This document shows, piece after piece, positions 1 to 64,000 of a stretch of DNA of 64,000 bases. Below the pieces are notes generated by a model, which saw only the letters and a program-made list of their open reading frames with translations, ran no database searches and was not told the DNA's origin. Position 1 is the first letter of the stretch. Every line of letters starts with the position of its first letter. The stretch is from Chloroflexota bacterium (GTDB lineage Bacteria > Chloroflexota > Anaerolineae > Promineifilales > Promineifilaceae), in NCBI GenBank assembly GCA_024223125.1, contig JAAEOP010000139.1:17606-81605 (forward strand), read 5' to 3'. The position numbers and the translations under genes were made by a program.

Positions 1-1121
1 ATCAACTGCTCTACAGAAACAGACTCTTCTAAAGATTTAACCGTTTTGGCAACCCGTTTGGGGGAGATATTGTGAATACGCATCTCGATCAGGTTTTCGG
101 GAGTGACGTTGGGCAAAATGGTTTGCATGGCGGCCGCGTAATCGGCGCTGACATTGTGGATACGCATGGAGATGAGTGTATTGGCGTCCAACCCTTTGAA
201 GCCAAAGCCACGCATTTCTTTGATGTATTCTGGGGCAACATTGTGGATGCTAAAGCTGACAATGTCATCCAGGTCAAGGTCAGTGTAATCCATGTCGTGC
301 AGCTTTTGGATGAAAGATGGCCGTACATTATGAATTCCCAACTGTACAATCTGGTCCACATTATAATGGGCAAAGCTCAATTTGCGGATTTCATGTACCA
401 GTTCCGGGCGAATGTTGTGAATGCCCAACTGCACTACGTCGTCCACCGTTAGGTCATCCAGCCCCAATTCTCGAATTTCCCGCACCAGACCCGGCCGTAC
501 ATTGTGGGTGGCTAATTGGACAATATCATCAACGATTAAGTTACCCAATTTCAGTTCTTGCATTTCCCGGATGAAATCGGGACGTACATTGTGGATGCCC
601 AACTGCACCAGGTCATCTACATTAAAGTTTAGCCCCAAGCTGCGAATGTCGCGCACATAATCTGGCCGCATGTTGTGGATGCTGAACTGGACAAGATCGT
701 CCACCGTCAAATCATCAAAGCCGAACTTCATCATTTCCTGGACGTATGACGGCCGTACATTGTGAATCGCCAACTGTACCATGTCATCTACAGTCAGGTG
801 GGTAAAGTTTAACGCTTGCAACTGGCGCACAAAGTCCGGGGAAATATTGTGGATTTGTAGTTGATGCAGGTCATCCTGACTCAAATTGTCTAACCCCGCC
901 TCGGCCATTGCCCGCATATAAGCATTGCTGACATGCGATTGGCGTTGGATGTGGAAGATGCGGGGGACATACGGGATTTGGGGTGCTTTGGGGGGGTGGG
1001 GCACGGTCGTGTCTGAATGTACCGCGCTCATTGTCAAAGCATCCAATAGTTGGGCGGCTTCTGCGGCCGTAATCTTCCCTTCGGCCAACATTGTTAAAAT
1101 CATCTTTCTTTCTTCGTTCAT
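1..1121 (-). CDS. 29-residue tandem-repeat protein with SHOCT-like N-terminus (C-terminus off the left edge)
   Basis: The frame is open from the ATG at 1121 to the window edge, giving 373 residues with no stop, so the gene is partial. A strong ribosome site (TAGGAGAAATAGTC before the ATG) fixes the start. Residues 1-28 form a two-helix SHOCT-like/YvlB-LiaX N-terminal motif (ILTMLAEGKITAAEAAQLL). A short proline-rich linker follows. From about residue 60 onward there are eleven repeats of 28-29 residues, with consensus HNVRPxYVxEMxxLGxDDLxVDDLVQLxI. I recall similar repeats after membrane metallopeptidases of the BlaR1 type and in DUF2089-linked proteins, but no function is established that I know of. 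The repeats look like helical solenoid units suited to binding a partner. It is the last of three minus-strand genes and shares its SHOCT-like motif with the DUF2089 protein upstream. Confidence 0.85.
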   Translation of the reverse strand, partial: MNEERKMILTMLAEGKITAAEAAQLLDALTMSAVHSDTTVPHPPKAPQIPYVPRIFHIQRQSHVSNAYMRAMAEAGLDNLSQDDLHQLQIHNISPDFVRQLQALNFTHLTVDDMVQLAIHNVRPSYVQEMMKFGFDDLTVDDLVQFSIHNMRPDYVRDIRSLGLNFNVDDLVQLGIHNVRPDFIREMQELKLGNLIVDDIVQLATHNVRPGLVREIRELGLDDLTVDDVVQLGIHNIRPELVHEIRKLSFAHYNVDQIVQLGIHNVRPSFIQKLHDMDYTDLDLDDIVSFSIHNVAPEYIKEMRGFGFKGLDANTLISMRIHNVSADYAAAMQTILPNVTPENLIEMRIHNISPKRVAKTVKSLEESVSVEQL

Positions 1122-1132
1122 GACTATTTCTC

Positions 1133-1360
1133 CTAAACTGTATTTGCAATTTGTTCGCTGGTCGGTGGTGTTACCTGACGTTTTATGGCTGTCCCTAACC
1201 GGATGAACAGTTCGCCACTGACGAGTAATACTTTTTTGTGGGTTGGTTTCTCTTTTTTGGGGACAACGTTTAGATGATAGGCATATTTTTGAGCGAGATC
1301 TGCTTCTTCTCGCCGCAATTTATGCGTTTGATACCATAAATGATCGGGACAAAATAACAT
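1133..1360 (-). CDS. small hypothetical protein, 75 aa
   Basis: The ATG at 1360 has a clear ribosome site (GCAAGGAGAAACTC). The longer frame reaching 1411 has a low-complexity alanine start and no such site, so I prefer the shorter form. The product is a basic, soluble protein with no signal peptide or membrane segment. It begins MLFCPDHLWYQTHKLRREEA. I do not recognise a family. It sits between the DUF2089 regulator and the tandem-repeat protein, 11 bases upstream of the latter, so the three are probably co-transcribed. Confidence 0.55.
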   Translation of the reverse strand: MLFCPDHLWYQTHKLRREEADLAQKYAYHLNVVPKKEKPTHKKVLLVSGELFIRLGTAIKRQVTPPTSEQIANTV

Positions 1361-1446
1361 GAGTTTCTCCTTGCAGGGGGCAGCTGCGGCCGCACGGCCG
1401 TTACCTGCCACACTAAATTTGCTTAATTGAGGGGTGCGATGTTGTT

Positions 1447-1842
1447 CTAACCAGATTTAATCGCTTTCAACAAATCGGCCGCTTCACCGGCGTTAATCTC
1501 GCCTGCGTCCAGCCGGGTCAAAATGTCTTGCCGCTGTGCGTTCAAGTCAGTGTGTGATTCTGACGGTTCCACATTTTTCTTTTCCAACCCCAAGACTTCA
1601 ATAATTTCATTGATGCGGTTGCGAATCGCCCAATATGATTCACCTAACTCTCGTTCCATCTCTTTTACATTCCCCTTATTCTTAATAAAGACTTCCAGAA
1701 AGGTCAGGTTTTCGGGAGAGAGGTGGGCAAAAATGGTGGGTTGAAATTCACCAACTATACCCGTTCCACATCGGATACAGGTTTGTTGGCTGACAATTAA
1801 TTCGCCTTCGCAGGCAGGACAAACTTCCAAGAGCTTTCGCAT
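1447..1842 (-). CDS. DUF2089 family putative regulator
   Basis: This 131-residue protein has the DUF2089 plan. An N-terminal zinc ribbon (CPACEGEL then CIRCGTGI, about residues 8-27) is followed by the family signature LSPENLTFLEVFIKNKGN and a helix-turn-helix-like stretch (MERELGESYWAIRNRINEII). The C-terminal SHOCT-like helix pair (ILTRLDAGEINAGEAADLL) matches the N-terminus of the repeat protein downstream. The frame continues upstream to 1923, but family members begin near the MRKL at 1842 and a purine-rich GTGAGAA precedes it. DUF2089 proteins are generally taken to be transcriptional regulators. Control of its own operon is my inference. Confidence 0.8.
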   Translation of the reverse strand: MRKLLEVCPACEGELIVSQQTCIRCGTGIVGEFQPTIFAHLSPENLTFLEVFIKNKGNVKEMERELGESYWAIRNRINEIIEVLGLEKKNVEPSESHTDLNAQRQDILTRLDAGEINAGEAADLLKAIKSG

Positions 1843-1930
1843 TAGTTCATTCTCACAGACTATAATTTGATATTTTTGACAACGGGGCCAAAGTTGTGAG
1901 CATAATACACAATAATCCATCATTTGTCAA

Positions 1931-1962
1931 CAAATATTTTGAAATTAAATCAAATATTTTGA
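1931..1962 (-). promoter_or_regulatory. direct repeat upstream of the DUF2089 operon
   Basis: Two exact copies of CAAATATTTTGA lie at 1931-1942 and 1951-1962, exactly 20 bases apart start to start, about two helical turns. They stand in an AT-rich spacer just upstream of the minus-strand operon. The spacing suits a protein bound on one face of DNA, but no regulator is shown. Confidence 0.4.
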
Positions 1963-2069
1963 TAACTGGTCTAAATTGGCACAATTTGCAAAAAAAATTT
2001 GAGGATCATTCTAAATCTGTGTATCTATTTGGACTTCTCCGACAACCTGCTAGAGACACTTTCAAGCAA

Positions 2070-3023
2070 TCACGAAACGGAAATGATGCTCTGACCGAAA
2101 CCAAAGCCTAATGATACAGCACGGACAAATAATAAAAATGGTGATGCCAATGCTACTGCTCGATCTTTTCCCCATGCTTTACGGCCGAATGGCAGTGTTG
2201 TCAATAAAAAAATAAATAGGAGGACGGCAGTCACCAGAGCCAGCGTCGTCAGCAAAATCGTACCGGCCAATGAAAGTAAAATCAGGGCGGCCAACCCCAT
2301 TTGTACTTTGAGACTTTGTGGTGTGTGGGAATCTCGGATAACCCGGTTTGGGTAGCGACGGATGAACTGGGCTTTGTGGTAGCCAATCATATATTTTTTA
2401 CGGGCATATTTGCGGATTGTGTCGCTGTGAGTGTGGCTGACAACGGCCGTGGGGCAAAACACCATCTTGTACCCCTGCGCTACCAATCGAAATGAAAGTT
2501 CCTGGTCTTCCACATAAAAAATACGCTCATCAAATCCGCCCACAGCATCTAACGCCGAATGCCGGTATACGGCCGAGTACGTGTCTACAAAATCAATTGT
2601 TTCCTGACCGTGCATCAGGTCATATTTGTCTTCATATTCAATTTGTACAAAACGGGCTACAAGCTGCTGTTGGTTGGTTTCGTAGATGCCTTTGCCGCCA
2701 CTGATGGAGGGGTCTTGCAACGGCCGTGTCAGTTCTGCCAACCAATCTGGGCGGGGTACACAATCGGCGTCGGTGAAGCAGATGATGTCGCCTGTGGCGG
2801 CCGTTAAACCCAGATTACGGGCAGCGGCGGCGCCTTTGTTGTGTGGCTGGCGCAGGAGGGTGACATTGGTTTTTTGGGCGCGTGCGGCCGTGTCATCCGT
2901 CGAGCCATCATCCACCACAATCACCTCATACTCAGCGGCTGCTAATGTTTGATTTTGCAGCGCCGCCAGGCAGACATCAATGGTACGGGCGGCATTGTAG
3001 GCGGGTATGATAACTGAAATCAT
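2070..3023 (-). CDS. family 2 glycosyltransferase, membrane-associated
   Basis: This is a 317-residue GT-A glycosyltransferase of family GT2. It starts MISVIIPAYNAARTI and shows the VVDDGSTDD nucleotide-binding motif near residue 37, a FTDADC metal site near residue 86, and a VEDQELSFRL acceptor-region motif. The C-terminal 80 residues contain two to three hydrophobic segments, so the enzyme is probably anchored to the inner membrane. The ATG at 3023 overlaps the upstream stop as ATGA. A GTG at 3044 is the alternative start. It is probably the last gene of the surface-polysaccharide operon and would add a sugar to a lipid-linked intermediate. The donor and acceptor are unknown. Confidence 0.88.
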   Translation of the reverse strand: MISVIIPAYNAARTIDVCLAALQNQTLAAAEYEVIVVDDGSTDDTAARAQKTNVTLLRQPHNKGAAAARNLGLTAATGDIICFTDADCVPRPDWLAELTRPLQDPSISGGKGIYETNQQQLVARFVQIEYEDKYDLMHGQETIDFVDTYSAVYRHSALDAVGGFDERIFYVEDQELSFRLVAQGYKMVFCPTAVVSHTHSDTIRKYARKKYMIGYHKAQFIRRYPNRVIRDSHTPQSLKVQMGLAALILLSLAGTILLTTLALVTAVLLFIFLLTTLPFGRKAWGKDRAVALASPFLLFVRAVSLGFGFGQSIISVS

Positions 3024-4075
3024 CTGCTTTCTGACCTGCGCCACTGCCAGCCAGTGCGGGAAGCGGCAATGCTGCCCAAGATGATTAGTGGCAACACGGC
3101 TACCAGGTGAAAAATGATGGTGAACCCGGCAATCGTAGCTTCATTTTCCAGGCCAAAGCGAAGCAGTAGAAAAGCAGCCACGCCATCAAAAATGCCAATT
3201 TTGCCGGGGGTGGTAGGCGGAACCAGGGCCAGGGTGATGGCAATATTGATGACGGCCGCTTCCACCCAGCCAAAGGGGATATGGAAGGCAGCAAAGAGCA
3301 GCAGCGGCGTCAAAAGAGAAATAAGCGCGATGACGGCCGAACTACCCAACAAGATCAACGCCAGACGCCGGTCTCGCAAAGCAGCCAATCCTTCCAACCC
3401 GGTAATGGTCCAGTGGGTTAAACGGCCAGCCAGAGACGGGGGCAAATATTTGAATACGGCTTGCATAAGGCGGATGATCCACTCAGTTTTAAGGGCGATG
3501 AGAGCTAAAACAAGCAGCACAATTAGTGCCGCACCGCCGAGGATCAGGGTGCTGTTGGTTTCGTTAAGAAAGTCGGGAATGACAACGGCCGACACCACAA
3601 CTGCCAGCAATAAACCCAACATCATCATATCCAGCGTTTTTTCCAAAACCAACGTTCCCAATGTGCGAGTTTTGCTCATGATGGTCAGCCTATCCAGAGC
3701 AAAAATGCGGGCCAGCTCACCCAGCCGGAAAAACGGCACCAAAATGTTGACGTAAGCGCCCAACAGCAGCGCCCAAAATAGAGGCATGAAGGGGGGGGCC
3801 TGCTGTCGGGGAGGGAACATTAACTGCCAGCGCCAGGTTTTTAATAACAGAATAGAAAGAATGGTTAAGAGGCTGAGGAGGATGTAAAACAAATTGGCTG
3901 CGACCAGAGCTTGCCACAACGCCGCCAGACTTACACGGCCGACTAGATACAAAATGCCGGCAGCCAAGAGCAAGATGGTCAGGGCAATATTCAACCAGGC
4001 CCAAATTGAACCCATAGGCGGTCTTGTAGGTGGCGGCAGTTCATGTTTGTCGCTGCTGAGATTACTCTCTTTCAT
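3020..4075 (-). CDS. flippase-like membrane protein, lysylphosphatidylglycerol synthase TM domain (UPF0104/AglD2)
   Basis: This is a 351-residue integral membrane protein with about eight hydrophobic helices. It carries the family signature near the C-terminus (PTTPGKIGIFDGVAAFLLLR, compare PGGLGxxE in relatives). An early RLGELARIFALDRL-type loop lies between helices. This PF03706 domain is found alone beside glycosyltransferases, where it is thought to help transfer or flip lipid-linked sugars. It lacks the soluble aminoacyl-transferase part of MprF. Both ends overlap neighbouring genes by four bases (ATGA), so it is translationally coupled with the DUF2723 protein upstream and the GT2 enzyme downstream. 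Confidence 0.85.
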   Translation of the reverse strand: MKESNLSSDKHELPPPTRPPMGSIWAWLNIALTILLLAAGILYLVGRVSLAALWQALVAANLFYILLSLLTILSILLLKTWRWQLMFPPRQQAPPFMPLFWALLLGAYVNILVPFFRLGELARIFALDRLTIMSKTRTLGTLVLEKTLDMMMLGLLLAVVVSAVVIPDFLNETNSTLILGGAALIVLLVLALIALKTEWIIRLMQAVFKYLPPSLAGRLTHWTITGLEGLAALRDRRLALILLGSSAVIALISLLTPLLLFAAFHIPFGWVEAAVINIAITLALVPPTTPGKIGIFDGVAAFLLLRFGLENEATIAGFTIIFHLVAVLPLIILGSIAASRTGWQWRRSESR

Positions 4076-5484
4076 AGTTGATTATCCTGACAGTTCAATG
4101 AATAGGCTGGTGTTTGGTCCGGTTTGATTTGGGCGTGGCATAACGGCCGTATGCTACCATTTCTCCGTTCAAAGACAGCTAAATCGTCTGTCTGAGGTAG
4201 ATAGAGATCAGGATATTCTGTTTGTAATTGGTCACGATACCAGTCAAAGGCAAATAAATGTGTGTCTACCAGGATGGTATCCGGGCGCTGTCCCTCAGCA
4301 AAATGGAAATACCACAAACTGAATGTGGTAGCCGCATCGGAGGAGAGGATGAGGGCGTTGGTGGGGGCGGTGGATAGCAGATTTGTTGCCAACGGCCGCA
4401 GCCTATGATCATCGCTTAAATTTTGCGTCTGGAAGTTTAGCAATAACAGGAACAGAGGCAAACTTAAAGCTATCCAGCCAATGCGGCGTAACCCAATTGT
4501 CAACAGAGGAGTCAGCAGTAACAGAGTCGGTAAAATCAACACAATGGCGTCATCAGTGTTGTAGGTGAAGGCATAAATAAGATAGATGACGGCCGTAAAC
4601 AACAATCCAAACGTAAGACGGCGTAAGGGGTGCAAATCTGGCTGGCGACCAATTTGCCAGACTCCAATTCCAAGAACAATAAAACCAATCCAGGCAAACT
4701 GTTGGGATAGCAGCCAGGTCCAATCAGACAGGCGCAGCAGCAGTTGGTCTGGAGGTAGGCTAAAGAGATTGGGGCGGTAAATGTGGCCGCTAACCAGCCA
4801 CCACCAGCCGCTTAAAGTAGTAGGGTTGCTCCAAATAATTGGACTGCCGGATTGGGCAATGAAGGGGATGAGCAAGAATGGGAGCAAGCCAATCCCCACG
4901 CCTACGCCCAATTTGGGGAGATTTCGTCGCTCAATGCAGAGAATTGCTAATGGCAGCATGAGCAAAGAGGTGAGGTGGGTAGTTATACTTAAGCCCAAAA
5001 ATAGGCCGGTGAACCACGACGGCCGTTCACCCAATAATGCCCATAGAAATAACGATAGGCACAACAAATTCAACCCGTACACTTCGCTGATGGTGGCCTG
5101 GCCCCAAACGAGCGGAGCCAGCGCAAATGTGAGTCCGACGGCAACGGCCGTGCCCATTTGCTGCTTTTGGTTGAAGTGGTTGGTCAGAAGATGGAACGAG
5201 GCCGCAGTGGTGAATCCGGCCGCCAGAGCAACGGCCGTAGCCGAAAGCAAGTTTAAGCGATAGGCTACCTCCCCCCAGGGAAGCAAGCTGAACAATTTAC
5301 CAATCAATATGTAAGTGGGGTAGCCGGAAGGGTGGGGAACGCCTAAGGTGACAGCGGCCGTAATCAATTCACCGCCATCACTGCCATAGTTGGCCCAGGT
5401 TAAATCGGGAGCCAGGGTAAGATTGTATACTGCAAATGCCAGACTGGTTGTTAGTAGCGCTGCGGCGGCTGTTTCAATACGCAC
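4072..5484 (-). CDS. DUF2723 membrane protein (putative glycosyltransferase, PMT/TMEM260-like)
   Basis: The product has about ten membrane helices and the DUF2723 signature near its N-terminus: an acidic SDGGELITAA stretch, then VPHPSGYPTY. This resembles the acidic catalytic loop of GT-C protein mannosyltransferases, and the family includes TMEM260-type O-mannosyltransferases. I chose the GTG at 5484 because AGGGGG lies directly upstream and it overlaps the previous stop by only 11 bases. An ATG at 5535 would add 17 residues and enlarge the overlap. The C-terminal 110 residues are extracytoplasmic. In this cluster it may glycosylate surface proteins such as the neighbouring PT-rich proteins, which is inference. 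Confidence 0.8.
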   Translation of the reverse strand: MRIETAAAALLTTSLAFAVYNLTLAPDLTWANYGSDGGELITAAVTLGVPHPSGYPTYILIGKLFSLLPWGEVAYRLNLLSATAVALAAGFTTAASFHLLTNHFNQKQQMGTAVAVGLTFALAPLVWGQATISEVYGLNLLCLSLFLWALLGERPSWFTGLFLGLSITTHLTSLLMLPLAILCIERRNLPKLGVGVGIGLLPFLLIPFIAQSGSPIIWSNPTTLSGWWWLVSGHIYRPNLFSLPPDQLLLRLSDWTWLLSQQFAWIGFIVLGIGVWQIGRQPDLHPLRRLTFGLLFTAVIYLIYAFTYNTDDAIVLILPTLLLLTPLLTIGLRRIGWIALSLPLFLLLLNFQTQNLSDDHRLRPLATNLLSTAPTNALILSSDAATTFSLWYFHFAEGQRPDTILVDTHLFAFDWYRDQLQTEYPDLYLPQTDDLAVFERRNGSIRPLCHAQIKPDQTPAYSLNCQDNQL

Positions 5485-6103
5485 CAGTCCCCCTGATGAC
5501 GGCCGGAATTGTGCGTAGAATAATGAGCAGATCACCCCGCAGCGTGATGTGGCCGATATAGGTTAAATCTAGTTGCAGACGCTGTTCGGTTGATAGATTT
5601 CCCCGGCCAGCAATTTGCATGGGGCCGGTAAGCCCTGGTTTTACCAATAAACATTGCCGTTGCTGTTCGTTGTATTGGGCCACAATGTGGATGTCTTCGG
5701 GGCGAGGGCCAACCAGACTTATCTCACCTTTTAACATGTTCCAGAATTGGGGCAGTTCATCCAGACTCCAACGACGTAAGAAGCGGCCAATTCTGGTTAT
5801 GCGGGGATCGTGACGGTTTTTGGCTATGATCTTGGTCGTTGCTGTCTGGGGATTGTGGGACATGGAACGAAATTTGTAGGCGATAAACGGCCGTCCTTCT
5901 AGTCCAGCGCGTGGCTGCCGAAACAAAATGGGACCGGGTGAATCCAGCCGGATGGCTGTGGTGATGAATGGGGTCAGAAGCAAAGTGACGGCCAACCCAA
6001 TTAACGCGCCGCAGATGTCAATTGTGCGTTTGGCAACGGCTGTCGCTGGGGGAATAAGGAGTATACCGGTGTATTGCTGTCTTGGTGATGTTGTTTCAGG
6101 CAT
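5474..6103 (-). CDS. sugar-phosphate transferase initiating polysaccharide synthesis (WcaJ/RfbP catalytic domain)
   Basis: This 209-residue protein is the catalytic half of a polyisoprenyl-phosphate hexose-1-phosphate transferase (PF02397). One hydrophobic helix near residues 27-50 is followed by SPGPILFRQ, the KFRSM motif, RRWSLDELPQFWNMLKGE, SLVGPRPE and KPGLTG, all hallmarks of the family. It would transfer a sugar phosphate from a UDP-sugar to undecaprenyl phosphate, the first step of exopolysaccharide repeat-unit assembly at the membrane. It lacks the extra N-terminal membrane helices of WcaJ and so resembles the short, EpsL/PglC-like class. It lies 7 bases downstream of the C25 lipoprotein gene. 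Confidence 0.92.
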   Translation of the reverse strand: MPETTSPRQQYTGILLIPPATAVAKRTIDICGALIGLAVTLLLTPFITTAIRLDSPGPILFRQPRAGLEGRPFIAYKFRSMSHNPQTATTKIIAKNRHDPRITRIGRFLRRWSLDELPQFWNMLKGEISLVGPRPEDIHIVAQYNEQQRQCLLVKPGLTGPMQIAGRGNLSTEQRLQLDLTYIGHITLRGDLLIILRTIPAVIRGTGAY

Positions 6104-6110
6104 AATTGAA

Positions 6111-8219
6111 TCATGAATTGTTAGTTGCAGACGGCCGTATGATTATTGTGCTGGGGTCGCCCAGGAGCACAAATGTGTCGCTGATTTCTCGCAGCCCAAT
6201 GTTATGTTCCAGATTTAAGGAAAGTTTTGCCTGTTGAAAGGCATCCCCCATGCGTTCTGTTTCCTGGTTATTGAGGTTTTGCAGTAAAGCAGTGGCAAAT
6301 GGTTCCTGGTGGGTGGAGAGTGTCAGGCTGGTGGCGGCCACGAGCAGCACGGGGCCGTTTTCATGCTTGAGCATCACTTCAGACAAGGATTCGACATCGG
6401 GTTGGGCAAAGAGACCGGTGAGGCAGGTAAGCTGGACGACGATGGGAGGATTGTCAGATGCTAATCCGCTGACGGCCGCGCTGTTAAACACATCATCCTT
6501 GCCCCACAGTTCCAGACTGCCGTGGCCGATGTAGGTGGTTAACCAGGCGCCATCGTTCCAGGCAGCGGTCACTTCGGGAATGGTTGCCCCGTCCAGATGG
6601 GTAACAGCTTCGTCGGGGATTTGGCTGTCTTGCCAGATGCGTTGGGCAATAATGCCAAACTGTTCTTCGGTGCCATCGGTGGTGAAGAGGGCGTTGTCGG
6701 CGGCCGTACTCTGTTCATACGCTAATGTGCGGGCGACTAATGATTCTACTTCGGCCGGGGTGTTAACCGGCCAACGGCCGACAGCCAGGTCAGGCCGCAT
6801 ATCGCCATCAATATCAGCCAGACGAGAATCACTGACGGTTTCGCCACTGTATTGCACTGGAACCATCGGCGAGGGTAGATGATTTTCAGGCAGGGGATGG
6901 GTGTAGCTACGATAATCGGATGTGGCATCACCGACGAGAAAGAGGTATTGGGGTGGCGTTTGCCAATTTTCAACCGCGTAAGTTACAAACTGATTGATGG
7001 TCGTAGGCGAGGCTTCGCCATAACCAAATTCAGCGTATATTTCGGCCGTGGGTACAACGGCGACGCTTAAACCTTGTTCCTGGCGGGCTGTTACCAATGG
7101 TTCTAGCGCTGGCGCCAGTGCGTCGGTGGTGATGATGAGCAGATCGGCCTGGTTGTCACTGTTGTGCCAGTCGCTCTGGCGCATAGGTGTGACGGACTGG
7201 GGCGAGAGAAAACCCTGGGGGCCTACGGCCGTGACCTGCATTCCCTCAGCCACATCTACAAACATCTGGCCATCCTCATAACGGCCGGAAAGCAGCGCTG
7301 GTTGGGTCGGGTCTTGTACATCCAACACCAGGGGCGCGTCTGCAAAACCAGATAGAGTGAAGGCTGATTCCTGATCAGCGCTAAAAATAAGCTGGTCTGT
7401 TTGGGCGGCGGCTGGGGTAGGGAAGGTCAGATCGAGGTTGTTTAGCTGCATGATGTCCAGAAGAGCCGCGCCGGGAATTCCATTGTCCAGGGTGATGCTG
7501 TTTTCGCCAGCCTGTAAGGTTCCGGGAGGAAGGGGAATATTGGCGGTGTAATGGGTGTTCCCATCCCAACGAATTGTGTCTATGGCCTGGCCGTTGACGC
7601 GCAGTTCAAAATCATGATCATCTTCGATATCGAGAGCATGGGTGACGCCCCATAAAGTTATTTGCAAGCTGCCAGACCCATCAGTGAGGGGGGGGAGGGT
7701 AAAGGGGATTTCAACATTTTCTCCTTGGCGCAATTTTTGCCAATACCAGGGATCGGTATGTTCGATGTCTAATGCCTGGGCTTCGTAGAGAAGGTTGTCT
7801 TCCAGGTGGCGAGATTGGGTGATGATGTTTTGGGTGGAACCGGTGGCGGGCACGGCCGTATCCGCCATTATTTCGGCTGCCTGGCCTGTTTTTAGCAGGT
7901 ACGGTCGGGTTGTAACATAGCGGCTGTCGGGAGCTTGCCCGTAAAAAATAAGGTTGTTGTTTTGTATGAGAATGGGGACAGCCGTGCCGTTTTGGCTTAG
8001 GTGGATGTTGTCGGCCGTGAAGGTGGGCGTTTCCAGACCGGCTTCTTCAAAATGAGCTGGGGTAAGCTGGTAAAGGCCATCTTCAGTAATGTGAATGAAC
8101 AGTTTGCCGGAAGAAGTTTCCCCAACGATAGGGGTGTTGTTTTTAGACCGGTTGCAGGCGACCAATAAGAGTAGGGCGGACAAGGCGCCAATGATCAGGA
8201 TGTGTCGTATTGTTTTCAC
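6111..8219 (-). CDS. C25 (gingipain-like) cysteine peptidase lipoprotein
   Basis: This 702-residue protein begins with a lipoprotein signal (MKTIRHILIIGALSALLLLVAC, lipobox LVAC). The N-terminal half is beta-rich and includes a jelly-roll-like stretch. The C25 peptidase domain covers about residues 365-695. It shows a VVPTAEIYAEFGYG segment, FLVGDATSDYR, the catalytic histidine in YIGHGSLELWG and the catalytic cysteine in VVQLTCLTGLF. Gingipains and the type IX sortase PorU belong to this family. Here the enzyme should be anchored outside the cytoplasmic membrane. A second C25 peptidase lies two genes upstream, so processing or attachment of cluster-encoded surface proteins is a reasonable inference. 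Confidence 0.88.
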   Translation of the reverse strand: MKTIRHILIIGALSALLLLVACNRSKNNTPIVGETSSGKLFIHITEDGLYQLTPAHFEEAGLETPTFTADNIHLSQNGTAVPILIQNNNLIFYGQAPDSRYVTTRPYLLKTGQAAEIMADTAVPATGSTQNIITQSRHLEDNLLYEAQALDIEHTDPWYWQKLRQGENVEIPFTLPPLTDGSGSLQITLWGVTHALDIEDDHDFELRVNGQAIDTIRWDGNTHYTANIPLPPGTLQAGENSITLDNGIPGAALLDIMQLNNLDLTFPTPAAAQTDQLIFSADQESAFTLSGFADAPLVLDVQDPTQPALLSGRYEDGQMFVDVAEGMQVTAVGPQGFLSPQSVTPMRQSDWHNSDNQADLLIITTDALAPALEPLVTARQEQGLSVAVVPTAEIYAEFGYGEASPTTINQFVTYAVENWQTPPQYLFLVGDATSDYRSYTHPLPENHLPSPMVPVQYSGETVSDSRLADIDGDMRPDLAVGRWPVNTPAEVESLVARTLAYEQSTAADNALFTTDGTEEQFGIIAQRIWQDSQIPDEAVTHLDGATIPEVTAAWNDGAWLTTYIGHGSLELWGKDDVFNSAAVSGLASDNPPIVVQLTCLTGLFAQPDVESLSEVMLKHENGPVLLVAATSLTLSTHQEPFATALLQNLNNQETERMGDAFQQAKLSLNLEHNIGLREISDTFVLLGDPSTIIIRPSATNNS

Positions 8220-8227
8220 TGTTGTTC

Positions 8228-9289
8228 TTACTCACGCTTGCGGACGAATAAGGCAATGGACCCTCCAATTGCCATGATGAAGATGATGAAGGCAACAATG
8301 AAACCGACCCATAATACACCGCTGCTGCTTTCTGTTTGGGATTGGTCAGAAGCGGCCGTGTCGTCGGTTTGATTGGTCTGGTCACCAATGATGGCCACAA
8401 TGGTTGGCGTTGACTCTGCCAAGCTGCGAGCGGTGACGATGGGATAAGGGGTTGCCGTACCAGGAGTGTTGAGCGGCTGCTCGCCTTCGGGATAGGTTGC
8501 ATCGTTTGTATCGGGGACGGCCGTCAGTGAAACTCGGTCGGGATAGCCATTTCCTGGGGTTGCTTCTGTTTGCGCCGCAACTTCAGCGGGTGTCTCTATA
8601 ATCATTGGAATCAGTGTAGGTGTGGCTTCCTCTATCGGGGCGGCCGAAACGATGTTAGCCGGGGTGTTTGTAGGGATGGGGGTGTTTGTAGGGATGGGGG
8701 TATTGGTGGATAGGAAGATGCGGGTAGGGGTTTCTGTAGCCGGAACAGAGGTGGGCGTGGGAGAGGCGCTGGATACGGCCGTGGCTGTATGTGTGGGCGT
8801 ATTTTGGTTGGATTGTGGCGTGACGGTGGGGTTGCCGCCGACAGAAATAGGGGTAGGGGTGGCGGTGCCTCCAGCAATGATGGTGAGGGTTTCCAGAGGG
8901 GTGCTGGTGTTGTTGGTTTCGATTTCAACAAGCTGATAGATGTATAGGTGGCCGTTTACGGCCGTTGTATCTACAGCTACATATTCATCCCCAATAGTTG
9001 GGGAACCGGTTGCCCAAATAATCCCGTCAGTGTATGGCTTACCGCTATCATCTTCAAGGGTGTCTAAATCTACAAAACTACCGCTGCTATCTTTGCGTTG
9101 GATGATGAAATAGGCCGTGTCTAGTTCAGAACCAGTTTTCCAATACAGACGGACCCCATTTGTTGTAGCCGTGGCTGAAAATTCACTTAAGCCAACAGCT
9201 TGCGGTGGGGCGGCCTGGGTTAGCGTCACAGAAGAAAACCACAGTGTTAACAGACCCAAAAAGATCAGACGTAAATGCTTCAATTTCAT
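8228..9289 (-). CDS. secreted, membrane-anchored protein with fibronectin-like domain and Pro-Thr stalk
   Basis: The 353-residue product has a signal peptide (residues 1-26, ending TQAA). A beta-sandwich domain follows (about 30-150) with a GVRLYWKTGSELDTAYFIIQRK core. Next is a 160-residue stalk rich in Thr, Pro and Ser, and then a C-terminal helix (VGFIVAFIIFIMAIGGSIAL) and RKRE stop-transfer tail. The domain motif matches that of the 158-residue protein at 12689-13165 (VEWETATELNTAGFHLYRS), so the cluster holds two related modules. The stalk contains two exact 18-base tandem units encoding TNTPIP. Such stalks are typical glycosylation targets. I infer a cell-surface substrate or scaffold for the two C25 peptidases on either side. 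Confidence 0.75.
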   Translation of the reverse strand: MKLKHLRLIFLGLLTLWFSSVTLTQAAPPQAVGLSEFSATATTNGVRLYWKTGSELDTAYFIIQRKDSSGSFVDLDTLEDDSGKPYTDGIIWATGSPTIGDEYVAVDTTAVNGHLYIYQLVEIETNNTSTPLETLTIIAGGTATPTPISVGGNPTVTPQSNQNTPTHTATAVSSASPTPTSVPATETPTRIFLSTNTPIPTNTPIPTNTPANIVSAAPIEEATPTLIPMIIETPAEVAAQTEATPGNGYPDRVSLTAVPDTNDATYPEGEQPLNTPGTATPYPIVTARSLAESTPTIVAIIGDQTNQTDDTAASDQSQTESSSGVLWVGFIVAFIIFIMAIGGSIALFVRKRE

Positions 9290-9301
9290 AGAGTTTTTGT
9301 A

Positions 9302-9335
9302 AGAGGTTCCACCTTTTTGAAAAGGTGGAACCTCT
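9302..9335. terminator. perfect hairpin, second copy at 42698
   Basis: A 16-base stem (AGAGGTTCCACCTTTT) faces its exact complement across a two-base TG loop. It lies between the stop of the large C25 gene and the start of the next gene on the minus strand, with no strong T run after it. The identical 34-base sequence occurs at 42698-42731, so it is both a likely terminator and a dispersed repeat. Confidence 0.7.
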
Positions 9336-9342
9336 GTAATTT

Positions 9343-12300
9343 TTACGGTTTCACAATAACGGGTAAATTAACATGATTGTCCAGAGGGGGCAGTGTGGGT
9401 GTAGGTGGCTCTGGGGTTGGTGTTGGCGGCGGTGGTTCTGGCGCCCAATATAGATTCAACGCGGGATCCCCTTGCAATGTAAAGGAGTAGATTTCTGAAT
9501 GGTGATGAACGCCTTGCAAATATTGTAAGGCAGAATAAAGAACTGCATTCCCCATTGTTTGACCATAACCGACGAACAAACCATCGTAAAAACCTTCATG
9601 TAATACTGTGTGTTCAGTTGTATAGCCCAAACCAGATGAAGACCACATGGCCGCAGAGCCGAATGCGTTTCCTTGAACATCGTAACGCATATAGGTTTCA
9701 CTAATTGAATCTAAACCGGGTAAGGCAAAGTATCCATCTAAACAGTCGGCGCTCAACATGACGGTGGGTAAATCATAGTTTTGCCAATGGATTGTATCAC
9801 TCGTTGTCATGATGTCGTCACCTGACCAACTGTTGATAGACCCATGGCCGCGGTAGTTAAAAATGAAGACGCCGTTGTTTATGGGGGGAAACATAGCATT
9901 ACGCAAGTCGTCAACTGTGGCGTAATTGTCCAGGCATTGTTCATCTATCTGGAAGGTATTGGGGATGTTGGCGCTGGTGTTGCTATTTTCCTGGCAGAAA
10001 TCGCCGGCGTTGGGGTCGAATCCATCAGCGACAAACAGGAAGGGAAGGTTTTGTAAAGTAGCATCCTGGCCGTTTTGGTCGTATTTCATAATTTTGCGGA
10101 TGGCATTGTCAGCCTCTAAATCGTTGTTAACAGCGATACGGCCGATAGCCATATCAGGTAGATTATCATTGCCTGAAATCATGGCCAAAGCTGGATCAGA
10201 GGGGATCATGCCTTGGAAGCGGTCGGTAAATGAAAAATCAGTTGGTACAAATGATGGGGCGGAAGTATCCCAGGGGTGAGTGCAGGTAGCGCAGGGCAAA
10301 CCGCGTGGGTTCATTGTGGCATCGCCCACCAAGAAGATATAATGAGGCGCCACAGTCCAGTTGCCCAGAGCGTAAGTCAGGTAATTGCGGATGGCGTCGG
10401 GAATTGCCAGACCGTAGCCATATTGGTTAATAATATCTTCAATATCTACAATGTGCGTGGTCAGACCACCGTATGTACTCTGGGAGCGATGGGCAGCTAA
10501 CAGGGCGGTCTGGGTCATAAATTCATTATGAGCGATGGCTACCCAATCGGCGGCGCTACCAGGGGGATTGAGGTTGGGTGGGGTGTAGGCAGTTATGCTC
10601 TGTACGCTTTTGATGTTGGCTGGCGTTGTGGCAATGAATCTGGAGTGGGGGGCATGGTTGAGACCAAAGGTGTAGGTGTAAGGGCCGCTGCCGGAAATAC
10701 CGCTGCTCATGTTAACGGCCGATGGTTGTGTCGGATCAGTAATATCCCAAACCAGGGCACTGTTGCTGTTAAAGCCAGCAACCCGCAGCCCGCCACTGCC
10801 GATTTCATCCGCCATAATTAGCTGATCATTTTGAGCTATCAGGTGGCGCATGTACTCAACCGTTATGCGGTTTAGATAGAAAAAATCCCCGCTGGTGTAA
10901 TCTATGGTGATTTGATTGGTGCTGCTGAGTAGGTAAGAACTGGAAATAGTTTGCGAAATGTTGGTATTGAGACGGCCGGTCCACATTTTAGATGTTGGGG
11001 TGGGGTAGTTGTTGTAGGTGATGTCCACTGTGTAATCACCGACCGGGGGTATACCTTTGGCGCGGGAGAAGAGTTCAACAGTATAAGTAGCTGTCGGCGC
11101 GGCCGTGTAATCAATTTCTTCCAAATCTACATCAATCACGGCCGTGCTGGTATATACTCGCGTCCCTCTCCCCAACCGCTGCCAATACCAGGCATCCGCT
11201 TCGTTGGGGAAGGTAGACCATTGATCAGTCCAGGTGCTGATCCAGTCCAGCATTGGTTCCTTGGTGGTAGTGTGCCAGGAGCCGGTACGGCCGCTGCTGG
11301 GAGAGGCATTGGTGAGGGTGGGAATGGTATCGGCCGTGCCGTTGGCCCATAACCAGTAAACATTATCGGAGACGTAATGCTGTTCTAACCGTGTACCCGT
11401 ATCTGCAAACGCCCAGCCATAAAAGCGGATAATTTCGCCAGATTCCAAAATAGTATCGGCGTCACCAATGAACTGGTAAGCAACCGGCTGTCCACGATAG
11501 TTCATCTCAATAGTGGCCGGGTTGACGCTGGCGATATTCATACCGGCCGCGGCCAGGTCAGCGCCAGTGACGTCATAAATGCCGGTTTCGTTGACTGTTA
11601 ATTTGAAGGTTTCTTGACCGACAGGTAAGACGGTAGCCGGGGCATTTTGCACATCTGCGGGCAGGCTGCGCCATTGGTGGGCCTGGTTAAAGTTAAGGAT
11701 GAGATTGGACAAGCCATTGTAGGCGGTTTTGTTTTGGATGGGCAACGGCCGTAACTCATCAACCTGCCCCCCTATAAACTTGACCGCCACCGACAGTTGT
11801 TGTGCCTGTTGCAGTTCGCCGGAAACTGGATTGTAGCGCAGGGGATAAAGTTGCAACGAAACAAGCCGTAAGTCCCGGTAAATCATCGGTTCTGAAACTG
11901 AGTAAAGTGTGGCCGGATAATTGGCGTCGGTGTTGTAAATGGCCTCATTTTTATTGAAAATGGTTGTGGGCGTTTCCGTAAAGCCCACACCTTCGGCCAT
12001 CTCAAATTGGATGCCGGAGGCCGGTTTTACCTGACTGGACGGCCGTGTAAGCAAATTCTTCTCTTGAACGTCAACCTCTAGTTGAGCGTCTGGCGGCAGG
12101 GCGATATACGTTGTGTAATAGGGCAAGGCGGGCGCGCCGGCTTCGGTGAATTGTTGGGTCAGACCGGAAATTGTGACATTGCCATCTTCGTCAACCTGAA
12201 CGGGTGGCACGACCAGCTCAAATTGAATACCGTTGGCGTCTGATGAGAGGTTGTTTACGGCCGTTTGTTGAACGGTTGATTTTTTAGGAATGTCAGGCTG

Positions 12301-12399
12301 GGCGAGGGTCTTGCTATTATAAAAACGAAGACTCCCTGCTAAAATGCTCAACGTTACGGCCGTGATAGCCAGATAATGAACGATTCTTTTTCGTATCAT
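9343..12399 (-). CDS. large secreted C25 (gingipain-like) cysteine peptidase
   Basis: This 1018-residue protein starts with a signal or anchor sequence (residues 1-34, hydrophobic AITAVTLSILAGSL). The first 580 residues are beta-rich, including a propeptide-like part. The peptidase domain covers about residues 620-960, with FLVGDATMNPRG, the histidine in NYRGHGSINSW and the cysteine in MLSADCLDGYF. The C-terminus is a short PT-rich linker (PPPTPTPEPPTPTLPP) followed by the terminal peptide NHVNLPVIVKP. PT-rich linkers ending in a short LPxxxK/R-like peptide recur in Chloroflexota exoproteins, as I recall, and may be a sorting tag. The gene lies directly downstream of the PqqD-like gene. Confidence 0.9.
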   Translation of the reverse strand: MIRKRIVHYLAITAVTLSILAGSLRFYNSKTLAQPDIPKKSTVQQTAVNNLSSDANGIQFELVVPPVQVDEDGNVTISGLTQQFTEAGAPALPYYTTYIALPPDAQLEVDVQEKNLLTRPSSQVKPASGIQFEMAEGVGFTETPTTIFNKNEAIYNTDANYPATLYSVSEPMIYRDLRLVSLQLYPLRYNPVSGELQQAQQLSVAVKFIGGQVDELRPLPIQNKTAYNGLSNLILNFNQAHQWRSLPADVQNAPATVLPVGQETFKLTVNETGIYDVTGADLAAAGMNIASVNPATIEMNYRGQPVAYQFIGDADTILESGEIIRFYGWAFADTGTRLEQHYVSDNVYWLWANGTADTIPTLTNASPSSGRTGSWHTTTKEPMLDWISTWTDQWSTFPNEADAWYWQRLGRGTRVYTSTAVIDVDLEEIDYTAAPTATYTVELFSRAKGIPPVGDYTVDITYNNYPTPTSKMWTGRLNTNISQTISSSYLLSSTNQITIDYTSGDFFYLNRITVEYMRHLIAQNDQLIMADEIGSGGLRVAGFNSNSALVWDITDPTQPSAVNMSSGISGSGPYTYTFGLNHAPHSRFIATTPANIKSVQSITAYTPPNLNPPGSAADWVAIAHNEFMTQTALLAAHRSQSTYGGLTTHIVDIEDIINQYGYGLAIPDAIRNYLTYALGNWTVAPHYIFLVGDATMNPRGLPCATCTHPWDTSAPSFVPTDFSFTDRFQGMIPSDPALAMISGNDNLPDMAIGRIAVNNDLEADNAIRKIMKYDQNGQDATLQNLPFLFVADGFDPNAGDFCQENSNTSANIPNTFQIDEQCLDNYATVDDLRNAMFPPINNGVFIFNYRGHGSINSWSGDDIMTTSDTIHWQNYDLPTVMLSADCLDGYFALPGLDSISETYMRYDVQGNAFGSAAMWSSSGLGYTTEHTVLHEGFYDGLFVGYGQTMGNAVLYSALQYLQGVHHHSEIYSFTLQGDPALNLYWAPEPPPPTPTPEPPTPTLPPLDNHVNLPVIVKP

Positions 12400-12409
12400 G
12401 CCAATCCAT

Positions 12410-12685
12410 TTAAGTGATTAAGCCTAAAGCTTTCAAATTATTGATAAAAGATTCTACATCTTGACACGCTTGTGCTTGCGATACAATATAATGATCTACT
12501 AAGTAACCTTCAATATCACTCACGTTATTCTTATCCGCTACCATTTCCCAGATGGCTGTACCCGTTTCACTTAACACATGCACCTCGCCATCTATAGGAG
12601 ATACGATGACAGCATTTCCGTCTACAATTCGCCAGATGATGTCGGGCGCAACCTGGGGAGCCGGTGACTGAACCAAATCTGCCAT
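12410..12685 (-). CDS. PqqD-like protein
   Basis: This 91-residue protein fits the PqqD fold (PF05402). IIWRIVDGNAVIVSPIDGEV gives the three-stranded sheet, LSETGTAIWEMVADK is the helix that carries the family signature (LNxTGxxIWxLl), and the C-terminus has paired helices ending FINNLKALGLI. PqqD proteins present peptide precursors to radical-SAM enzymes or serve related systems. No radical-SAM gene or precursor peptide is nearby. PqqD homologues are also seen inside exopolysaccharide loci with unknown roles. It lies 10 bases upstream of the large C25 peptidase gene and 3 bases downstream of the fibronectin-like membrane protein gene, so it is firmly in this operon. Confidence 0.85.
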   Translation of the reverse strand: MADLVQSPAPQVAPDIIWRIVDGNAVIVSPIDGEVHVLSETGTAIWEMVADKNNVSDIEGYLVDHYIVSQAQACQDVESFINNLKALGLIT

Positions 12686-12688
12686 GAT

Positions 12689-13165
12689 TTACCTTCTCTC
12701 TCTTAAGCCGGTCACGATGAGGGCAATGCCCATAATGATGACGGCCGCTATCAATATGATGACCCACCATTCCACACGCGGTGCAGGATTAGAAGATATA
12801 ATGTCATCTTTATATTGATTGGTTGTAGAGTCGAATTCAACTTCTTCCAGCAGATAATAATAAGTTTCGCCAGTATTCACATTTTCATCTACAAATGAGT
12901 AGGCTCCACCAGAAACGGAACTGCCGGTGGCTGGAATGAGTTCATCTGTAATTAAATTAAATTCACCATTGGGTGAGGCGCTGCGGTATAGATGAAATCC
13001 GGCCGTATTCAATTCTGTTGCCGTTTCCCATTCGACTTTGATTTCTGGTGAATCTAAAAGCTGGGAGGCCAATAAGACGGTGGCCGAAAATAACCAAATA
13101 ATGCCCAGAATCACGAGAATTTTAGATGAATTGTCCTGTGGTGTAGCAGACTGTTCTGGACTCAT
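12689..13165 (-). CDS. membrane-flanked fibronectin-like domain protein
   Basis: This 158-residue protein has a membrane helix at about residues 16-36 (ILVILGIIWLFSATVLLASQ). An extracytoplasmic beta-sandwich domain (about 42-125, core VEWETATELNTAGFHLYRS) follows, then a second helix (VEWWVIILIAAVIIMGIALIV) and an arginine-rich tail. The domain is closely related in pattern to that of the PT-stalk protein at 8228-9289. Its ATG overlaps the stop of the tyrosine kinase gene by one base (TAATG), so the two are translationally coupled. A role as a partner or sensor of the polysaccharide export machinery is possible but not shown. Confidence 0.7.
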   Translation of the reverse strand: MSPEQSATPQDNSSKILVILGIIWLFSATVLLASQLLDSPEIKVEWETATELNTAGFHLYRSASPNGEFNLITDELIPATGSSVSGGAYSFVDENVNTGETYYYLLEEVEFDSTTNQYKDDIISSNPAPRVEWWVIILIAAVIIMGIALIVTGLRERR

Positions 13166-14817
13166 TATCGTTTATTCAGACCGGGTATCCAATTGGGTAG
13201 ACGGCTTTTGCGGCGAGGGTTACGGCCGTATTCTTTTGTGTTGGTGTAATAATACTGATAACGATAATAATATCCGGAAATACGACCTGGATTGAGCTTG
13301 TTGATAACCACACCCAAAATATGAGCATTTGCCGTATGTAATCTCTCAACTGATTGTACCAGCGCTGCCCGGCGTGTCTTGTTATTTACCACCACAATGA
13401 GGGAGCCATGCATACGTGGCGCCAGAATAGATGCATCGGCCACAGTTAGAACAGGCGGTGTGTCAAAAAAGACCACATCGGCTTCCTGTTTTAGTTCCAT
13501 TATAACTTGGGTCATCCGCTGTGAATTTAACAATTCGGCTGGGTTTGGTGGAATTGGCCCGCTGGTCAGAATTCGTAAATCGGGAAACGGTGTGGTTTGC
13601 AAGTGTTGGGTAATGGGTGTCTGTTTGTCCAGGATAGCTGTGGTTAAACCTTGATTATTCGTTATCTGAAACATTTTGTGTTGAATGGGGCGGCGCAAGT
13701 CAGAGTCTACGATAATGACTCGTTTGCCAGTTTGAGCCATGACAACTGCCATGTTGGCAATCGTAGTAGATTTGCCTTCGCCGGGCGAGGAGCTGGTTAT
13801 AAGCATGGCCCCTAACTCGCCATCAATGGCCGAAAAGCTGAGATTGGTACGTAAAACGCGGTATGCCTCAGATATGGGATCACGCGGGGATGAAGCGGTG
13901 ATAAGCCGGTCGGAGAGTTGTTCTCCCTTGATGATGGCAATAGTGCCTAAGACGGAGAGGTCGGTGTCGTTGCTGATTTCTTGAGGAGATTTGATGGTGT
14001 CATCCAAATATTCAATCAGAAAAATGATACCGATAGCTAATAAAGCGCCTACGGCCGTGGCCAGCAATGTGTTGGTTCTGGTGCGCGGTCGAATTGGAGT
14101 TTGCGGTGTTTCGGCCGCTTCAATTGGCACTAGATTGCTGCTTTCCTGAGCTTGAGACACTTGCAGATCATTCAAATTGTTAAAAGCATCTGTATAGCGG
14201 ATTTGAGCTTCTTTTAGTTGGGTTTCCAGACGAGATAATGCAGTTGCTTCTTCACTGGTCTCAGTCTCGCCCAAGTTGTTGATCTGGGTCTCAAGCGTTT
14301 GAATTTCTTGCCCTACAACCTCAAGCCGATCTTGCCAATTCGTAATAGGGGCCGCATAACGCCGATTTTCCCATTCTTGCATCTTTTCAATGAAGACTGT
14401 GCCAATTGTGTTGGCAATGGCTGCAATCTGTTCTGGATTCGTACCCTGGACACGGATCGTTAAGAGCTGTGTTTCGGGCACGACCGACACACTGACCATA
14501 CCGTCTAACACATGTTCCTGCAGTTCGTTTTCCAGACCTAGTTGGGCAATTGTCACCTCTCGAATATCACGGACATTGATAATTTCTACATAGGTTTGGG
14601 CCTGTTGTTGTTCCAAGAGGGCCACTGAGAAATCATTGCCACGGGTACTGCCTGGCGCTTCATCAATCAGCAACCGGGATGATGCCTGGTAAACGGGTGT
14701 TGTGTTGATGCTGACCAGAAAAGCAGTTCCCCCGGCAATCAGGGCGCCCAAAATAATTAACCATAACCACCGCCATAATAGAGCAGCATATTGTTTAATT
14801 TCCATAGATTCAATCAA
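13165..14817 (-). CDS. Wzz-Wzc chain-length regulator and BY-kinase fusion
   Basis: This 550-residue protein has an N-terminal Wzz domain with its first membrane helix at about residues 15-32 and the second near 248-268, separated by a periplasmic coiled-coil region. A cytoplasmic bacterial tyrosine kinase domain follows. Walker A is SSPGEGKST, Walker A-prime is VIIVDSDLRRP and Walker B is VVFFDTPP. The C-terminal tail holds a tyrosine cluster (YYYRYQYYYTNTKEY), the usual autophosphorylation site. Such proteins set polymer length and drive export of exopolysaccharide. It is the first large enzyme of the minus-strand cluster. The wzx flippase, the wzy polymerase and an outer export protein are not in the window. 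Confidence 0.93.
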   Translation of the reverse strand: MIESMEIKQYAALLWRWLWLIILGALIAGGTAFLVSINTTPVYQASSRLLIDEAPGSTRGNDFSVALLEQQQAQTYVEIINVRDIREVTIAQLGLENELQEHVLDGMVSVSVVPETQLLTIRVQGTNPEQIAAIANTIGTVFIEKMQEWENRRYAAPITNWQDRLEVVGQEIQTLETQINNLGETETSEEATALSRLETQLKEAQIRYTDAFNNLNDLQVSQAQESSNLVPIEAAETPQTPIRPRTRTNTLLATAVGALLAIGIIFLIEYLDDTIKSPQEISNDTDLSVLGTIAIIKGEQLSDRLITASSPRDPISEAYRVLRTNLSFSAIDGELGAMLITSSSPGEGKSTTIANMAVVMAQTGKRVIIVDSDLRRPIQHKMFQITNNQGLTTAILDKQTPITQHLQTTPFPDLRILTSGPIPPNPAELLNSQRMTQVIMELKQEADVVFFDTPPVLTVADASILAPRMHGSLIVVVNNKTRRAALVQSVERLHTANAHILGVVINKLNPGRISGYYYRYQYYYTNTKEYGRNPRRKSRLPNWIPGLNKR

Positions 14818-14832
14818 TCCTTGTATGAGTTG

Positions 14833-15123
14833 TCAGCCCATTCGCATTTGGGTTGCCGTTTTGTAAATATTGACGGCGCTGATGAGTGTAAATATGATCC
14901 ATACGACTGTTTCCCACACCGCTTTACTTGTCCCAGCTAAACCTAGAGTAATAAAAAAAGCGCTGATCCAAAACCATATTTCAAACATTGGACGGCCAAG
15001 CAATTTCCGGAAACTTGTTTCTCTTTCTTGTGCTTCCCAATAAGTGTAGCTGATTGTAGCTAAAATGATGGCCAGACCCAGTATCCAAAGGCTATTGAAA
15101 AAAACATTAGTCCATTCTATCAC
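14833..15123 (-). CDS. small three-helix membrane protein
   Basis: This 96-residue protein has three hydrophobic helices, about residues 9-27 (LWILGLAIILATISYTYW), 48-64 and 70-86. A short basic loop (QERETSFRKLLGR) lies after the first. I do not recognise a named family, though its pattern resembles small membrane proteins encoded next to polysaccharide operons. Its start faces radA across 253 bases, and it lies 15 bases upstream of the kinase gene. It is therefore likely the first gene of the surface-polysaccharide operon. Confidence 0.65.
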   Translation of the reverse strand: MIEWTNVFFNSLWILGLAIILATISYTYWEAQERETSFRKLLGRPMFEIWFWISAFFITLGLAGTSKAVWETVVWIIFTLISAVNIYKTATQMRMG

Positions 15124-15322
15124 GATACCTGAGAGTATAACATATGGCTGAATCGGTTCAAAACAACCACCTCACCCAAAAGTCCTGAAAATAGTATGGT
15201 TGGTGGTTCTTACAAATTCTTCAACTTGGATGAACGGCCGTTTCCCATTATGATTCAATCAGGAAGAGGACACAAAGGGCACAGAGATTTTTCCCAGTGA
15301 ACTGTTCTCTGTAACAAGATAA

Positions 15323-15351
15323 TTGCACTGTCTTTCTGACCACAATATATT
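15323..15351 (+). promoter_or_regulatory. sigma-70-type promoter for radA
   Basis: TTGCAC at 15323-15328 and TATATT at 15346-15351 are separated by 17 bases. This predicts a start near 15358, about 19 bases ahead of the radA ATG. The GGAGGAATTAACC ribosome site falls inside this leader. Confidence 0.6.
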
Positions 15352-15376
15352 CAATAAAAATCGGAGGAATTAACCA

Positions 15377-16756
15377 ATGGCCAAAACACGATCCCGTTAC
15401 GTTTGCCAATCCTGTGGGCGCATTACGGCCGCATACATGGGGCGCTGTCCCAAATGTGGTGAATTTGATTCGATGGTCGAAGAAGTTATTGTAGCTGAGA
15501 CAGCGCCGGCCAAAAAAAACCGCCGGGCTGTCAGCCACATCAGCAGCAAACCACAACGTCTGGCCGAAGTTGCCGCCGATGGTTTTGATCGTCTGGCCTT
15601 GCCCCTGCCCGAATTTTCCCGCGTTTTAGGGGGCGGAATTGTGCCCGGTTCATTGGTGTTGGTGGGGGGGGACCCTGGTATTGGCAAATCTACCCTGTTG
15701 TTAGAAGTTGCCTCTTTGGTAGCTAACCAGCATGGAACAACCCTGTATGTATCTGGTGAAGAAAGTAGTCGCCAGATAAAAATGCGGGCCGATCGTTTGC
15801 AACTGACCGCTGACGATCTCTATCTGCTCACAGAAACCCGTTTGGGAGCCATCTTTCAGCATGTGACCGATCTGCAACCACAGCTTCTTATTGTAGACAG
15901 TATTCAGACAACATTTGTGGAAGATTTAACCTCGGCCGCCGGCAGTGTCAGTCAGGTGCGAGAGTGTGCCAGCCGTTTGCAAGAATTAGCAAAAACATCA
16001 GGTGTCACCGTCTTTCTGGTGGGGCATGTGACTAAGGAAGGCAATATTGCCGGGCCACGTGTGTTGGAACATATTGTGGATACGGTTCTATATTTGGAAG
16101 GGGATCCATTCCACCGCTACCGGCTGTTACGCAGTGTCAAGAACCGCTTTGGGGCTACCAGTGAAGTAGGCGTCTTTGAGATGGCGGAAAAGGGGATGGT
16201 GGAAGTACCTAACCCCTCGGAAGCGTTTCTGGCTGAACGGCAGATTAATGCGCCCGGTTCGGCTATTGCCGTGACGATGGAGGGCACACGGCCGTTACTC
16301 GTCGAAATTCAAGCTTTATCCAGCGCGACTACTTTTTCTAACCCCCGCCGCACAGCCAATGGGGTAGATTATAACCGGCTGTTGTTGATTACGGCCGTAC
16401 TCACCCGCCGCGTTCGCCTCAAACTATTTGACAAAGACATCTTTGTCAACGTTATTGGGGGATTGCAAATTGATGAACCGGCGGCCGACTTATCTCTGGC
16501 TATCGCCCTGGCCAGCAGTGTTAAAGATAGGGCTATTCATGCCGATATGGCTTTTGTAGGAGAAATTGGCCTGAGTGGTGAACTGCGAGCGGTCAGCCAA
16601 TTAGAATCTCGCCTTAAAGAAGCGGCTAAATTAGGCTTCAAACGCTGTCTTATTCCCCGTTCTGCCCAGCGCCGCCTGAGTGAAACCCCCGACAAGCTGA
16701 CAGTCACCGGCTGTCGTACTGTTGCCGAAGCAATTGACGCGGCATTGATTAAGTGA
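15377..16756 (+). CDS. radA: DNA repair protein RadA
   Basis: This is the branch-migration ATPase that helps RecA extend and resolve recombination intermediates. The 459-residue product has the N-terminal four-cysteine zinc finger (C10, C13, C24, C27), the Walker A GGDPGIGKST at 97-106 and the RadA-specific KNRFG motif about residue 255. A C-terminal Lon-like domain follows (about 300-459, with VGEIGLSGELRAVSQ). Its length is normal for the family. GGAGGAATTAACC precedes the ATG. It is transcribed alone, divergent from the polysaccharide operon and convergent with the acetyltransferase gene. Confidence 0.97.
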   Translation: MAKTRSRYVCQSCGRITAAYMGRCPKCGEFDSMVEEVIVAETAPAKKNRRAVSHISSKPQRLAEVAADGFDRLALPLPEFSRVLGGGIVPGSLVLVGGDPGIGKSTLLLEVASLVANQHGTTLYVSGEESSRQIKMRADRLQLTADDLYLLTETRLGAIFQHVTDLQPQLLIVDSIQTTFVEDLTSAAGSVSQVRECASRLQELAKTSGVTVFLVGHVTKEGNIAGPRVLEHIVDTVLYLEGDPFHRYRLLRSVKNRFGATSEVGVFEMAEKGMVEVPNPSEAFLAERQINAPGSAIAVTMEGTRPLLVEIQALSSATTFSNPRRTANGVDYNRLLLITAVLTRRVRLKLFDKDIFVNVIGGLQIDEPAADLSLAIALASSVKDRAIHADMAFVGEIGLSGELRAVSQLESRLKEAAKLGFKRCLIPRSAQRRLSETPDKLTVTGCRTVAEAIDAALIK

Positions 16757-16763
16757 AGAATAA

Positions 16764-17276
16764 TTACACACCATCAAAAGCAGGGTGATAATGAGCTATG
16801 CCGCTTTTGCCATTTAGCGCTCCCGGCCGTAATTCCACAACCATAAAAACATCTTCAGGTACATCGTAGGCACAGCGGATGTGATACGGCCGTGTCACCC
16901 TAAAACCAAATCGCGGATAGTATGACGGATGCCCCAATACAAACAATTCTTCATACCCCGCAGCATGGCAGGCGGTCATTCCGGCCGAAATCAGTTTCCC
17001 GCCAATACTTTGCTTCTGGTAAATGGACAGCACCCCAATTGGCCCTAACCCCACCGTAGGCCAAGTTTCACTTTCTGACCGCAACGTCATCGGAGAAAAA
17101 AGCGCATGGCCCACAATCTGCCCCTCCATCAACGCCACCAACGAAATCAGCTCCACCCCCACCTCTCGCAGCCGGTTGACTAATTCTGCCTCATCTGCCC
17201 GACCAAATGCCGACTCATTCACCGCATAAACAGCTTCAATATCCTGCTTTTCTTCTTCCCGAATCACAATATCCAT
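16764..17276 (-). CDS. GNAT N-acetyltransferase, YhbS-like
   Basis: This 170-residue acetyltransferase has an N-terminal IREEEKQDIEAVYAVNESAF segment, beta-strand VGLGPIGVLSIYQKQSIGG with the acetyl-CoA binding Q/R-x-x-G-x-G/A-like turn, and the C-terminal FVLGHPSYYPRFGF motif typical of the YhbS branch. The substrate is unknown. I prefer the ATG at 17276 because GAGGT lies six bases ahead. The ATG at 17288 has no ribosome site. It is convergent with radA and lies downstream of the mannosyltransferase gene. Confidence 0.85.
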   Translation of the reverse strand: MDIVIREEEKQDIEAVYAVNESAFGRADEAELVNRLREVGVELISLVALMEGQIVGHALFSPMTLRSESETWPTVGLGPIGVLSIYQKQSIGGKLISAGMTACHAAGYEELFVLGHPSYYPRFGFRVTRPYHIRCAYDVPEDVFMVVELRPGALNGKSGIAHYHPAFDGV

Positions 17277-17304
17277 TCCATACCTCATTGAAATTGATTG
17301 TTCC

Positions 17305-18516
17305 TCATGCCACCCAACCCCAGATAAAAAACTGCCCGCTAAAGTAGAGATATAAAATAAGGGAAGGGTATAAAATAAGTCGGTGAACGATGCTATTTTT
17401 CCCCCACATACTTAACAACATAAATGTGGGAAAGAAAGCCAGCGTATACCGGGAAAAGGAGTACAAAGGTTTTAAATCGGAGACAGGCAGCAGCATAAAA
17501 AACAGCATCATGGCCGCATACAAACCCCAGGTAATGCCGATACGTTTGAAGGTGATGGCAGTGGTTACAAGCAGCAAAATGGCACAGAAAAAGTCAAACC
17601 AAAGGGTAAATTCGCCCGCCCGTGCCTGACCGCCCAGAAACATCGTTTGCAGCGCCCGCAACAAATCTGTGCCCGGAATACCCGTGACCTGATACCAATA
17701 TTCCACATAAATGTGGCTCAACATCGGTAACCCAACCGCCCACCGGTACACAAGGAAGAGAAATGTACCCACACCAGGCAGCAATACGGCCGCACCCTCC
17801 CCAATCACACGCCAGGACAAGTTGTTGAAAACTGAAAACTGAAAACTGAAAACTGGCCTCAACCGCTGCCGCCAAAACTCATACGCCAACGGAATGACCA
17901 ACACCCAACCTGTCAGCCGGGTAAATGAAGCTAGCAGTCCCAAGATGCCGGCGGCCGCAAAATGACCTCGCCGCGCTGCCCAAAGGGAAGCCAGGGCAAA
18001 GAGCAGAAATAAGGCTTCACTGTAAGGCGCCAGCAAGAAAAATGCCGCGGGGAAAATAGCAAAATAGAGTAGGGCACGGCCACTATAATCCGGCCCCATT
18101 TCCGAAGCAACAACTTTGGGGAAGAGAATAAACAATCCCAAACAAGCTAAATTAGCAATGAGAACGCCCGCCGCCATTTGGGTCGAATGACGGCCGCCAA
18201 AAAGAAAAGCCAGCCCCCGAATAGCCCAGGGATAAAGTGGGGGGAAAACAGAATCTTCTTCATGGACATAATTTTGGTCGGCAATGCGAGTGTAATGCAA
18301 TGTGTCAAACCGCTGCCAGGGACCAAACAATTTGCCACTTACGCCAGCGCTCAGAATCGGTTGTCCCAGATATGGCCGTACCACTTCATCTGGTGTCTCT
18401 GGCACAGGAATAATTGTCAACACCAAAACAGCCCACAACGTTAGAAAAATACGCAGAATGAGAAAGGTGATGAGGCCCTGCGTTACGGCCGTGTCCTGCC
18501 AAACTTTACTCCGCAT
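17305..18516 (-). CDS. PIG-V-like membrane mannosyltransferase
   Basis: This is a GT-C type membrane enzyme of about 403 residues with nine or ten helices. The first loop carries RFDTLHYTRIADQNYV followed by FPPLYPWAIR, which matches the PIG-V/GT76 pattern of a conserved aspartate in the first outer loop and an F-P-L-Y-P stretch. Such enzymes use a lipid-linked mannose donor. The acceptor is unknown here. A four-fold GAAAACTG simple repeat lies inside the gene at about 17825-17855 and encodes VFSFQFSVFNN. The frame survives because the repeat adds no stop. The start at 18516 is uncertain, with a TTG at 18525 as an alternative. Confidence 0.78.
   Translation of the reverse strand: MRSKVWQDTAVTQGLITFLILRIFLTLWAVLVLTIIPVPETPDEVVRPYLGQPILSAGVSGKLFGPWQRFDTLHYTRIADQNYVHEEDSVFPPLYPWAIRGLAFLFGGRHSTQMAAGVLIANLACLGLFILFPKVVASEMGPDYSGRALLYFAIFPAAFFLLAPYSEALFLLFALASLWAARRGHFAAAGILGLLASFTRLTGWVLVIPLAYEFWRQRLRPVFSFQFSVFNNLSWRVIGEGAAVLLPGVGTFLFLVYRWAVGLPMLSHIYVEYWYQVTGIPGTDLLRALQTMFLGGQARAGEFTLWFDFFCAILLLVTTAITFKRIGITWGLYAAMMLFFMLLPVSDLKPLYSFSRYTLAFFPTFMLLSMWGKNSIVHRLILYPSLILYLYFSGQFFIWGWVA
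17825..17855. repeat. tandem GAAAACTG repeat inside a coding region
   Basis: Four near-perfect units of GAAAACTG lie in tandem inside the PIG-V-like gene. Related CAGTTTTCAG and ACTGAAAACTG strings lie between genes at 51228-51265, so this looks like a dispersed simple sequence that has entered a gene. Confidence 0.75.
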
Positions 18517-18581
18517 CGCCAACAAAACCCGTGATCATCTGTCCAATCTGTGTCATTCGTATATCCATATCCAACAGTTGG

Positions 18582-20156
18582 CTAATCCAATTGGTTCAGA
18601 ACAACCTGAGCGGCATTATAGCCGGGTGCGCCGGTAACACCGCCACCAGGATGAGTTCCTGCGCCACAAAGATACAGGTTGGTAATGGGCGTGCGGTATT
18701 GACCCCAGCCAGGCATCGGGCGCATCATTAAAAGCTGGTCCAGGCTCATCTGGCCGTGGAAGATGCTGCCTTCGGGCAGGCTGTAGGTGTGGGCATAATC
18801 GGCCGGGGTGATTAGGTGATGAGGTGATGAGGTGATGAGGCGATCAGGTGATGGGGTGAAGGTGGCGAGAGTGTTTAGCACGGCCGTTACCAATCCCTCT
18901 CTCTCACTTTCCCAATCCCCATCGGCTAGATGATAGGGAGTATATCGAATTGTTATATTCATGAGATGTTTGCCGGCGGGGGTCAGCGTACCGTCCGTCA
19001 GTGTGGGGATGGTGATATCCAGGATGGGTTGGGGAGAGAAGCGGCCGTGTTTGGCAGCGTCATATGCTTTTTCAATAGCTGTTAAGGATGGGGCCAGACG
19101 AATACGGCCGTGCAACTGCTCTTCTTCTGTCTGCCCGATAAACTGGGGTAGGTTGTCTAACGCCAAAATCAATTTGGCCGTACTGCCCCGGTAAATGATG
19201 TTCCGCACAGCCCGCATCAAACGAGGTTCCAACAGCTGTGGCCCCACAAAGTCAAACAACGTTTGGCGTGGGTCGGCGCTGGAGAGGATGGCATTGGCCG
19301 GAATCTGGTCGCCGTTTTCCAGGAGAATGGCTGTGGCTTGGCCGTCAACCACCTGAATGTTAGCCACGCCAACCCCGGTACGGATATCGGCCCCATTTTG
19401 GCGGGCGGCATTGGCTAAAGCGGCCGATAACGCACCCATTCCTCCCAACACAACCCGACGGGAGAGAAAGCCATTCACATGCTGGTAGAAAAATTGTAGC
19501 GTGGTTCCGGCCGACCAGGGACCTTGCATCGTGCCGATGATAGCGTCTAGTCCTAAGGCTCCTTTGAGCGCATCTGTTTCAAACCATTCATCCAGATATT
19601 CACGAGCCGGCATCGGCAAAACACGCAAAAATGCCATCATTGCTTTGCCCCCCTGCCGTCTTAGTTTCAGCCCCACGCCGCCCCAGGACATCAATTCGTT
19701 TACGCCCAGTTCGGTTATGTCGGGAGGGGCGTGTAGAAGCATCTCACGCAAGATGCCGCTGAATTGGTTTACCTGGGCTACAAAAGTGGGATATTTTTGG
19801 GCGTCGGCCGGGCTGAATTGAGCGATGCTGGCCTGACTTTGTATTATATCATGGTAAAGGGTGAGGGCGGGTGCATTGGGCTGCGGCGCAAAAATCGCAA
19901 CCGGACTGTGGCGGAATTCCAGCCCATTCATCTTCAAAAACAGATCTTTGACGATATCGTCCTGGAACATAGCTGCATCTTCCGCGCCAGTATTGGCGTG
20001 AAAGCCGGGCCACAACTCTTCGGTAGCGGCCGCTCCACCCAAAACATCTCGTTTCTCCAGAACAAGTACAGATTTGCCTGCTTTGGCTAGATAAGCAGCG
20101 GCCGTCAACCCATTGTTCCCAGCACCGATGATGATAATGTCGTAAGGTTTTTTCAT
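18582..20156 (-). CDS. NAD(P)/FAD-dependent oxidoreductase, phytoene-desaturase/PYROXD2-like (copy 1)
   Basis: This 524-residue flavoprotein starts with a Rossmann dinucleotide motif (IIIGAGNNGLTAAAYLAKAG) and ends with the family's C-terminal FAD motif (YLCGAGTHPGGGVTGAPG). The middle is the substrate domain of CrtI/PYROXD2-like proteins. Its true substrate is unknown, and no other carotenoid gene is present. A run of GGTGATGA units at about 18814-18856 encodes the odd stretch SPDRLITSSPHHLIT near residue 440, where the copy 2 protein has a different sequence. The paralogue lies 52 bases upstream in the same orientation, showing a tandem duplication. Confidence 0.88.
   Translation of the reverse strand: MKKPYDIIIIGAGNNGLTAAAYLAKAGKSVLVLEKRDVLGGAAATEELWPGFHANTGAEDAAMFQDDIVKDLFLKMNGLEFRHSPVAIFAPQPNAPALTLYHDIIQSQASIAQFSPADAQKYPTFVAQVNQFSGILREMLLHAPPDITELGVNELMSWGGVGLKLRRQGGKAMMAFLRVLPMPAREYLDEWFETDALKGALGLDAIIGTMQGPWSAGTTLQFFYQHVNGFLSRRVVLGGMGALSAALANAARQNGADIRTGVGVANIQVVDGQATAILLENGDQIPANAILSSADPRQTLFDFVGPQLLEPRLMRAVRNIIYRGSTAKLILALDNLPQFIGQTEEEQLHGRIRLAPSLTAIEKAYDAAKHGRFSPQPILDITIPTLTDGTLTPAGKHLMNITIRYTPYHLADGDWESEREGLVTAVLNTLATFTPSPDRLITSSPHHLITPADYAHTYSLPEGSIFHGQMSLDQLLMMRPMPGWGQYRTPITNLYLCGAGTHPGGGVTGAPGYNAAQVVLNQLD
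18814..18856. repeat. tandem GGTGATGA repeat inside a coding region
   Basis: About five imperfect GGTGATGAG-type units lie in tandem within the oxidoreductase gene. They encode a low-complexity insert. They keep the reading frame open and look like simple-repeat expansion rather than ancestral protein sequence. Confidence 0.7.
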
Positions 20157-20208
20157 ATCGTCTCATTGCACAATATGCCAAATTGTGCGAACAAATCAGC
20201 GATTTGCT

Positions 20209-21804
20209 CTACATCTCCTTCAATACCTCAAGCGCCGCCAAATGGCCGGGCGCACCCATAATGCCGCCGCCAGGGTGGGTTCCGGAGCCACACTGCCAAT
20301 ACCCTTTGATGGGGGTGCGGTATTTAGCGTAACCGGCCGCCGGTCGTAAAAACAATAACTGTGACAAACTCAATTCGCCGTGGAAGATGTTGCCTTGAGA
20401 TAGTCCGGCAATTCGTTCAATGTCAACTGGCGTTAATACCTGACGGTGCAGAATCATCTCTTTAATGTTGGGGAAAAATTCAGCCAGCCTATTGACCACT
20501 GCGTCCCCAAATGCTTCCCGTCTGGCGTCGTTCCAGCCACCGTTAAGGTTGTAAGGGGCATATTGCACAAAGCAGGACATGACATGCTTGCCTGGCGGGG
20601 CCATGCCGGGGTCTATCATGGAGGGGAGGATAATGTCTATAAACGGCCGTTCACTAAACTCCCCATATTTGGCATCATCATAAGCTCGTTCCAGGGTATC
20701 GGTGTCGGGGCTGATGGAGATAGCCCCGGCCATCAGGCGGCGGCTGGCGTGGCCCAACTTTTGCATCGGATTACCCGCTAAATCAGGTAGCCCATCCAGC
20801 GCCAGATTGACTTTGCCGGAGGAGCCGACAATATTGAATTTGCGGATAGATTCGACCAGATCAGAGGGCAGATTTTTCTCCTCGACCAACTTGAGGAAGG
20901 TAAGCTTGGGGTCCAGGCTGGAAATGATGTTGTCGGCTTGATATTCATCCCCATTTTCGAGGGCGACGCCGGTAGCTTTGCCGTTTTTTACCAGCACCTC
21001 TTCTACCCCCGCATTACATTTTATCTCTGCGCCAAAGGATTCGGCCGCGCGGGCCAGCACATCAGCCAGACCGCCCGTGCCCCCTTTGTGGAAGCCCCAG
21101 GCGCGGTAAGCGCCGTCAATTTCGCCCATGTAATGGTGCAGTAGGACGTAGGCGGAGCCGGGAGAGCGCGGCCCCATAAAGGTGCCAATGATGCCGCTAG
21201 CGGAAAGGGTGGCCCGCAGCGGCTCCGATTCAAACCATTGGGCTACAAAATCGGCCGCACTCATCGTCATTAGTTTGGCCAATAGATAAAGTTGATCTTC
21301 GCCCAAACCTAAAAAGTGACGCGCCAGATTAGCCAGCCCCATCAGTTCGCCCGGTTTGAAGCTGGTGGGGTCGGGGGGGATGATCCCCAAAATATATTTG
21401 ACCGCTTTAGCCATGAAGTACATGCTGCGGCCGTATTCATCATACGCCTCTGCATCCCGTTCGCTAAATTGGGCAATGCTGTGGTGTGATTCCCAATGGT
21501 CGTTACCGCGGTAGAGGAAGCGGCCGTCGGGCAGCGGGGTCAACGTACTTTCTAATGGCAAAATAGTGAAACCGTGCCGCGTCAACTGCAAATCACGGAT
21601 AATTTCGGGCCGAAAAAGACTGACGACATAAGAGAAGACGGAGAATTTGAAGCCGGGGAAAATTTCCTCGGTGACGGTAGCGCCGCCGACAAGATGTCGT
21701 TTTTCCAGCAGTAATACTTTTTTGCCCGCTTTGGCCAAATATCCGGCCGCAACCAGCCCATTGTGCCCACCACCGATGATGATTACGTTATAATTCCTTT
21801 TCAT
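20209..21804 (-). CDS. NAD(P)/FAD-dependent oxidoreductase, phytoene-desaturase/PYROXD2-like (copy 2)
   Basis: This 531-residue flavoprotein begins MKRNYNVIIIGGGHNGLVAA with the dinucleotide fold and KVLLLEKRHLVGGATVTEE. It ends with the CGSGTHPGGGIMGAPGHLAA flavin motif. Motif order and length match copy 1 downstream, so the pair arose by tandem duplication or was acquired as a pair. Copy 2 lacks the simple-repeat insert of copy 1. It sits between copy 1 and the M20 peptidase gene, all on the minus strand with short gaps, and may be co-transcribed with both. Confidence 0.9.
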   Translation of the reverse strand: MKRNYNVIIIGGGHNGLVAAGYLAKAGKKVLLLEKRHLVGGATVTEEIFPGFKFSVFSYVVSLFRPEIIRDLQLTRHGFTILPLESTLTPLPDGRFLYRGNDHWESHHSIAQFSERDAEAYDEYGRSMYFMAKAVKYILGIIPPDPTSFKPGELMGLANLARHFLGLGEDQLYLLAKLMTMSAADFVAQWFESEPLRATLSASGIIGTFMGPRSPGSAYVLLHHYMGEIDGAYRAWGFHKGGTGGLADVLARAAESFGAEIKCNAGVEEVLVKNGKATGVALENGDEYQADNIISSLDPKLTFLKLVEEKNLPSDLVESIRKFNIVGSSGKVNLALDGLPDLAGNPMQKLGHASRRLMAGAISISPDTDTLERAYDDAKYGEFSERPFIDIILPSMIDPGMAPPGKHVMSCFVQYAPYNLNGGWNDARREAFGDAVVNRLAEFFPNIKEMILHRQVLTPVDIERIAGLSQGNIFHGELSLSQLLFLRPAAGYAKYRTPIKGYWQCGSGTHPGGGIMGAPGHLAALEVLKEM

Positions 21805-21819
21805 ATAGTTCTACTAACT

Positions 21820-22986
21820 CTAAGCTCCATATCCGGCCGTCGCCAACGTTAACAGCAATAATTGCCCCAGCCCATTAGCCAGGTTTTTGGGATTGAGATA
21901 TTCGTCCAGGCGGTGGGCGTTGTTGGATTCGGCCAGGCCAATGCACACGGCCGACATCCCCTCACTCAACGGTATATTGGCGTCCGTACTACTGGCAATA
22001 AAATGAGGGGTGCGGCAGCCAACCGCTTTCAGGGCCGCTTCTACCATCTGTACCAATTCTGCCTCACGAGAAATGGCGCCGGCCGGCCGGTTGCCAATCA
22101 TTTCCATTGTCACTGTTACATCTTTACGCTTGTTAGCTTGCTTGACAATTTGGGTGACGGCCGTGACCAATCGCTCCAACTCCACCATCCTCTCCGAACG
22201 ACAATCCAGCAGTAAACTGGCTGATTGGGCAATCGTGTTAATTGAAGTGCCCCCCTCAATTACGCCTACATTGTAGGTTGTCTTGGGCGTCTTCGGTGTG
22301 GGTAATTGGTCAATGGCTACAATGATACGGCCGATTTCATGAATAGCGCTGCGGCTGCCAAAACTACCCCATGAATGCCCGCCCGGCGTCTCTACCGTAA
22401 TCTTAAAGCGGCGCACCCCAATTGCCTGATGGGAAATTTGCCCGTACAAGCCCCCTTCCACCACCAGATAAATTGCCTGAGAGCCAAATCGCTGCACGGC
22501 CGCCCGCATCCCACGCAAATCCCCCAACCCTTCCTCGCCTACATTAGAAACAAACCAAACATTGGCCGGAAGTTCAAAATTGAAGTTCCGTAGCGTTTTA
22601 GCCAGGTGAATAATGCCAGCAACCCCGGCCGAATTATCGCTGATGCCTGGCCCATGTATATATTTGTCGTCGCGCTGTACAGTTAAATCTGTGCCGGCTG
22701 GGAAAACGGTATCGCTGTGGGCGGAAATAATGACGGGAGGATGGGTAAGGGCGGCGGATGGATGACGGCCGTACACATTCCCCAATTCATCCTGCATCAC
22801 ATCGGTTAGACCGGCGGCCGTGAACTGCGTCTGTATAAAATCTGCCCGTTTCGCTTCGGCAAATGTTGGCGCCGGAATTTGCTGGATAGCAATGGTCAGG
22901 TCAAGGACTTCTTCAATTTGTGAGGGAAAAGTGGAGAGAACGGCCGACACCGTTTTGTGAGCAGCCAATTGGGAAATGCGGTTCAT
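21820..22986 (-). CDS. M20-family metallopeptidase
   Basis: This 388-residue protein has the M20 metal-ligand motifs in order: ISAHSDTVF (His and the catalytic-base aspartate), HGPGISDNSAGVAG (bridging aspartate), NVGEEGLGDLRGM (catalytic glutamate pair) and a central dimerisation domain with TPGGHSWGSFGS. The near-terminal metal histidine lies in NAHRLDEY. It cleaves small peptides or amides, but the substrate is not predictable. It lacks a signal peptide and so acts in the cytoplasm. The gene is 15 bases upstream of the second oxidoreductase. Confidence 0.9.
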   Translation of the reverse strand: MNRISQLAAHKTVSAVLSTFPSQIEEVLDLTIAIQQIPAPTFAEAKRADFIQTQFTAAGLTDVMQDELGNVYGRHPSAALTHPPVIISAHSDTVFPAGTDLTVQRDDKYIHGPGISDNSAGVAGIIHLAKTLRNFNFELPANVWFVSNVGEEGLGDLRGMRAAVQRFGSQAIYLVVEGGLYGQISHQAIGVRRFKITVETPGGHSWGSFGSRSAIHEIGRIIVAIDQLPTPKTPKTTYNVGVIEGGTSINTIAQSASLLLDCRSERMVELERLVTAVTQIVKQANKRKDVTVTMEMIGNRPAGAISREAELVQMVEAALKAVGCRTPHFIASSTDANIPLSEGMSAVCIGLAESNNAHRLDEYLNPKNLANGLGQLLLLTLATAGYGA

Positions 22987-23000
22987 ATTAATTGGGGAAC

Positions 23001-23201
23001 TTATCCAAGTGGGCGAATAAATAAAATACCGAGCAGACTAATAATCAGGCCCAGGTGTAAAAACAAGTTGCTGTCTACAATCCAATAACCCTGAAAAAAT
23101 TGCAGAAACAGGTTCAAAACAATCAATCCCAGTCCAATTAACGGCAACAAACCAGGATATTTACTCATAAAGTGACTCAGCCGGTCTAGCAAATCGTTCA
23201 T
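23001..23201 (-). CDS. small two-helix membrane protein, 66 aa
   Basis: The ATG at 23201 follows GGATGATTCA and gives a 66-residue product, MNDLLDRLSHFMSKYPG and then two membrane helices (LLPLIGLGLIVLNLFLQFF and LFLHLGLIISLLGILFI). The longer frame to 23312 has no support. No family is recognised. It lies 14 bases upstream of the M20 peptidase. Confidence 0.55.
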   Translation of the reverse strand: MNDLLDRLSHFMSKYPGLLPLIGLGLIVLNLFLQFFQGYWIVDSNLFLHLGLIISLLGILFIRPLG

Positions 23202-23253
23202 TGAATCATCCTTTGATATTAGTCGCCAAACAGCCTGGCAGTTAGAATCCTTG

Positions 23254-23568
23254 TTAGGCAGTAGTAAGCGGCTTGATACGAACCATGTCATTCTGAATCG
23301 CCTGGGCGGCATCCCACAGATCTACCGCCCGTTGAGCGTTTAACCAAAACTCTGGCGAGTTGCCGAACAGGCGTGCAAGCCGAAGGGCCATTTCTGGACT
23401 AACACGCCGACGCTCACGCAGTAGTTCATTAATTGATTGACGCGAAACGCCGATAGCTTTGGCCAGACTGGAAGCCGTAAGTTCATAGTCTGGCAGGAAA
23501 TCTTCACGCAGCATCTCACCCGGATGAGTGGGCCGGCGTTTCATCTCGATTGTGTCTGGAATACTCAT
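23254..23568 (-). CDS. higA: HigA-type antitoxin
   Basis: This 104-residue protein is a HigA antitoxin. It opens with the family signature RRPTHPGEMLREDFLPDY, then has a helix-turn-helix of the Xre/cro type (about residues 26-65, SSLAKAIGVSRQSINELLRE) and ends with the FWLNAQRAVDLWDA motif. The ATG at 23568 is preceded by AAGGTG. A GTG at 23577 is the alternative. It follows the toxin gene by 15 bases in the usual higB-higA order. It should bind the toxin and repress the pair. Confidence 0.92.
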   Translation of the reverse strand: MSIPDTIEMKRRPTHPGEMLREDFLPDYELTASSLAKAIGVSRQSINELLRERRRVSPEMALRLARLFGNSPEFWLNAQRAVDLWDAAQAIQNDMVRIKPLTTA

Positions 23569-23583
23569 AGTTCGCACCTTGTT

Positions 23584-23869
23584 TTATTGATAGTCACATA
23601 TCTCGACATTATAGGCGTCGCCATCAACAAATCGAAAGTAAATATGCCATCGGTCATTGATGGAGATTGAGTACTGTTCCTTTCGGTTACCTTTGAGTGC
23701 ATGAAGCCGGTTGCCGGGAGGAACCCTCAGATCAATTATCCTGGCAACCAGGCCCACATATTCAAGTTTGCGGGCTGCTCGTTTTGCAATATCAGGCGGA
23801 AACCACTTTGCTTTACCTGTGAGTGACATACAATGTCTGGGTACGTTGATCCGCAACTGATTTGATCAC
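23584..23869 (-). pseudogene. higB: HigB (RelE superfamily) toxin, frameshifted near the N-terminus
   Basis: The main frame gives the HigB body GKAKWFPPDIAKRAARKLEY, then RVPPGNRLHALKGNRKEQY and the C-terminal FRFVDGDAYNVEICDYQ, all family hallmarks. It lacks the usual opening MIKSF-like strand. That opening is present in a neighbouring frame starting at the GTG at 23869 and reads VIKSVADQRTQTLYVT, which then runs to a stop at 23813-23815. Joining the two frames within about 23816-23829 restores a full-length toxin. A one-base shift therefore splits the gene. It may be an inactivated toxin, a sequencing error or a recoding site. HigB cuts ribosome-bound mRNA. The remaining ATG-started part (from 23829) would lack the first strand. 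Confidence 0.75.
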
Positions 23870-23893
23870 GTGTGAAATGTACTCTGTCACGTG
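23867..23893 (-). promoter_or_regulatory. paired CACGTG sites upstream of higBA
   Basis: Two CACGTG palindromes lie at 23867-23872 and 23888-23893, 21 bases apart, at the front of the toxin-antitoxin pair. The first overlaps the proposed GTG start of the toxin. This is a plausible HigA operator, judged only by position and symmetry. Confidence 0.4.
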
Positions 23894-24063
23894 ACGCTTG
23901 TCAATCTACAGATCTCCAGAGTACTTGCCACTTAACGCCTGCTTTGCCCAACCCGAGAAAAAACCTAAGACTTTACGGGCGTGTTGTTTGCTTGTTGCGT
24001 GTTAACAAGTTTTGGCTAAAGGTGTGTTTCATTTGCTTAAGATGACTATCCCCTGAATCCTGC

Positions 24064-25311
24064 CTACTGCTCATTATCAAACTTGGCCGAGGCCAGTTTA
24101 ATACAGACAGCCACCACTTCCATTGCCTGCTCTACTTCGGCTACAGGCGGCCGGCTGGGTGAGAGCCGAATATTGCTGTTGTGAGGGTCTTTTTTATGGG
24201 GGTAGGTAGCTCCGGCCGGTGTCAGAGCCACTCCTGCTTCTTTTGCCAATGTCACCACCCGATCCGCCACCGGCCGTGTTGTATCCAGACTAACGAAGTA
24301 ACCCCCTTTAGGGCTTGTCCAGGCAGCCAGCCCTGTGCCCCCCAATTCACGCGCTAAAACTTTTTGCACGGCGTCAAATTTTGGCTTGAGCAGCCGGGCA
24401 TGATCCCGCATCAGTCCCGGAATGCCCCCAGGGTAAGTTTGCAGGAAGCGAACATGACGGTACTGTTCAATTTTATTGGGACCAATCGTCTGAGCACTCA
24501 TCAGATTGGTGATGTATTTGACATTGGCTGTGTTGCTAGCGAAGTAACCAATGCCGCTGCCGGCAAAGGTCATTTTGGAAGTAGAGCCAAAAATATAAAC
24601 CCGGTGTGGGTGGCCTGCTTTTTCACAAGCCCGTAATAGATTCAACGGTGTGTTCGGATCAGCGGTTAGATGGTGAACGTGGTAAGCGTCATCGGCCAAA
24701 ATGGTGAAGTCAGATGCGGCCGTTTCCATAGCTGCTAATCTTCTTACCGTTTCAGCGCTTACTGTATCCCCCGTAGGATTGCTGTAGGTGGGTACAAAAA
24801 ATAATCCTTTCACGGCCGGATCACTTTTAGCCAGTTCCTCAACAGCATCCATATCTGGACCCTCCGGCGTCATCTCCACTGACACCATGCCAATCCCCAG
24901 CTCATCCAGCAGTCGAAAGTGGCGGTCATAACCAGGTACAGTCACAATCATCTTTGGTTGTTGCCCTACCCAGGGGTTATCGCTGTCCTTTAAGCCACGC
25001 AGTAAAGCCCACATAAGAATTTTGCTCATCAATTCCAGACTGGCATTATTGCCCACCACTATCTCTTCCGGCCGTACATCGAGTACAGTGGCAAACAAGG
25101 ACCGTGCTTCTGGCAGTCCGGTTACACCACCGGGGTAATTGCGAATTTCCAAACCACTGGGGGTGATCAGCGTGTCCTCATTCACAATCGTCAACATCTT
25201 ATTAGCTAGATCGAAATCAGCATCACTGGGCTGACCGCGCTGCATATTTAACGTTAACCCCATGCTTTTATATGATTCATAATGGGCTTGAATAGTTTCC
25301 AATTCAGTCAC
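24064..25311 (-). CDS. PLP-dependent aminotransferase (type Ic aspartate aminotransferase / MocR-like PF12897)
   Basis: This 415-residue class I/II fold enzyme carries MQRGQPSDADFDLANKM near its N-terminus, YPGGVTGLPEAR, PGYDRHF, PTYSNPTGDTVS, LADDAYHVHHL and the PLP-lysine motif GSTSKMTFAGSGIGY near residue 245. These match the PF12897 branch, whose characterised members are type Ic aspartate aminotransferases. A 2-oxoacid/amino acid transamination in the cytoplasm is likely. The exact pair is uncertain. It lies 63 bases downstream of the MogA-like gene on the same strand, with an intergenic spacer before the toxin-antitoxin pair. Confidence 0.88.
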   Translation of the reverse strand: MTELETIQAHYESYKSMGLTLNMQRGQPSDADFDLANKMLTIVNEDTLITPSGLEIRNYPGGVTGLPEARSLFATVLDVRPEEIVVGNNASLELMSKILMWALLRGLKDSDNPWVGQQPKMIVTVPGYDRHFRLLDELGIGMVSVEMTPEGPDMDAVEELAKSDPAVKGLFFVPTYSNPTGDTVSAETVRRLAAMETAASDFTILADDAYHVHHLTADPNTPLNLLRACEKAGHPHRVYIFGSTSKMTFAGSGIGYFASNTANVKYITNLMSAQTIGPNKIEQYRHVRFLQTYPGGIPGLMRDHARLLKPKFDAVQKVLARELGGTGLAAWTSPKGGYFVSLDTTRPVADRVVTLAKEAGVALTPAGATYPHKKDPHNSNIRLSPSRPPVAEVEQAMEVVAVCIKLASAKFDNEQ

Positions 25312-25374
25312 AGTTTTATCTCCTTGTAAGTAGTGGATGGTTATAGTTCCTCGTTTTTTAAGGCAACTATGGAA

Positions 25375-25872
25375 TTACACGGTCCGATGACCGCTTTCTG
25401 TGTTGGGGGCATCTGTAATTAGTTCCAAAGCGTGGGGCAGAATGGGGAGTAAGATACCCAAATTTTCGCGGACTGCTTTGGGGTTTCCGGGCATATTGAT
25501 AATCAGGGTTTGGCTGCGAATACCGGCCACGGCACGGGATAACATAGCATGTTGGGTAATCTTCAGGCTGGCGGCGCGAACGGCGTCAGCAATGCCGGGC
25601 GCTTCTCGTTCGATGACTCGTTTGGTGGCTTCGGGGGTGATGTCACGCGGAGAAAAGCCCGTACCGCCGCTGGTTAGCAACAGGTTGACGCCTTCGTCGC
25701 ACCAGGTTGTCAGGGTGTTGACGATGACTGCAAAATCATCGGGAATGATAGTTTGATGGCTGATGTGCCAGGGAGTACGGTCGTTAATCACCCCCACAAT
25801 CACCGGCCCACTGCGGTCTTCATATTCTCCCCGCGCCCCACGATCACTAATGATAAGAATGCCGACGTTCAT
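25375..25872 (-). CDS. mogA: molybdopterin adenylyltransferase-like protein (MogA/MoaB family)
   Basis: This 165-residue protein has the MoCF-binding fold with the diagnostic LLTSGGTGFSPRDITPEAT loop and the terminal NMPGNPKAVRENL motif. It starts MNVGILIISDRGARGEYEDRSG, the typical opening. MogA and MoaB bind or adenylate molybdopterin during molybdenum cofactor synthesis. No other moa or moe gene is nearby, so the choice between MogA and MoaB is open. It lies 7 bases downstream of the PHP-AlbA_2 gene. Confidence 0.9.
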   Translation of the reverse strand: MNVGILIISDRGARGEYEDRSGPVIVGVINDRTPWHISHQTIIPDDFAVIVNTLTTWCDEGVNLLLTSGGTGFSPRDITPEATKRVIEREAPGIADAVRAASLKITQHAMLSRAVAGIRSQTLIINMPGNPKAVRENLGILLPILPHALELITDAPNTESGHRTV

Positions 25873-25879
25873 TTCTATT

Positions 25880-27658
25880 TTACGATTTTTGCTGGATCAG
25901 CGGCAGCCATTTCTCATTTAAGCCGCTGTCTGTCACGCCATAATAGTAATGGATGTCACGGCCGTCACGCAAAGCTAGATCATACCAGGTATGCTCGTCT
26001 TTACTGCGTTCACTCAGTAGAGCGATGTTCCCGCGCCATTTGATCTCTCTTTCGGCCGGTACACCTGATTCAACTTGCGTAATGGCATAATGCCACAATT
26101 TGCGAGCCGATTTACGGGTGACATTTTTGATGAGGTTGCCATTGCGTAAATCGCGCACCGTATGGTAGTAGGTTCCTTTGCGCTTATTACTTTCTACCAC
26201 TTCTACCCCGGTACGAGGCGGTTCAATCTCTTTCTTTTGGCGACGTTTAGGTTCTTTTTCAGGTTGAGATGGCGCCACAGGTTGACCCGGCAGCGGGGGC
26301 AGTAAGTGGATAGGTTCACGGACATCATTATTTATGCGTCGTTCGACCAGGCGCACAATTTCATCCCGCACGGCCAGATTGGTTTCGGTATCGTCACGCA
26401 CGTAAAATTTATTATCATCAATAACATAAGGGATATTGGCGCCGGGTTGGACAGTGATACGGATGATTTGCACACCGCGTGAGGGCAGCGTGTCTATGTG
26501 TATTTCTGGTTCGGGAGTGATGTGGTTGGTCACGGCCGTAGCCAGACGACTCCGTGCCCCTTTAGAATCCCGCACACCGGCCGGTTTTTCTTTAGGGTTG
26601 GCGCTTACGCCGATATAAATGGTTCCCCCATTGGTGTTGGCCATGGCGCAAATATCTCGCAAGACTCGATCTTGATGACCGCCCCGTTGTACCGAACTAC
26701 TGTGAAAAGATTGGACAATGGATTCCCCTTCTTCCTGGGCCAGTTGTACAAAATCAATCGGATTGGCCGGGCCGCGATACGGCCGTGTCAACGATAAATC
26801 GGATCCTTTAATAACCCTTGCCAAAGCATCAAAGCTCACCTCTGGTAGTAGAATTTCTGTTATCCGGTCGCCAATGCCCAACGATTTTGATTGTGGGTTT
26901 TCGCGCACCAGACGATGGGCGTCTGACCCTTGAATGCAGCGCATAGGGCGGGGGTATTCCGGTTTGGAGCCATCAAAAAAACGCCGGGTTGTGTAACGGC
27001 CGCGTTTTTCCAAATCCGTCACTTCCAGCGTGTGCAAGTTGGGGTCTTGTGTATAAGCAATCCGTGTTTGGCCGCCAAAATCAAGACCGCGCATGACTAC
27101 CCCATTGCCGGAATTGGCATGAGCGGCAATAACCAGTCCACCAGCTTCATTCATCACCCGGTAAGCTGTTAATACATCGGATGTGGCCCCCACTGTTGCG
27201 CTGCCGTTAACTAATGATTCTCGTGGTACATTCAACGTCAACAAGAGGTGTTCCAAGATGCTGACAGGCGTCTCCGGGGGGAAAATCCCTAGAATATGAA
27301 AGCCAAAAGTGGCCGTAAATTCAAAGCCGGGCAGCACCAGAATTTTTTCTAGCAACCGGCGATACTCTTCTAAGCAACGTTTTTCTTCCGGTTCCATTCG
27401 CTCCAATTCTTCCAGATAAAGAAGTTGCTCAATCTCCTTTTTCATCGTGGCAAAACCGGCCACTGTATTGTGATCTGTGATAGCGATAATATCCAGACCA
27501 CGTACTTCTGCCTGACGCAAAATATCTAAATAAGAAATATCGGGCTGCTGGTAATCAACTGAGCCAGGAGTATGTAGATGCAAGTCCATACGCCGCCATT
27601 GGCGTGATGGCTGCCGCGATTTACCGCGGCGACGATTCGTTTTTTTAGCCACGGCCAT
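25880..27658 (-). CDS. PHP phosphoesterase fused to an AlbA_2 (Schlafen-type) domain
   Basis: The 592-residue protein has a very basic N-terminus (about 22 residues). A PHP-domain metallo-phosphoesterase follows at about 24-300, with metal ligands in DLHLHTPG (27-29), ITDHNT (60-64), the acidic GFEF, VIAAHAN (180) and GSDAH (244-248). Residues 310-440 form an AlbA_2 domain (ESIVQSFHSS, ANTNGGTIYIGVSANPK, IPYVIDDNKFYVRDDTE). The last 120 residues hold a lysine-rich linker and an unassigned domain beginning KRKGTYYHTVRDLRNGNLI. Each domain is known in nucleic-acid metabolism. Their fusion suggests a nucleic-acid-directed phosphoesterase or regulator. It overlaps the receiver-domain gene upstream by 14 bases and so is likely coupled to it. 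Confidence 0.85.
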   Translation of the reverse strand: MAVAKKTNRRRGKSRQPSRQWRRMDLHLHTPGSVDYQQPDISYLDILRQAEVRGLDIIAITDHNTVAGFATMKKEIEQLLYLEELERMEPEEKRCLEEYRRLLEKILVLPGFEFTATFGFHILGIFPPETPVSILEHLLLTLNVPRESLVNGSATVGATSDVLTAYRVMNEAGGLVIAAHANSGNGVVMRGLDFGGQTRIAYTQDPNLHTLEVTDLEKRGRYTTRRFFDGSKPEYPRPMRCIQGSDAHRLVRENPQSKSLGIGDRITEILLPEVSFDALARVIKGSDLSLTRPYRGPANPIDFVQLAQEEGESIVQSFHSSSVQRGGHQDRVLRDICAMANTNGGTIYIGVSANPKEKPAGVRDSKGARSRLATAVTNHITPEPEIHIDTLPSRGVQIIRITVQPGANIPYVIDDNKFYVRDDTETNLAVRDEIVRLVERRINNDVREPIHLLPPLPGQPVAPSQPEKEPKRRQKKEIEPPRTGVEVVESNKRKGTYYHTVRDLRNGNLIKNVTRKSARKLWHYAITQVESGVPAEREIKWRGNIALLSERSKDEHTWYDLALRDGRDIHYYYGVTDSGLNEKWLPLIQQKS

Positions 27659-28025
27659 CCTCCGTGTTCAATATATTGGTGATGGCTTCTGAGAGTTTAT
27701 TTGTGGAATAGGGCTTTAGCAAAAAGTTATTGGCTCCGTTACGCAACGCTTCTTCCTTACGACGATGATCGCCGGAAGTGATAATGATAGCAGTATCAGC
27801 GGGCGCATTTGTCTGACCGTTTCTGACAGCTTGCAATAAATCCAAACCACTGATGTTTCTTTCCAGGTGCCAATCTACCAAAAAGATGCGTGTATCTGCT
27901 GTTGCAGCGGCGATGGCCTGTTCAATATTAGTGCAGGCATCTACATGATACCCATCAAGCTCTAATAGCATTTGCAGCAAGCTGACGTTGGTAATGTCGT
28001 CATCTACGACGATTATATTGATCAT
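27645..28025 (-). CDS. single-domain response regulator (receiver)
   Basis: This 126-residue CheY-like receiver has the acidic pocket VVDDDITN (residues 6-9), the phosphoacceptor aspartate in IFLVDWHLERN (about 51), the switch threonine in IIITSGDHRR and the conserved lysine in NFLLKPYSTNK. It has no output domain. It overlaps the PHP-AlbA_2 gene by 14 bases, which suggests that its partner output is that protein. No kinase lies in the same operon. Confidence 0.9.
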   Translation of the reverse strand: MINIIVVDDDITNVSLLQMLLELDGYHVDACTNIEQAIAAATADTRIFLVDWHLERNISGLDLLQAVRNGQTNAPADTAIIITSGDHRRKEEALRNGANNFLLKPYSTNKLSEAITNILNTEDGRG

Positions 28026-28035
28026 AGGCTTGCTA

Positions 28036-28266
28036 CTAATTACGCTCCCCTAGGGAGGCAATAGCTCGCACAATGCCGATGATGGATATGCCTACGCCAA
28101 GCGCTTCACCAATTGATATTTCGGGGAAGTTGTCGCCCTCTTTTTCGGCGTTACGGGACAATAGAAAGGCAGCGCCCAGGCCGATGAGCGCACCGGCTAA
28201 TGTACCGCCAATGATGGTTTTGATTTTCCAATTATCTTTTTCTTCATGTTCAAATTCTTCACTCAT
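28036..28266 (-). CDS. small membrane protein, YtxH-like
   Basis: This 76-residue protein has an acidic N-terminus, a glycine-rich membrane helix (TIIGGTLAGALIGLGAAFLL) and a second weak hydrophobic stretch (GEALGVGISIIGIVRAIASL). The glycine-rich helix after a charged start resembles YtxH-type proteins. Function is unknown. It lies between the receiver gene and the next membrane protein gene with gaps of 10 and 2 bases. Confidence 0.6.
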   Translation of the reverse strand: MSEEFEHEEKDNWKIKTIIGGTLAGALIGLGAAFLLSRNAEKEGDNFPEISIGEALGVGISIIGIVRAIASLGERN

Positions 28267-28268
28267 GT

Positions 28269-28856
28269 TTATCTCCGGATAATTATTTGTTTTAGATGTT
28301 TGAGCCAGGTTTCTATATAAACCAGCCAGACGTTTAAGCTGATGACTGGTCGGGCTATAATACCTGTGGATTTTTCTAATTTAGGCCGCAGGCGGATGAG
28401 TAGAGTGTCTAGCCGCCAGAGTAGGGTACGAATACGGCCGTGTGGCGGCCCTGGCGCAATCGGTCTTTCAGACTCATCCATAATGTATTTATAGTAAATG
28501 GTTCCGCCGATAACGGCCGTCATGACCAGACCAAACAATGCCACCGTAGGAATGAGCCAAATCACCAAAATAAAATCGGCCAGACCAGAAAGGAAGATGC
28601 GGGTGGTTTCATCGGGGGGGAATATAGCCAGGTAAAGCAGGTAGATAACGAAGATGAGAACGACGGCCGTTAACACCCCTAAAGGCAAATAGATATACAA
28701 TCGCGTGAAACGTTGGGTAGCCGCATATCGGGAAAGTTGATCGTCGTCGGGCACGTATCCGGTAGGGAGGGGCGGTCGAGCTTCTATAGGCGGGTAGGGG
28801 ATAGATTCGGTTTTTGAAATGGGCGTCCCAGAACCAGAATTGTTTGTGTCAATCAT
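28269..28856 (-). CDS. hypothetical membrane protein, 195 aa
   Basis: The product has a proline-rich acidic N-terminus (residues 1-48), two clear membrane helices (about 53-78 LPLGVLTAVVLIFVIYLLYL and 90-118) and a basic amphipathic C-terminus with several Arg/Lys-rich helices. I do not recognise a family. It is the first gene of the minus-strand run that continues through the receiver, PHP-AlbA_2 and MogA-like genes, so a linked role is possible. Confidence 0.6.
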   Translation of the reverse strand: MIDTNNSGSGTPISKTESIPYPPIEARPPLPTGYVPDDDQLSRYAATQRFTRLYIYLPLGVLTAVVLIFVIYLLYLAIFPPDETTRIFLSGLADFILVIWLIPTVALFGLVMTAVIGGTIYYKYIMDESERPIAPGPPHGRIRTLLWRLDTLLIRLRPKLEKSTGIIARPVISLNVWLVYIETWLKHLKQIIIRR

Positions 28857-29226
28857 TGTAGACCACCAAGAATATCTTTGAGTAATAATACAGGTGTTTC
28901 TCGACTATCATACCCGCGAAGACGGGTATCCAGGTGTTTGGATTCCTGCCTTTACAGAGCTTGCCCTCATGAAGATGGGGGAATGACCTGTATAATTACA
29001 ATTTTAGCACATTATGTGTTACTGTTAAATTTTAGCGAATGAATTCGCGGCAATGATTGCGAAATCCACCTTCGTAGACTGAAATCCAGCCGATCGTAGA
29101 CAATAACTCAGTCGGCGAAGGCCGACTTCGCAAATGTAGCAAGATTTATCCGCCCCGAAATTTATCCACTGCAAAAATTCTGTTATAATCTTCCCCGCTG
29201 GCAAGCTATTCAAAAATGCCTATCCT
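28857..29226. other. 370-base spacer with hairpin repeats and a promoter
   Basis: No gene is seen between the two divergent operons. It contains a CAGGTGTTT duplication (28891, 28931) around a hairpin ATACCCG-CGAAGA-CGGGTAT (28910-28929). A second block at 29034-29140 holds the palindrome-like GCGAATGAATTCGC and the hairpin AGTCGGC-GAAG-GCCGACT (29110-29127). Both blocks look like dispersed intergenic repeats. A promoter for the plus-strand lipoprotein lies at the end. Confidence 0.6.
29181..29189 (+). promoter_or_regulatory. extended -10 promoter for the lipoprotein operon
   Basis: TGTTATAAT is a perfect extended -10 element, predicting a start near 29196 and a leader of about 30 bases before the ATG at 29227. 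No good -35 hexamer is present, as is common for extended -10 promoters. Confidence 0.5.
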
Positions 29227-30687
29227 ATGAAAAAACTACTTCTCATTCTGCTCATCTTTATTCTTTACGGCTGTGGCCAAAACAGTGAGCCACCGCCTAC
29301 CTTAGCCATTTCCCCTATAGCAACCCCGGTTCTGGACATTCCGCCTACCTTCACCCCACCCAAACCGTCAGACCGCTTCTTTCCTACGAAGCCGGTAGTA
29401 ACGGTGACACAACGCGCCATTCCCACGCAAGCAACCGATACGCCTGTGCCCTATGCCGATACGGTCATTGAAGTGCATTACAAAATTCCGGCCATTGGCT
29501 TAGACCGGCGTTTGCAGGGCAGTGTTGCTAGCCAGATTATCTTGGTGGATGAAATGACAGGTCAGGCAGTGCAGCGTAATAATCAGGCTGGGGCGCTGTT
29601 GGATTTGCAATCGGTTTTGCGGGATTTGCTGCTGCCGGTTGTGCCAGATGGGTGTGATACCTGCGTCTATCTTTCTTACTCATTGCCATTGGCCCAACAA
29701 AGTGCGGAAGGGTGGCTGCGAGACCCGATTTTGCTGGCCAGTCTGGATAATTATTTTTCTTTGAGTTTAGGTCCATATTTTCCCCCAGATACGGTGGCTG
29801 GTTTACGGCGCAGCGCTTCTCCATTTGCTCCTGCCCATTCGGTGGCCTTGACGGAAGACGGCCGTCTCTATACCTGGCTCGGTAATGAAAATCATGTCAA
29901 TTCTCCGATAGACGCGCCCCCCGAACTGCTGGATGCGTTTGCGGACTTAACGACTGAGGGGCTGTTAAGCCAGTACATAACAAGCTGCGCTGGTTCGGCC
30001 GTGGAATCGCTCTATATTGAAAAGGAGGATGCAGCCGGTATTATTGGCATTATTTGCCCGGAATATACGCTGCCATCAACCTTGCTGACTCTTTATTCAC
30101 AATTTGACGATGTATTAGCGGAAAAGTTGGCTGCCAGCGATGCCATTCTGGAAAAACCGCCCACACTTCTTCCCTTGCGGGCGGTCTTAGATTATTCTCG
30201 CTCAGATGGGGCGCGTATGACGATTTTTGCCGATGGCACGGCCGAAGTCAACGATGGCAGCGGCGAACAAGTTTCTACGACCATATCCTCCACCCAGGTT
30301 CTTAGCCTGACTACATCCCTGATTGCTGATGGGGTGGTGCGGACTGGCTTGACGACTTTTGATCCTGAGCCAACGGCCGTGACTGCTTCTGGCAGTCCCA
30401 CAGCCACCGTGCCGCCGCCAACTGCACCCCCTTTACGCACGAGATTGCTGGTACGGGGAGCGGGTGGCGTCTATGATGCAGCCTGGAATGACGTGTTTGA
30501 TATTTCCCAGTTGGAACTGTTGAATTTGCTGCTGCAACAATTATTGCAGCAGCCTGTGGCAGAACCGGAACCTGTCGAAACACCAGATAGCACGACTGAG
30601 GCGGCCGCAACAGAAATTAGTGAAGAAACGCCCGCACCAACGCCAACTGAGGAGACGCCAACCCCAGAGGTCACCCCAACACCCTGA
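29227..30687 (+). CDS. lipoprotein with Pro-Thr-rich ends, unknown function
   Basis: This 486-residue protein has a lipoprotein signal (MKKLLLILLIFILYGC, lipobox LYGC), a PT-rich linker up to residue 75 and a mixed alpha/beta body up to about 430. A C-terminal tail of TPEETPAP-type repeats follows (about 445-486). No catalytic motif is recognised. The body has repeated segments resembling a protein whose residues interact with surface polymers, but this is not certain. Its stop overlaps the ATG of the dehydrogenase gene by one base (TGATG), so the two are translationally coupled, an odd pairing of a surface protein and a cytoplasmic enzyme. Confidence 0.7.
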   Translation: MKKLLLILLIFILYGCGQNSEPPPTLAISPIATPVLDIPPTFTPPKPSDRFFPTKPVVTVTQRAIPTQATDTPVPYADTVIEVHYKIPAIGLDRRLQGSVASQIILVDEMTGQAVQRNNQAGALLDLQSVLRDLLLPVVPDGCDTCVYLSYSLPLAQQSAEGWLRDPILLASLDNYFSLSLGPYFPPDTVAGLRRSASPFAPAHSVALTEDGRLYTWLGNENHVNSPIDAPPELLDAFADLTTEGLLSQYITSCAGSAVESLYIEKEDAAGIIGIICPEYTLPSTLLTLYSQFDDVLAEKLAASDAILEKPPTLLPLRAVLDYSRSDGARMTIFADGTAEVNDGSGEQVSTTISSTQVLSLTTSLIADGVVRTGLTTFDPEPTAVTASGSPTATVPPPTAPPLRTRLLVRGAGGVYDAAWNDVFDISQLELLNLLLQQLLQQPVAEPEPVETPDSTTEAAATEISEETPAPTPTEETPTPEVTPTP

Positions 30688-31643
30688 TGCACGGACTTTC
30701 GCTTATCAACGGCCGTTTACAATTCCAAACCAATCTGCCCCAACCAAAACCACAGGCAGATGAAGCCTTAGTGCGGGTACATTTGGCTGGAATTTGTGCT
30801 ACTGATCTGGAAATGGTGCGAGGGTATGTACCCGAATTTCAAGGTGTTTTGGGCCATGAATTTGTCGGTGAAGTAGTATCGGTTCCAGATGTGTCCTGGC
30901 ACGGCCGTCGTGTTGTTTGCAGCATCAATATTGGTTGCGGAACCTGCCCCCTTTGCCTTAAATCGGAGCCAGAACATTGTCCTACGCGGCAGGTGTTGGG
31001 AATTCATGATCGGGATGGAGTTTTTGCCGAATATGTGGCTGTACCCCTGAAAAATTTACATATTGTCCCCGATTCTATTCCTGATGAAGGGGCTGCTTTC
31101 ACAGAACCATTGGCGGCCGCCATCCGAATTCGAGAGCAGGTGTTGGTACGGCCGACGGCCAAAACGGCCGTTATTGGCCCTGGGCGTTTAGGATTATTGG
31201 TGGGGCGGGTGTTGGCTTTGGCGGGCACAGAAGTCACCATGTTAGGCCGTCGCACCGCCTCTTTAGAACTCCCGGCAAAGTGGGGGCTGCATACAGGTTT
31301 GGCGGCCGATTGGCCTGACAACAGTTTTGATCTGGTAGTGGAGGTAACGGGGAATGAGGCTGGCTTTGCTCAGGCGCTGCGGTTGGTACGGCCGCGGGGC
31401 ACACTCATTCTCAAAAGCACCTTTACCGGAACAAGCCGCCTCGATTTAACCAAACTAGTCGTCGCCGAAATAAATGTTGTCGGGTCGCGCTGTGGCCCAT
31501 TTGCCCCAGCCTTACGTCTGTTAGAAGCCAACGCGGTAGATGTTTACTCCCTCATTGATGCTGAATTCCCTTTGGATGATGGCCTGAATGCCTTTAAATT
31601 TGCGGCCAGTAAAGGGGTGAAGAAGGTTTTGTTACGGCCGTAA
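30687..31643 (+). CDS. zinc-dependent medium-chain dehydrogenase
   Basis: This 318-residue MDR enzyme shows the catalytic zinc region (AGICATDLEMVRGYV, GHEFVGEVV), the structural zinc cluster of four cysteines in CGTCPLCLKSEPEHC, TEPLAAAIR, and a Rossmann motif AVIGPGRLGLLVGRVLA. It lacks about 25 residues relative to typical 345-residue alcohol or polyol dehydrogenases, mostly at the C-terminus. The substrate is an alcohol or polyol and the cofactor NAD(P), with no finer prediction. ACGGCCGT-like GGCCG strings are dense in this gene, which marks it as native. Confidence 0.9.
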   Translation: MHGLSLINGRLQFQTNLPQPKPQADEALVRVHLAGICATDLEMVRGYVPEFQGVLGHEFVGEVVSVPDVSWHGRRVVCSINIGCGTCPLCLKSEPEHCPTRQVLGIHDRDGVFAEYVAVPLKNLHIVPDSIPDEGAAFTEPLAAAIRIREQVLVRPTAKTAVIGPGRLGLLVGRVLALAGTEVTMLGRRTASLELPAKWGLHTGLAADWPDNSFDLVVEVTGNEAGFAQALRLVRPRGTLILKSTFTGTSRLDLTKLVVAEINVVGSRCGPFAPALRLLEANAVDVYSLIDAEFPLDDGLNAFKFAASKGVKKVLLRP

Positions 31644-31657
31644 TTCCCCGTTCAGAG

Positions 31658-31690
31658 AAGTCCTTGGCACTTCCAAAGTGCCGGGGACTT
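31658..31690. repeat. hairpin element with CCGGCACTT ends
   Basis: A stem of AAGTCCTTGGCACTT pairs with AAGTGCCGGGGACTT across a short loop. The inner CCGGCACTT/AAGTGCCGG part matches the arms of the larger repeats at 47146 and 49348. It lies 15 bases after the dehydrogenase stop and may act as a terminator. Confidence 0.6.
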
Positions 31691-31744
31691 GAGAGACACA
31701 TAGCCCTCTTGACAGACCCCCGCAAACACATAAAATTAGAACTT

Positions 31745-31978
31745 ATGAGCGATCATTGGATTCGAGCAAGTGAATTATCAGCCTACATCTATTGTCGGCG
31801 GGCGTGGTGGTTGAAGCGCAAAAAAGGTGCCCGGTCACAAAACATCCGCGAATTGGAAACGGGTACACAGCATCATGAACGTCACGGCCATCTGGTGTGG
31901 CAATCTATCTGGGCTAAACGATTGGCCTTCTTGATGCTGTTCGTTGCTATTATTATCCTTATCTACATCGTCTTTTGA
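31745..31978 (+). pseudogene. Cas4-like membrane nuclease, N-terminal part
   Basis: This 77-residue frame begins MSDHWIRASELSAYIYCRRA, the opening of Cas4/RecB-like PD-(D/E)XK nucleases that holds the first iron-sulfur cysteine, then a basic helix and ends with a membrane helix (AFLMLFVAIIILIYIVF) and a stop. The nuclease core and the other three cysteines lie in the next frame at 32020-32553. As I recall, Chloroflexota have one-piece proteins of this type with two membrane helices. The stop and frame change coincide with a simple-repeat string at about 31987-32014. The gene is therefore probably split by repeat insertion. Two coupled proteins remain possible. No cas1, cas2 or CRISPR array is near. 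Confidence 0.7.
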
Positions 31979-32019
31979 CCGATGGCCGATCACGGAATAC
32001 AGAACACGGATTACGAAAA

Positions 32020-32553
32020 ATGCTCACCAGCACACTCTCCCTCGGAATAGGCTTACTCCTCCTGACTCTGGCGTTAGGGCTATTGGTCTGGTCGCGCAGC
32101 CTGAATGAGGAAGCTGGTTTGCCCGAAGGCAAGGTCATTTACACCGATGCTGGTACCTGGTTTGATAATGACGAAGTGTTAAGCTCCCGCACGCTGCATC
32201 TGGTGGGAAAACCAGATTATTTGGTGGAAGAAGCGGATGGCATGATCGTGCCTGTAGAATTGAAGTCAGGCAAAGCGCCGGCCGACCCACATGAAGGACA
32301 TATTTTGCAGTTAGCCGCGTACTGCCGGTTAGTCGAGGAAAATTATGGCGTCCGTCCCACACATGGCATTATCCAATATAAAGGCGGCGCCTTTGCTGTA
32401 GATTACACGGCCGAACTGGAAGAAGATTTGCTCGACTTACTGGCCGATATGCGTGAAGATTTATATGCGGCCGATGTGGATCGTGATCACAACAGTTGGG
32501 TGCGCTGTTCTCGTTGCGGTCTGCGCGGCCAATGCAGCCAGCGGTTGGGGTGA
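32020..32553 (+). pseudogene. Cas4-like membrane nuclease, C-terminal part
   Basis: This 177-residue frame starts with a membrane helix (LSLGIGLLLLTLALGLLVW) followed by the PD-(D/E)XK nuclease core: LVGKPDYLVEEADG (acidic D) and VPVELKSGKAP (ExK), then HILQLAAYCRLVEENYGV (the RecB QxxxY motif) and the terminal cysteines of the iron-sulfur cluster (VRCSRCGLRGQC). It completes the N-terminal part at 31745-31978. The frame is open from 31975, where a TTG overlaps the upstream stop. An ATG at 32020 follows the inserted repeat and may give a separate product. Confidence 0.75.
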
Positions 32554-32600
32554 TCCGTGTTCCGTGTTCGGTTTACGGATTACGGATAACGGATAACGAA
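32551..32600. repeat. simple repeat ACGGAT(T/A)ACGG ahead of hisS
   Basis: Degenerate units of CCGTGTT and CGGATTACGGATAACGGATAAC fill the spacer before hisS. The reverse complement of this family appears inside the split nuclease gene at 31987-32014. The string abuts the hisS -10 element. Confidence 0.65.
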
Positions 32601-32607
32601 GTATAAT
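32580..32607 (+). promoter_or_regulatory. hisS promoter
   Basis: A TATAAT at 32602-32607 stands 16 bases after a TTACGG hexamer at 32580-32585 supplied by the simple repeat. The predicted start near 32614 leaves a 29-base leader with the ribosome site GGAGGG. Confidence 0.5.
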
Positions 32608-32642
32608 ACGCCACATTCAAACGAACAGATACGGAGGGACTA

Positions 32643-33908
32643 TTGACAACAATACAACGCGCAAAGGGGATGCAGGATGTGCTGCCCGAAGATCGCCGCT
32701 ATTGGGATTTGGTGTTGGACACGGCCGTGACCCTGGCCCAACGATTCGGCTTCCAACGGGTAGATTTGCCCATTATGGAATATACCGAACTTTATCATCG
32801 CGGCGTGGGGGATGCTTCTGACTTCTTCGTCAAGAAAGAAACCTTCGATGTAGAAGAATCTGAAGGAGTGAGCCTGACCCTGCGTCCTGAATTTACGGCC
32901 GGGTTTATGCGGGCTTACATTCAAAATGGGATGACGGCCTGGCCCCAACCGGTAAAGCTGTATACCATTGGCCCCGCTTTCCGGCGCGAGCGGCAGCAAG
33001 CCGGCCGTTACCGCCAACACAGCCAATTTAACTGCGAAATCTTAGGTGAAATTGACCCTGCGGCCGACCTGGAAGTGATGCTGTTGGCAATGAACTTGTA
33101 CCGCAAATTAGGTTATAAAGGGCTGACTTTTCAGCTAAACAGCACTGGCTGCCCCGACTGTAAACCCCGATATATAGCTGCCCTAAAGGAATATCTGGCC
33201 GATCATTTGGACAATCTGGCTGAAATTGACCAGGAGCGTTTACGGCGTAACCCTTTGCGTATTTTAGACAGCAAGGAGCCGGGTATGGAGGCGATATTAG
33301 CCCAAGCGCCGCATATCATTGATTATTTGTGCAATGATTGTGAAGATCATTTTAGCGATCTGCGCGGTTTGTTAGATGCTCTGGATCAATCCTACACCAT
33401 TAACTTTCGCTTAGTAAGAGGGATTGATTATTACACTAAAACTGTCTTTGAAGTGTGGGCTGAGGGGATTGGAGCGCAGGCGGCTGTTTGTGGCGGTGGC
33501 CGTTATGATGGTCTGTCAGAAGATATTGGTGGCCCTTCTACGCCTGGCGTTGGTTTTGGCAGTGGCATTGAACGCATCATCTTGGGTTTGCAAGAAGCAG
33601 GCATTGATCCCCCAACCACACCCAAACCGACTGTGATGGTGACACATTTTGGCGGGGCGACAAAAACGGCCGCTGTGCAGTTAACATTCCGGTTACGAAC
33701 GGCCGGTATTGGAACCCGGCTGGCTTTTGCCCGCAACCGTCGCAGCATGAAAAGCCAGATGCGGGAAGCGAATAAGCACAATATACAGACAGTTCTCATT
33801 TTGGGTGAGGATGAAATGGCAGCCAATGAAGTAGTGTATCGGCCGTTAGACGGCCGCAAGCAAGAAAACGTTTCTTTGGATGATATTGTCACTCGTCTGC
33901 AAATGTAA
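32643..33908 (+). CDS. hisS: histidyl-tRNA synthetase
   Basis: This 421-residue class II synthetase charges tRNA-His. It begins with TTG (MTTIQRAKGMQDVLP), placed 6 bases after GGAGGG, and contains motif 1 near residue 40, motif 2 in PAFRRERQQAGRYRQHSQFN, the histidine-specific HisA segments LVRGIDYYTKTVFEV and GGGRYDGL, and motif 3 in GVGFGSGIERII. A C-terminal anticodon-binding domain follows. The length is normal. It is followed 22 bases later by nadK. Confidence 0.97.
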   Translation: MTTIQRAKGMQDVLPEDRRYWDLVLDTAVTLAQRFGFQRVDLPIMEYTELYHRGVGDASDFFVKKETFDVEESEGVSLTLRPEFTAGFMRAYIQNGMTAWPQPVKLYTIGPAFRRERQQAGRYRQHSQFNCEILGEIDPAADLEVMLLAMNLYRKLGYKGLTFQLNSTGCPDCKPRYIAALKEYLADHLDNLAEIDQERLRRNPLRILDSKEPGMEAILAQAPHIIDYLCNDCEDHFSDLRGLLDALDQSYTINFRLVRGIDYYTKTVFEVWAEGIGAQAAVCGGGRYDGLSEDIGGPSTPGVGFGSGIERIILGLQEAGIDPPTTPKPTVMVTHFGGATKTAAVQLTFRLRTAGIGTRLAFARNRRSMKSQMREANKHNIQTVLILGEDEMAANEVVYRPLDGRKQENVSLDDIVTRLQM

Positions 33909-33930
33909 GGAACTGTATCTCATTTAGCTC

Positions 33931-34767
33931 ATGCACGCAGTCGGAATTTTACACCATCCCAGTATTGCAGCCTCACGGCCGTTAGCCCAGGAAGTATATG
34001 ATTGGCTGGCCGAAAAAGATGTAGCCGTCTGGCTGGGTTCCACCCGGGATGTCTTCCATCTACAAACGCGAATTGAAGAGAGTACCCTGCTGGTCGTTTT
34101 AGGTGGCGATGGCTCTTTACTGCGGGTAGCTCGTGTTTCTACTCCTGGTGGCGTCCCTTTATTTGGCATCAATCTGGGCAAGGTGGGCTTTTTAACAGAA
34201 GCGCAGCCGGAGGAATGGCAACAAAAGTTGGCCCGCGTCCTAAAAGGGGATTATTGGACTGAAGAGCGGCTGATGTTAACGGCCGACTTACAACGAGACG
34301 GCCGTACAATACAAACATTCTCCGCCCTAAACGAACTGGTCGTTGGACGAGGCGAGCAGGCACGAGTGGTTCATTTTCACCTACGGGTAGATGGTGATCA
34401 GGTAGCCACTTATACGGCCGATGCCCTGATTGTAGCCACGCCTACTGGTTCCACCGCTTACGCCATGGCTGCCGGGGGGCCATTATTACCACCCCAGTTA
34501 CAAAATTTTGTGGTGCTGCCCGTAGCCGCCCACCTTAGCTTAAACCGCACCTTGATTTTGCATGAAACGGCCGAAATTTCCATTCATGTTACGATGGATC
34601 ATGAGGCGTACATTACCCCGGATGGACAAGATGGTATTTCTTTGCAAAATGGAGACAATGTAATTATTAAAAAAAATGAGCAACTATGTACCTTTGTCCG
34701 GGTAGAAAGCCCCGGTTACTTTTACCGGCGTTTAATGGCTCGCCTGGGTTATATGCGACAAGATTAG
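33931..34767 (+). CDS. nadK: NAD kinase
   Basis: This 278-residue enzyme phosphorylates NAD to NADP. Motifs are in order: VVLGGDGSLLRVAR (the GGDG loop), INLGKVGFLTEAQ, NELVVGRG and the TPTGSTAYAMAAGGPL glycine-rich loop. The length is normal. It lies between hisS and the TPR/zinc membrane protein gene, with a 9-base gap to the latter, forming a housekeeping operon that ends in recN. Confidence 0.96.
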   Translation: MHAVGILHHPSIAASRPLAQEVYDWLAEKDVAVWLGSTRDVFHLQTRIEESTLLVVLGGDGSLLRVARVSTPGGVPLFGINLGKVGFLTEAQPEEWQQKLARVLKGDYWTEERLMLTADLQRDGRTIQTFSALNELVVGRGEQARVVHFHLRVDGDQVATYTADALIVATPTGSTAYAMAAGGPLLPPQLQNFVVLPVAAHLSLNRTLILHETAEISIHVTMDHEAYITPDGQDGISLQNGDNVIIKKNEQLCTFVRVESPGYFYRRLMARLGYMRQD

Positions 34768-34776
34768 GGAAATCAT

Positions 34777-35691
34777 ATGGAAATTAGTCAACCACGTTTA
34801 CGATCATTACTGCGTCAGGCGGCCAAAGTTGAAGAATCAGGAAAACGAGCGGCCGCCGAACAACTATACCAACAAATTTTGGCAGAAGCGCCGGAGACGG
34901 AGGCAGCCCTGATGGGTCTGGCCCACGTTACCTACGATGATGCTCAAAAAGAAACCTGTTATGAAAAAGCGCTGTCACTCAACCCGGATAATATAGAAGC
35001 TCAAATCAGTCTGGCCGAGTTACGAGGCGAGAATTTATCCACAACATTAGTGCAAGCCTGGGAAAGAGAAAAGGAGTTGGCGGCGGCCGCTAAAAAAGAA
35101 GAAGAGGAGCAAGCAAAACAGTTACAGATGGAAAAGGAAGCGCCCGACAAAGACAGCGCCGATTTTGAACTGTTCTGCTACCGGCATCCAGGCCAGAGTA
35201 CCTCTTTACGCTGTTACAACTGTGACAAACCCATCTGTATGAGCTGCGCCAACAAAACTTCAGTCGGCTATTTATGCCCCGATTGTTTGCGTGATTTGGA
35301 AGATAAGTATTTCACGGCCAAAGTGACAGATTATTTGTTGGCAACGGCCGTCGCCCTACCCTTGAGCCTCATTGCCGGGGTGATTGTTTGGCGACTCAGC
35401 GGCGGCTTCTTTATGATTTTCCTGATGATTTTTGCCGGTGGGTTTGTGGGCAGTATCATCGGCCGTCTGACGAAAAAAGCGATTGGCGGCCGGCGTGGCC
35501 GCTATCTGCCAGAATTGGTAGTCGGGTTAATGATTTTGGGTGTTCTGATACCTGCTCTGCCCATTTTTCTGGTATTGTTGGTCAGCGGTCCGGCCGGTTT
35601 GGCGGCCGGGGCTGGCCTTATGTTTACATTTATAACCCCCGGGGTCTATCTTTTTGTTGCCGGTGGCTCTGCTTATTATTGGATGAAGTAA
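34777..35691 (+). CDS. TPR, zinc-binding (B-box-like) membrane protein
   Basis: This 304-residue protein has a TPR-like N-terminus (about 1-85, with ALMGLAHVTYDDAQKE), a charged coiled-coil stretch at 88-120, and a B-box-like cysteine-rich domain at about 130-175 (FCYRHPGQSTSLRCYNCDKP, then ICMSCANK and YLCPDCLRDLE). Four membrane helices make up the rest. It is probably a membrane-anchored scaffold. The function is unknown. Its stop overlaps the recN ATG by one base (TAATG), so it is coupled to recN. Confidence 0.75.
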   Translation: MEISQPRLRSLLRQAAKVEESGKRAAAEQLYQQILAEAPETEAALMGLAHVTYDDAQKETCYEKALSLNPDNIEAQISLAELRGENLSTTLVQAWEREKELAAAAKKEEEEQAKQLQMEKEAPDKDSADFELFCYRHPGQSTSLRCYNCDKPICMSCANKTSVGYLCPDCLRDLEDKYFTAKVTDYLLATAVALPLSLIAGVIVWRLSGGFFMIFLMIFAGGFVGSIIGRLTKKAIGGRRGRYLPELVVGLMILGVLIPALPIFLVLLVSGPAGLAAGAGLMFTFITPGVYLFVAGGSAYYWMK

Positions 35692-37430
35692 TGCTCACAG
35701 AATTAAGTATCCGCCATTTTGCCATCATTGATAATCTGACCATTGCTTTTAACCGGGGTTTTAATGTCCTAACCGGGGAAACGGGGGCGGGCAAATCTAT
35801 CATTTTGGACGGGATGACGCTTTTGCTAGGCGGCCGGGCAGACACAGCAATGATTCGCACCGGAGCGTCTGAAGCATATGTGGAGGCGACTTTCAGACTG
35901 AGTACACGGCTGCAAACGGCCGTTAACCCCATTTTGCGCCAGGAAGGACTGGACGAAGAAGGGAACGAAAAAGAACTGCTGCTGGCACGAGAACTGCGGG
36001 CTAACGGCCGTAACATCTGTCGCGTTAACGGCCGTACTGTCACCCTCTCCCTCCTGCGCCAAATTGCCGAACCGCTGATTGACATACACGGCCAGGGAGA
36101 CCATCTTTCCTTGCTTAAACCCCGCTCCCATCTGCCCTTGTTAGATTCATATGCTCGCCTGAACGAAGAACGAAACGGGCTGGCAAAAAAAGTGCGCCAA
36201 CTTCAAGAAATACAAAAAGAACTCCAGGATTTGCGCCAAAATGAACGAGCAATGACCCAACGGGCCGACATGCTCAAATTCCAGATCGAAGAAATTGAAG
36301 CGGCCAAATTGCAACCTGAGGAAGAAGAAGAACTACGGGCTGAACGTACCCGTCTGGCCAATGCCGAACAGTTAATGCGCTCCGCTTCCGAAGCGGTGGC
36401 TCTGCTAACTGGGATGGATGATGAGTCCCAATCGGCGGCCGATATGTTGGGGCAAGCTGAACGCTCACTGGTGCAGTTAACCCGCTACGACGATGGGCAG
36501 TCGCCTAAATTGGAAACATTGCAAGGACTCATCTTCCAACTCAGTGAATTGTCGTCAGAATTGCAAACGTATCTGAATGATTTGGAATTTAATCCCGGCC
36601 GTCTGGATTTTGTGGAAGAACGGATTGAGTTGATCAACAATCTCAAACGTAAATATGGGGAGACAGTGGCCGATATTTTGGCCTCCCATGATAAAGCGAT
36701 AAAAGAAGTAGCCCGAATCGAAAGCAGTGAGTCCCGTATTGCTGAATTGGAAATTGAAAAAGAACGATACCTGAAACGGGTGGGGGAGATGGCGGCTAAA
36801 CTGTCTGAGAAGCGACAGACAGCGGCTCATTTGCTGGCAACGGCCGTAGAAAGCCAACTAACCGATTTAAGCATGGAAGGCGCTCGTTTCAGCGTCCAGT
36901 TTGTTACAGAACCACAAGAAGATGGGGTTTATATTGGCGACCAACGATTGGCCTTTGACCAGACTGGCATTGACCGGGTGGAATTTATTATTTCCACTAA
37001 TCCCGGTGAACCGCTCAAACCGATGGCGAAGGTCGCTTCCGGGGGAGAAACGGCTCGTCTCATGTTGGCGCTTAAAACGGCGTTGGCTCAAGTAGATGCC
37101 ACCCCCACCCTCATTTTTGATGAGATTGATCAGGGGATTGGCGGCCGTATTGGGGACGTGGTGGGGCGGAAGTTGTGGGGGTTAACGACCGTTGGCAGCC
37201 ATCAAGTCATCGTTGTCACCCATCTGCCCCAGTTGGCCGGTTATGGAGACGTTCATTTTCATGTGAGCAAGCAAGTACAAGACGGCCGTACCACAACGGC
37301 CGTAGATGATTTGCAGCATGACGGCCGTGTGCAGGAACTAGCCGCCATGTTAGGAACCCAGGGCAAACACGCCACCGGCGGCGCAGGATCCATCCTACAG
37401 CAAGCTGCATCAGTAAAGTCAAAGAAATAA
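35691..37430 (+). CDS. recN: DNA repair protein RecN
   Basis: This 579-residue SMC-like ATPase acts in double-strand break repair. The Walker A GETGAGKSIIL (about 29) lies near the N-terminus. A long coiled coil spans about 160-370, then come the ABC signature ASGGETARLMLALK and Walker B LIFDEIDQGIGGRIG, and a short terminal domain (LAGYGDVHF). The length is normal. Seven copies of ACGGCCGT lie between 35926 and 37328, unusually dense even for this genome. The start is set by the TAATG overlap. An upstream extension to 35388 is only an open frame. Confidence 0.96.
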   Translation: MLTELSIRHFAIIDNLTIAFNRGFNVLTGETGAGKSIILDGMTLLLGGRADTAMIRTGASEAYVEATFRLSTRLQTAVNPILRQEGLDEEGNEKELLLARELRANGRNICRVNGRTVTLSLLRQIAEPLIDIHGQGDHLSLLKPRSHLPLLDSYARLNEERNGLAKKVRQLQEIQKELQDLRQNERAMTQRADMLKFQIEEIEAAKLQPEEEEELRAERTRLANAEQLMRSASEAVALLTGMDDESQSAADMLGQAERSLVQLTRYDDGQSPKLETLQGLIFQLSELSSELQTYLNDLEFNPGRLDFVEERIELINNLKRKYGETVADILASHDKAIKEVARIESSESRIAELEIEKERYLKRVGEMAAKLSEKRQTAAHLLATAVESQLTDLSMEGARFSVQFVTEPQEDGVYIGDQRLAFDQTGIDRVEFIISTNPGEPLKPMAKVASGGETARLMLALKTALAQVDATPTLIFDEIDQGIGGRIGDVVGRKLWGLTTVGSHQVIVVTHLPQLAGYGDVHFHVSKQVQDGRTTTAVDDLQHDGRVQELAAMLGTQGKHATGGAGSILQQAASVKSKK

Positions 37431-37492
37431 AAGGCTCTGATCATCGTTTGAGCCAAACAATAGTACAAAAATCAATAACTTGAGGATGCGTA

Positions 37493-38518
37493 GTGACAAG
37501 ACGAAAACCATATACAAAGGTCATAAGAACCAATCAAATACGAGCTGATCACGTAAAAGGTATGGGAGACATTGTATTCAAAGGCTTCCAATGCCTTAAT
37601 AGCAATTGCCAAGAATTTGTTTTTGTCCGTCGCGATCAAATTGGAGATGATTTTGAAATAATATGCCCAAGTTGCGATATGGTTATGCGTTCTGGCGATG
37701 AGTCGAAATTTTATGATTATGAATTGGTTGATAAGCGCACAACACCGCCTGATGTCATAGAAACAGGCGAATTCACTGTCTTGCATGACGACTATATCCA
37801 AGAAGCCCCCGAATATAAATACTGTATTATCTGTAGCACCATCAAGCCACTTGATTTGTTTGATCGTCACCGGTCTCGAAAATCTGGTAGACAAGGTGAA
37901 TGTAGGCTATGCAAAAAAGTCTACAATTCAATTAAAAACCAAACCCGTCTATCTGATCAACACCGCGAAGCCGCACAAAAACGTCGTATGTACTTGGATT
38001 TGTCAGGCAATACAAGGATTGACAGCGAGCAAATCCATAAAAGATTCAAATACCGTTGTTTCAAATGCGAAAAAGACCTTCGTAACGTTTCAGCTAAGGA
38101 ACGACCGCTTGATCATACCTTACCTGCTGTTTATTTGTGGCCGCTGACATCCGAAAACGCAACTTTGCTTTGCTGTGACCACAATGGAGAAAAATCTGGC
38201 AAGTGGCCGTCTGAATATTATTCTGACAAAGATCTGAAACGATTAGTGGTGTTGACTGGAATAGAATACGATGTTTTAATCTCCCCGCCGCACTATAATC
38301 CCGATGCGATTGAACATCTTAAAAATCCTATTCATGTAGATGTGCTTTTGCAAAAGTATGCCGCATACATGCCAGAATTAATTAAATTGCGGAACCGAAT
38401 CCTTCGACACGAAAACTTTGACTTTTTCAAGTATTCTGCAACTGTCTCGCCAGCTTGGGTTCGTCAAGCAAATGCCGAATATCAACGAGTCATTCGATCC
38501 AAAAGCAAGTCTGGCTAA
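37493..38518 (+). CDS. HNH restriction endonuclease (putative), zinc-ribbon type
   Basis: The 341-residue protein starts with GTG at 37493 (ribosome site TGAGGATG). An N-terminal zinc ribbon (about 33-65, CPSC in IICPSCDMVM) is followed by a second cysteine cluster with YCIICSTIKPLDLFDRHRSR and ECRLCKKVY. The HNH fold is FKYRCFKCEKDLRN, then ERPLDHTLPAVYLWPL and TLLCCDHNGEKSGKWP. The last histidine is replaced by asparagine, giving an HNN variant. Its tail overlaps the convergent methyltransferase tail by four bases. An HNH enzyme beside a methyltransferase indicates a type II restriction pair. AT-rich codon use and absence of ACGGCCGT suggest transfer. Confidence 0.75.
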   Translation: MTRRKPYTKVIRTNQIRADHVKGMGDIVFKGFQCLNSNCQEFVFVRRDQIGDDFEIICPSCDMVMRSGDESKFYDYELVDKRTTPPDVIETGEFTVLHDDYIQEAPEYKYCIICSTIKPLDLFDRHRSRKSGRQGECRLCKKVYNSIKNQTRLSDQHREAAQKRRMYLDLSGNTRIDSEQIHKRFKYRCFKCEKDLRNVSAKERPLDHTLPAVYLWPLTSENATLLCCDHNGEKSGKWPSEYYSDKDLKRLVVLTGIEYDVLISPPHYNPDAIEHLKNPIHVDVLLQKYAAYMPELIKLRNRILRHENFDFFKYSATVSPAWVRQANAEYQRVIRSKSKSG

Positions 38519-41196
38519 GAAAGAATCAAGTATTGATGAGAGGTTACAGTACCTTTATCACGAACACCGTGAGATTCGCAATGAGCTACACTTTCATCGA
38601 ATACTTCGGCTGAACGAAACCATCGCTTTCCCAAACGTTCTAATTCGGCAGCCATATCACACTTGACGCTTCTCCCCAAATGTAAAACAACAACACCATC
38701 GCGCTTCAATCGTTCTCGTGCCTGACGTAGAAGTGGAATATATACATCAAAACTGCTTTTTTGACGTTCATCAACAAAACCTAACGGCCGTGTATCAAAG
38801 TCAGATTGAGACCAACCAGCAAACCAAAGTCGCAACCAATTTGCTAAATAGTACCGAGTGCTGTCAAAAAATGGGGGAGAAGTGATAATTGCATCAAGAT
38901 TGTCAATTTCTCTCGGCCACCAACTTGTGGCATCAAGGAAAAACATTTTGCCGAGGCAAAAATCTTTAGGTAATGGTTCCTTATATCCTCTTTCTACTTT
39001 TGCCGCTAATCGCTCAATCAATGAACGGTACTCAAAGTCACCTGAAGGTTTGTAAGGGGTAATAGGATGCGAACGTCTACTTAACGCATAGGGACGATTG
39101 CCATGTAAAATATGGAGCAACGAAGCCATTACAAACCATTCTTCATCTGATTCAGGCCTGTTTTCTTGAAAATAGCGGCGAGCTAACAAGACCTCTTTGA
39201 GTGTGTTTGTTTCATAATATTCAACTAACTTGCCGTTAAAACCAAACTCAGTTGCTTCAGTCAGTTCTTCTGCCAAAAGTTCGTTCTGCCCCAAGTATTG
39301 TTCAAGGTTGTCAATCACACTAAAACAGATACTCTCAAGCGGTCGCTGTATTTTGGCATTGGCAATAGCAAAGGCTGCAGGACTAATATCAAAGCCGTAG
39401 GCTTGTTTACCTTGTAAAGCCGCCTCAAAAGGAATTGTGCCTACACCAGCAAATGGGTCTAGCATCCTACCATGTGATGGAACGAATGTCTTTACAAGAT
39501 GATAGGCAATGGCTGGTTTAAGTTTTCCCGGATAAGAACATAGCGAGTGGCGTGGATGACCCCAATTTCGTTTTGCATATGGCTGTTGTTGGTGAGGTAA
39601 AGTTGTCTTAAAATCATCCCATTGAATTTTCCACGGATGAATAAGTTTACTTCCATGAAAAATTGGTTCAGTTAGTTTGTATCTAAAAACAAGAAGTGAC
39701 TGCTTCAACAACATACCGCCACGGGAACGACGTTGTCGCAATGTGATCTCGTCCTGTTGTACAAAACCCAATTCTCCTAAACACGTAGATAGCAATTTGT
39801 CAACCGGTACATGTACACCTGCATACGCAGAATCGCCAATATCAATGGCAACAACCGCATTTGGTTGTAAATGATTGCGAATAGATCGGAAAATATTAGT
39901 CATTTCATGAAAATAACTAGCAATCATGCGTGGAATGCGTGGATCGTAAGCATTTTCAAGCTTATCTACGATTTTCTGCACAGCAACATGGGAAATTTCA
40001 GGAACCTTCGCCACCGTTACATCATTTATTCCTGCTGTGATCGCTTCTGAACGAAATCTGGTTAAGTCCTCTTTTTGCAAAAGACATCGTAAAAACCACA
40101 GTTCGATTTTAGTGTTGCGAAAGTAATTTGTACCGTTCACATAGGGAGGACTGGTAATTACCGTATCTATATCTAAATACGGTATAGATGCCAAAGATTT
40201 GGCATTTTCACACAGTAGTAAAGGTTGTGTTTGTAACCCATTAACATAATCTCGAATATCTCGGACTAACTGCACTATATTTTTGTTAATTGCTTCCACC
40301 AGTAAAATTTTTGATTTTGCTAACTCTTTAGCGGTTTTATACCTTAAATCGCCCGCCCTTTTCATGTTTGATATGGGTACAAGGGCAGATAAGGTTGCTA
40401 CTGTTAACAAATCTGCTAATAATGGTTGAACTAAAGCAACTTCATCAATCCATGTACGCATACGCAATATTTCATCATAGATTGAGTCATCAAAAAACTC
40501 GCTAGTTCCAAATACATTTTTATATGTTTGATCTAATGCCAAATCTGGCTGGAAACGTTCAAGTGATAATAATTTATTACTTTGCTCCATTAAATCATTA
40601 GCGAGTTTCAAACGTTGTGTTAACTGTAGCCGTCGAACAGTAATTTTTGTAAGGCTGATAAACTGTAATACAGGGTTTATTTCACAAAAAAAAGCAGATT
40701 TATCTAGTTGCGAAGCGGTAAAAGCTGTTGTTGCTGTGCCAGCAAAGGGATCGAGTACTCTGGTCGCGTTCGGAGCATATTTTTCTAAAATGGTTTTTAC
40801 AAATTGTGGCGAATATCCTTCCAAATAAGAATACCATCTTACAAAGGGTTCTTTTGCTCCCCCCTTGAAGGTAACAGTTACAGGATCAAATAATTGACTT
40901 TGAGGAGCAACTCCAGGCATAGTGAGTTGAGCCTGTTGTTCTTGAATGACTCTTAGTGATTGTTTTATGTGGCGTAAGCAATATGTATTTACTGGCAAAT
41001 CTTCACGTTGAGCAGCGTTAATCAACTCATGATAACTATCTGTCCCCAGCAGTTGGCGAATTTCAGCGCTAGAAAAATTCTTGACATTGTCATATAGTTG
41101 GGACGTTCTTTTTCCGAATGCAATTGTGAGAGATTTTTTGCTGGCGCTATCTGTGGGCGTGTCTGCAAAATAGACCGCTTTATAATTTTGATTCAT
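38515..41196 (-). CDS. two-domain DNA methyltransferase (N4-cytosine/N6-adenine type)
   Basis: This 893-residue protein contains two methyltransferase units. The first has the AdoMet motif RVLDPFAGTATT (about 148) and the catalytic TSPPYVNGTNYF (about 349). The second has MLDPFAGVGTIPFE (about 579) and TSPPFFDSTRYYL (about 772). TSPPY-type motifs modify the exocyclic amino group of cytosine or adenine. Two units in one chain suit an asymmetric recognition sequence, one strand each. The ATG at 41196 follows AGGTGCTTAAC. It is convergent with the HNH gene and preceded by a palindrome at 41243-41265. One ACGGCCGT occurs at 38784. Confidence 0.9.
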   Translation of the reverse strand: MNQNYKAVYFADTPTDSASKKSLTIAFGKRTSQLYDNVKNFSSAEIRQLLGTDSYHELINAAQREDLPVNTYCLRHIKQSLRVIQEQQAQLTMPGVAPQSQLFDPVTVTFKGGAKEPFVRWYSYLEGYSPQFVKTILEKYAPNATRVLDPFAGTATTAFTASQLDKSAFFCEINPVLQFISLTKITVRRLQLTQRLKLANDLMEQSNKLLSLERFQPDLALDQTYKNVFGTSEFFDDSIYDEILRMRTWIDEVALVQPLLADLLTVATLSALVPISNMKRAGDLRYKTAKELAKSKILLVEAINKNIVQLVRDIRDYVNGLQTQPLLLCENAKSLASIPYLDIDTVITSPPYVNGTNYFRNTKIELWFLRCLLQKEDLTRFRSEAITAGINDVTVAKVPEISHVAVQKIVDKLENAYDPRIPRMIASYFHEMTNIFRSIRNHLQPNAVVAIDIGDSAYAGVHVPVDKLLSTCLGELGFVQQDEITLRQRRSRGGMLLKQSLLVFRYKLTEPIFHGSKLIHPWKIQWDDFKTTLPHQQQPYAKRNWGHPRHSLCSYPGKLKPAIAYHLVKTFVPSHGRMLDPFAGVGTIPFEAALQGKQAYGFDISPAAFAIANAKIQRPLESICFSVIDNLEQYLGQNELLAEELTEATEFGFNGKLVEYYETNTLKEVLLARRYFQENRPESDEEWFVMASLLHILHGNRPYALSRRSHPITPYKPSGDFEYRSLIERLAAKVERGYKEPLPKDFCLGKMFFLDATSWWPREIDNLDAIITSPPFFDSTRYYLANWLRLWFAGWSQSDFDTRPLGFVDERQKSSFDVYIPLLRQARERLKRDGVVVLHLGRSVKCDMAAELERLGKRWFRSAEVFDESVAHCESHGVRDKGTVTSHQYLILS

Positions 41197-41537
41197 GTTA
41201 AGCACCTATAAACTTATAAGGATTAGTGAACATTCTATGTATAGACTATCATATTATGATAGTCTTGCCAATGTTTTTAGAAAATTCGTTCTGTCCCCGA
41301 AATAAACATTGATGAATTTCGAGCAAGAGAGAATCGGCATGAGCATTGGGTTCAAATCTAAATCATCGGTTCCTTTTGTCACTTGCACAGTGGCAAACTT
41401 GACAAGACAGAAATTGACAGTAAATTCGGCCGATTGATAGTTTCTGACGGCAAAACAGAATCATACTTCTAGCCAACTCATTGAACCGGGCGGCAATATT
41501 TGCCACTGCCTGGTTTTTCTATGTACGGAGGATTCTT
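41197..41537. other. 341-base spacer between methyltransferase and thiolase genes
   Basis: No gene is seen. The spacer holds the 23-base perfect palindrome (41243-41265). A weak promoter candidate for the thiolase lies at 41414-41443 (TTGACA, 18 bases, TAGTTT). The rest is AT-rich with no repeat family recognised. It is the right-hand border of the low-octamer island. Confidence 0.5.
41243..41265. promoter_or_regulatory. perfect palindrome upstream of the methyltransferase
   Basis: AGACTATCATA and its exact complement face each other across one T. It is 46 bases upstream of the methyltransferase ATG. The ends read GACT...AGTC, loosely like controller-protein boxes of restriction systems, but no controller gene is visible. 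Confidence 0.5.
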
Positions 41538-42680
41538 ATGCGAGAAGTTGCTATTTTGGGCGTGGGGCAAACCCCGGTGCGTGAACACTGGGATTTGTCC
41601 ATTCGCCAATTGGCAGTTAATGCCGGCCGGTCAGCAATGCAAGACGCCGGCGTCATTCAGGTAGATGCTATCTATGTAGGCAATATGACCAGCGGTGAAC
41701 TGAACCAACAGCGTCAGTTAGGCGCATTGGTGGCCGACTTTTTAGGCCAACACGGTGTTGAAGCAGTCAAGATGGAAGCGGCCTGCGGTTCGGCCGGGTC
41801 AGCGATGCGGCAAGGTGTATTGGCCGTTGCCAGCGGCGAGCTGGATGCGGTACTGGTTATCGGCGTGGAAAAGATGACCGAAACGAATTTCAAACAGACA
41901 ACGGCCGCGCTAACAACGGCCGCCGATGCCGATTATGAAGTTGAACATGGCGTCACCTTTGTCAGCTTGAATGCCTTGATTATGCGTCGTTATATGTACG
42001 AATACGGATATGACCGGCATGATTTTGCCCCCTTTGCTTTGAACGCCCATGCCAACGGCGCTCACAATCCCAATGCGATGTTCCAAAAACCAATCAGCCA
42101 AAATGTGTATGACAAAGGGCGTATTGTGGCTGACCCAATCTCTTTGTTTGACGCTTCGCCGATTGGGGATGGGGCGGCCGCGCTGCTGTTAGTGCCGGCC
42201 GAAAATGCACCGGCGGCCGTGCGTGTGGCCGGTTCCGCTTCAGCCACAGATACGTTGGCGGTGCATGATCGGGAAGACCCGTTATGGTTGCAAGCGTCGA
42301 AACTGTCGGTGAAGCGGGCTTATGCCCAGGCTGGCATTGGCCCGGATGATGTAGATTTGTTTGAGCTGCATGACGCTTTTACGGTGATGGCGGCGCTTTC
42401 TTTGGAGAGCTGTGGTTTTGCTGAACGGGGTCAGGGGGTGCGGCTGGCGCAAGAGGGAGCTATTTTGCCCGACGGCCGTATTCCCATCGCCACAATGGGT
42501 GGCTTAAAAGCGCGGGGGCATCCGGTGGGAGCGACGGGTTTGTACCAGATTGCCGAAGCTACTTTGCAACTGCGCGGGCAAGCGGGGGAGGCTCAAATTG
42601 ACAACGCCAACATCGCCTTGACCCAGAACATTGGCGGCAGTGGGGCGACTATTGTGACACATGTTTTGCAGCGGCCGTAA
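41538..42680 (+). CDS. thiolase family acyl-CoA acetyltransferase
   Basis: This 380-residue enzyme has the thiolase nucleophilic cysteine in MEAACGSAGSAM, then ELHDAFTVMAA, and the active-site loop GGLKARGHPVGATG near the C-terminus. The first part (VAILGVGQTPVREHWDLS) matches the SCP-x/degradative branch. The ATG at 41538 follows GGAGGATTCTT. An earlier frame start at 41481 lacks a ribosome site. In this branch the gene is often beside a DUF35 OB-fold protein, which is absent here. It ends 17 bases before a terminator hairpin. Confidence 0.93.
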   Translation: MREVAILGVGQTPVREHWDLSIRQLAVNAGRSAMQDAGVIQVDAIYVGNMTSGELNQQRQLGALVADFLGQHGVEAVKMEAACGSAGSAMRQGVLAVASGELDAVLVIGVEKMTETNFKQTTAALTTAADADYEVEHGVTFVSLNALIMRRYMYEYGYDRHDFAPFALNAHANGAHNPNAMFQKPISQNVYDKGRIVADPISLFDASPIGDGAAALLLVPAENAPAAVRVAGSASATDTLAVHDREDPLWLQASKLSVKRAYAQAGIGPDDVDLFELHDAFTVMAALSLESCGFAERGQGVRLAQEGAILPDGRIPIATMGGLKARGHPVGATGLYQIAEATLQLRGQAGEAQIDNANIALTQNIGGSGATIVTHVLQRP

Positions 42681-42697
42681 TTGCTTTCTGTTTCTGT

Positions 42698-42731
42698 AGA
42701 GGTTCCACCTTTTTGAAAAGGTGGAACCTCT
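42698..42731 (+). terminator. rho-independent terminator after the thiolase gene
   Basis: A 16-base stem with a two-base loop (AGAGGTTCCACCTTTT on the left) is followed by a run of T, so it should terminate the thiolase transcript. The 34-base sequence is identical to 9302-9335. Confidence 0.85.
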
Positions 42732-42860
42732 TTTTCTATCTCAAACTTGATAGAGCGTATAGGAAATTGTGCCTATTTGCGCCTTTTTTCGCCACATTTT
42801 CACTACGTAAGGCTACTTCTTCGTTAGAATGGAAATAAAGATTAAACGTGAGATTCAAAA

Positions 42861-44201
42861 TTGCTAATAGCAAACCCAACTGACCAAGAAGCGTATATTG
42901 TCTCATTACAAACTCTGGAACGAGTTATATTCTCCTTGCAAGCACGGATGACCGATGAAACCCAAGTGCTGCAAACTGTGGTTGACGCTGTGGTACATGA
43001 ATTGGGTTACGAAGGGGCAATGGTAGCTACGTTGGAAGATGGGAATGCGCTGCCGGTGCGGGCTTATGCGTTGGATGAATCTAAAACGGTACTGACAAAA
43101 TTGGAAAAGAGGGCCGGCATTTCTCTCATTGGGCCAGATGCGGTAGTGTATCTGGATGAAGAGAAGTATAAGGATAATTTGAGTGTGCGGGCGGTGAAGG
43201 GGGTCAACGGCCGTCCTCAAAATTTCCTTCTTTCTGATTATCTGTATGATTTGCTGCGTCCCATTATTCCCAAAACCATCGCTGATCTGGCCCAAAAATC
43301 ATTGAGTATTAAGCAAGTGATTGCTGTGCCGTTTTATCTGGAAGATGAAATTGTGGGCAATCTGTTTGTAGCTACCCGCCAGCCCGAATTCACCTCTTGG
43401 GAAATCTCTTTATTAACCTCCTTTGGGCAGCAGGCGGCCGCCGGTATTCGCAATGCCCGTCTGTACCGCGAGGCGGAAACACAACGGCGCATTGCTGAAC
43501 AATTTGGACGTATGGCTTTCAGCGCCACAGCGTCCGTACACACCTTGGGGAATCATATTGGGGCGGTGCGAACTTATCTGCATTTGCTGGGCGGTCTGGC
43601 TGGTTACTCCTCCCGGCAGCAGGAAGAAATTATTTCCAATAACAGCAGCATGTTAAACCGGCTGCAGTTGGCTTCTGAAATGTTGGAAACCTTACATGAA
43701 CCGTGGCGACATCTGCCTGAAGAGTCGGTCAGTGTAAATGATTGTTTGGTCAATGCGCTAAATGCGGTTTATCCGCAGTTAATGGACGGTAGTTTTAGTG
43801 ATAATCTGGCGGAGCAGATGGGGGCGCATGTTCATATTTTGTTGTCGCCTCAATTGCCATCCATTCGCACAGCATCAGAAATGTTAGCGGAAGCGTTTCG
43901 GGTCTTTTTGAAAAATGCGCGCGATGCTATTCGAGAGACGGCCGAGGTGGGAGATTTATGGATTCGCAGTGAACTGTTGGCCGACGGCCGGGTGCAGATT
44001 TCCATTCAAGACAGCGGCGTGGGCATTGATGAGGCAGACATTAACCACATCTTTGAAATGGGCTGGACAACCAAAGATGGTCGGGGGATGGGGTTTGGTT
44101 TGTTTTGGGCTAAGGATTATATTCATGGCCTTCATGGGACTGTTGATGTGGATTCAGTTGTGGGGCAGGGGACGACGTTCACGATTATACTACCAGCGTA
44201 A
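42861..44201 (+). CDS. GAF-domain histidine kinase
   Basis: This 446-residue cytoplasmic kinase has a GAF domain at about 25-205 (TLERVIFSLQARMTDETQVL at its start). A helical phosphoacceptor region follows with a histidine in SVHTLGNHIGAVRTYLHLL (about 230), then an ATP-binding domain with FRVFLKNARDAIRE (N box), DSGVGIDEADINHIF (G1) and GRGMGFGLFWAKDYI. The TTG start is supported by GTGAGA, but a later ATG near 42949 is possible. No receiver gene is adjacent, so its partner is unknown. Confidence 0.85.
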   Translation: MLIANPTDQEAYIVSLQTLERVIFSLQARMTDETQVLQTVVDAVVHELGYEGAMVATLEDGNALPVRAYALDESKTVLTKLEKRAGISLIGPDAVVYLDEEKYKDNLSVRAVKGVNGRPQNFLLSDYLYDLLRPIIPKTIADLAQKSLSIKQVIAVPFYLEDEIVGNLFVATRQPEFTSWEISLLTSFGQQAAAGIRNARLYREAETQRRIAEQFGRMAFSATASVHTLGNHIGAVRTYLHLLGGLAGYSSRQQEEIISNNSSMLNRLQLASEMLETLHEPWRHLPEESVSVNDCLVNALNAVYPQLMDGSFSDNLAEQMGAHVHILLSPQLPSIRTASEMLAEAFRVFLKNARDAIRETAEVGDLWIRSELLADGRVQISIQDSGVGIDEADINHIFEMGWTTKDGRGMGFGLFWAKDYIHGLHGTVDVDSVVGQGTTFTIILPA

Positions 44202-44223
44202 CAGGGGCGTAACCTGCCTGCGT

Positions 44224-44293
44224 TTTGGCTCCGAGTGCCGCTCAACCAGAGCCAAACTTAGCATTTAGTGTCCGATCATCTGCTGCGCAGCAG
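44224..44293. terminator. two hairpins between convergent genes
   Basis: TTTGGCTC and GAGCCAAA (44224-44231, 44249-44256) can form a hairpin. CTGCTGCGCAGCAG at 44280-44293 is a perfect palindrome. They lie between the kinase stop and the stop of the convergent gene and may terminate either transcript. Confidence 0.35.
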
Positions 44294-44301
44294 GGCATAG
44301 T

Positions 44302-46959
44302 TCACGCGGGGTTAGCCGTACTTTCGCTTAGAATTTTTATAACCCCTGTGTTTCCATCCATTTCCACGATCTGACCATCCTTTAGATTTTTTGTGACGTC
44401 CTCAATCCCGACAATGCAGGGCTTACCCATTTCACGGGCAACCGAGGCCCCGTGCTGAAGCGCCCCTCCACTTTCGAGTAGCACCCCGGCAGCATTGATA
44501 AAGAGCGTCGTCCAGCCCGGGTCGGTAGCCTTGGTCACAAGGATGTCGCCGGGTAGAATTGATTTTTCACTAGCACGTTTGAGTACCTTCACTTTACCGA
44601 TAACAAATCCGGAAGAAACTGGGGTGCCCACGAGTTCGTTTTTTTTGCGGGTGAGTGGGGGTAATTTCGGGATGAAGCCGCGGGAATCGATGAGAACAGG
44701 TGGATCATTATTGGGATTGAATTGAGCATAATATTCCCGGTTGCTTTTTGCCAGTGTCCGAATATCAAGACTTGTGTCCACCTCTGCCTGTTTAATTTCG
44801 TCCCATAGGAGATCAAATACCTGGTCGGCCGAGTCCAGCCGCCTGGCTGCCACCCATTGCTTCCCCAGCGCGAGAGCCCGGCGCCGGAGATAGTCGATCA
44901 CAATGATAATATAATATTTTGGAGATTCTCGATAAGCGGCAAAGTTTTCGAGCAGCTTGTAGTTTTTTCTGAAGGCCTTGAGTTTTCTGCGACTCTTTTT
45001 TTCCAGATATTCTTCCAGGAACTGGACACTCTCGACCCGGCGCTTAGCGCCACTCTCAAATAGACTTTGCGGGGTCAAGTTGGGATCGTCATGACCTTCC
45101 ATTGTTTTCAAGATATCAAATACTTCATCAGGCTTTTCATAATATCGTGGAGTAGCGATATCAAGCTCTTTTGGCCCACGAAACCCATAATCATCCATAA
45201 ACAACTGCCATTTTTGCATGAACTCGGAAGAGAGTTGGTTGGCAGCCAGTTTTTGGACGAACTCTTGAGCCGTGCCAGTCTGTTGGATGTCAGGGAACTG
45301 GGATAACTCGTAGAGTAATAAACCCATCTCGATGGTCACATTGTTGGGGAATGACTGCTCTATAGATCGCAGATGTGCTTGCACCGCATCCGGTTCTTTT
45401 TTGAAGATTTTCTTGAGTTTACCCCGGGCAGCTTCCGACGCCATCAGTGCCGGTAGCTGCACACCATTCATGTGGGATCCAACTTTGAGAAAACTTGTAA
45501 TGGCAAAATCTTCAAAAGAGATATCCCGTTCAAATTCTGTTTTTAAGTCTTGCCTAAGTTTCGCGTTTTCATCTATGTAGTGTTGTAGATATACATCGGG
45601 TTTGCTTCTTGATTTCATCAGAGGTCGAATAAATATCATGGCGCCGAACCCAGTTTTGATGAGGTTTTTCATGAAACCTTTAGGGAGTTTCTTGGGGATG
45701 TACTCCTTCAGGTCCATTGCTTCCATAATTTGAGCCCCCAGAGAGTCGGTGATCCGATAGGTCTTAACTGCGTTATTTTTCCCCATGATTTTCAACATTC
45801 GTCCGAGATGGGTAAACATCCGCCCAACGCTGCCAAACGCCATCCCCCTGTCAAAGGACAAAAAATCTTCATCAGGCACTCCCGGCGTTATTAATCTTCC
45901 AAGAGACATAAACAAATTCATGCCGAGTGGGCTTAGGCTTTCTGGCAGGCCTTGTTCGGTCAGCAGGGCATCGTGATAAAGGTGTTTTTGTGCCCCGGGT
46001 TGCGTGATCATCTCTTCCGGGAGTTTGTAATAGGTAGTGATGGGACGGGCTTGAAGCAGGTAGAGTTGCCCATCTTCGTAGGCCCACTCAATGTCCATTG
46101 GCTTGCCATACTCGACTTCGACTCGGGTTGTCAGCGCAGTGACGGCCAGGATTTGATCGTCGGTGAGGCAGAAGTCACTGGGGGTATCAGGTGTTTCGCT
46201 TTGGGTGCCACCGTCGGCTTTTAGAAATAACGCGACAGCCTTGTTTCCAGGAATCTTTTTCAAGATGGTTTTGGTGACCTTGTCCACGACCGCTTCGTCG
46301 GGTGTGACCGTGCCATCCACGACGGTTTCACCTAAGCCGAAGTTGGCGTTGATTACACATTGATCGTAGGAGTTGTTCACGGGGTTCAACGAAAAGGCCA
46401 CTCCAGATGCGTCTGATGCGATCTGTTTTTGGATGATGACAGCGATCTTGGGGTCGAGTGGGTCGAATCCGCTTTGCTGCTTATAGGCCACTACCCGTTC
46501 ATCCAGTGCTGAGGCGAAACAGGTTTTGATCGCGTCTTCCAGATTTGCATCGGTCGCTCCCAGCACGGTTTCATAAATGCCAGCGAAAGAGGCTCCTTCC
46601 ATATCTTCCTCGGGAGAGGATGAGCGCACTGCCATCAGAATAATTCCTTCTGATTGGAGGTATTGACGGACTTCAGCGAGTTTTTTCTGCTGCTCTGCGA
46701 TAAACGCTAGGGCTTGACAGCTGTTCTTGACAGCCATGGCAGCGGTTGTCATGCCGTCGTCTTTGGCTTGGGTAAACAGGTTCCATTCTGGTGTGGTCTT
46801 GATCTGTTCCAACCATGGATGGAAGAATTCGGTTGACAGCACTACTGCGGTGGGGACGTTAAAGCCTTTTTTCTTCGAGTAAAGTAAAGATAGGCCTTTT
46901 CCTCCAGCTAGCTCAAGCGTGGGAAGCGTAGAATCCTTGAATGTGTAATATTGTGCCAT
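44302..46959 (-). CDS. rifampin phosphotransferase-like PEP-utilizing enzyme
   Basis: This 885-residue enzyme has an N-terminal ATP-grasp domain (GGKGLSLLYSKKKGFNVPTA, then SSSPEEDMEGASFAGIYE), a middle helical domain, and a C-terminal swivelling domain with the phosphohistidine in GGALQHGASVAREMGKP (His about 836). Rifampin phosphotransferase and PEP synthase share these parts. The C-terminal PEP/pyruvate barrel of PEP synthase is absent, and the length matches rifampin phosphotransferases. The substrate is unproven. There is no ACGGCCGT in this gene, unlike most neighbours, so it may be acquired. Confidence 0.82.
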   Translation of the reverse strand: MAQYYTFKDSTLPTLELAGGKGLSLLYSKKKGFNVPTAVVLSTEFFHPWLEQIKTTPEWNLFTQAKDDGMTTAAMAVKNSCQALAFIAEQQKKLAEVRQYLQSEGIILMAVRSSSPEEDMEGASFAGIYETVLGATDANLEDAIKTCFASALDERVVAYKQQSGFDPLDPKIAVIIQKQIASDASGVAFSLNPVNNSYDQCVINANFGLGETVVDGTVTPDEAVVDKVTKTILKKIPGNKAVALFLKADGGTQSETPDTPSDFCLTDDQILAVTALTTRVEVEYGKPMDIEWAYEDGQLYLLQARPITTYYKLPEEMITQPGAQKHLYHDALLTEQGLPESLSPLGMNLFMSLGRLITPGVPDEDFLSFDRGMAFGSVGRMFTHLGRMLKIMGKNNAVKTYRITDSLGAQIMEAMDLKEYIPKKLPKGFMKNLIKTGFGAMIFIRPLMKSRSKPDVYLQHYIDENAKLRQDLKTEFERDISFEDFAITSFLKVGSHMNGVQLPALMASEAARGKLKKIFKKEPDAVQAHLRSIEQSFPNNVTIEMGLLLYELSQFPDIQQTGTAQEFVQKLAANQLSSEFMQKWQLFMDDYGFRGPKELDIATPRYYEKPDEVFDILKTMEGHDDPNLTPQSLFESGAKRRVESVQFLEEYLEKKSRRKLKAFRKNYKLLENFAAYRESPKYYIIIVIDYLRRRALALGKQWVAARRLDSADQVFDLLWDEIKQAEVDTSLDIRTLAKSNREYYAQFNPNNDPPVLIDSRGFIPKLPPLTRKKNELVGTPVSSGFVIGKVKVLKRASEKSILPGDILVTKATDPGWTTLFINAAGVLLESGGALQHGASVAREMGKPCIVGIEDVTKNLKDGQIVEMDGNTGVIKILSESTANPA

Positions 46960-47145
46960 CAATTATTTTTTCCGCTTAGGTATATTTACAATATTGGCTA
47001 CTTTTTAGTTGTCATCTCTTTTGACGGTTAACTATGACATAACCTGCGAAGGCGGCGCTGGCAAAAGCCATTTTACACGAACCCAACTAGCTACAAATCG
47101 CGACGCTTACCCTCTGGCGTAGCCAAGTCAGGGTTTATGTGGTAG

Positions 47146-47235
47146 CCATTCACCCCCCCAAGGTGACCGGCACTTATAAACGAGTGTGCTACTCCAGTAG
47201 ACTTGGTAATGAAGTGCCGGGCACCTGAATGGTTA
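47146..47235. repeat. palindromic repeat element, copy A
   Basis: Arms AAGGTGACCGGCACTT and AAGTGCCGGGCACCT flank an inner 36-base core that is identical in copy B at 49348-49436. Both copies run in the same direction. There are outer CCATTC/GAATGG arms. No transposase is present, so the element resembles a MITE or a large REP-type unit. Confidence 0.85.
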
Positions 47236-47237
47236 GT

Positions 47238-48128
47238 TTATGTGGGGTTAGCCCGCTCTTTATGCAGTTTACGCAACTGTGGTGGACCTTGCAATATTCG
47301 TTCACGCATTGCATCTACTGGCCATTCATCTTCATAACCTTTGTCAAAGCGAAAGGGTGTTAAACATTCCAACCACCATGTCGCCCCCAATTCGGAGCGT
47401 TGCTCGACCAAATTAGCCGCTTCTTCAGATTCTGCATCAGGTGTAACCCCCATACAGATTATATCTATTGGCTGTTCATGTTTGCGATGCTTACTTAAGT
47501 AATGAACCATGTCATCCAGTTGGGCAAGCTCTTGTTCATTCTCCCAAACTGAGAACAAAGGAAATGCCCCATCCCATTTTGTGGCCCTTCGAAAGGGCGC
47601 TTTATTTGGCCAGTTTCCACCCACCCAAATAGGAATGTGAGGCTGCTGTACTGGTTTGGGTAGAAAATGTGCATTCTCGATGTGATAATATTGCCCCGTA
47701 TAGCTGAACGGTTCACCACTCCATAACCCAACCAGCACGCTTAATGCTTCATCCAGCATTGCCCCTCGCTTTTTGAGATCAGGCTGTTCACCCAGATGCG
47801 CCCACTCGGATTCTCCTCCCCCGATACCTACACCCAGTGTTAGCCGCCCTCCTGAGAGATGATCTATCGAAACCGCCTCGCGTGCCAACTTCCAGGGACG
47901 ACGCCGGGGAAGGGGTGTAACCGTAGTGCCGATACGGATGCGGTGGGTAGTGACAGCAATCGCAGCCAGGGCTACCCAAGGATCAACCATTGGCAATGTC
48001 CAACCCGCAATATGATCCCAAATGAAAAAACCATCCCAACCTGAGTTTTCTGCATCCTGAGCTAGATTGGCCAGAACACGTGCTTCTCCATAGGGACCAA
48101 AGTTGGGTAAGTAAATACCGAATTTCAT
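47238..48128 (-). CDS. LLM-class (luciferase-like) flavin oxidoreductase
   Basis: This 296-residue TIM-barrel protein starts MKFGIYLPNFGPYGEARVLA and shows the bacterial luciferase family features WDGFFIWDHI, the ITTHRIRIGTTVTPLPRRRPW stretch, and GVGIGGGESEWAHLG with the phosphate-binding loop. A flavin or F420 monooxygenase or reductase role is likely, but the substrate is unknown. I chose the ATG at 48128, since the longer frame to 48329 encodes a charged leader unlike the family. It lies 207 bases after the PstS-like gene on the minus strand, and the pair sits between the two palindromic repeats. Confidence 0.9.
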   Translation of the reverse strand: MKFGIYLPNFGPYGEARVLANLAQDAENSGWDGFFIWDHIAGWTLPMVDPWVALAAIAVTTHRIRIGTTVTPLPRRRPWKLAREAVSIDHLSGGRLTLGVGIGGGESEWAHLGEQPDLKKRGAMLDEALSVLVGLWSGEPFSYTGQYYHIENAHFLPKPVQQPHIPIWVGGNWPNKAPFRRATKWDGAFPLFSVWENEQELAQLDDMVHYLSKHRKHEQPIDIICMGVTPDAESEEAANLVEQRSELGATWWLECLTPFRFDKGYEDEWPVDAMRERILQGPPQLRKLHKERANPT

Positions 48129-48151
48129 AGAGTGGTTTATACATAAGTTAG

Positions 48152-48206
48152 TCTGCATATTCTCGTGCTTTTTTAGTTGAACAGATGATTTTCTGTATAT
48201 TCTCGT
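48152..48206 (-). promoter_or_regulatory. direct repeat ahead of the LLM gene
   Basis: TCTGCATATTCTCGT (48152-48166) and TCTGTATATTCTCGT (48192-48206) differ by one base and are 40 bases apart. A partial third copy (TTCTGTATAAT) lies near 48235. They could be operator sites upstream of the oxidoreductase. No regulator is adjacent. Confidence 0.35.
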
Positions 48207-48335
48207 AAATTGGACTTTTATATAGAATATCTTTTCTGTATAATACTGGACATCTCCTTCGCTCCGTAAAAAATACTCTATCTGTTCCTGACAGTCAAGG
48301 TGTCTATGGGATTGTAAAGTACCAGACAATCTTAG

Positions 48336-49187
48336 TTAATCTTGAAACTTCTGGTCAATCGAAGGCACACGGCCGTACCGCTCCCCAACCACTTCTTGCC
48401 CTTCTTCAGATTGCAACCAGGCCAGGAAAGCGCGAAGTTCGCCGGTTGGTTCGGTAGGGGAGTTGTGGACAAAGTAGAGGGGGATGGTTAGGGGGTAGGA
48501 TTGGTCGGCGGTAGTTGTGGGTGTGGGGATACGGCCGTCAACCATTATTACTTTTACGCCAGAAACATTGCCCATCATCTCGTACCCAACGGCATATGGA
48601 TCGGCGGCTACGATGTCTAACATTGTTTGGTTAGAAGCGGCAATTTGGGCATTGATGCTAAGTTGCTGCTCGGCCATGATGCGCTGCTGCAAGAGTGTTC
48701 TGGCGGCCGCGCCCTGCTCACGGCTGACCAAAGCGATGGGTTGATCTGCCCCGCCGAGAGATTGCCAGTTGGAGAGACGGCCGTTAAACAATACTTGCAC
48801 CTCTGCCAGAGAAAGATCAGTCACCGGGTTATCGGGATGTACAATAATCGTCAACCCATCCAACGCCACCGGATTAAACCAGTTGTTATTGTCCGGCGGA
48901 ATGTGGTGTGACAGGATGGCGTCCAACGTCCCATTGTCCAGATAAACCCACAACGTTTCGTTATTACCGGGGATGAATTGTAGGATGGTGTGGTTTTGTC
49001 TACGGCCGTAAAGTTCGGCAACCAAATCGGTCCAGGCAGCGGCGCTATCGGCCACACCAATCCGCAGATAAGTGGGGGGTGGCTCTGGTGTGGGAGATGT
49101 GGCGGGGGGGAGAGTTTGTTGGCAGGCGGATATGGTCAGAAGAACGGCCGTTACCAATATTGAAAATAGTGCACCTTCAATCATCAT
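48336..49187 (-). CDS. PstS-like phosphate-binding lipoprotein
   Basis: This 283-residue protein has a lipoprotein signal (ILVTAVLLTISACQQ, lipobox ISAC) and a PT-rich linker. It shows the family's LDAILSHHIP, ALDGLTIIVHPDNPVTDLS and EVQVLFNGRLSNWQSLGG motifs, and a SREQGAAARTLL stretch. These match the PBP-like phosphate-binding family (PF12849). No pst permease or ATPase is nearby, so it may be a stand-alone sensor or binding protein. Confidence 0.85.
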   Translation of the reverse strand: MMIEGALFSILVTAVLLTISACQQTLPPATSPTPEPPPTYLRIGVADSAAAWTDLVAELYGRRQNHTILQFIPGNNETLWVYLDNGTLDAILSHHIPPDNNNWFNPVALDGLTIIVHPDNPVTDLSLAEVQVLFNGRLSNWQSLGGADQPIALVSREQGAAARTLLQQRIMAEQQLSINAQIAASNQTMLDIVAADPYAVGYEMMGNVSGVKVIMVDGRIPTPTTTADQSYPLTIPLYFVHNSPTEPTGELRAFLAWLQSEEGQEVVGERYGRVPSIDQKFQD

Positions 49188-49532
49188 AACAAATTAGTAT
49201 ACCTGCTTTCTGAAAAAGGTGGTTGGATAAGCAACCCCATTTACCGATTCATTTAGTGTGATTATTGTTGACTGAACATTGTCAACCCTGCCGTCAGGCC
49301 ACGTTGCGCTTCGCCAGCATCGTGTCAAGCATTTGCTTGGAAGTAATCATTCACTCCCCCAAGGTGCCCGGCACTTATAAACGAGTGTGCTACTCCAGTA
49401 GACTTGGTAATGAAGTGCCGGGCACCTGAATGGTTACGCTTATAGGTTGCTAACCCGCAAGTGGTGAAATTTGTGTTATGATCAGCCTATCTATTTTAGA
49501 CAAATCTTTCGAGCGATAGGAGACACCATCTA
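49188..49532. other. 345-base spacer with palindromic repeat copy B
   Basis: No gene is seen. The main content is the palindromic repeat (49348-49436). Upstream of it there are CAACCCTGCCGTCAGGCCAC-type strings of unknown role. The last 30 bases hold the leader and ribosome site of the site-2 protease gene (ATAGGAGACACC). Confidence 0.6.
49348..49436. repeat. palindromic repeat element, copy B
   Basis: It has the same core as copy A at 47146 and perfect arms AAGGTGCCCGGCACTT / AAGTGCCGGGCACCT. The two copies are in direct orientation and bracket the LLM and PstS-like genes. Confidence 0.9.
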
Positions 49533-50654
49533 ATGGGCCGTTCCTTTAAGATATGGGCTATACGTGGTATTGATATTCGTATTCATATTACCTTCCCGAT
49601 CATTTTATTCTGGGCCGCTTTTCAATATGGTCAGTTAGGTGGTATGGAAGGGGCTGTTTTGGGCCTTGCGCTAATTTTGTTCCTGTTTGTACTGGTGACG
49701 CTGCATGAGTTGGGACATAGTTTTGCAGCCCTGCATTACGGTGTGCCGGTACGCCAGATTGTCTTGTTGCCCATTGGTGGCCTGGCACAATTGGATCGTA
49801 TGCCCGAAAAACCGATTCAGGAGTTTGTAGTCGCTGTCGCCGGGCCGGCCGTCAACGTGATCCTGATGTTACTTATGTGGTTGGTGGGACTGGCTCTGGG
49901 GCTTCCTTTTGTAAATCCTTTGGGATCGTTTGATTTTTCCTTCGAGACTCTTTTTGCTTATTTATTTGTTTACAACGGGATGCTGGCCCTCTTTAATATG
50001 CTGCCAGCCTTTCCGATGGATGGGGGTCGGGTACTGCGGGCGCTGCTGGCGATGGTGATGAGTTATGAGCGGGCGACGGCCGTGGCCGTAAACATTGGCC
50101 GGGCTGTGGCCGTGGCGCTGGGGCTGTATGGGCTAATCAATGGCGCTTTTTTCATGATGCTTATTGCCATCTTCATATTTATTGCCGGTACGCAAGAGTT
50201 GACGATGGTACGCTGGCGTGGGCGGTTGTCTCGTTCTGGATACGGTTTTAGCGTGCAGCAGGCATATTCTACCCAGGTGGGGGTGTTGGGGCCGTATGAT
50301 AGTGTGCGGCAGGCGCTTACAGAGCAGATGCGTGGTTTGCAAACAGACTTTCCGGTGGCGGAAGACGGCCGTTACCTCGGCTTTGTTACGGAAGATGGCT
50401 TGCTGCGGGCAGCCAATTTGTATGGGCCAGATACACTTATTTATGCCGCCATGTCACTCGATGTACGCCCGGTTGCCCTGCAGACAGATTTGTTAGACGT
50501 ACAGCGCCAGATGTCCCGGCTGCGAGTGCGGGCGTTGCCGGTGGCGGAATACGGCCGCCTCCTGGGCATGATCACTTATCGTCAAATCCAAACGTTTATT
50601 CAACAGCGTTCCGTCTGGCCGAAAAATGATCGGCCGCGAGTTGTGGGTGCATGA
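49533..50654 (+). CDS. site-2 protease (M50) with CBS-like C-terminus
   Basis: This 373-residue membrane metalloprotease has the zinc motif HELGHS at 58-63 and the third ligand region NMLPAFPMDGGRVLRALLA near residue 158. Four or five membrane helices lie between and after these. The C-terminal 140 residues resemble paired CBS modules (VAEDGRYLGFVTEDGLLR, then PVAEYGRLLGMITYRQIQ). Such proteases cut within the membrane to release regulators. The substrate is unknown. It overlaps the thpR ATG by four bases (ATGA). Confidence 0.9.
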   Translation: MGRSFKIWAIRGIDIRIHITFPIILFWAAFQYGQLGGMEGAVLGLALILFLFVLVTLHELGHSFAALHYGVPVRQIVLLPIGGLAQLDRMPEKPIQEFVVAVAGPAVNVILMLLMWLVGLALGLPFVNPLGSFDFSFETLFAYLFVYNGMLALFNMLPAFPMDGGRVLRALLAMVMSYERATAVAVNIGRAVAVALGLYGLINGAFFMMLIAIFIFIAGTQELTMVRWRGRLSRSGYGFSVQQAYSTQVGVLGPYDSVRQALTEQMRGLQTDFPVAEDGRYLGFVTEDGLLRAANLYGPDTLIYAAMSLDVRPVALQTDLLDVQRQMSRLRVRALPVAEYGRLLGMITYRQIQTFIQQRSVWPKNDRPRVVGA

Positions 50655-51214
50655 CGCAGACGATCCGCGCGTTTATTGCCATTACCTTACCCCCTGCTGT
50701 GAAAAATGAGTTGGCGCAGATAAGGTCACTGCTGGCCGGCCAGTTTCCAGACCGATCGGTGCGTTGGGTACAGCCAGATAAAATGCATCTGACGCTGCGC
50801 TTTTTGGGAGACACGGCCGTAAACCAACTCTTATCCATTACACAACAATTAGATGAATTGACGGCCGAACAACCAGCTTTCCGATTGCAATTAAACGGGT
50901 TGGGCTGTTTTCCAAATCGCAAACGGCCGCGTGTTATTTGGGTGGGGGTGGCTGGGGAAACGGCCACATTACAATTAGTCAAACACGATTTGGATAAACG
51001 GCTGCTCCCCCTCGGTTGGACACAGGAAAACAAACCATTTCGGGCACATTTAACGTTGGGGCGAGTGAAAGACGGCCGTGCGGCTGCTAGAGTGAATTGG
51101 CAAGCCACCGTCAACCCCATCACCTTTCCTGTAAATGCCTTACACCTGATAGAAAGCCAGCTTACCTCGCAAGGCCCCATTTACACCACCCAGCATACGA
51201 CCGTTTTTCAGTAA
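50651..51214 (+). CDS. thpR: RNA 2',3'-cyclic phosphodiesterase ThpR
   Basis: This 187-residue 2H phosphoesterase has the two histidine motifs HLTLRFLG (His 46) and HLTLGRVK (about 133). Both are required for hydrolysis of 2',3'-cyclic phosphates. The length is normal. It overlaps the site-2 protease gene by four bases and is followed by a short spacer containing CAGTTTTCAG strings. Confidence 0.93.
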   Translation: MTQTIRAFIAITLPPAVKNELAQIRSLLAGQFPDRSVRWVQPDKMHLTLRFLGDTAVNQLLSITQQLDELTAEQPAFRLQLNGLGCFPNRKRPRVIWVGVAGETATLQLVKHDLDKRLLPLGWTQENKPFRAHLTLGRVKDGRAAARVNWQATVNPITFPVNALHLIESQLTSQGPIYTTQHTTVFQ

Positions 51215-51282
51215 TCACTGGTCAGTTTTCAGTAATCGGTAGACAATTAACTGCACACTGAAAACTGCACAAGGATGTTACT

Positions 51283-53046
51283 TTGGCTGAATTTGTTGTT
51301 GATTCTGTAAAGAATACAGACCAACGTTCGGCGCGGCGTTGGATTTGGGCGCACATGTCGCGGCATAAACTGCTGATTGTGGGCGTGTTTATTGGCGCGT
51401 TTGGCAATGCGGCTTTAGCTGCGGCCGTACCCATTTTAACAGGCGTGGCGTTTGATGCCGTATTAGCGACGCCGCCAGAGTTGCGCTTGTTAGGATTAAC
51501 GGCCGTGGCTGTCATCCTCAGCCAAATCATCCGCGCTGTTTTGCAATTGGGACGCAATTTTTCCAGCGCCGTGTTAGGGGAACGGCTGGAACGAGACATG
51601 CGCCAGGAACTTTACGTCAGTCTGCTGGGCAAGAGCATGACCTTCCACGATATGCGGCCGGTAGGGGACACGATGGCGCGAGCAACCAATGATGTGCGTG
51701 AAATCAACTTGATGTTTAACACTGGTTTCAACCTGGTCATCGGCTCCGCTAATTTTATGCTGATGCCTTTGTTACTGGCTCCCCGTTACAATCCGGCTTT
51801 GGTTGTAGCCCCCCTGTTTTTTATAATCACTTACGCCTTTTCTCTGGTGCGTTATTTGCGTCGCTTGAATTCGGTGGCAGACCGTGTGCGCCAATCATTT
51901 GGGAAGATGAACGGCCGTCTGGCGGAAGCAATAGACGGTATTGAACTGGTTAAAAGCGCCGCTCAAGAAGAAGATGAGATTGCCCGTTTTGCCCAGAATG
52001 CAACACAGTACCGGGATGCGGCCGTGACCCAAGGACGAATTGAAGCCCGCTTTTTGCCGCTGCTGTTTTTAGGGTTGACTGTAGCGATTGGCTTTGCCCA
52101 TTCTCTGCTGCTGTTTCAGGATGGGTTGCTTCAGGTGGGGGATGTGGTTGCTTACATGGGACTGCTGACTCTATTCCAATTCCCCACCTTCATTTCGCTC
52201 ATGGCCTATTCACGAGTTTCGTTAGGCTTTGCCGGGGCGCGTCGCATTTTAGAATTGATGAATGCGGAAACATTGCTAGACGAAAATGCCCGGGGACATC
52301 AAGGCAAGATTCAGGGAACTGTTCGTTTTGAAGATGTCTGGTTTGGTTACGTAGAAGGTGTGTGTGCCCTGGAAGCGATTAATTTCATTGTGGAGCCAGG
52401 GCAGACGGTGGCTCTGGTGGGGCAAACGGGATCGGGCAAAAGCAGTGTTACAAAGCTGATGAATCGAACGTATGATGTCGGTCACGGCCGTGTACTCATA
52501 GATGGTCTGGATGTACGTGACTGGAATCTGGCCGCTTTGCGACAGCAAATCTCTATCATCGAGCAAGACATCTTCCTCTTCTCCCGCACCGTTGCCGAAA
52601 ACATCGCTTTTGGTTGCCCTGAGGCCACGCCGCAAATGGTGGCAGAGGCAGCCAAAGCAGCCCAGGCACACGACTTTATACTGAATTTTAAGGATGGGTA
52701 TGAAACGGTGATTGGGGAGCGAGGGGTCACATTGTCTGGCGGACAGCGACAGCGGTTGGCGTTGGCGCGGGCCTTCCTGACAAAGCCACACATCCTCATT
52801 TTGGATGATTCTACCAGCGCTGTAGACAGCGCCACAGAAGACCAGATTCAGCAGGCCATTATCCAGGCGGCCGTCGGACAAACAACCATCCTCATCACCC
52901 ACCGTTTATCCCAAATTCGCTGGGCAGATTTAGTATTGGTGATGCGCCAAGGGCGGCTGGCAGCTAAAGGTACGCATGAGGAGTTGATGGAAAGTTCGGC
53001 CGCCTACCGCCGTATTTTTGAACAGTACGAAACGGTCGGGTCATAA
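51283..53046 (+). CDS. ABC exporter half-transporter (permease and ATPase fused)
   Basis: This 587-residue protein has six membrane helices (about 30-330) and an ATPase domain with Walker A GQTGSGKSSVTKLMN, signature LSGGQRQRLALARA and Walker B ILILDDSTSAVDS. The residue after the Walker B aspartate is Asp rather than the usual catalytic Glu, a feature of one half of heterodimeric exporters. No second half-transporter is next to it. It starts with TTG after AAGGATGTTAC. Substrate is unknown. Confidence 0.9.
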   Translation: MAEFVVDSVKNTDQRSARRWIWAHMSRHKLLIVGVFIGAFGNAALAAAVPILTGVAFDAVLATPPELRLLGLTAVAVILSQIIRAVLQLGRNFSSAVLGERLERDMRQELYVSLLGKSMTFHDMRPVGDTMARATNDVREINLMFNTGFNLVIGSANFMLMPLLLAPRYNPALVVAPLFFIITYAFSLVRYLRRLNSVADRVRQSFGKMNGRLAEAIDGIELVKSAAQEEDEIARFAQNATQYRDAAVTQGRIEARFLPLLFLGLTVAIGFAHSLLLFQDGLLQVGDVVAYMGLLTLFQFPTFISLMAYSRVSLGFAGARRILELMNAETLLDENARGHQGKIQGTVRFEDVWFGYVEGVCALEAINFIVEPGQTVALVGQTGSGKSSVTKLMNRTYDVGHGRVLIDGLDVRDWNLAALRQQISIIEQDIFLFSRTVAENIAFGCPEATPQMVAEAAKAAQAHDFILNFKDGYETVIGERGVTLSGGQRQRLALARAFLTKPHILILDDSTSAVDSATEDQIQQAIIQAAVGQTTILITHRLSQIRWADLVLVMRQGRLAAKGTHEELMESSAAYRRIFEQYETVGS

Positions 53047-53066
53047 TTTCCTCGTATATCCTCTTT

Positions 53067-53240
53067 ATGTTCGGGGTAATTGATGATGCCCTACGACCGA
53101 TTCCGCGTGAGTTGATGGACCCGGCAACCCCAGAAGCTGTAGCGCAGCGGGTGGCTTCCACCCCAACGAGTAAATGGCTTGTGGTGATGTTTAGCCGTGC
53201 AGTTTGGAATCGAGAATGGACTTATACCTTCCTTCAATAA
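53067..53240 (+). CDS. small ORF, 57 aa, unknown
   Basis: This frame encodes MFGVIDDALRPIPRELMDPA and ends VVMFSRAVWNREWTYTFLQ. Codon use is ordinary. There is no good ribosome site and no family match by eye. It fills the gap between the ABC exporter and the sulfatase gene, whose stop it overlaps by seven bases. It may be a real small protein or a remnant. Confidence 0.4.
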   Translation: MFGVIDDALRPIPRELMDPATPEAVAQRVASTPTSKWLVVMFSRAVWNREWTYTFLQ

Positions 53241-54691
53241 ACCGCTTCCCAATCTTCTCCCCAGGCATCTTGCCAGAGCCAGGGCTTGTCGGAGTTGGCT
53301 TTGACCACGCCGCCGTGCCACAGGTCATAGCGGGGATCACTGTATTGGTTGAAGAAGTCGGCGAGGCGGCGCTGGAGGATTATGGCCGTTTCCCTATAAG
53401 CCACATCATCACTCAAATTCATTTTCTCACCCGGATCGCGTACCAAATCATACAGTTCGTCGGCAAAGGGGTTGCTGGGGCTGCCCCTAAACCGCTCCAT
53501 ATAAAGCCAGCGTGGGGTGCGGATGGCACGGGTTTCTTCCTGTTCCATGAACACAGCATCATCCCAGGTAAACGGCCGTCCTGCCAATAAGGGCATTAAA
53601 CTGTGAGAAGGGGTGGGGTGAACGGCCGTTTCATTAATCCCCGCCGCTTCCAAAATCGTGGCAAACAAATCAATCTGACTGACCATCAAACTTGATGTCT
53701 GGAGCGGGGCAATTGTGCCCGGTTGGTGCAGCAGCAATGGGATACTAAACGCCGGACCATGTGCATTTGACGGCCATGTGGCCTGCCCATGTCCCCAAAA
53801 GCCATTGTGCCCTAGAGAGAAGCCATGATCGGCCGTGAAAATCAGCAATGTCTCCTCTAATATTCCCGCCTGTTGTACGGCCGCTAACACCTGGCCCACA
53901 CCATCATCCACCATGCTCATTTGGGAATAGTAATTCCGCAGTGAAGGCAAATCATTTGGCGTGGTTAATTCGGCGCTGTAATCAATGCCGCCACCGCTCA
54001 TATCCTTTTTCAGGTCGTACCGGATTATCGCTTCGCGACTCAATCCTTCGCGGGGGACGGTGTGCATGGGTGTGTTTTCGTACAGAGGATAGAAGCGGTT
54101 GCGCCCCGGCCCCTCAATGGCCGGCCAATGACCATAAGGGGCATTGTAGGTCAGGCAGAGGAAGAAAGGCGCATTGTCATTTCGGGTTTGAATGTACTTG
54201 ACGGCTTTGTCGGTGAAAATGTCTACAGAGTGGCCGGGGTAGGTGGTTTCACGGCCGTTTTCAATCACCCGATTCCCCCAAAAATTTCGTGTATGCCCAT
54301 AGGGGAACGTCACCCAATGCTCAAACCCATTTTGCGGCCGAAACGGGGAGCCAATATGGTACTTGCCGATGAGTGCGGTCTGGTAGCCATGCGTTTGCAG
54401 CATTTCTGGTAGGGTGGCAAATTCAGCGATACCGTTCCACTCCGGCGGCCAATTGTCCATCAGCCGGTCATCTAGCCAGGTGTGAATGCCGTGCTGCGAG
54501 GGCATCAAGCCGGTCAACACCGAGGCGCGGCAAGGGGAACACATGCCGTTAACACAATATGCGTTGTCAAAGCGAATACCTTGCTGGGCTAACCTGTCCA
54601 AATGGGGTGTATGAATTTCGTCATTACCGTAGTAGCCCAGCAGTTCGGCCGGCTGGTTATCGGTCATGATGAGTAAGATGTTTGGAGACAT
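53234..54691 (-). CDS. sulfatase
   Basis: This 485-residue enzyme has the sulfatase signature CSPCRASVLTG, with the formylglycine cysteine at 51, metal ligands in MTDNQ near residue 11 and IFTADHGFSLGHNGFWGHG, and TALIGKYHIGS. The C-terminal part (LYDLVRDPGEKMNL) is typical of the family. It has no clear signal peptide. It would hydrolyse sulfate esters or use another formylglycine chemistry, and the substrate is unknown. No formylglycine-generating enzyme is in the window. Confidence 0.93.
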   Translation of the reverse strand: MSPNILLIMTDNQPAELLGYYGNDEIHTPHLDRLAQQGIRFDNAYCVNGMCSPCRASVLTGLMPSQHGIHTWLDDRLMDNWPPEWNGIAEFATLPEMLQTHGYQTALIGKYHIGSPFRPQNGFEHWVTFPYGHTRNFWGNRVIENGRETTYPGHSVDIFTDKAVKYIQTRNDNAPFFLCLTYNAPYGHWPAIEGPGRNRFYPLYENTPMHTVPREGLSREAIIRYDLKKDMSGGGIDYSAELTTPNDLPSLRNYYSQMSMVDDGVGQVLAAVQQAGILEETLLIFTADHGFSLGHNGFWGHGQATWPSNAHGPAFSIPLLLHQPGTIAPLQTSSLMVSQIDLFATILEAAGINETAVHPTPSHSLMPLLAGRPFTWDDAVFMEQEETRAIRTPRWLYMERFRGSPSNPFADELYDLVRDPGEKMNLSDDVAYRETAIILQRRLADFFNQYSDPRYDLWHGGVVKANSDKPWLWQDAWGEDWEAVY

Positions 54692-54885
54692 GATTATAAA
54701 GATACCCGTAGAATGATTCGATCACAAGTTGAGAAATGGGTGACTGTGCCGGATAAGCCGTTTTGTTGTATCTGTCACACCCAGTTGAATGTTGAAGAAA
54801 TGAAGATTAACGATCATTGACGATGCCTGGCAAATGTCTCTGTTTGCTTCTAACATTAGTGTATTGACCCCAAAATGACTCTGAT

Positions 54886-54915
54886 TTGACACATTAGCTC
54901 CCCTTTTCCTATAAT
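54886..54915 (+). promoter_or_regulatory. consensus promoter with start at the ATG
   Basis: A perfect TTGACA (54886-54891) and TATAAT (54910-54915) are 18 bases apart. The predicted start of transcription is near 54922, which is the A of the sensor kinase ATG, so the mRNA may be leaderless. Confidence 0.7.
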
Positions 54916-54921
54916 TGCCTC

Positions 54922-57900
54922 ATGAGAGGAGTTTCACTATTTAGTAGCTGGCACTGTGCTGTTTTTCTGCTGTTTGTTCTGGGTTTAACCAGTTGTGGGC
55001 AGTCGGCGCCATTAGCATCTTTGCCAGTCGCAGTTACGCCAATATCCTCCTCGGCTGTCACCCTCCCAACACAACCTGTCTCCAACAACACATCAAAACT
55101 GGATACTGACAACGACCAGATTCGTTTTGAGCATTTATCACTTGAAGATGGTCTTTCGCACAGCACAGTCCTAAGCATTTACCAGGACAGTAAGGGGTAT
55201 TTGTGGTTTGGTACGTTGGATGGATTAAATAAATATGATGGCCACAACTTCACCATTTACGAAAACGATCCCGATAATCCCTATAGTCTGAGCGACAATA
55301 TCGTGCAAGTTATTTTTGAAGACTGGGCCGGTAATATGTGGTTTGGTACGGTAGATGGCGGTCTCAACCGTTTTGACCGGCGTACGGAGCGGTTTGTTTC
55401 TTATAAACACGATCCGGCCGATCCCGACAGTTTGGGTAGTAATGAGGTCACGGCCGTGCTAGAAGACCAAACTGGCGCCCTATGGGTAGCTGCATTTAGA
55501 GGCGGGCTAAACAAATTTGTGCCGGAAACAGAACAGTTTATTCGTTACCAACACGAGCCAGATAACCCTGGCAGCTTGAGTAGCAATCAGATATGGGCTG
55601 TTCATGCGGATAGCCAAGGGATGTTGTGGGTAGGAACTGTGGGAGGCGGCTTAAACCGGTTTAATCCCCAAACCGGGCAGGTAATGAGATATTATTTCAA
55701 CCCTGATGATCCTGATAGTCTGAGCCACAATATTGTAGCCGCCATTCATGAAGATCGTTTTGGGGATTTATGGATAGGAACCTACGGTGGTGGTTTGAAT
55801 CGTTTTGATCGGGAAACAGGTCGATTTTCCCATTTTCAGCACGATTATCGGTACACATCTGGCATTGGTGGGAATCGTATTATTTCTATTCAGGAGGATA
55901 GGGCGGGCGCTTTATGGTTGAGTATTGTGGGCAAAGGGGTAGATAGATATGATCCGGTTGACGGCCGTTTTACTCATTTCGAGCCTGATCCCAATGACCC
56001 CAATGATTTAAGTGGTGACCTGATATTAACCATTTTCAGCGATCAATCTGGTGTTGTGTGGCTGGGTACAAGTGGCGACGGCGTCAATAAATATGATTCT
56101 GATAAACGTCATTTTATCCGCTATCAACCTGATCCCAATAATAAAAACAGTCTGCAAGGTAGCAGTGTCTCAGCTATTATTGAAGATTCCCTGGGTATTT
56201 TGTGGGTCGGTACAGAAGCCGGGCTGAATAAATTTAACCGGACGACTAGTCGCTATATCCATTACAAAAGCGATCCCCAAGATCCTTATAGTTTAAGCAG
56301 TGATGTTGTCCTTTCAATTCTTGAAGACAGCCGGGGAATATTGTGGATAGGAACCCGAAATGGACTGAATGTGTTTGATCGTCAAGCAGAAAACGCAAAC
56401 GTTTTTCGGCACAATCCTTTAGATGTCAACAGCTTGATCCATAATTCTGTGGGGGTGATTTATGAGGATACGGCCGGGAATATTTGGCTGGGAACAGCGC
56501 TCGGACTGGATAAATTCGATCTTGATTCCAGTATCTTTGTCCATTATGTAAATAATCCAGATAATCCCCAAAGTATAACCGAAGGGGGTATAAGCACCAT
56601 TTTTGAAGATAAATCTGGCAATATGTGGGTGGGAACCTCAAATGGCTTAAACAAGTTTAATCAACAGAGTAATCAGTTTGTTCGTTACCAACATGATTCT
56701 TATGATTCGACCAGCTTGAGTAATGATACCGTCTTGGCAATCTTTGAAGACGATGCTGGTTATTTATGGGTAGGTACAAAAGGGGGCGGATTGAATAAAC
56801 TCGATCAAACGACGGGTACAATTCAACGTTACTTGAAAAAGGATGGTTTAGCTAACAACACGATTTATGGCATTTTGGGCGATGAATTTGGAAACTTGTG
56901 GCTTAGTACCAATAAAGGGTTGAGCCGATTTAATCCGCTTACAGAAATATTTACGAATTATGACAAACGGGACGGGCTGCAAAGTGATGAGTTTAATGCC
57001 AATGCGTATTTTCAAAGCAACAGTGGTGATCTGTTTTTTGGCGGCATCAATGGCTTCAATGTGTTTCAGCCTCAAAAAATTACCGATAATCCTTATGTGC
57101 CGCCCATTGTTTTAACAACACTTACCCAAAGCGGCAAGCCGATTGCCCCAGAACAGCAAGCGGACACGTTGGAAACGGTGACGCTGCGTTGGCCTAATAA
57201 TTTCTTTGAGTTTGAGTTCGCTGCCTTAAGCTTTTCGCAGCCGGAAAAAAATCAGTATGCGTATATGTTGGAGGGGTGGGAGGAGTCATGGAACTATGTG
57301 GGCACACGGCCGTTCGGCCGTTATACCAATCTCCCTGGCGGAACCTATACATTGCGTGTGCGTGGTTCCAATAATGATGGTGTTTGGAATGATGCTGGTG
57401 TCGCTTTGGAAGTGATTGTTGTGCCTCCATTTTGGGCGACTTGGTGGTTTAGGGGATTGACGGCCGTTCTCTTCCTTAGCGTGCTTGTTGTAGGATATAG
57501 AGTGCGGGTGAGAACTGTGCAAAACCGGAATCGGGAACTTAAACGACAGGTATCTGAACGAACACATACGCTGGCCCAAAAAACAGTAGAGCTAGACCGG
57601 CGGCGTAAAATTGCCGAGGGGCTGCGGGAGATTATGATCATTCTCAATTCCAACCGCTCCCTGGCTGATAGTTTGCGCCATATCGTCCAGCAAGCGGCCG
57701 TGCTGACTAGGGCTGATGAGGTCATCATTTTTCGTCTGGAAGCAAACGAAGCACCCGCAATTTTGGCTAATAGTTCAGGTGTCCATCTAAACGGTGAATT
57801 GAGCGCTTATATGACTTTGTTGCAAGATGGGTTGACGCTTGAAGATGGAACACGGCCGTTACGCATCTCCAACTTTAGTAACGGCCGCCAGCCTCGTCAA

Positions 57901-58755
57901 TACCATTCCTTGTTGGGAATTCCACTTAAGGTGGAAGATGATAATTTTGGCGGGTTGGCCTGGTTTTACACCGACCAACGAACCTTTTCGGAGGAAGAAG
58001 TGGAGTTGGGTTTCTCCTTTGCCGATCAGGCCGCGTTGGCAATTGCCAATGATCAATTACGCAGCACGGTTGAGGAAACGGCCGTAGAAATGGAACGCGG
58101 CCGTCTGGCCCGTGATCTGCATGACGCCGTTACCCAAACGCTCTTTTCGGCCGGGTTAATTGCTGAAGTGTTGCCTGCTACTTGGGATGGAAACCGAGAC
58201 AAGGGGCAAAAGCTGCTACATGAACTCAAGCAGTTGAACCGGGGGGCAATTGCCGAAATGCGGACGTTGTTGTTGGAGTTACGGCCGTCTGCCTTAACTG
58301 ACGCCAATTTGGGCGACCTGCTTAAACAGTTGGCCGACACCGTTACCGGACGCACAGGTATTCCTGTGTCTGTACAGGAAACTGGTGAATGTCATCTGCC
58401 GGCCGATGTGCATGAAGCCCTATACCGAATTGCCCAGGAAGCATGTAACAACATTGTCAAACATGCTCAGGCCAATCAGGTGACGTTAATGTTAAACTGT
58501 CCATCGGCACACAATTGTGAAATGATAGGGCAGCGTGTTGCTTTGCAGGTGTGTGATAATGGTCGTGGTTTCAATCCTGACGCCATTCCTCCTACCCATT
58601 TAGGCGTCAAAATAATGCGCGAACGGGCCGAATCGGTGGGGGCCAAATTTAAGGTACAAAGCCAACCTGAACAGGGCACAGAAATTACGGTGACATGGTT
58701 GGGGCCGACACGCGCCACCAACTGCCACCCCTTATCCACCACTCCCCATTTATGA
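54922..58755 (+). CDS. giant propeller sensor histidine kinase (Reg_prop, Y_Y_Y, GAF, HisKA_3)
   Basis: This 1277-residue protein has a lipoprotein-type signal (LLFVLGLTSC). Fourteen LWxGT-type repeats (about 60-720) follow, consistent with two seven-bladed propellers, then a Y_Y_Y domain (about 735-805), a membrane helix (about 835-852), and a GAF domain (about 900-1040). The HisKA_3 phosphoacceptor is RGRLARDLHDAVTQTLFSA, and the HATPase has YRIAQEACNNIVKHAQ and VCDNGRGFNPD. It should sense an extracellular compound and phosphorylate the NarL-type regulator 8 bases downstream. The gene starts with ATG directly at the promoter. Confidence 0.92.
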   Translation: MRGVSLFSSWHCAVFLLFVLGLTSCGQSAPLASLPVAVTPISSSAVTLPTQPVSNNTSKLDTDNDQIRFEHLSLEDGLSHSTVLSIYQDSKGYLWFGTLDGLNKYDGHNFTIYENDPDNPYSLSDNIVQVIFEDWAGNMWFGTVDGGLNRFDRRTERFVSYKHDPADPDSLGSNEVTAVLEDQTGALWVAAFRGGLNKFVPETEQFIRYQHEPDNPGSLSSNQIWAVHADSQGMLWVGTVGGGLNRFNPQTGQVMRYYFNPDDPDSLSHNIVAAIHEDRFGDLWIGTYGGGLNRFDRETGRFSHFQHDYRYTSGIGGNRIISIQEDRAGALWLSIVGKGVDRYDPVDGRFTHFEPDPNDPNDLSGDLILTIFSDQSGVVWLGTSGDGVNKYDSDKRHFIRYQPDPNNKNSLQGSSVSAIIEDSLGILWVGTEAGLNKFNRTTSRYIHYKSDPQDPYSLSSDVVLSILEDSRGILWIGTRNGLNVFDRQAENANVFRHNPLDVNSLIHNSVGVIYEDTAGNIWLGTALGLDKFDLDSSIFVHYVNNPDNPQSITEGGISTIFEDKSGNMWVGTSNGLNKFNQQSNQFVRYQHDSYDSTSLSNDTVLAIFEDDAGYLWVGTKGGGLNKLDQTTGTIQRYLKKDGLANNTIYGILGDEFGNLWLSTNKGLSRFNPLTEIFTNYDKRDGLQSDEFNANAYFQSNSGDLFFGGINGFNVFQPQKITDNPYVPPIVLTTLTQSGKPIAPEQQADTLETVTLRWPNNFFEFEFAALSFSQPEKNQYAYMLEGWEESWNYVGTRPFGRYTNLPGGTYTLRVRGSNNDGVWNDAGVALEVIVVPPFWATWWFRGLTAVLFLSVLVVGYRVRVRTVQNRNRELKRQVSERTHTLAQKTVELDRRRKIAEGLREIMIILNSNRSLADSLRHIVQQAAVLTRADEVIIFRLEANEAPAILANSSGVHLNGELSAYMTLLQDGLTLEDGTRPLRISNFSNGRQPRQYHSLLGIPLKVEDDNFGGLAWFYTDQRTFSEEEVELGFSFADQAALAIANDQLRSTVEETAVEMERGRLARDLHDAVTQTLFSAGLIAEVLPATWDGNRDKGQKLLHELKQLNRGAIAEMRTLLLELRPSALTDANLGDLLKQLADTVTGRTGIPVSVQETGECHLPADVHEALYRIAQEACNNIVKHAQANQVTLMLNCPSAHNCEMIGQRVALQVCDNGRGFNPDAIPPTHLGVKIMRERAESVGAKFKVQSQPEQGTEITVTWLGPTRATNCHPLSTTPHL

Positions 58756-58763
58756 GGAATAAG

Positions 58764-59402
58764 ATGAGTACAAAAAATATTCGTGTTATGTTAGTAGATG
58801 ATCATGATATGGTACGGCGCGGTTTGGCAGCGTTCTTGGATATTCAGCTCGATTTGCAATTGGTGGGCGAGGCGAACAACGGCCGTAAAGCTCTGGAAAT
58901 GTGCAAACTGCTCCACCCAGATGTCATTCTGATGGATTTGGTTATGCCGGAGATGGACGGCATGGAAACGATTCAAGCCATTCGGCGCAAATGGCCCCAT
59001 ATACAAATCATTGCCCTGACCAGTTTTCAGGAAAAGGATTTGGTCCATCAAGCATTGCGAGCCGGGGCTATTAGCTATTTGCTGAAAAATGTGACAGTAG
59101 ATGAATTGGCGGAGGCGATCCGGGCGGCCGTAAACGGCCGTGCCACCATCTCCCCAGAAGCAACCCAGGCCCTCATTCAAACCGCCTGCCAGCCAACAAT
59201 GCCGGAATATGACTTGACCACCCGTGAGGTTGAAGTGTTGCATTTACTGGTAGAAGGACTTAGCAACCCTCAAATTGCAACCCGACTCAGTGTCAGCCGT
59301 TCTACAGCGCGGGCGCATGTAAGCAATATCTTGGCAAAACTGGATGTCTGTAATCGGACCGAAGCAATTTCCATGGCATTTCGCCAGAACTTAGTGAGGT
59401 AG
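58764..59402 (+). CDS. NarL/LuxR-family response regulator
   Basis: This 212-residue protein has a receiver domain (VMLVDDHDMVRRGL, with phosphoacceptor in DVILMDLVMPEMDG, LTSF and the lysine in YLLKNVTVDE) and a LuxR helix-turn-helix (LTTREVEVLHLLVEGLSNPQ, then RLSVSRSTARAHVSNILAKL). The ATG at 58764 follows GAGGAATAAG. It is the cognate regulator of the propeller kinase. Its target may include the palindromes after it. Confidence 0.95.
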   Translation: MSTKNIRVMLVDDHDMVRRGLAAFLDIQLDLQLVGEANNGRKALEMCKLLHPDVILMDLVMPEMDGMETIQAIRRKWPHIQIIALTSFQEKDLVHQALRAGAISYLLKNVTVDELAEAIRAAVNGRATISPEATQALIQTACQPTMPEYDLTTREVEVLHLLVEGLSNPQIATRLSVSRSTARAHVSNILAKLDVCNRTEAISMAFRQNLVR

Positions 59403-59494
59403 TGTCAGCTTTCTGTCAATATTGTTGAGTTAACAATTATTTTCCCTTCCTTCTTTCGTGCATCCATTTCCCTAACTTATTAAAATCTCCTACT

Positions 59495-59648
59495 TGGTCA
59501 ACTGACCATAAGTGTTAACTTAAGCGAAGACCTCGCAGGTTTTAACGCAAAACCTCAGAGGGGCGTAGATCATTTTGGAAACCTGCGAGGTCTTAAGTTA
59601 ACGACAATGGTCAACTGACCAATGTACATATTGGACATCTGTCCAATA
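59495..59648. promoter_or_regulatory. operator-like palindromes between regulator and transporter
   Basis: TGGTCAACTGACCA occurs exactly at 59495-59508 and 59608-59621. TATTGGACATCTGTCCAATA (59629-59648) is a third, related palindrome. Their common core is TGG(T/A)CA-NN-TG(A/T)CCA. They lie between the LuxR-type regulator gene and the transporter operon, so regulator binding is plausible. Confidence 0.5.
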
Positions 59649-59650
59649 CA

Positions 59651-59687
59651 AAAATTCCCCAGGTGGCTAATGTGCCTGGGGAATTTT
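59651..59687. terminator. strong hairpin terminator after the two-component pair
   Basis: AAAATTCCCCAGG and CCTGGGGAATTTT pair over 13 bases with an 11-base loop. Because T and A runs are in the stem, it can act in either direction. It should end the kinase-regulator transcript before the transporter genes. Confidence 0.75.
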
Positions 59688-59847
59688 CGTTATAAACTCT
59701 GCACATGGTCAAATTAGTGACATTTCGGTGACTCTGCAAAAAGATATTTGATCTCCTCTACTAAGTTGGCTGGCGAACACGGCGTCAGTCAACTTCCATT
59801 TATATACCCGTGATTTTGTCCCACATCCACAAAGGAGGATAAACCTA

Positions 59848-61689
59848 ATGAACACGAAGAAAGCTTTATTGATAGCCCTTGTTATGCTGACTGCCACTTT
59901 ACTGGTTGCTGCCTGTACGCCGCAGGTAGAACAAGTAGAAGTTCCGGTGGAAGTGACGCGGGTGGTGGTGGAAACGGTTGTCGAAGAAGGAGACACCATA
60001 GAAGTGACCCGTGTGGTAACGGAAGAGGTGATGGTTGAGGTTGAAGTCACGGCCGTGCCCGAAGAAACCACCAGTGAAGAAGTTATACCAGAATCTGATA
60101 AAGTTCTGCGTGTTAACCTCGGCACGTACCCCGACATCATTGATCCCCAAAAATCATCCTTCGCCAACGAAATTGCCCACCTGAGCATGATTTATGAAGG
60201 ATTGACCAAGCTAAATGGCGAACTGGAAACCGTGCCTGCTGCGGCCGAATTGTGGGAATACAATGAAGATGCTACGGTCTTGACCTTCCACCTGCGCGAC
60301 GGATTACAATATAGCGATGGTTCCCCCTTAAACGCCAAACGGTTTGAATATGCCCTTAAACGGAATATTAACCCGGAAACGGCCGGTGAATATGCTGCTA
60401 TTACCGACGAAATTTTGGGCGCGCCAGAATGGCGTACTGGAGAAGAAGATATACAGGCCCAGGGAGCGGAAGCAGTCAATGTTAGTGTTCAGGCTCTGGA
60501 TTCCAATAGCGAACCATGTGTTGATTATGAACAGGCAGACTGTCTTACATTGCGTCTGCAATTGTCTCGCCCAGCGCCCTATTTCCATACAGTTATGAGC
60601 CTGTGGGTTGTTTTTCCGGCTAAAGAGGAATTCATTGCCGAGGGTGGCGATAATTGGTGGAACAGCTCTAAATTCCAGATTGGAAATGGCCCTTATGTGT
60701 TGCAAACTCTGGAACCATTTGTTCGTGGTTACTTCACCCCCAATGAACATTATTGGGAAGGTATGGGCAATGTTGATGTTGAATACTCGTATATTACGGA
60801 TTCGGCCGTGAGTTACCAGGCGTACAACAATGATGAGTTTGACATAATTACCCTGGCCGCCGAAGACCTGGCTACTGTTAACAATGATCCCGTTCTTTCT
60901 GAAGAAAAAATGGAGTACCCTGGTTCTTGTACTTTCGCGGTTATGTTCCATCATGAAAAAGAACCCTTCACTGACCCCAAAGTGCGTGAAGCCTTTGCAT
61001 TGGCTCTTGACCGGGATGCGTGGGTATCTGATGTTTTGAACGGGTTGGGCAGCCCAACCCTAACCTGGATTCCGCTCGGATTCCCCGGTTACAAAGAGGG
61101 CGAGACCCATCTGGCATTCGATCCTGATGCTGCTTTACAGGCAATTGCCGATTCTAGTTATGGTTCTATAGAGAACCTGCCGCCTGTCGTAGACACCTTT
61201 GGCGATACGCCGCGTAACCGGGTGCGCCATGAGTGGTTGGCCGCCAAGTGGAAAGAAGTGTTGGGCGTAGATGTTGAACTGAACCCCGTCGAACCGACAA
61301 CGTATACCGCTCTGACAAAAGATCGGGAAACAGCCCCGGCTATGTTTATTCTAGGTTGGTGCGCCGATTACCCAGATCCACAGAATTGGTTGAGCGTTTA
61401 TTGGAAAACTGGCGCCTTCGGCGAGCGGATTGCTTACTCTAACCTTGACCTGGATGCCTTGCTCGATGAAGCAGATACCTCCACAGATCAGGAATTGCGA
61501 GCTGACCTGTACCAACAGGGGCAGGATTTGCTTGTGCAAAGTTCGCCCGGTGCGTTTATGTGGAACAATGTGAATTCTTATCTGGTGAAACCGTGGGTGA
61601 CTGGATTGGTGACAACGCCGCAGGATTCTACCTGGGCCGGCCAATGGAGTCCGATAACGATTGACATTGATGAATCTATGATGCCATAG
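59848..61689 (+). CDS. oligopeptide/dipeptide-binding lipoprotein (SBP family 5)
   Basis: This 613-residue protein has a lipoprotein signal (LLVAAC, Cys 23) and a Val/Glu-rich linker (residues 27-70, VEVTRVV repeats) seen in Chloroflexota binding proteins. A family 5 solute-binding fold follows (LRVNLGTYPDIIDPQKSSFA, MIYEGLTKLNG, LTFHLRDGLQYSDGSPL, FILGWCADYPDP). It binds peptides or similar ligands outside the membrane. A clear AAAGGAGGATAAACCTA site precedes the ATG. A low-complexity spacer separates it from the permease genes. Confidence 0.93.
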   Translation: MNTKKALLIALVMLTATLLVAACTPQVEQVEVPVEVTRVVVETVVEEGDTIEVTRVVTEEVMVEVEVTAVPEETTSEEVIPESDKVLRVNLGTYPDIIDPQKSSFANEIAHLSMIYEGLTKLNGELETVPAAAELWEYNEDATVLTFHLRDGLQYSDGSPLNAKRFEYALKRNINPETAGEYAAITDEILGAPEWRTGEEDIQAQGAEAVNVSVQALDSNSEPCVDYEQADCLTLRLQLSRPAPYFHTVMSLWVVFPAKEEFIAEGGDNWWNSSKFQIGNGPYVLQTLEPFVRGYFTPNEHYWEGMGNVDVEYSYITDSAVSYQAYNNDEFDIITLAAEDLATVNNDPVLSEEKMEYPGSCTFAVMFHHEKEPFTDPKVREAFALALDRDAWVSDVLNGLGSPTLTWIPLGFPGYKEGETHLAFDPDAALQAIADSSYGSIENLPPVVDTFGDTPRNRVRHEWLAAKWKEVLGVDVELNPVEPTTYTALTKDRETAPAMFILGWCADYPDPQNWLSVYWKTGAFGERIAYSNLDLDALLDEADTSTDQELRADLYQQGQDLLVQSSPGAFMWNNVNSYLVKPWVTGLVTTPQDSTWAGQWSPITIDIDESMMP

Positions 61690-61720
61690 AGTGTGGTGGA
61701 GACTTGTTATTTGTCTCATC

Positions 61721-61792
61721 ATTGAGATTGGAGATTAGGGGATTAAATCTCTCAATCTCTAATCTCCTAATTTCTCTATCTCTCTATCTCCC
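61721..61792 (+). repeat. AATCTC/GAGATT simple repeat with a hairpin
   Basis: Repeated GAGATT and ATCTCT strings fill the spacer. GGAGATTAG (61730-61738) can pair with CTAATCTCC (61759-61767). A hairpin after a binding-protein gene often lowers downstream permease expression. The element may have this effect. Confidence 0.6.
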
Positions 61793-61811
61793 AAACTTAG
61801 GAGCTAAACCT

Positions 61812-62807
61812 ATGATTTCATTCTTGATCAGGCGGCTGCTGTGGTTAATACCGGTTCTATTCATCATAACGCTTGTCACCTTTTTGTTAATGCGGGCTGC
61901 TCCTGGCGGTCCGTGGGATCGTGATCCCGGCCGTCGCCAGTTAGACGTGGCCACCCAAGAGAAACTGAATGAACAATTTGGTCTGGATAAACCGATGTGG
62001 CGGCAATTTATTGCCTATACCTTTGGTGACTTTGATGGCGAAAATGGAGAATTTGCTTGCGGCGCTGTTTGCGGTAATTTGGGGCCTTCTTACCGGCAGC
62101 GCGGCCGTACCGTACAAGACATTTTATTCAGTGTGCCAGAAGGAAAGCCGTTTTGGAACAGCCGCTTTGGTTACTCGATTCGTCTGGGATTGTTAGCTTT
62201 GTTGTTTGCCATTATCGTGGGTATCCCGGCCGGCATACTGTCTGCCCTGCGCCAAAATACATGGATAGATTACACAAGCGCTGTTGTAGCAAATATTGGT
62301 GTCTCTGTGCCCAATTTTGTCATTGGTATTTACCTGATCATTATCTTTGCCGTTACCTTGAAGTGGGTGAGTGTTATTCCCCGCTCTTGGGCTGATCCGC
62401 GGGCGTGGGTCATACCAGCATTGGTTTTGGGATTTGGCACCATGGCTTTTACAGCCCGGCTCACACGAGCGGCAATGGTGGATGTGATGCGCCAAGATTA
62501 TGTACGCACAGCCCGCGCCAAGGGACTGCGTGAAAATGTGGTCGTCGGCCGTCATATGCTAAAAAATGCTCTGATCCCTGTTGTCACCGTTTTGGGGCCA
62601 GCGTTGGCGGCATTGGTCACCGGCTCGTTCATCATTGAAACGATGTTTGCTTTTCCGGGTATCGGCCGTGAATATGTTCAGGCCATCGGCAATCGAGATT
62701 ATTCTATGATCTTAGGCACGACCCTGATTTATGGGGTACTCATTGCCCTGGCAAATCTGAGTGTAGATATTATTTATAGTATTATTGATCCCCGAATTCG
62801 GTTGTGA
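61812..62807 (+). CDS. ABC transporter permease, DppB/OppB type
   Basis: This 331-residue permease starts MISFLIRRLLWLIPVLFIIT, typical of the DppB branch, has about six helices and the ATPase-coupling EAA-like loop TARAKGLRENVVVGRHMLKNAL, followed by PFPGIG-like FAFPGIGRE. The ATG at 61812 follows TAGGAGCTAAACCT. The longer frame from 61704 translates the simple repeat and is rejected. It pairs with the next permease. Confidence 0.94.
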   Translation: MISFLIRRLLWLIPVLFIITLVTFLLMRAAPGGPWDRDPGRRQLDVATQEKLNEQFGLDKPMWRQFIAYTFGDFDGENGEFACGAVCGNLGPSYRQRGRTVQDILFSVPEGKPFWNSRFGYSIRLGLLALLFAIIVGIPAGILSALRQNTWIDYTSAVVANIGVSVPNFVIGIYLIIIFAVTLKWVSVIPRSWADPRAWVIPALVLGFGTMAFTARLTRAAMVDVMRQDYVRTARAKGLRENVVVGRHMLKNALIPVVTVLGPALAALVTGSFIIETMFAFPGIGREYVQAIGNRDYSMILGTTLIYGVLIALANLSVDIIYSIIDPRIRL

Positions 62808-62819
62808 GGGAAATTGATC

Positions 62820-63800
62820 ATGGAAGTCATTTCAAATTCGCAAGATAAGCCGCGTGTAGCCACTGTAGACCCGCCACACTCTCGTAGCCAATGGGCAGAT
62901 GCCTGGAGCCGACTGCTACGTAATAAAGCATCTGTTGCCGGTTTAATCTTCACTATGTTTTTTTTATTTGTCGCTATTTTTGCGCCATTATTAGCGCCCC
63001 ATAATCCGTTAGAGATTAATGATGGTAAAGGGCATTTACCTCCGGTTTGGGTAGAGGAGTCGGCCGCCGGTAAAAGCGGCGAGCTAGAATTTATCTTGGG
63101 TACTGACCAAATTGGCCGAGATGTCTTCAGCCGGTTGATTTATGGGGCGCGTGTTTCTATGTTTGTGGGACTGCTGCCTGTGTTTGTCATTTTGATTATT
63201 GGCACGGTGATTGGTATGATATCGGGTTTTTTCGGCGGCCGTACAGACAATGTACTCATGCGAATTACAGATGTGTTTTATGCTTTTCCGGGTCTCTTGT
63301 TTTTTATTATTTTGATGGTGACGCTGCGGGACACGGCCGTTGGTAAAGCATTCAACGGCTTGCTGTTACTGTTCATTGCCCTGGCTATTGTTTCCTGGGT
63401 GGGGGTTGCCCGGCTGGTGCGTGGATCAGTTCTGTCTTTGAAACAGCAAGAGTTTATTGAAGCGGCGCAGGCGATTGGGGCTACTGACGGCCGTATTATG
63501 CGCCGCCATGTTCTTCCCAACATTCTTAGCCCACTGGTGGTGTGGGTAGCGTTTGCTATTCCCGGTTTCATTATTGCCGAAGCGACTTTGGGGTATTTAG
63601 GATTGGGGCTGCGGCCAGCCACCGATCCAGACGCCTTCTTTATTACCAGTTGGGGCGTCTTGATGCTAGAAGGACGAGCCGCCCTCAGCGCCCAGCCCTG
63701 GATTCTACTGGCCCCGTCTCTATGTGTGGGGTTAGTTGTGATCGCCTTTACGTTTGTAGGTGACGGCCTGCGCGACGCCCTTGATCCCCGGCAGCGATGA
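62820..63800 (+). CDS. ABC transporter permease, DppC/OppC type
   Basis: This 326-residue permease has a soluble N-terminus with WSRLLRNKASVAGLIF, the DppC periplasmic loop with FILGTDQIGRDVFSRLIYGAR, six helices and the coupling loop EAAQAIGATDGRIMRRHVLPN. Its ATG at 62820 lies 12 bases after the previous stop, with GAGGG ahead. The TTG at 62814 is an alternative. It completes the membrane core. The ATPases are not in the window. Confidence 0.94.
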   Translation: MEVISNSQDKPRVATVDPPHSRSQWADAWSRLLRNKASVAGLIFTMFFLFVAIFAPLLAPHNPLEINDGKGHLPPVWVEESAAGKSGELEFILGTDQIGRDVFSRLIYGARVSMFVGLLPVFVILIIGTVIGMISGFFGGRTDNVLMRITDVFYAFPGLLFFIILMVTLRDTAVGKAFNGLLLLFIALAIVSWVGVARLVRGSVLSLKQQEFIEAAQAIGATDGRIMRRHVLPNILSPLVVWVAFAIPGFIIAEATLGYLGLGLRPATDPDAFFITSWGVLMLEGRAALSAQPWILLAPSLCVGLVVIAFTFVGDGLRDALDPRQR

Positions 63801-64000
63801 GTTGACATAAACTTACGAGGTTTTGTGCATTATTTGTAATTATGACTTGATGATAAGCGTCTGGCCTTATGATTTTTGTCAACCGTCTATGTGTCTTCTG
63901 TCACTATAGGTAGAACAATCTCCCCCCTACGATCCTAAGTATTGTAACTTTCTAAAATTGAGGAGTGAACATCCTCAGATGCCCGTCCGCATTTGAGAAT

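Follow-up and report, generated by a model that had tools for sequence, protein, structure and literature searches.

The closest described counterpart of the sequence studied here is HIP1 of the cyanobacteria (GCGATCGC), which, together with alternates such as TCGATCGA, consists of a fixed hexamer core and a variable outer pair (Elhai 2015, PMC4390886). That source gives 300-2700 copies per Mb for the highly iterated palindromes (HIPs) of cyanobacteria, observed-to-expected ratios (O/E) of 55-228 and deviations mainly at the first or last base. It associates HIP1 and its alternates with methyltransferases, and it describes certain HIP1 genomes without a CGATCG enzyme. HIP1 has no agreed function, and several suggestions for one are given in PMC6604393. 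On two plasmids that we scored, HIP1 filled 26/42 and 24/41 of the positions at which the amino-acid sequence permits it (permitted positions); an excess of the tripeptide AIA likewise accompanies HIP1. DNA uptake sequences of Neisseria and Haemophilus form clade dialects, Chi is a known selected site that is orientation-dependent and read by RecBCD/AddAB, and genomes usually avoid the recognition sites of restriction enzymes. Uptake sequences are also non-palindromic, commoner between genes than expected and described as subject to molecular drive (PMC1939737).

The window, the whole 64,000-nucleotide stretch of Chloroflexota DNA analysed here, contains 86 copies of the palindromic octamer ACGGCCGT against 0.78-0.88 expected (100 dinucleotide shuffles: mean 0.78, largest 4), and Markov models of order 2 and 3 predict 1.9 and 4.9. 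The core CGGCCG occurs 238 times, with 18 expected from an order-1 Markov model. Both are dispersed over positions 1..64000, the octamers at a mean spacing of 738 bp and a median of 470, which bears out the excess that a sequence-only reading of this DNA had reported. As that reading had also stated, all three coding frames are used (36, 28 and 20 copies). Placement of 84/86 copies inside called ORFs would suit an origin in codon or amino-acid usage alone, an explanation that is practically untenable: shuffling synonymous codons yields 5.8 +/- 2.5 octamers (maximum 16 in 200 runs), every frame is occupied, and the octamer is enriched 112-fold between genes. Codon usage as the cause is rejected by these shuffles, again as had been claimed. 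Furthermore, when nine other palindromes were scored in the same genes, only the core-sharing GCGGCCGC (8/52) and CCGGCCGG (6/41) clearly exceeded expectation. The octamer itself fills 82/106 permitted positions of the window where 5.8 are expected, while HIP1 fills 0/29-30, and inner one-off variants of the octamer total 17 against 15.7 expected. The spacers, likewise named as a location, hold only 2/86 copies in the window; across 27 relatives plus the window, however, sequence between called genes holds 48 octamers in 41.6 kb against 0.43 expected, with genes called by a simple longest-ORF script, such that small genes may sit in this fraction.

The density of the motif differs among the genes of the window. 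The gene recN (35691..37430, forward strand, TIGR00634) carries octamers at 35916, 36004, 36028, 36840, 37282, 37296 and 37321, with 7/7 permitted positions filled; the number seven had been counted correctly before, with a coordinate for the first copy that was off by 10. A typical octamer-dense native gene at 4072..5535 (reverse strand) has five octamers and 5/6 permitted positions filled, and a long native gene with propeller and histidine-kinase domains (54922..58755, forward strand) has seven, with 7/9 filled. Two stretches are poor in the motif. The first (37493..41205, unstranded) comprises a gene without a family match and a DNA-methylase-like gene and has one octamer (1/4 permitted positions filled); the second (44302..48329, reverse strand) comprises a PEP-synthase-like gene and a luciferase-like F420-family oxidoreductase and has none (0/3). 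Together, these stretches (~37.5-41.2 and 44.3-48.3 kb) have 1/7 permitted positions filled, compared to 81/99 elsewhere (Fisher p = 0.0005). By occupancy, they are possibly of recent foreign origin. The earlier proposal that absence of the octamer marks two probably foreign regions agrees with this low occupancy.

Whole-genome counts were obtained for relatives of the window, namely 56 genomes of its Chloroflexota order, and the abundance extends to them: 29/56 hold more than 2,800 copies of ACGGCCGT each, with a maximum of 15,176. All but two of these 29 genomes have densities of about 1,000-2,100 per Mb, the exceptions being G308 (~440) and G288 (~510), and the carriers as a whole range from 437 to 2,102 octamers per Mb. 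G308 and G288 were excluded before pooling, leaving a pooled set of 27 carriers, whose sampled stretches lie mainly around recN; the stretches sampled from six contigs hardly overlap. Within the order, the core is more widely distributed than the full octamer; G006 holds 14,867 octamers and G214 holds 25,568 copies of CGGCCG. The outer pair varies with the clade (A..T, T..A, G..C), and TGCCGGCA is preferred in one genome. Carriers thus comprise A, T, G and hexamer types, and a clade of eight genomes represents a loss of the motif. No comparable octamer was found in 39 genomes from other orders of the class, most of them represented by a single stretch no longer than 20 kb and four too short to score. 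A milder excess of GCCGGC was observed in G040 and G073, which belong to such orders.

The octamer is a highly iterated palindrome akin to HIP1, carried by uncultured bacteria of one Chloroflexota order, and the likeness drawn by the sequence-only reading is upheld. It shares with HIP1 the palindromic octamer form, the fixed core, the variable outer pair, the high occupancy and the tripeptide excess, and, like HIPs in general, it is GC-rich, abundant, dispersed through genes in all frames and deviates at its outer positions. Its frequency (~1,000-2,100 per Mb) and O/E of 82-112 lie inside the published range (PMC4390886). Unlike HIP1, it belongs to Chloroflexota rather than cyanobacteria, has the unrelated core CGGCCG and forms an order-wide series of outer pairs. 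Among top-ranked, non-subscription literature, we found no earlier report in which ACGGCCGT or CGGCCG is described as repeated genome-wide, and none of HIPs in Chloroflexota.

The proportion of permitted positions that are filled separates explanations where raw counts cannot. In the 27 pooled carriers, 614/688 permitted positions are filled against 62.9 expected, including 318/326 of those at Thr-Ala-Val, and the odds of the exact octamer at permitted positions lie 82x above codon expectation. The odds ratios by frame are 222, 126 and 183, and the three frames jointly test all eight positions. Under one dinucleotide null, enrichment is 82-fold within genes and 112-fold between them. Occupancy does not fall with crowding beyond 60 bp and still reaches 99/122 within 60 bp, so that a spacing-limited model is not borne out. 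One-base deviations are found at 2.7-6.4x expectation at outer positions and 0.1-1.8x at inner positions (carriers plus window). The inner one-offs amount to 96 versus 130 expected, a mild depletion, and together with the near-expected count in the window they reject avoidance of one-offs in place of attraction to the octamer. Proteins follow the motif: the tripeptide TAV occurs 327 times against 51 expected (6-fold), while the reordered TVA occurs 53 times against 51. RP dipeptides are not enriched (383 versus 401 expected), and the raised level of [NDHY]GR extends to non-carriers. The best reading is a DNA-level pull on each site that is independent of methylation, which we hold tentatively, at slightly less than an even chance.

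We postulate, with the same reserve, that a biased conversion ratchet driven by a palindrome-reading protein explains the saturation. The candidate protein would bind or nick DNA and would probably be dimeric. Perfect and imperfect copies would meet in heteroduplex through replication error, recombination between genome copies or phage recombination, whereupon the perfect octamer would be taken as the template and the imperfect strand repaired to match it. Gains would be retained and losses corrected, resulting in a sequence-specific conversion ratchet that would not need DNA methylation, and an altered outer-base contact of the protein may give rise to the clade-specific outer pairs. The ratchet is supported by the occupancy and its odds ratios in each frame, by enrichment both in and between genes without an effect of crowding, by outer one-offs that are mildly enriched where inner ones are not, and by the pull on amino acids. 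It is further supported by three filled viral contigs and by the motif-poor genes of the window, which suggest that DNA entering the genome is not edited quickly. The lack of RP enrichment and the raised [NDHY]GR of non-carriers speak against it, as does the failure to find such a protein in the searches for MutH, Vsr and the NotI family.

The main competing explanation is selection at each site, in which a DNA-binding protein uses every octamer for a small, roughly equal benefit, be it in nucleoid packing, as a 'self' mark that a defence or degradation system leaves untouched, or as a palindromic, two-way Chi-like site. We consider it a serious candidate, albeit a somewhat less probable one. 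It fits the occupancy and the data in and between genes equally well, and at equilibrium occupancy, conversion bias and equal per-site selection cannot be told apart. Dialects resemble the drifting specificity of a protein, and sites are frozen: in 17 genome pairs, which have common lineages and are not independent, 198/229 aligned sites are kept, with 187/187 kept where the amino acids are equal. This contradicts the shifting of sites between genomes that had been anticipated, and occupancy together with protein conservation can suffice to explain it. Selection is weakened by crowded sites that show no diminishing return, by a strength equal in and between genes, and by the pull on amino acids, which implies a cost. 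Moreover, the E. coli Chi site GCTGGTGG, itself over-represented, selected and read by a DNA enzyme, fills only 6/35 and 0/18 permitted positions in 40 kb. Chi is non-palindromic and far from filled, whereas the Chloroflexota octamer is a perfect palindrome without orientation.

Mobile elements carry the octamer as well. In three contigs from IMG/VR that carry head or packaging genes, 139/152, 27/30 and 17/21 permitted positions are filled, and some plasmid-like contigs are also filled. One phage contig reaches 3.7 sites per kb, compared to at most 2.1 in hosts, a density biased upward because the viral contigs were located through clustered sites. Its denser sites could equally mean selection on phages, which counts for per-site selection and against the ratchet. 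HIP1 behaves alike in contigs known only as members of a viral collection, where 80 of 88 stretches were scored; the pooled figure is biased upward, as a fill threshold kept 34/80 loci.

That the octamer is a DNA uptake sequence, favoured by a pilus receptor on the DNA that bears it and propagated through recombination, is very unlikely. The octamer resembles uptake sequences in being short, hyper-abundant and divided into clade dialects, with a drive proposed for both. However, uptake sequences are non-palindromic and favour the space between genes (PMC1939737), whereas the octamer is palindromic and strongly enriched on both sides of gene boundaries. One site per fragment would be enough for uptake, yet crowded positions are filled.

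Methyltransferase-directed mismatch repair, proposed by Elhai for cyanobacteria, would have the methylated core guide repair through G-methyl-C and thereby make and keep sites. The association of HIP1 with methyltransferases, N4-methylated GGCC in Synechocystis (PMC6604393) and the spread of PF01555 (m4C/m6A family; 45/56 genomes over cut-off) and PF00145 (m5C; 26/56, and 6/13 in a first set) favour this model. We nonetheless judge it unlikely. G006, G308 and G328 lack PF00145 and match PF01555 only weakly (profile E 4.6e-4, 6.2e-5 and 5.0e-4, respectively), G328 probably being an incomplete genome without RecN and MutL matches, and G214 matches neither family. Both families are thus rejected as a general cause. 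Carriers such as G006 and G214, without an over-cut-off match in the two families searched, set the octamer apart from HIP1, leave the earlier suggestion of a methyltransferase link unsupported as a general cause and argue for a methylation-free ratchet; the DNA-binding protein suggested alongside is possible. The model does not predict outer A..T and T..A, although GGCC contains GC, and the observed densities go beyond the ceiling of about one site per kb that it sets. With these families not common to all carriers and crowding without effect, methylation and spacing models are both disfavoured.

The responsible gene was not found among the families searched in the 56 genomes. MutH is absent (0/56), and Vsr has ten matches in 8/56, each on a contig with a PF00145 match. 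CGGCCG, GCGGCCGC and GCCGGC, which we take to be the sites of EagI, NotI and NaeI, are the core and variants of the octamer, a likeness to restriction-modification sites. Unlike such sites, the octamer is abundant, and carriers have no common cognate enzyme, with NotI-type nucleases in 4/56 genomes and PF00145 distributed as above.

As a whole, we see an even chance that HIPs are a general genome-wide drive rather than a cyanobacterial oddity. Such a drive would have arisen in two or more phyla, each time around an unrelated core; it would fill nearly all permitted sites, rewrite tripeptides of the proteome and switch outer dialects; it would be losable, reach resident phages and plasmids, and operate free of methylation. 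With its several variants, its loss in one clade and its carriers without the expected methyltransferase families, a HIP-type system in a second phylum raises a comparative question, namely which gene tracks the motif dialect. A DNA-level force able to shift amino-acid sequence is relevant to protein evolution and codon analyses, and the octamer serves as a marker that ties phages and plasmids to their hosts.

The 64-kb window contains 86 copies of ACGGCCGT, where dinucleotide shuffles give 0.78, and 238 copies of its core CGGCCG against 18, which bears out the sequence-only reading that both lie far above chance. The genome-wide count and comparison that it proposed, run on relatives' genomes, showed over-representation there too: G001 carries 15,031 copies in 7.2 Mb and G002 15,176 in 7.5 Mb, compared with 130 and 183 for the pattern read backwards. 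More than 2,800 copies are present in 29 of the 56 genomes of the order of G001. Of 298 genomes sampled across the class, the 11 with counts above 1,000 all belong to this order, and the highest count outside it is 430. CGGCCG is raised in a wider set of genomes, with 21,019 copies in G162 (4.1 Mb) and 25,568 in G214 (7.4 Mb), whereas the mirror hexamer GCCGGC has 132 and 7,284. The mirror is nearly absent from two whole genomes (G008, 51 in 8.0 Mb; G162, 132 in 4.1 Mb), a scarcity that looks like site avoidance.

Occupancy was counted at positions where the amino-acid sequence permits the octamer through synonymous codons, with the expectation taken from codon usage. The window fills 82 of its 106 permitted positions (5.8 expected), and 27 pooled octamer-rich genomes with the outer pair A..T (A carriers) fill 614 of 688 (62.9 expected). 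Thr-Ala-Val is the fullest frame (318/326), followed by 211/244 and 85/118 in the two remaining frames. Individual carriers range from G319 (33/33), G321 (31/31) and G006 (45/46) down to G306 (17/24) and G253 (21/29), the least filled among the larger samples. Dialects other than A..T fill their positions likewise, though less completely: TCGGCCGA 43/66 and 43/60, GCGGCCGC 34/43, TGCCGGCA 45/76, and the hexamer in G162 263/317. In other orders of the class, GCCGGC fills 128/204 positions in G040 (locus L248; 50 expected) and 132/184 in G073 (L253; 46 expected), possibly a weaker system.

The closest matches of the window's RecN are Chloroflexota MAGs at 77–78% identity, and the RecN tree groups it with G001–G006 (support 98/92). 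The outer pair is clade-specific. A..T is commonest, T..A occurs in G305 (9,414 copies) and G105 (7,668), G..C in G008 (36 copies across the 21.4 kb sampled, where 0.5 are expected), and G162, G288, G333–G335 and G214 prefer the hexamer with mixed outer bases; G314 carries a different palindrome, TGCCGGCA (3,665 copies, against 14 of ACGGCCGT). The RecN tree nests a clade of eight genomes with only 220–646 octamers each among the A carriers, so loss of the system is apparently possible. Outer-base specificity is looser in the window's own genome, where the exact octamer has an odds ratio of 59, sites deviating at one outer base 8.6 and sites deviating at both 4.0, than in the pooled A genomes (82, 2.1 and 0.9).

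Against the same dinucleotide null, the octamer is enriched 82-fold within genes (697 vs 8.5 expected) and 112-fold between them (48 vs 0.43), and the cause therefore acts on DNA, not on translation. Proteins are nonetheless pulled by the motif, with an effect that varies with reading frame. TAV occurs 327 times in A carriers against 51 expected from composition, compared with 53 against 51 for its permutation TVA; TAV is raised neither in 16 genomes from outside the order (43 vs 40) nor in the clade of apparent loss (12 vs 18). SA[DE] reaches 66 vs 14 in T-dialect genomes and AAA 24 vs 5 in the G-dialect genome. [NDHY]GR shows a 2.9-fold excess in A carriers, yet non-carriers have one too (1.5- to 2.2-fold), and there is no excess of RP (383 vs 401).

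Occupancy hardly depends on neighbouring octamers, being 99/122 within 60 bp of the nearest one, 120/133 at 60–150 bp, 227/251 at 150–400 bp, 140/147 at 400–1000 bp and 28/35 at 1–3 kb. The expectation that sites shift between genomes was not borne out: 17 genome pairs keep 198 of 229 octamer sites, and at equal amino acids 187 of 187, compared with 59% for the same codons elsewhere. In recN, 153 octamers from 29 genomes occupy 19 aligned positions. Sites are frozen because nearly all permitted positions are occupied, and conservation alone therefore cannot tell selection from conversion bias.

As yardsticks, HIP1 fills 26/42 (1.3 expected) and 24/41 (0.8 expected) positions on two cyanobacterial plasmid stretches, where AIA is likewise raised (18 vs 5.6 and 18 vs 5.3). 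Clustered HIP1 in 80 viral-collection loci has a median occupancy of 0.50; the pooled 663/794 comes from 34 of these loci picked by a fill threshold and is biased upward. Loci such as L384, L422, L428, L418, L438 and L393 in IMG/VR hold 3–5 HIP1 per kb with almost all permitted positions filled. In contrast, E. coli Chi leaves most positions unfilled in 40 kb of genes (6/35, with 2.9 expected, and 0/18). The Chloroflexota octamer thus resembles HIP1, not Chi.

IMG/VR was scanned four times for clusters of three ACGGCCGT, which yielded 47 contigs; 10 of these have at least 20 permitted positions with at least 70% filled; many others, GC-rich and with low occupancy, look like chance finds. None of six contigs located via TCGGCCGA reaches this level of filling. 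Contig 3300048592_001391 (158 octamers in 43 kb; 139/152 filled) encodes terminase, portal, head protease and major head protein, 3300022675_000018 (27/30) terminase-like, portal and head protease genes, and 3300021517_000012 (17/21) a portal gene; the plasmid-like 3300033417_000002 and 3300030606_000015 fill 57/64 and 66/74. Unlike these, the window's two suspect regions fill one of seven permitted positions, and their unfilled genes argue against quick editing of incoming DNA. A DNA-methylase-like gene (PF01555, E 1e-20; 38515–41205, minus strand) sits in a motif-poor stretch and itself has one octamer. Two PorU-like proteins (type IX sortase family, below the NCBIfam cut-off) are encoded at 6111–8219 and 9343–12399 (minus strand), adjoining an exopolysaccharide cluster.

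For methyltransferases (METHYLTRANSFERASES), the MAGs were searched for PF00145 and PF01555. In the model of Elhai (2015), repair guided by a methyltransferase through G-methyl-C makes and keeps the sites. We consider this quite unlikely here: PF00145 is patchy (26/56 genomes of the order) and missing from G006, G308 and G328, whose only PF01555 matches have E 4.6e-4, 6.2e-5 and 5.0e-4 (G328, without RecN or MutL match, is probably incomplete), while G214 matches neither family; nor does the model predict the outer pairs A..T and T..A. Among the 56 genomes, no MutH, Vsr or NotI-type nuclease is common to carriers. The conserved MutL motif CPHGRP lacks its cysteine in 10 of 40 proteins examined and is kept in the other 30. 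All ten (G001, G002, G003, G005, G006, G319, G320 and G321, loci L195–L197, L202 and L293–L296; G316 and G317, L297 and L298) come from the 13-row RecN clade containing the window, and eight have DQHA changed to DQQA or DQEA; these motifs form the MutL endonuclease site. Octamer occupancy peaks in this clade (349/370 in 12 genomes sampled; 265/318 in the other pooled carriers).

Polyploidy is frequent in HIP1-bearing cyanobacteria, and other polyploid prokaryotes offer documented cases of conversion between their genome copies. Equal selection acting on each site is somewhat less likely than biased conversion in our view, though the equilibrium data fit it and biased conversion alike. We favor a conversion or repair process that would be biased toward the perfect palindrome. 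As a whole, a per-site, sequence-specific process working on resident DNA is well supported.
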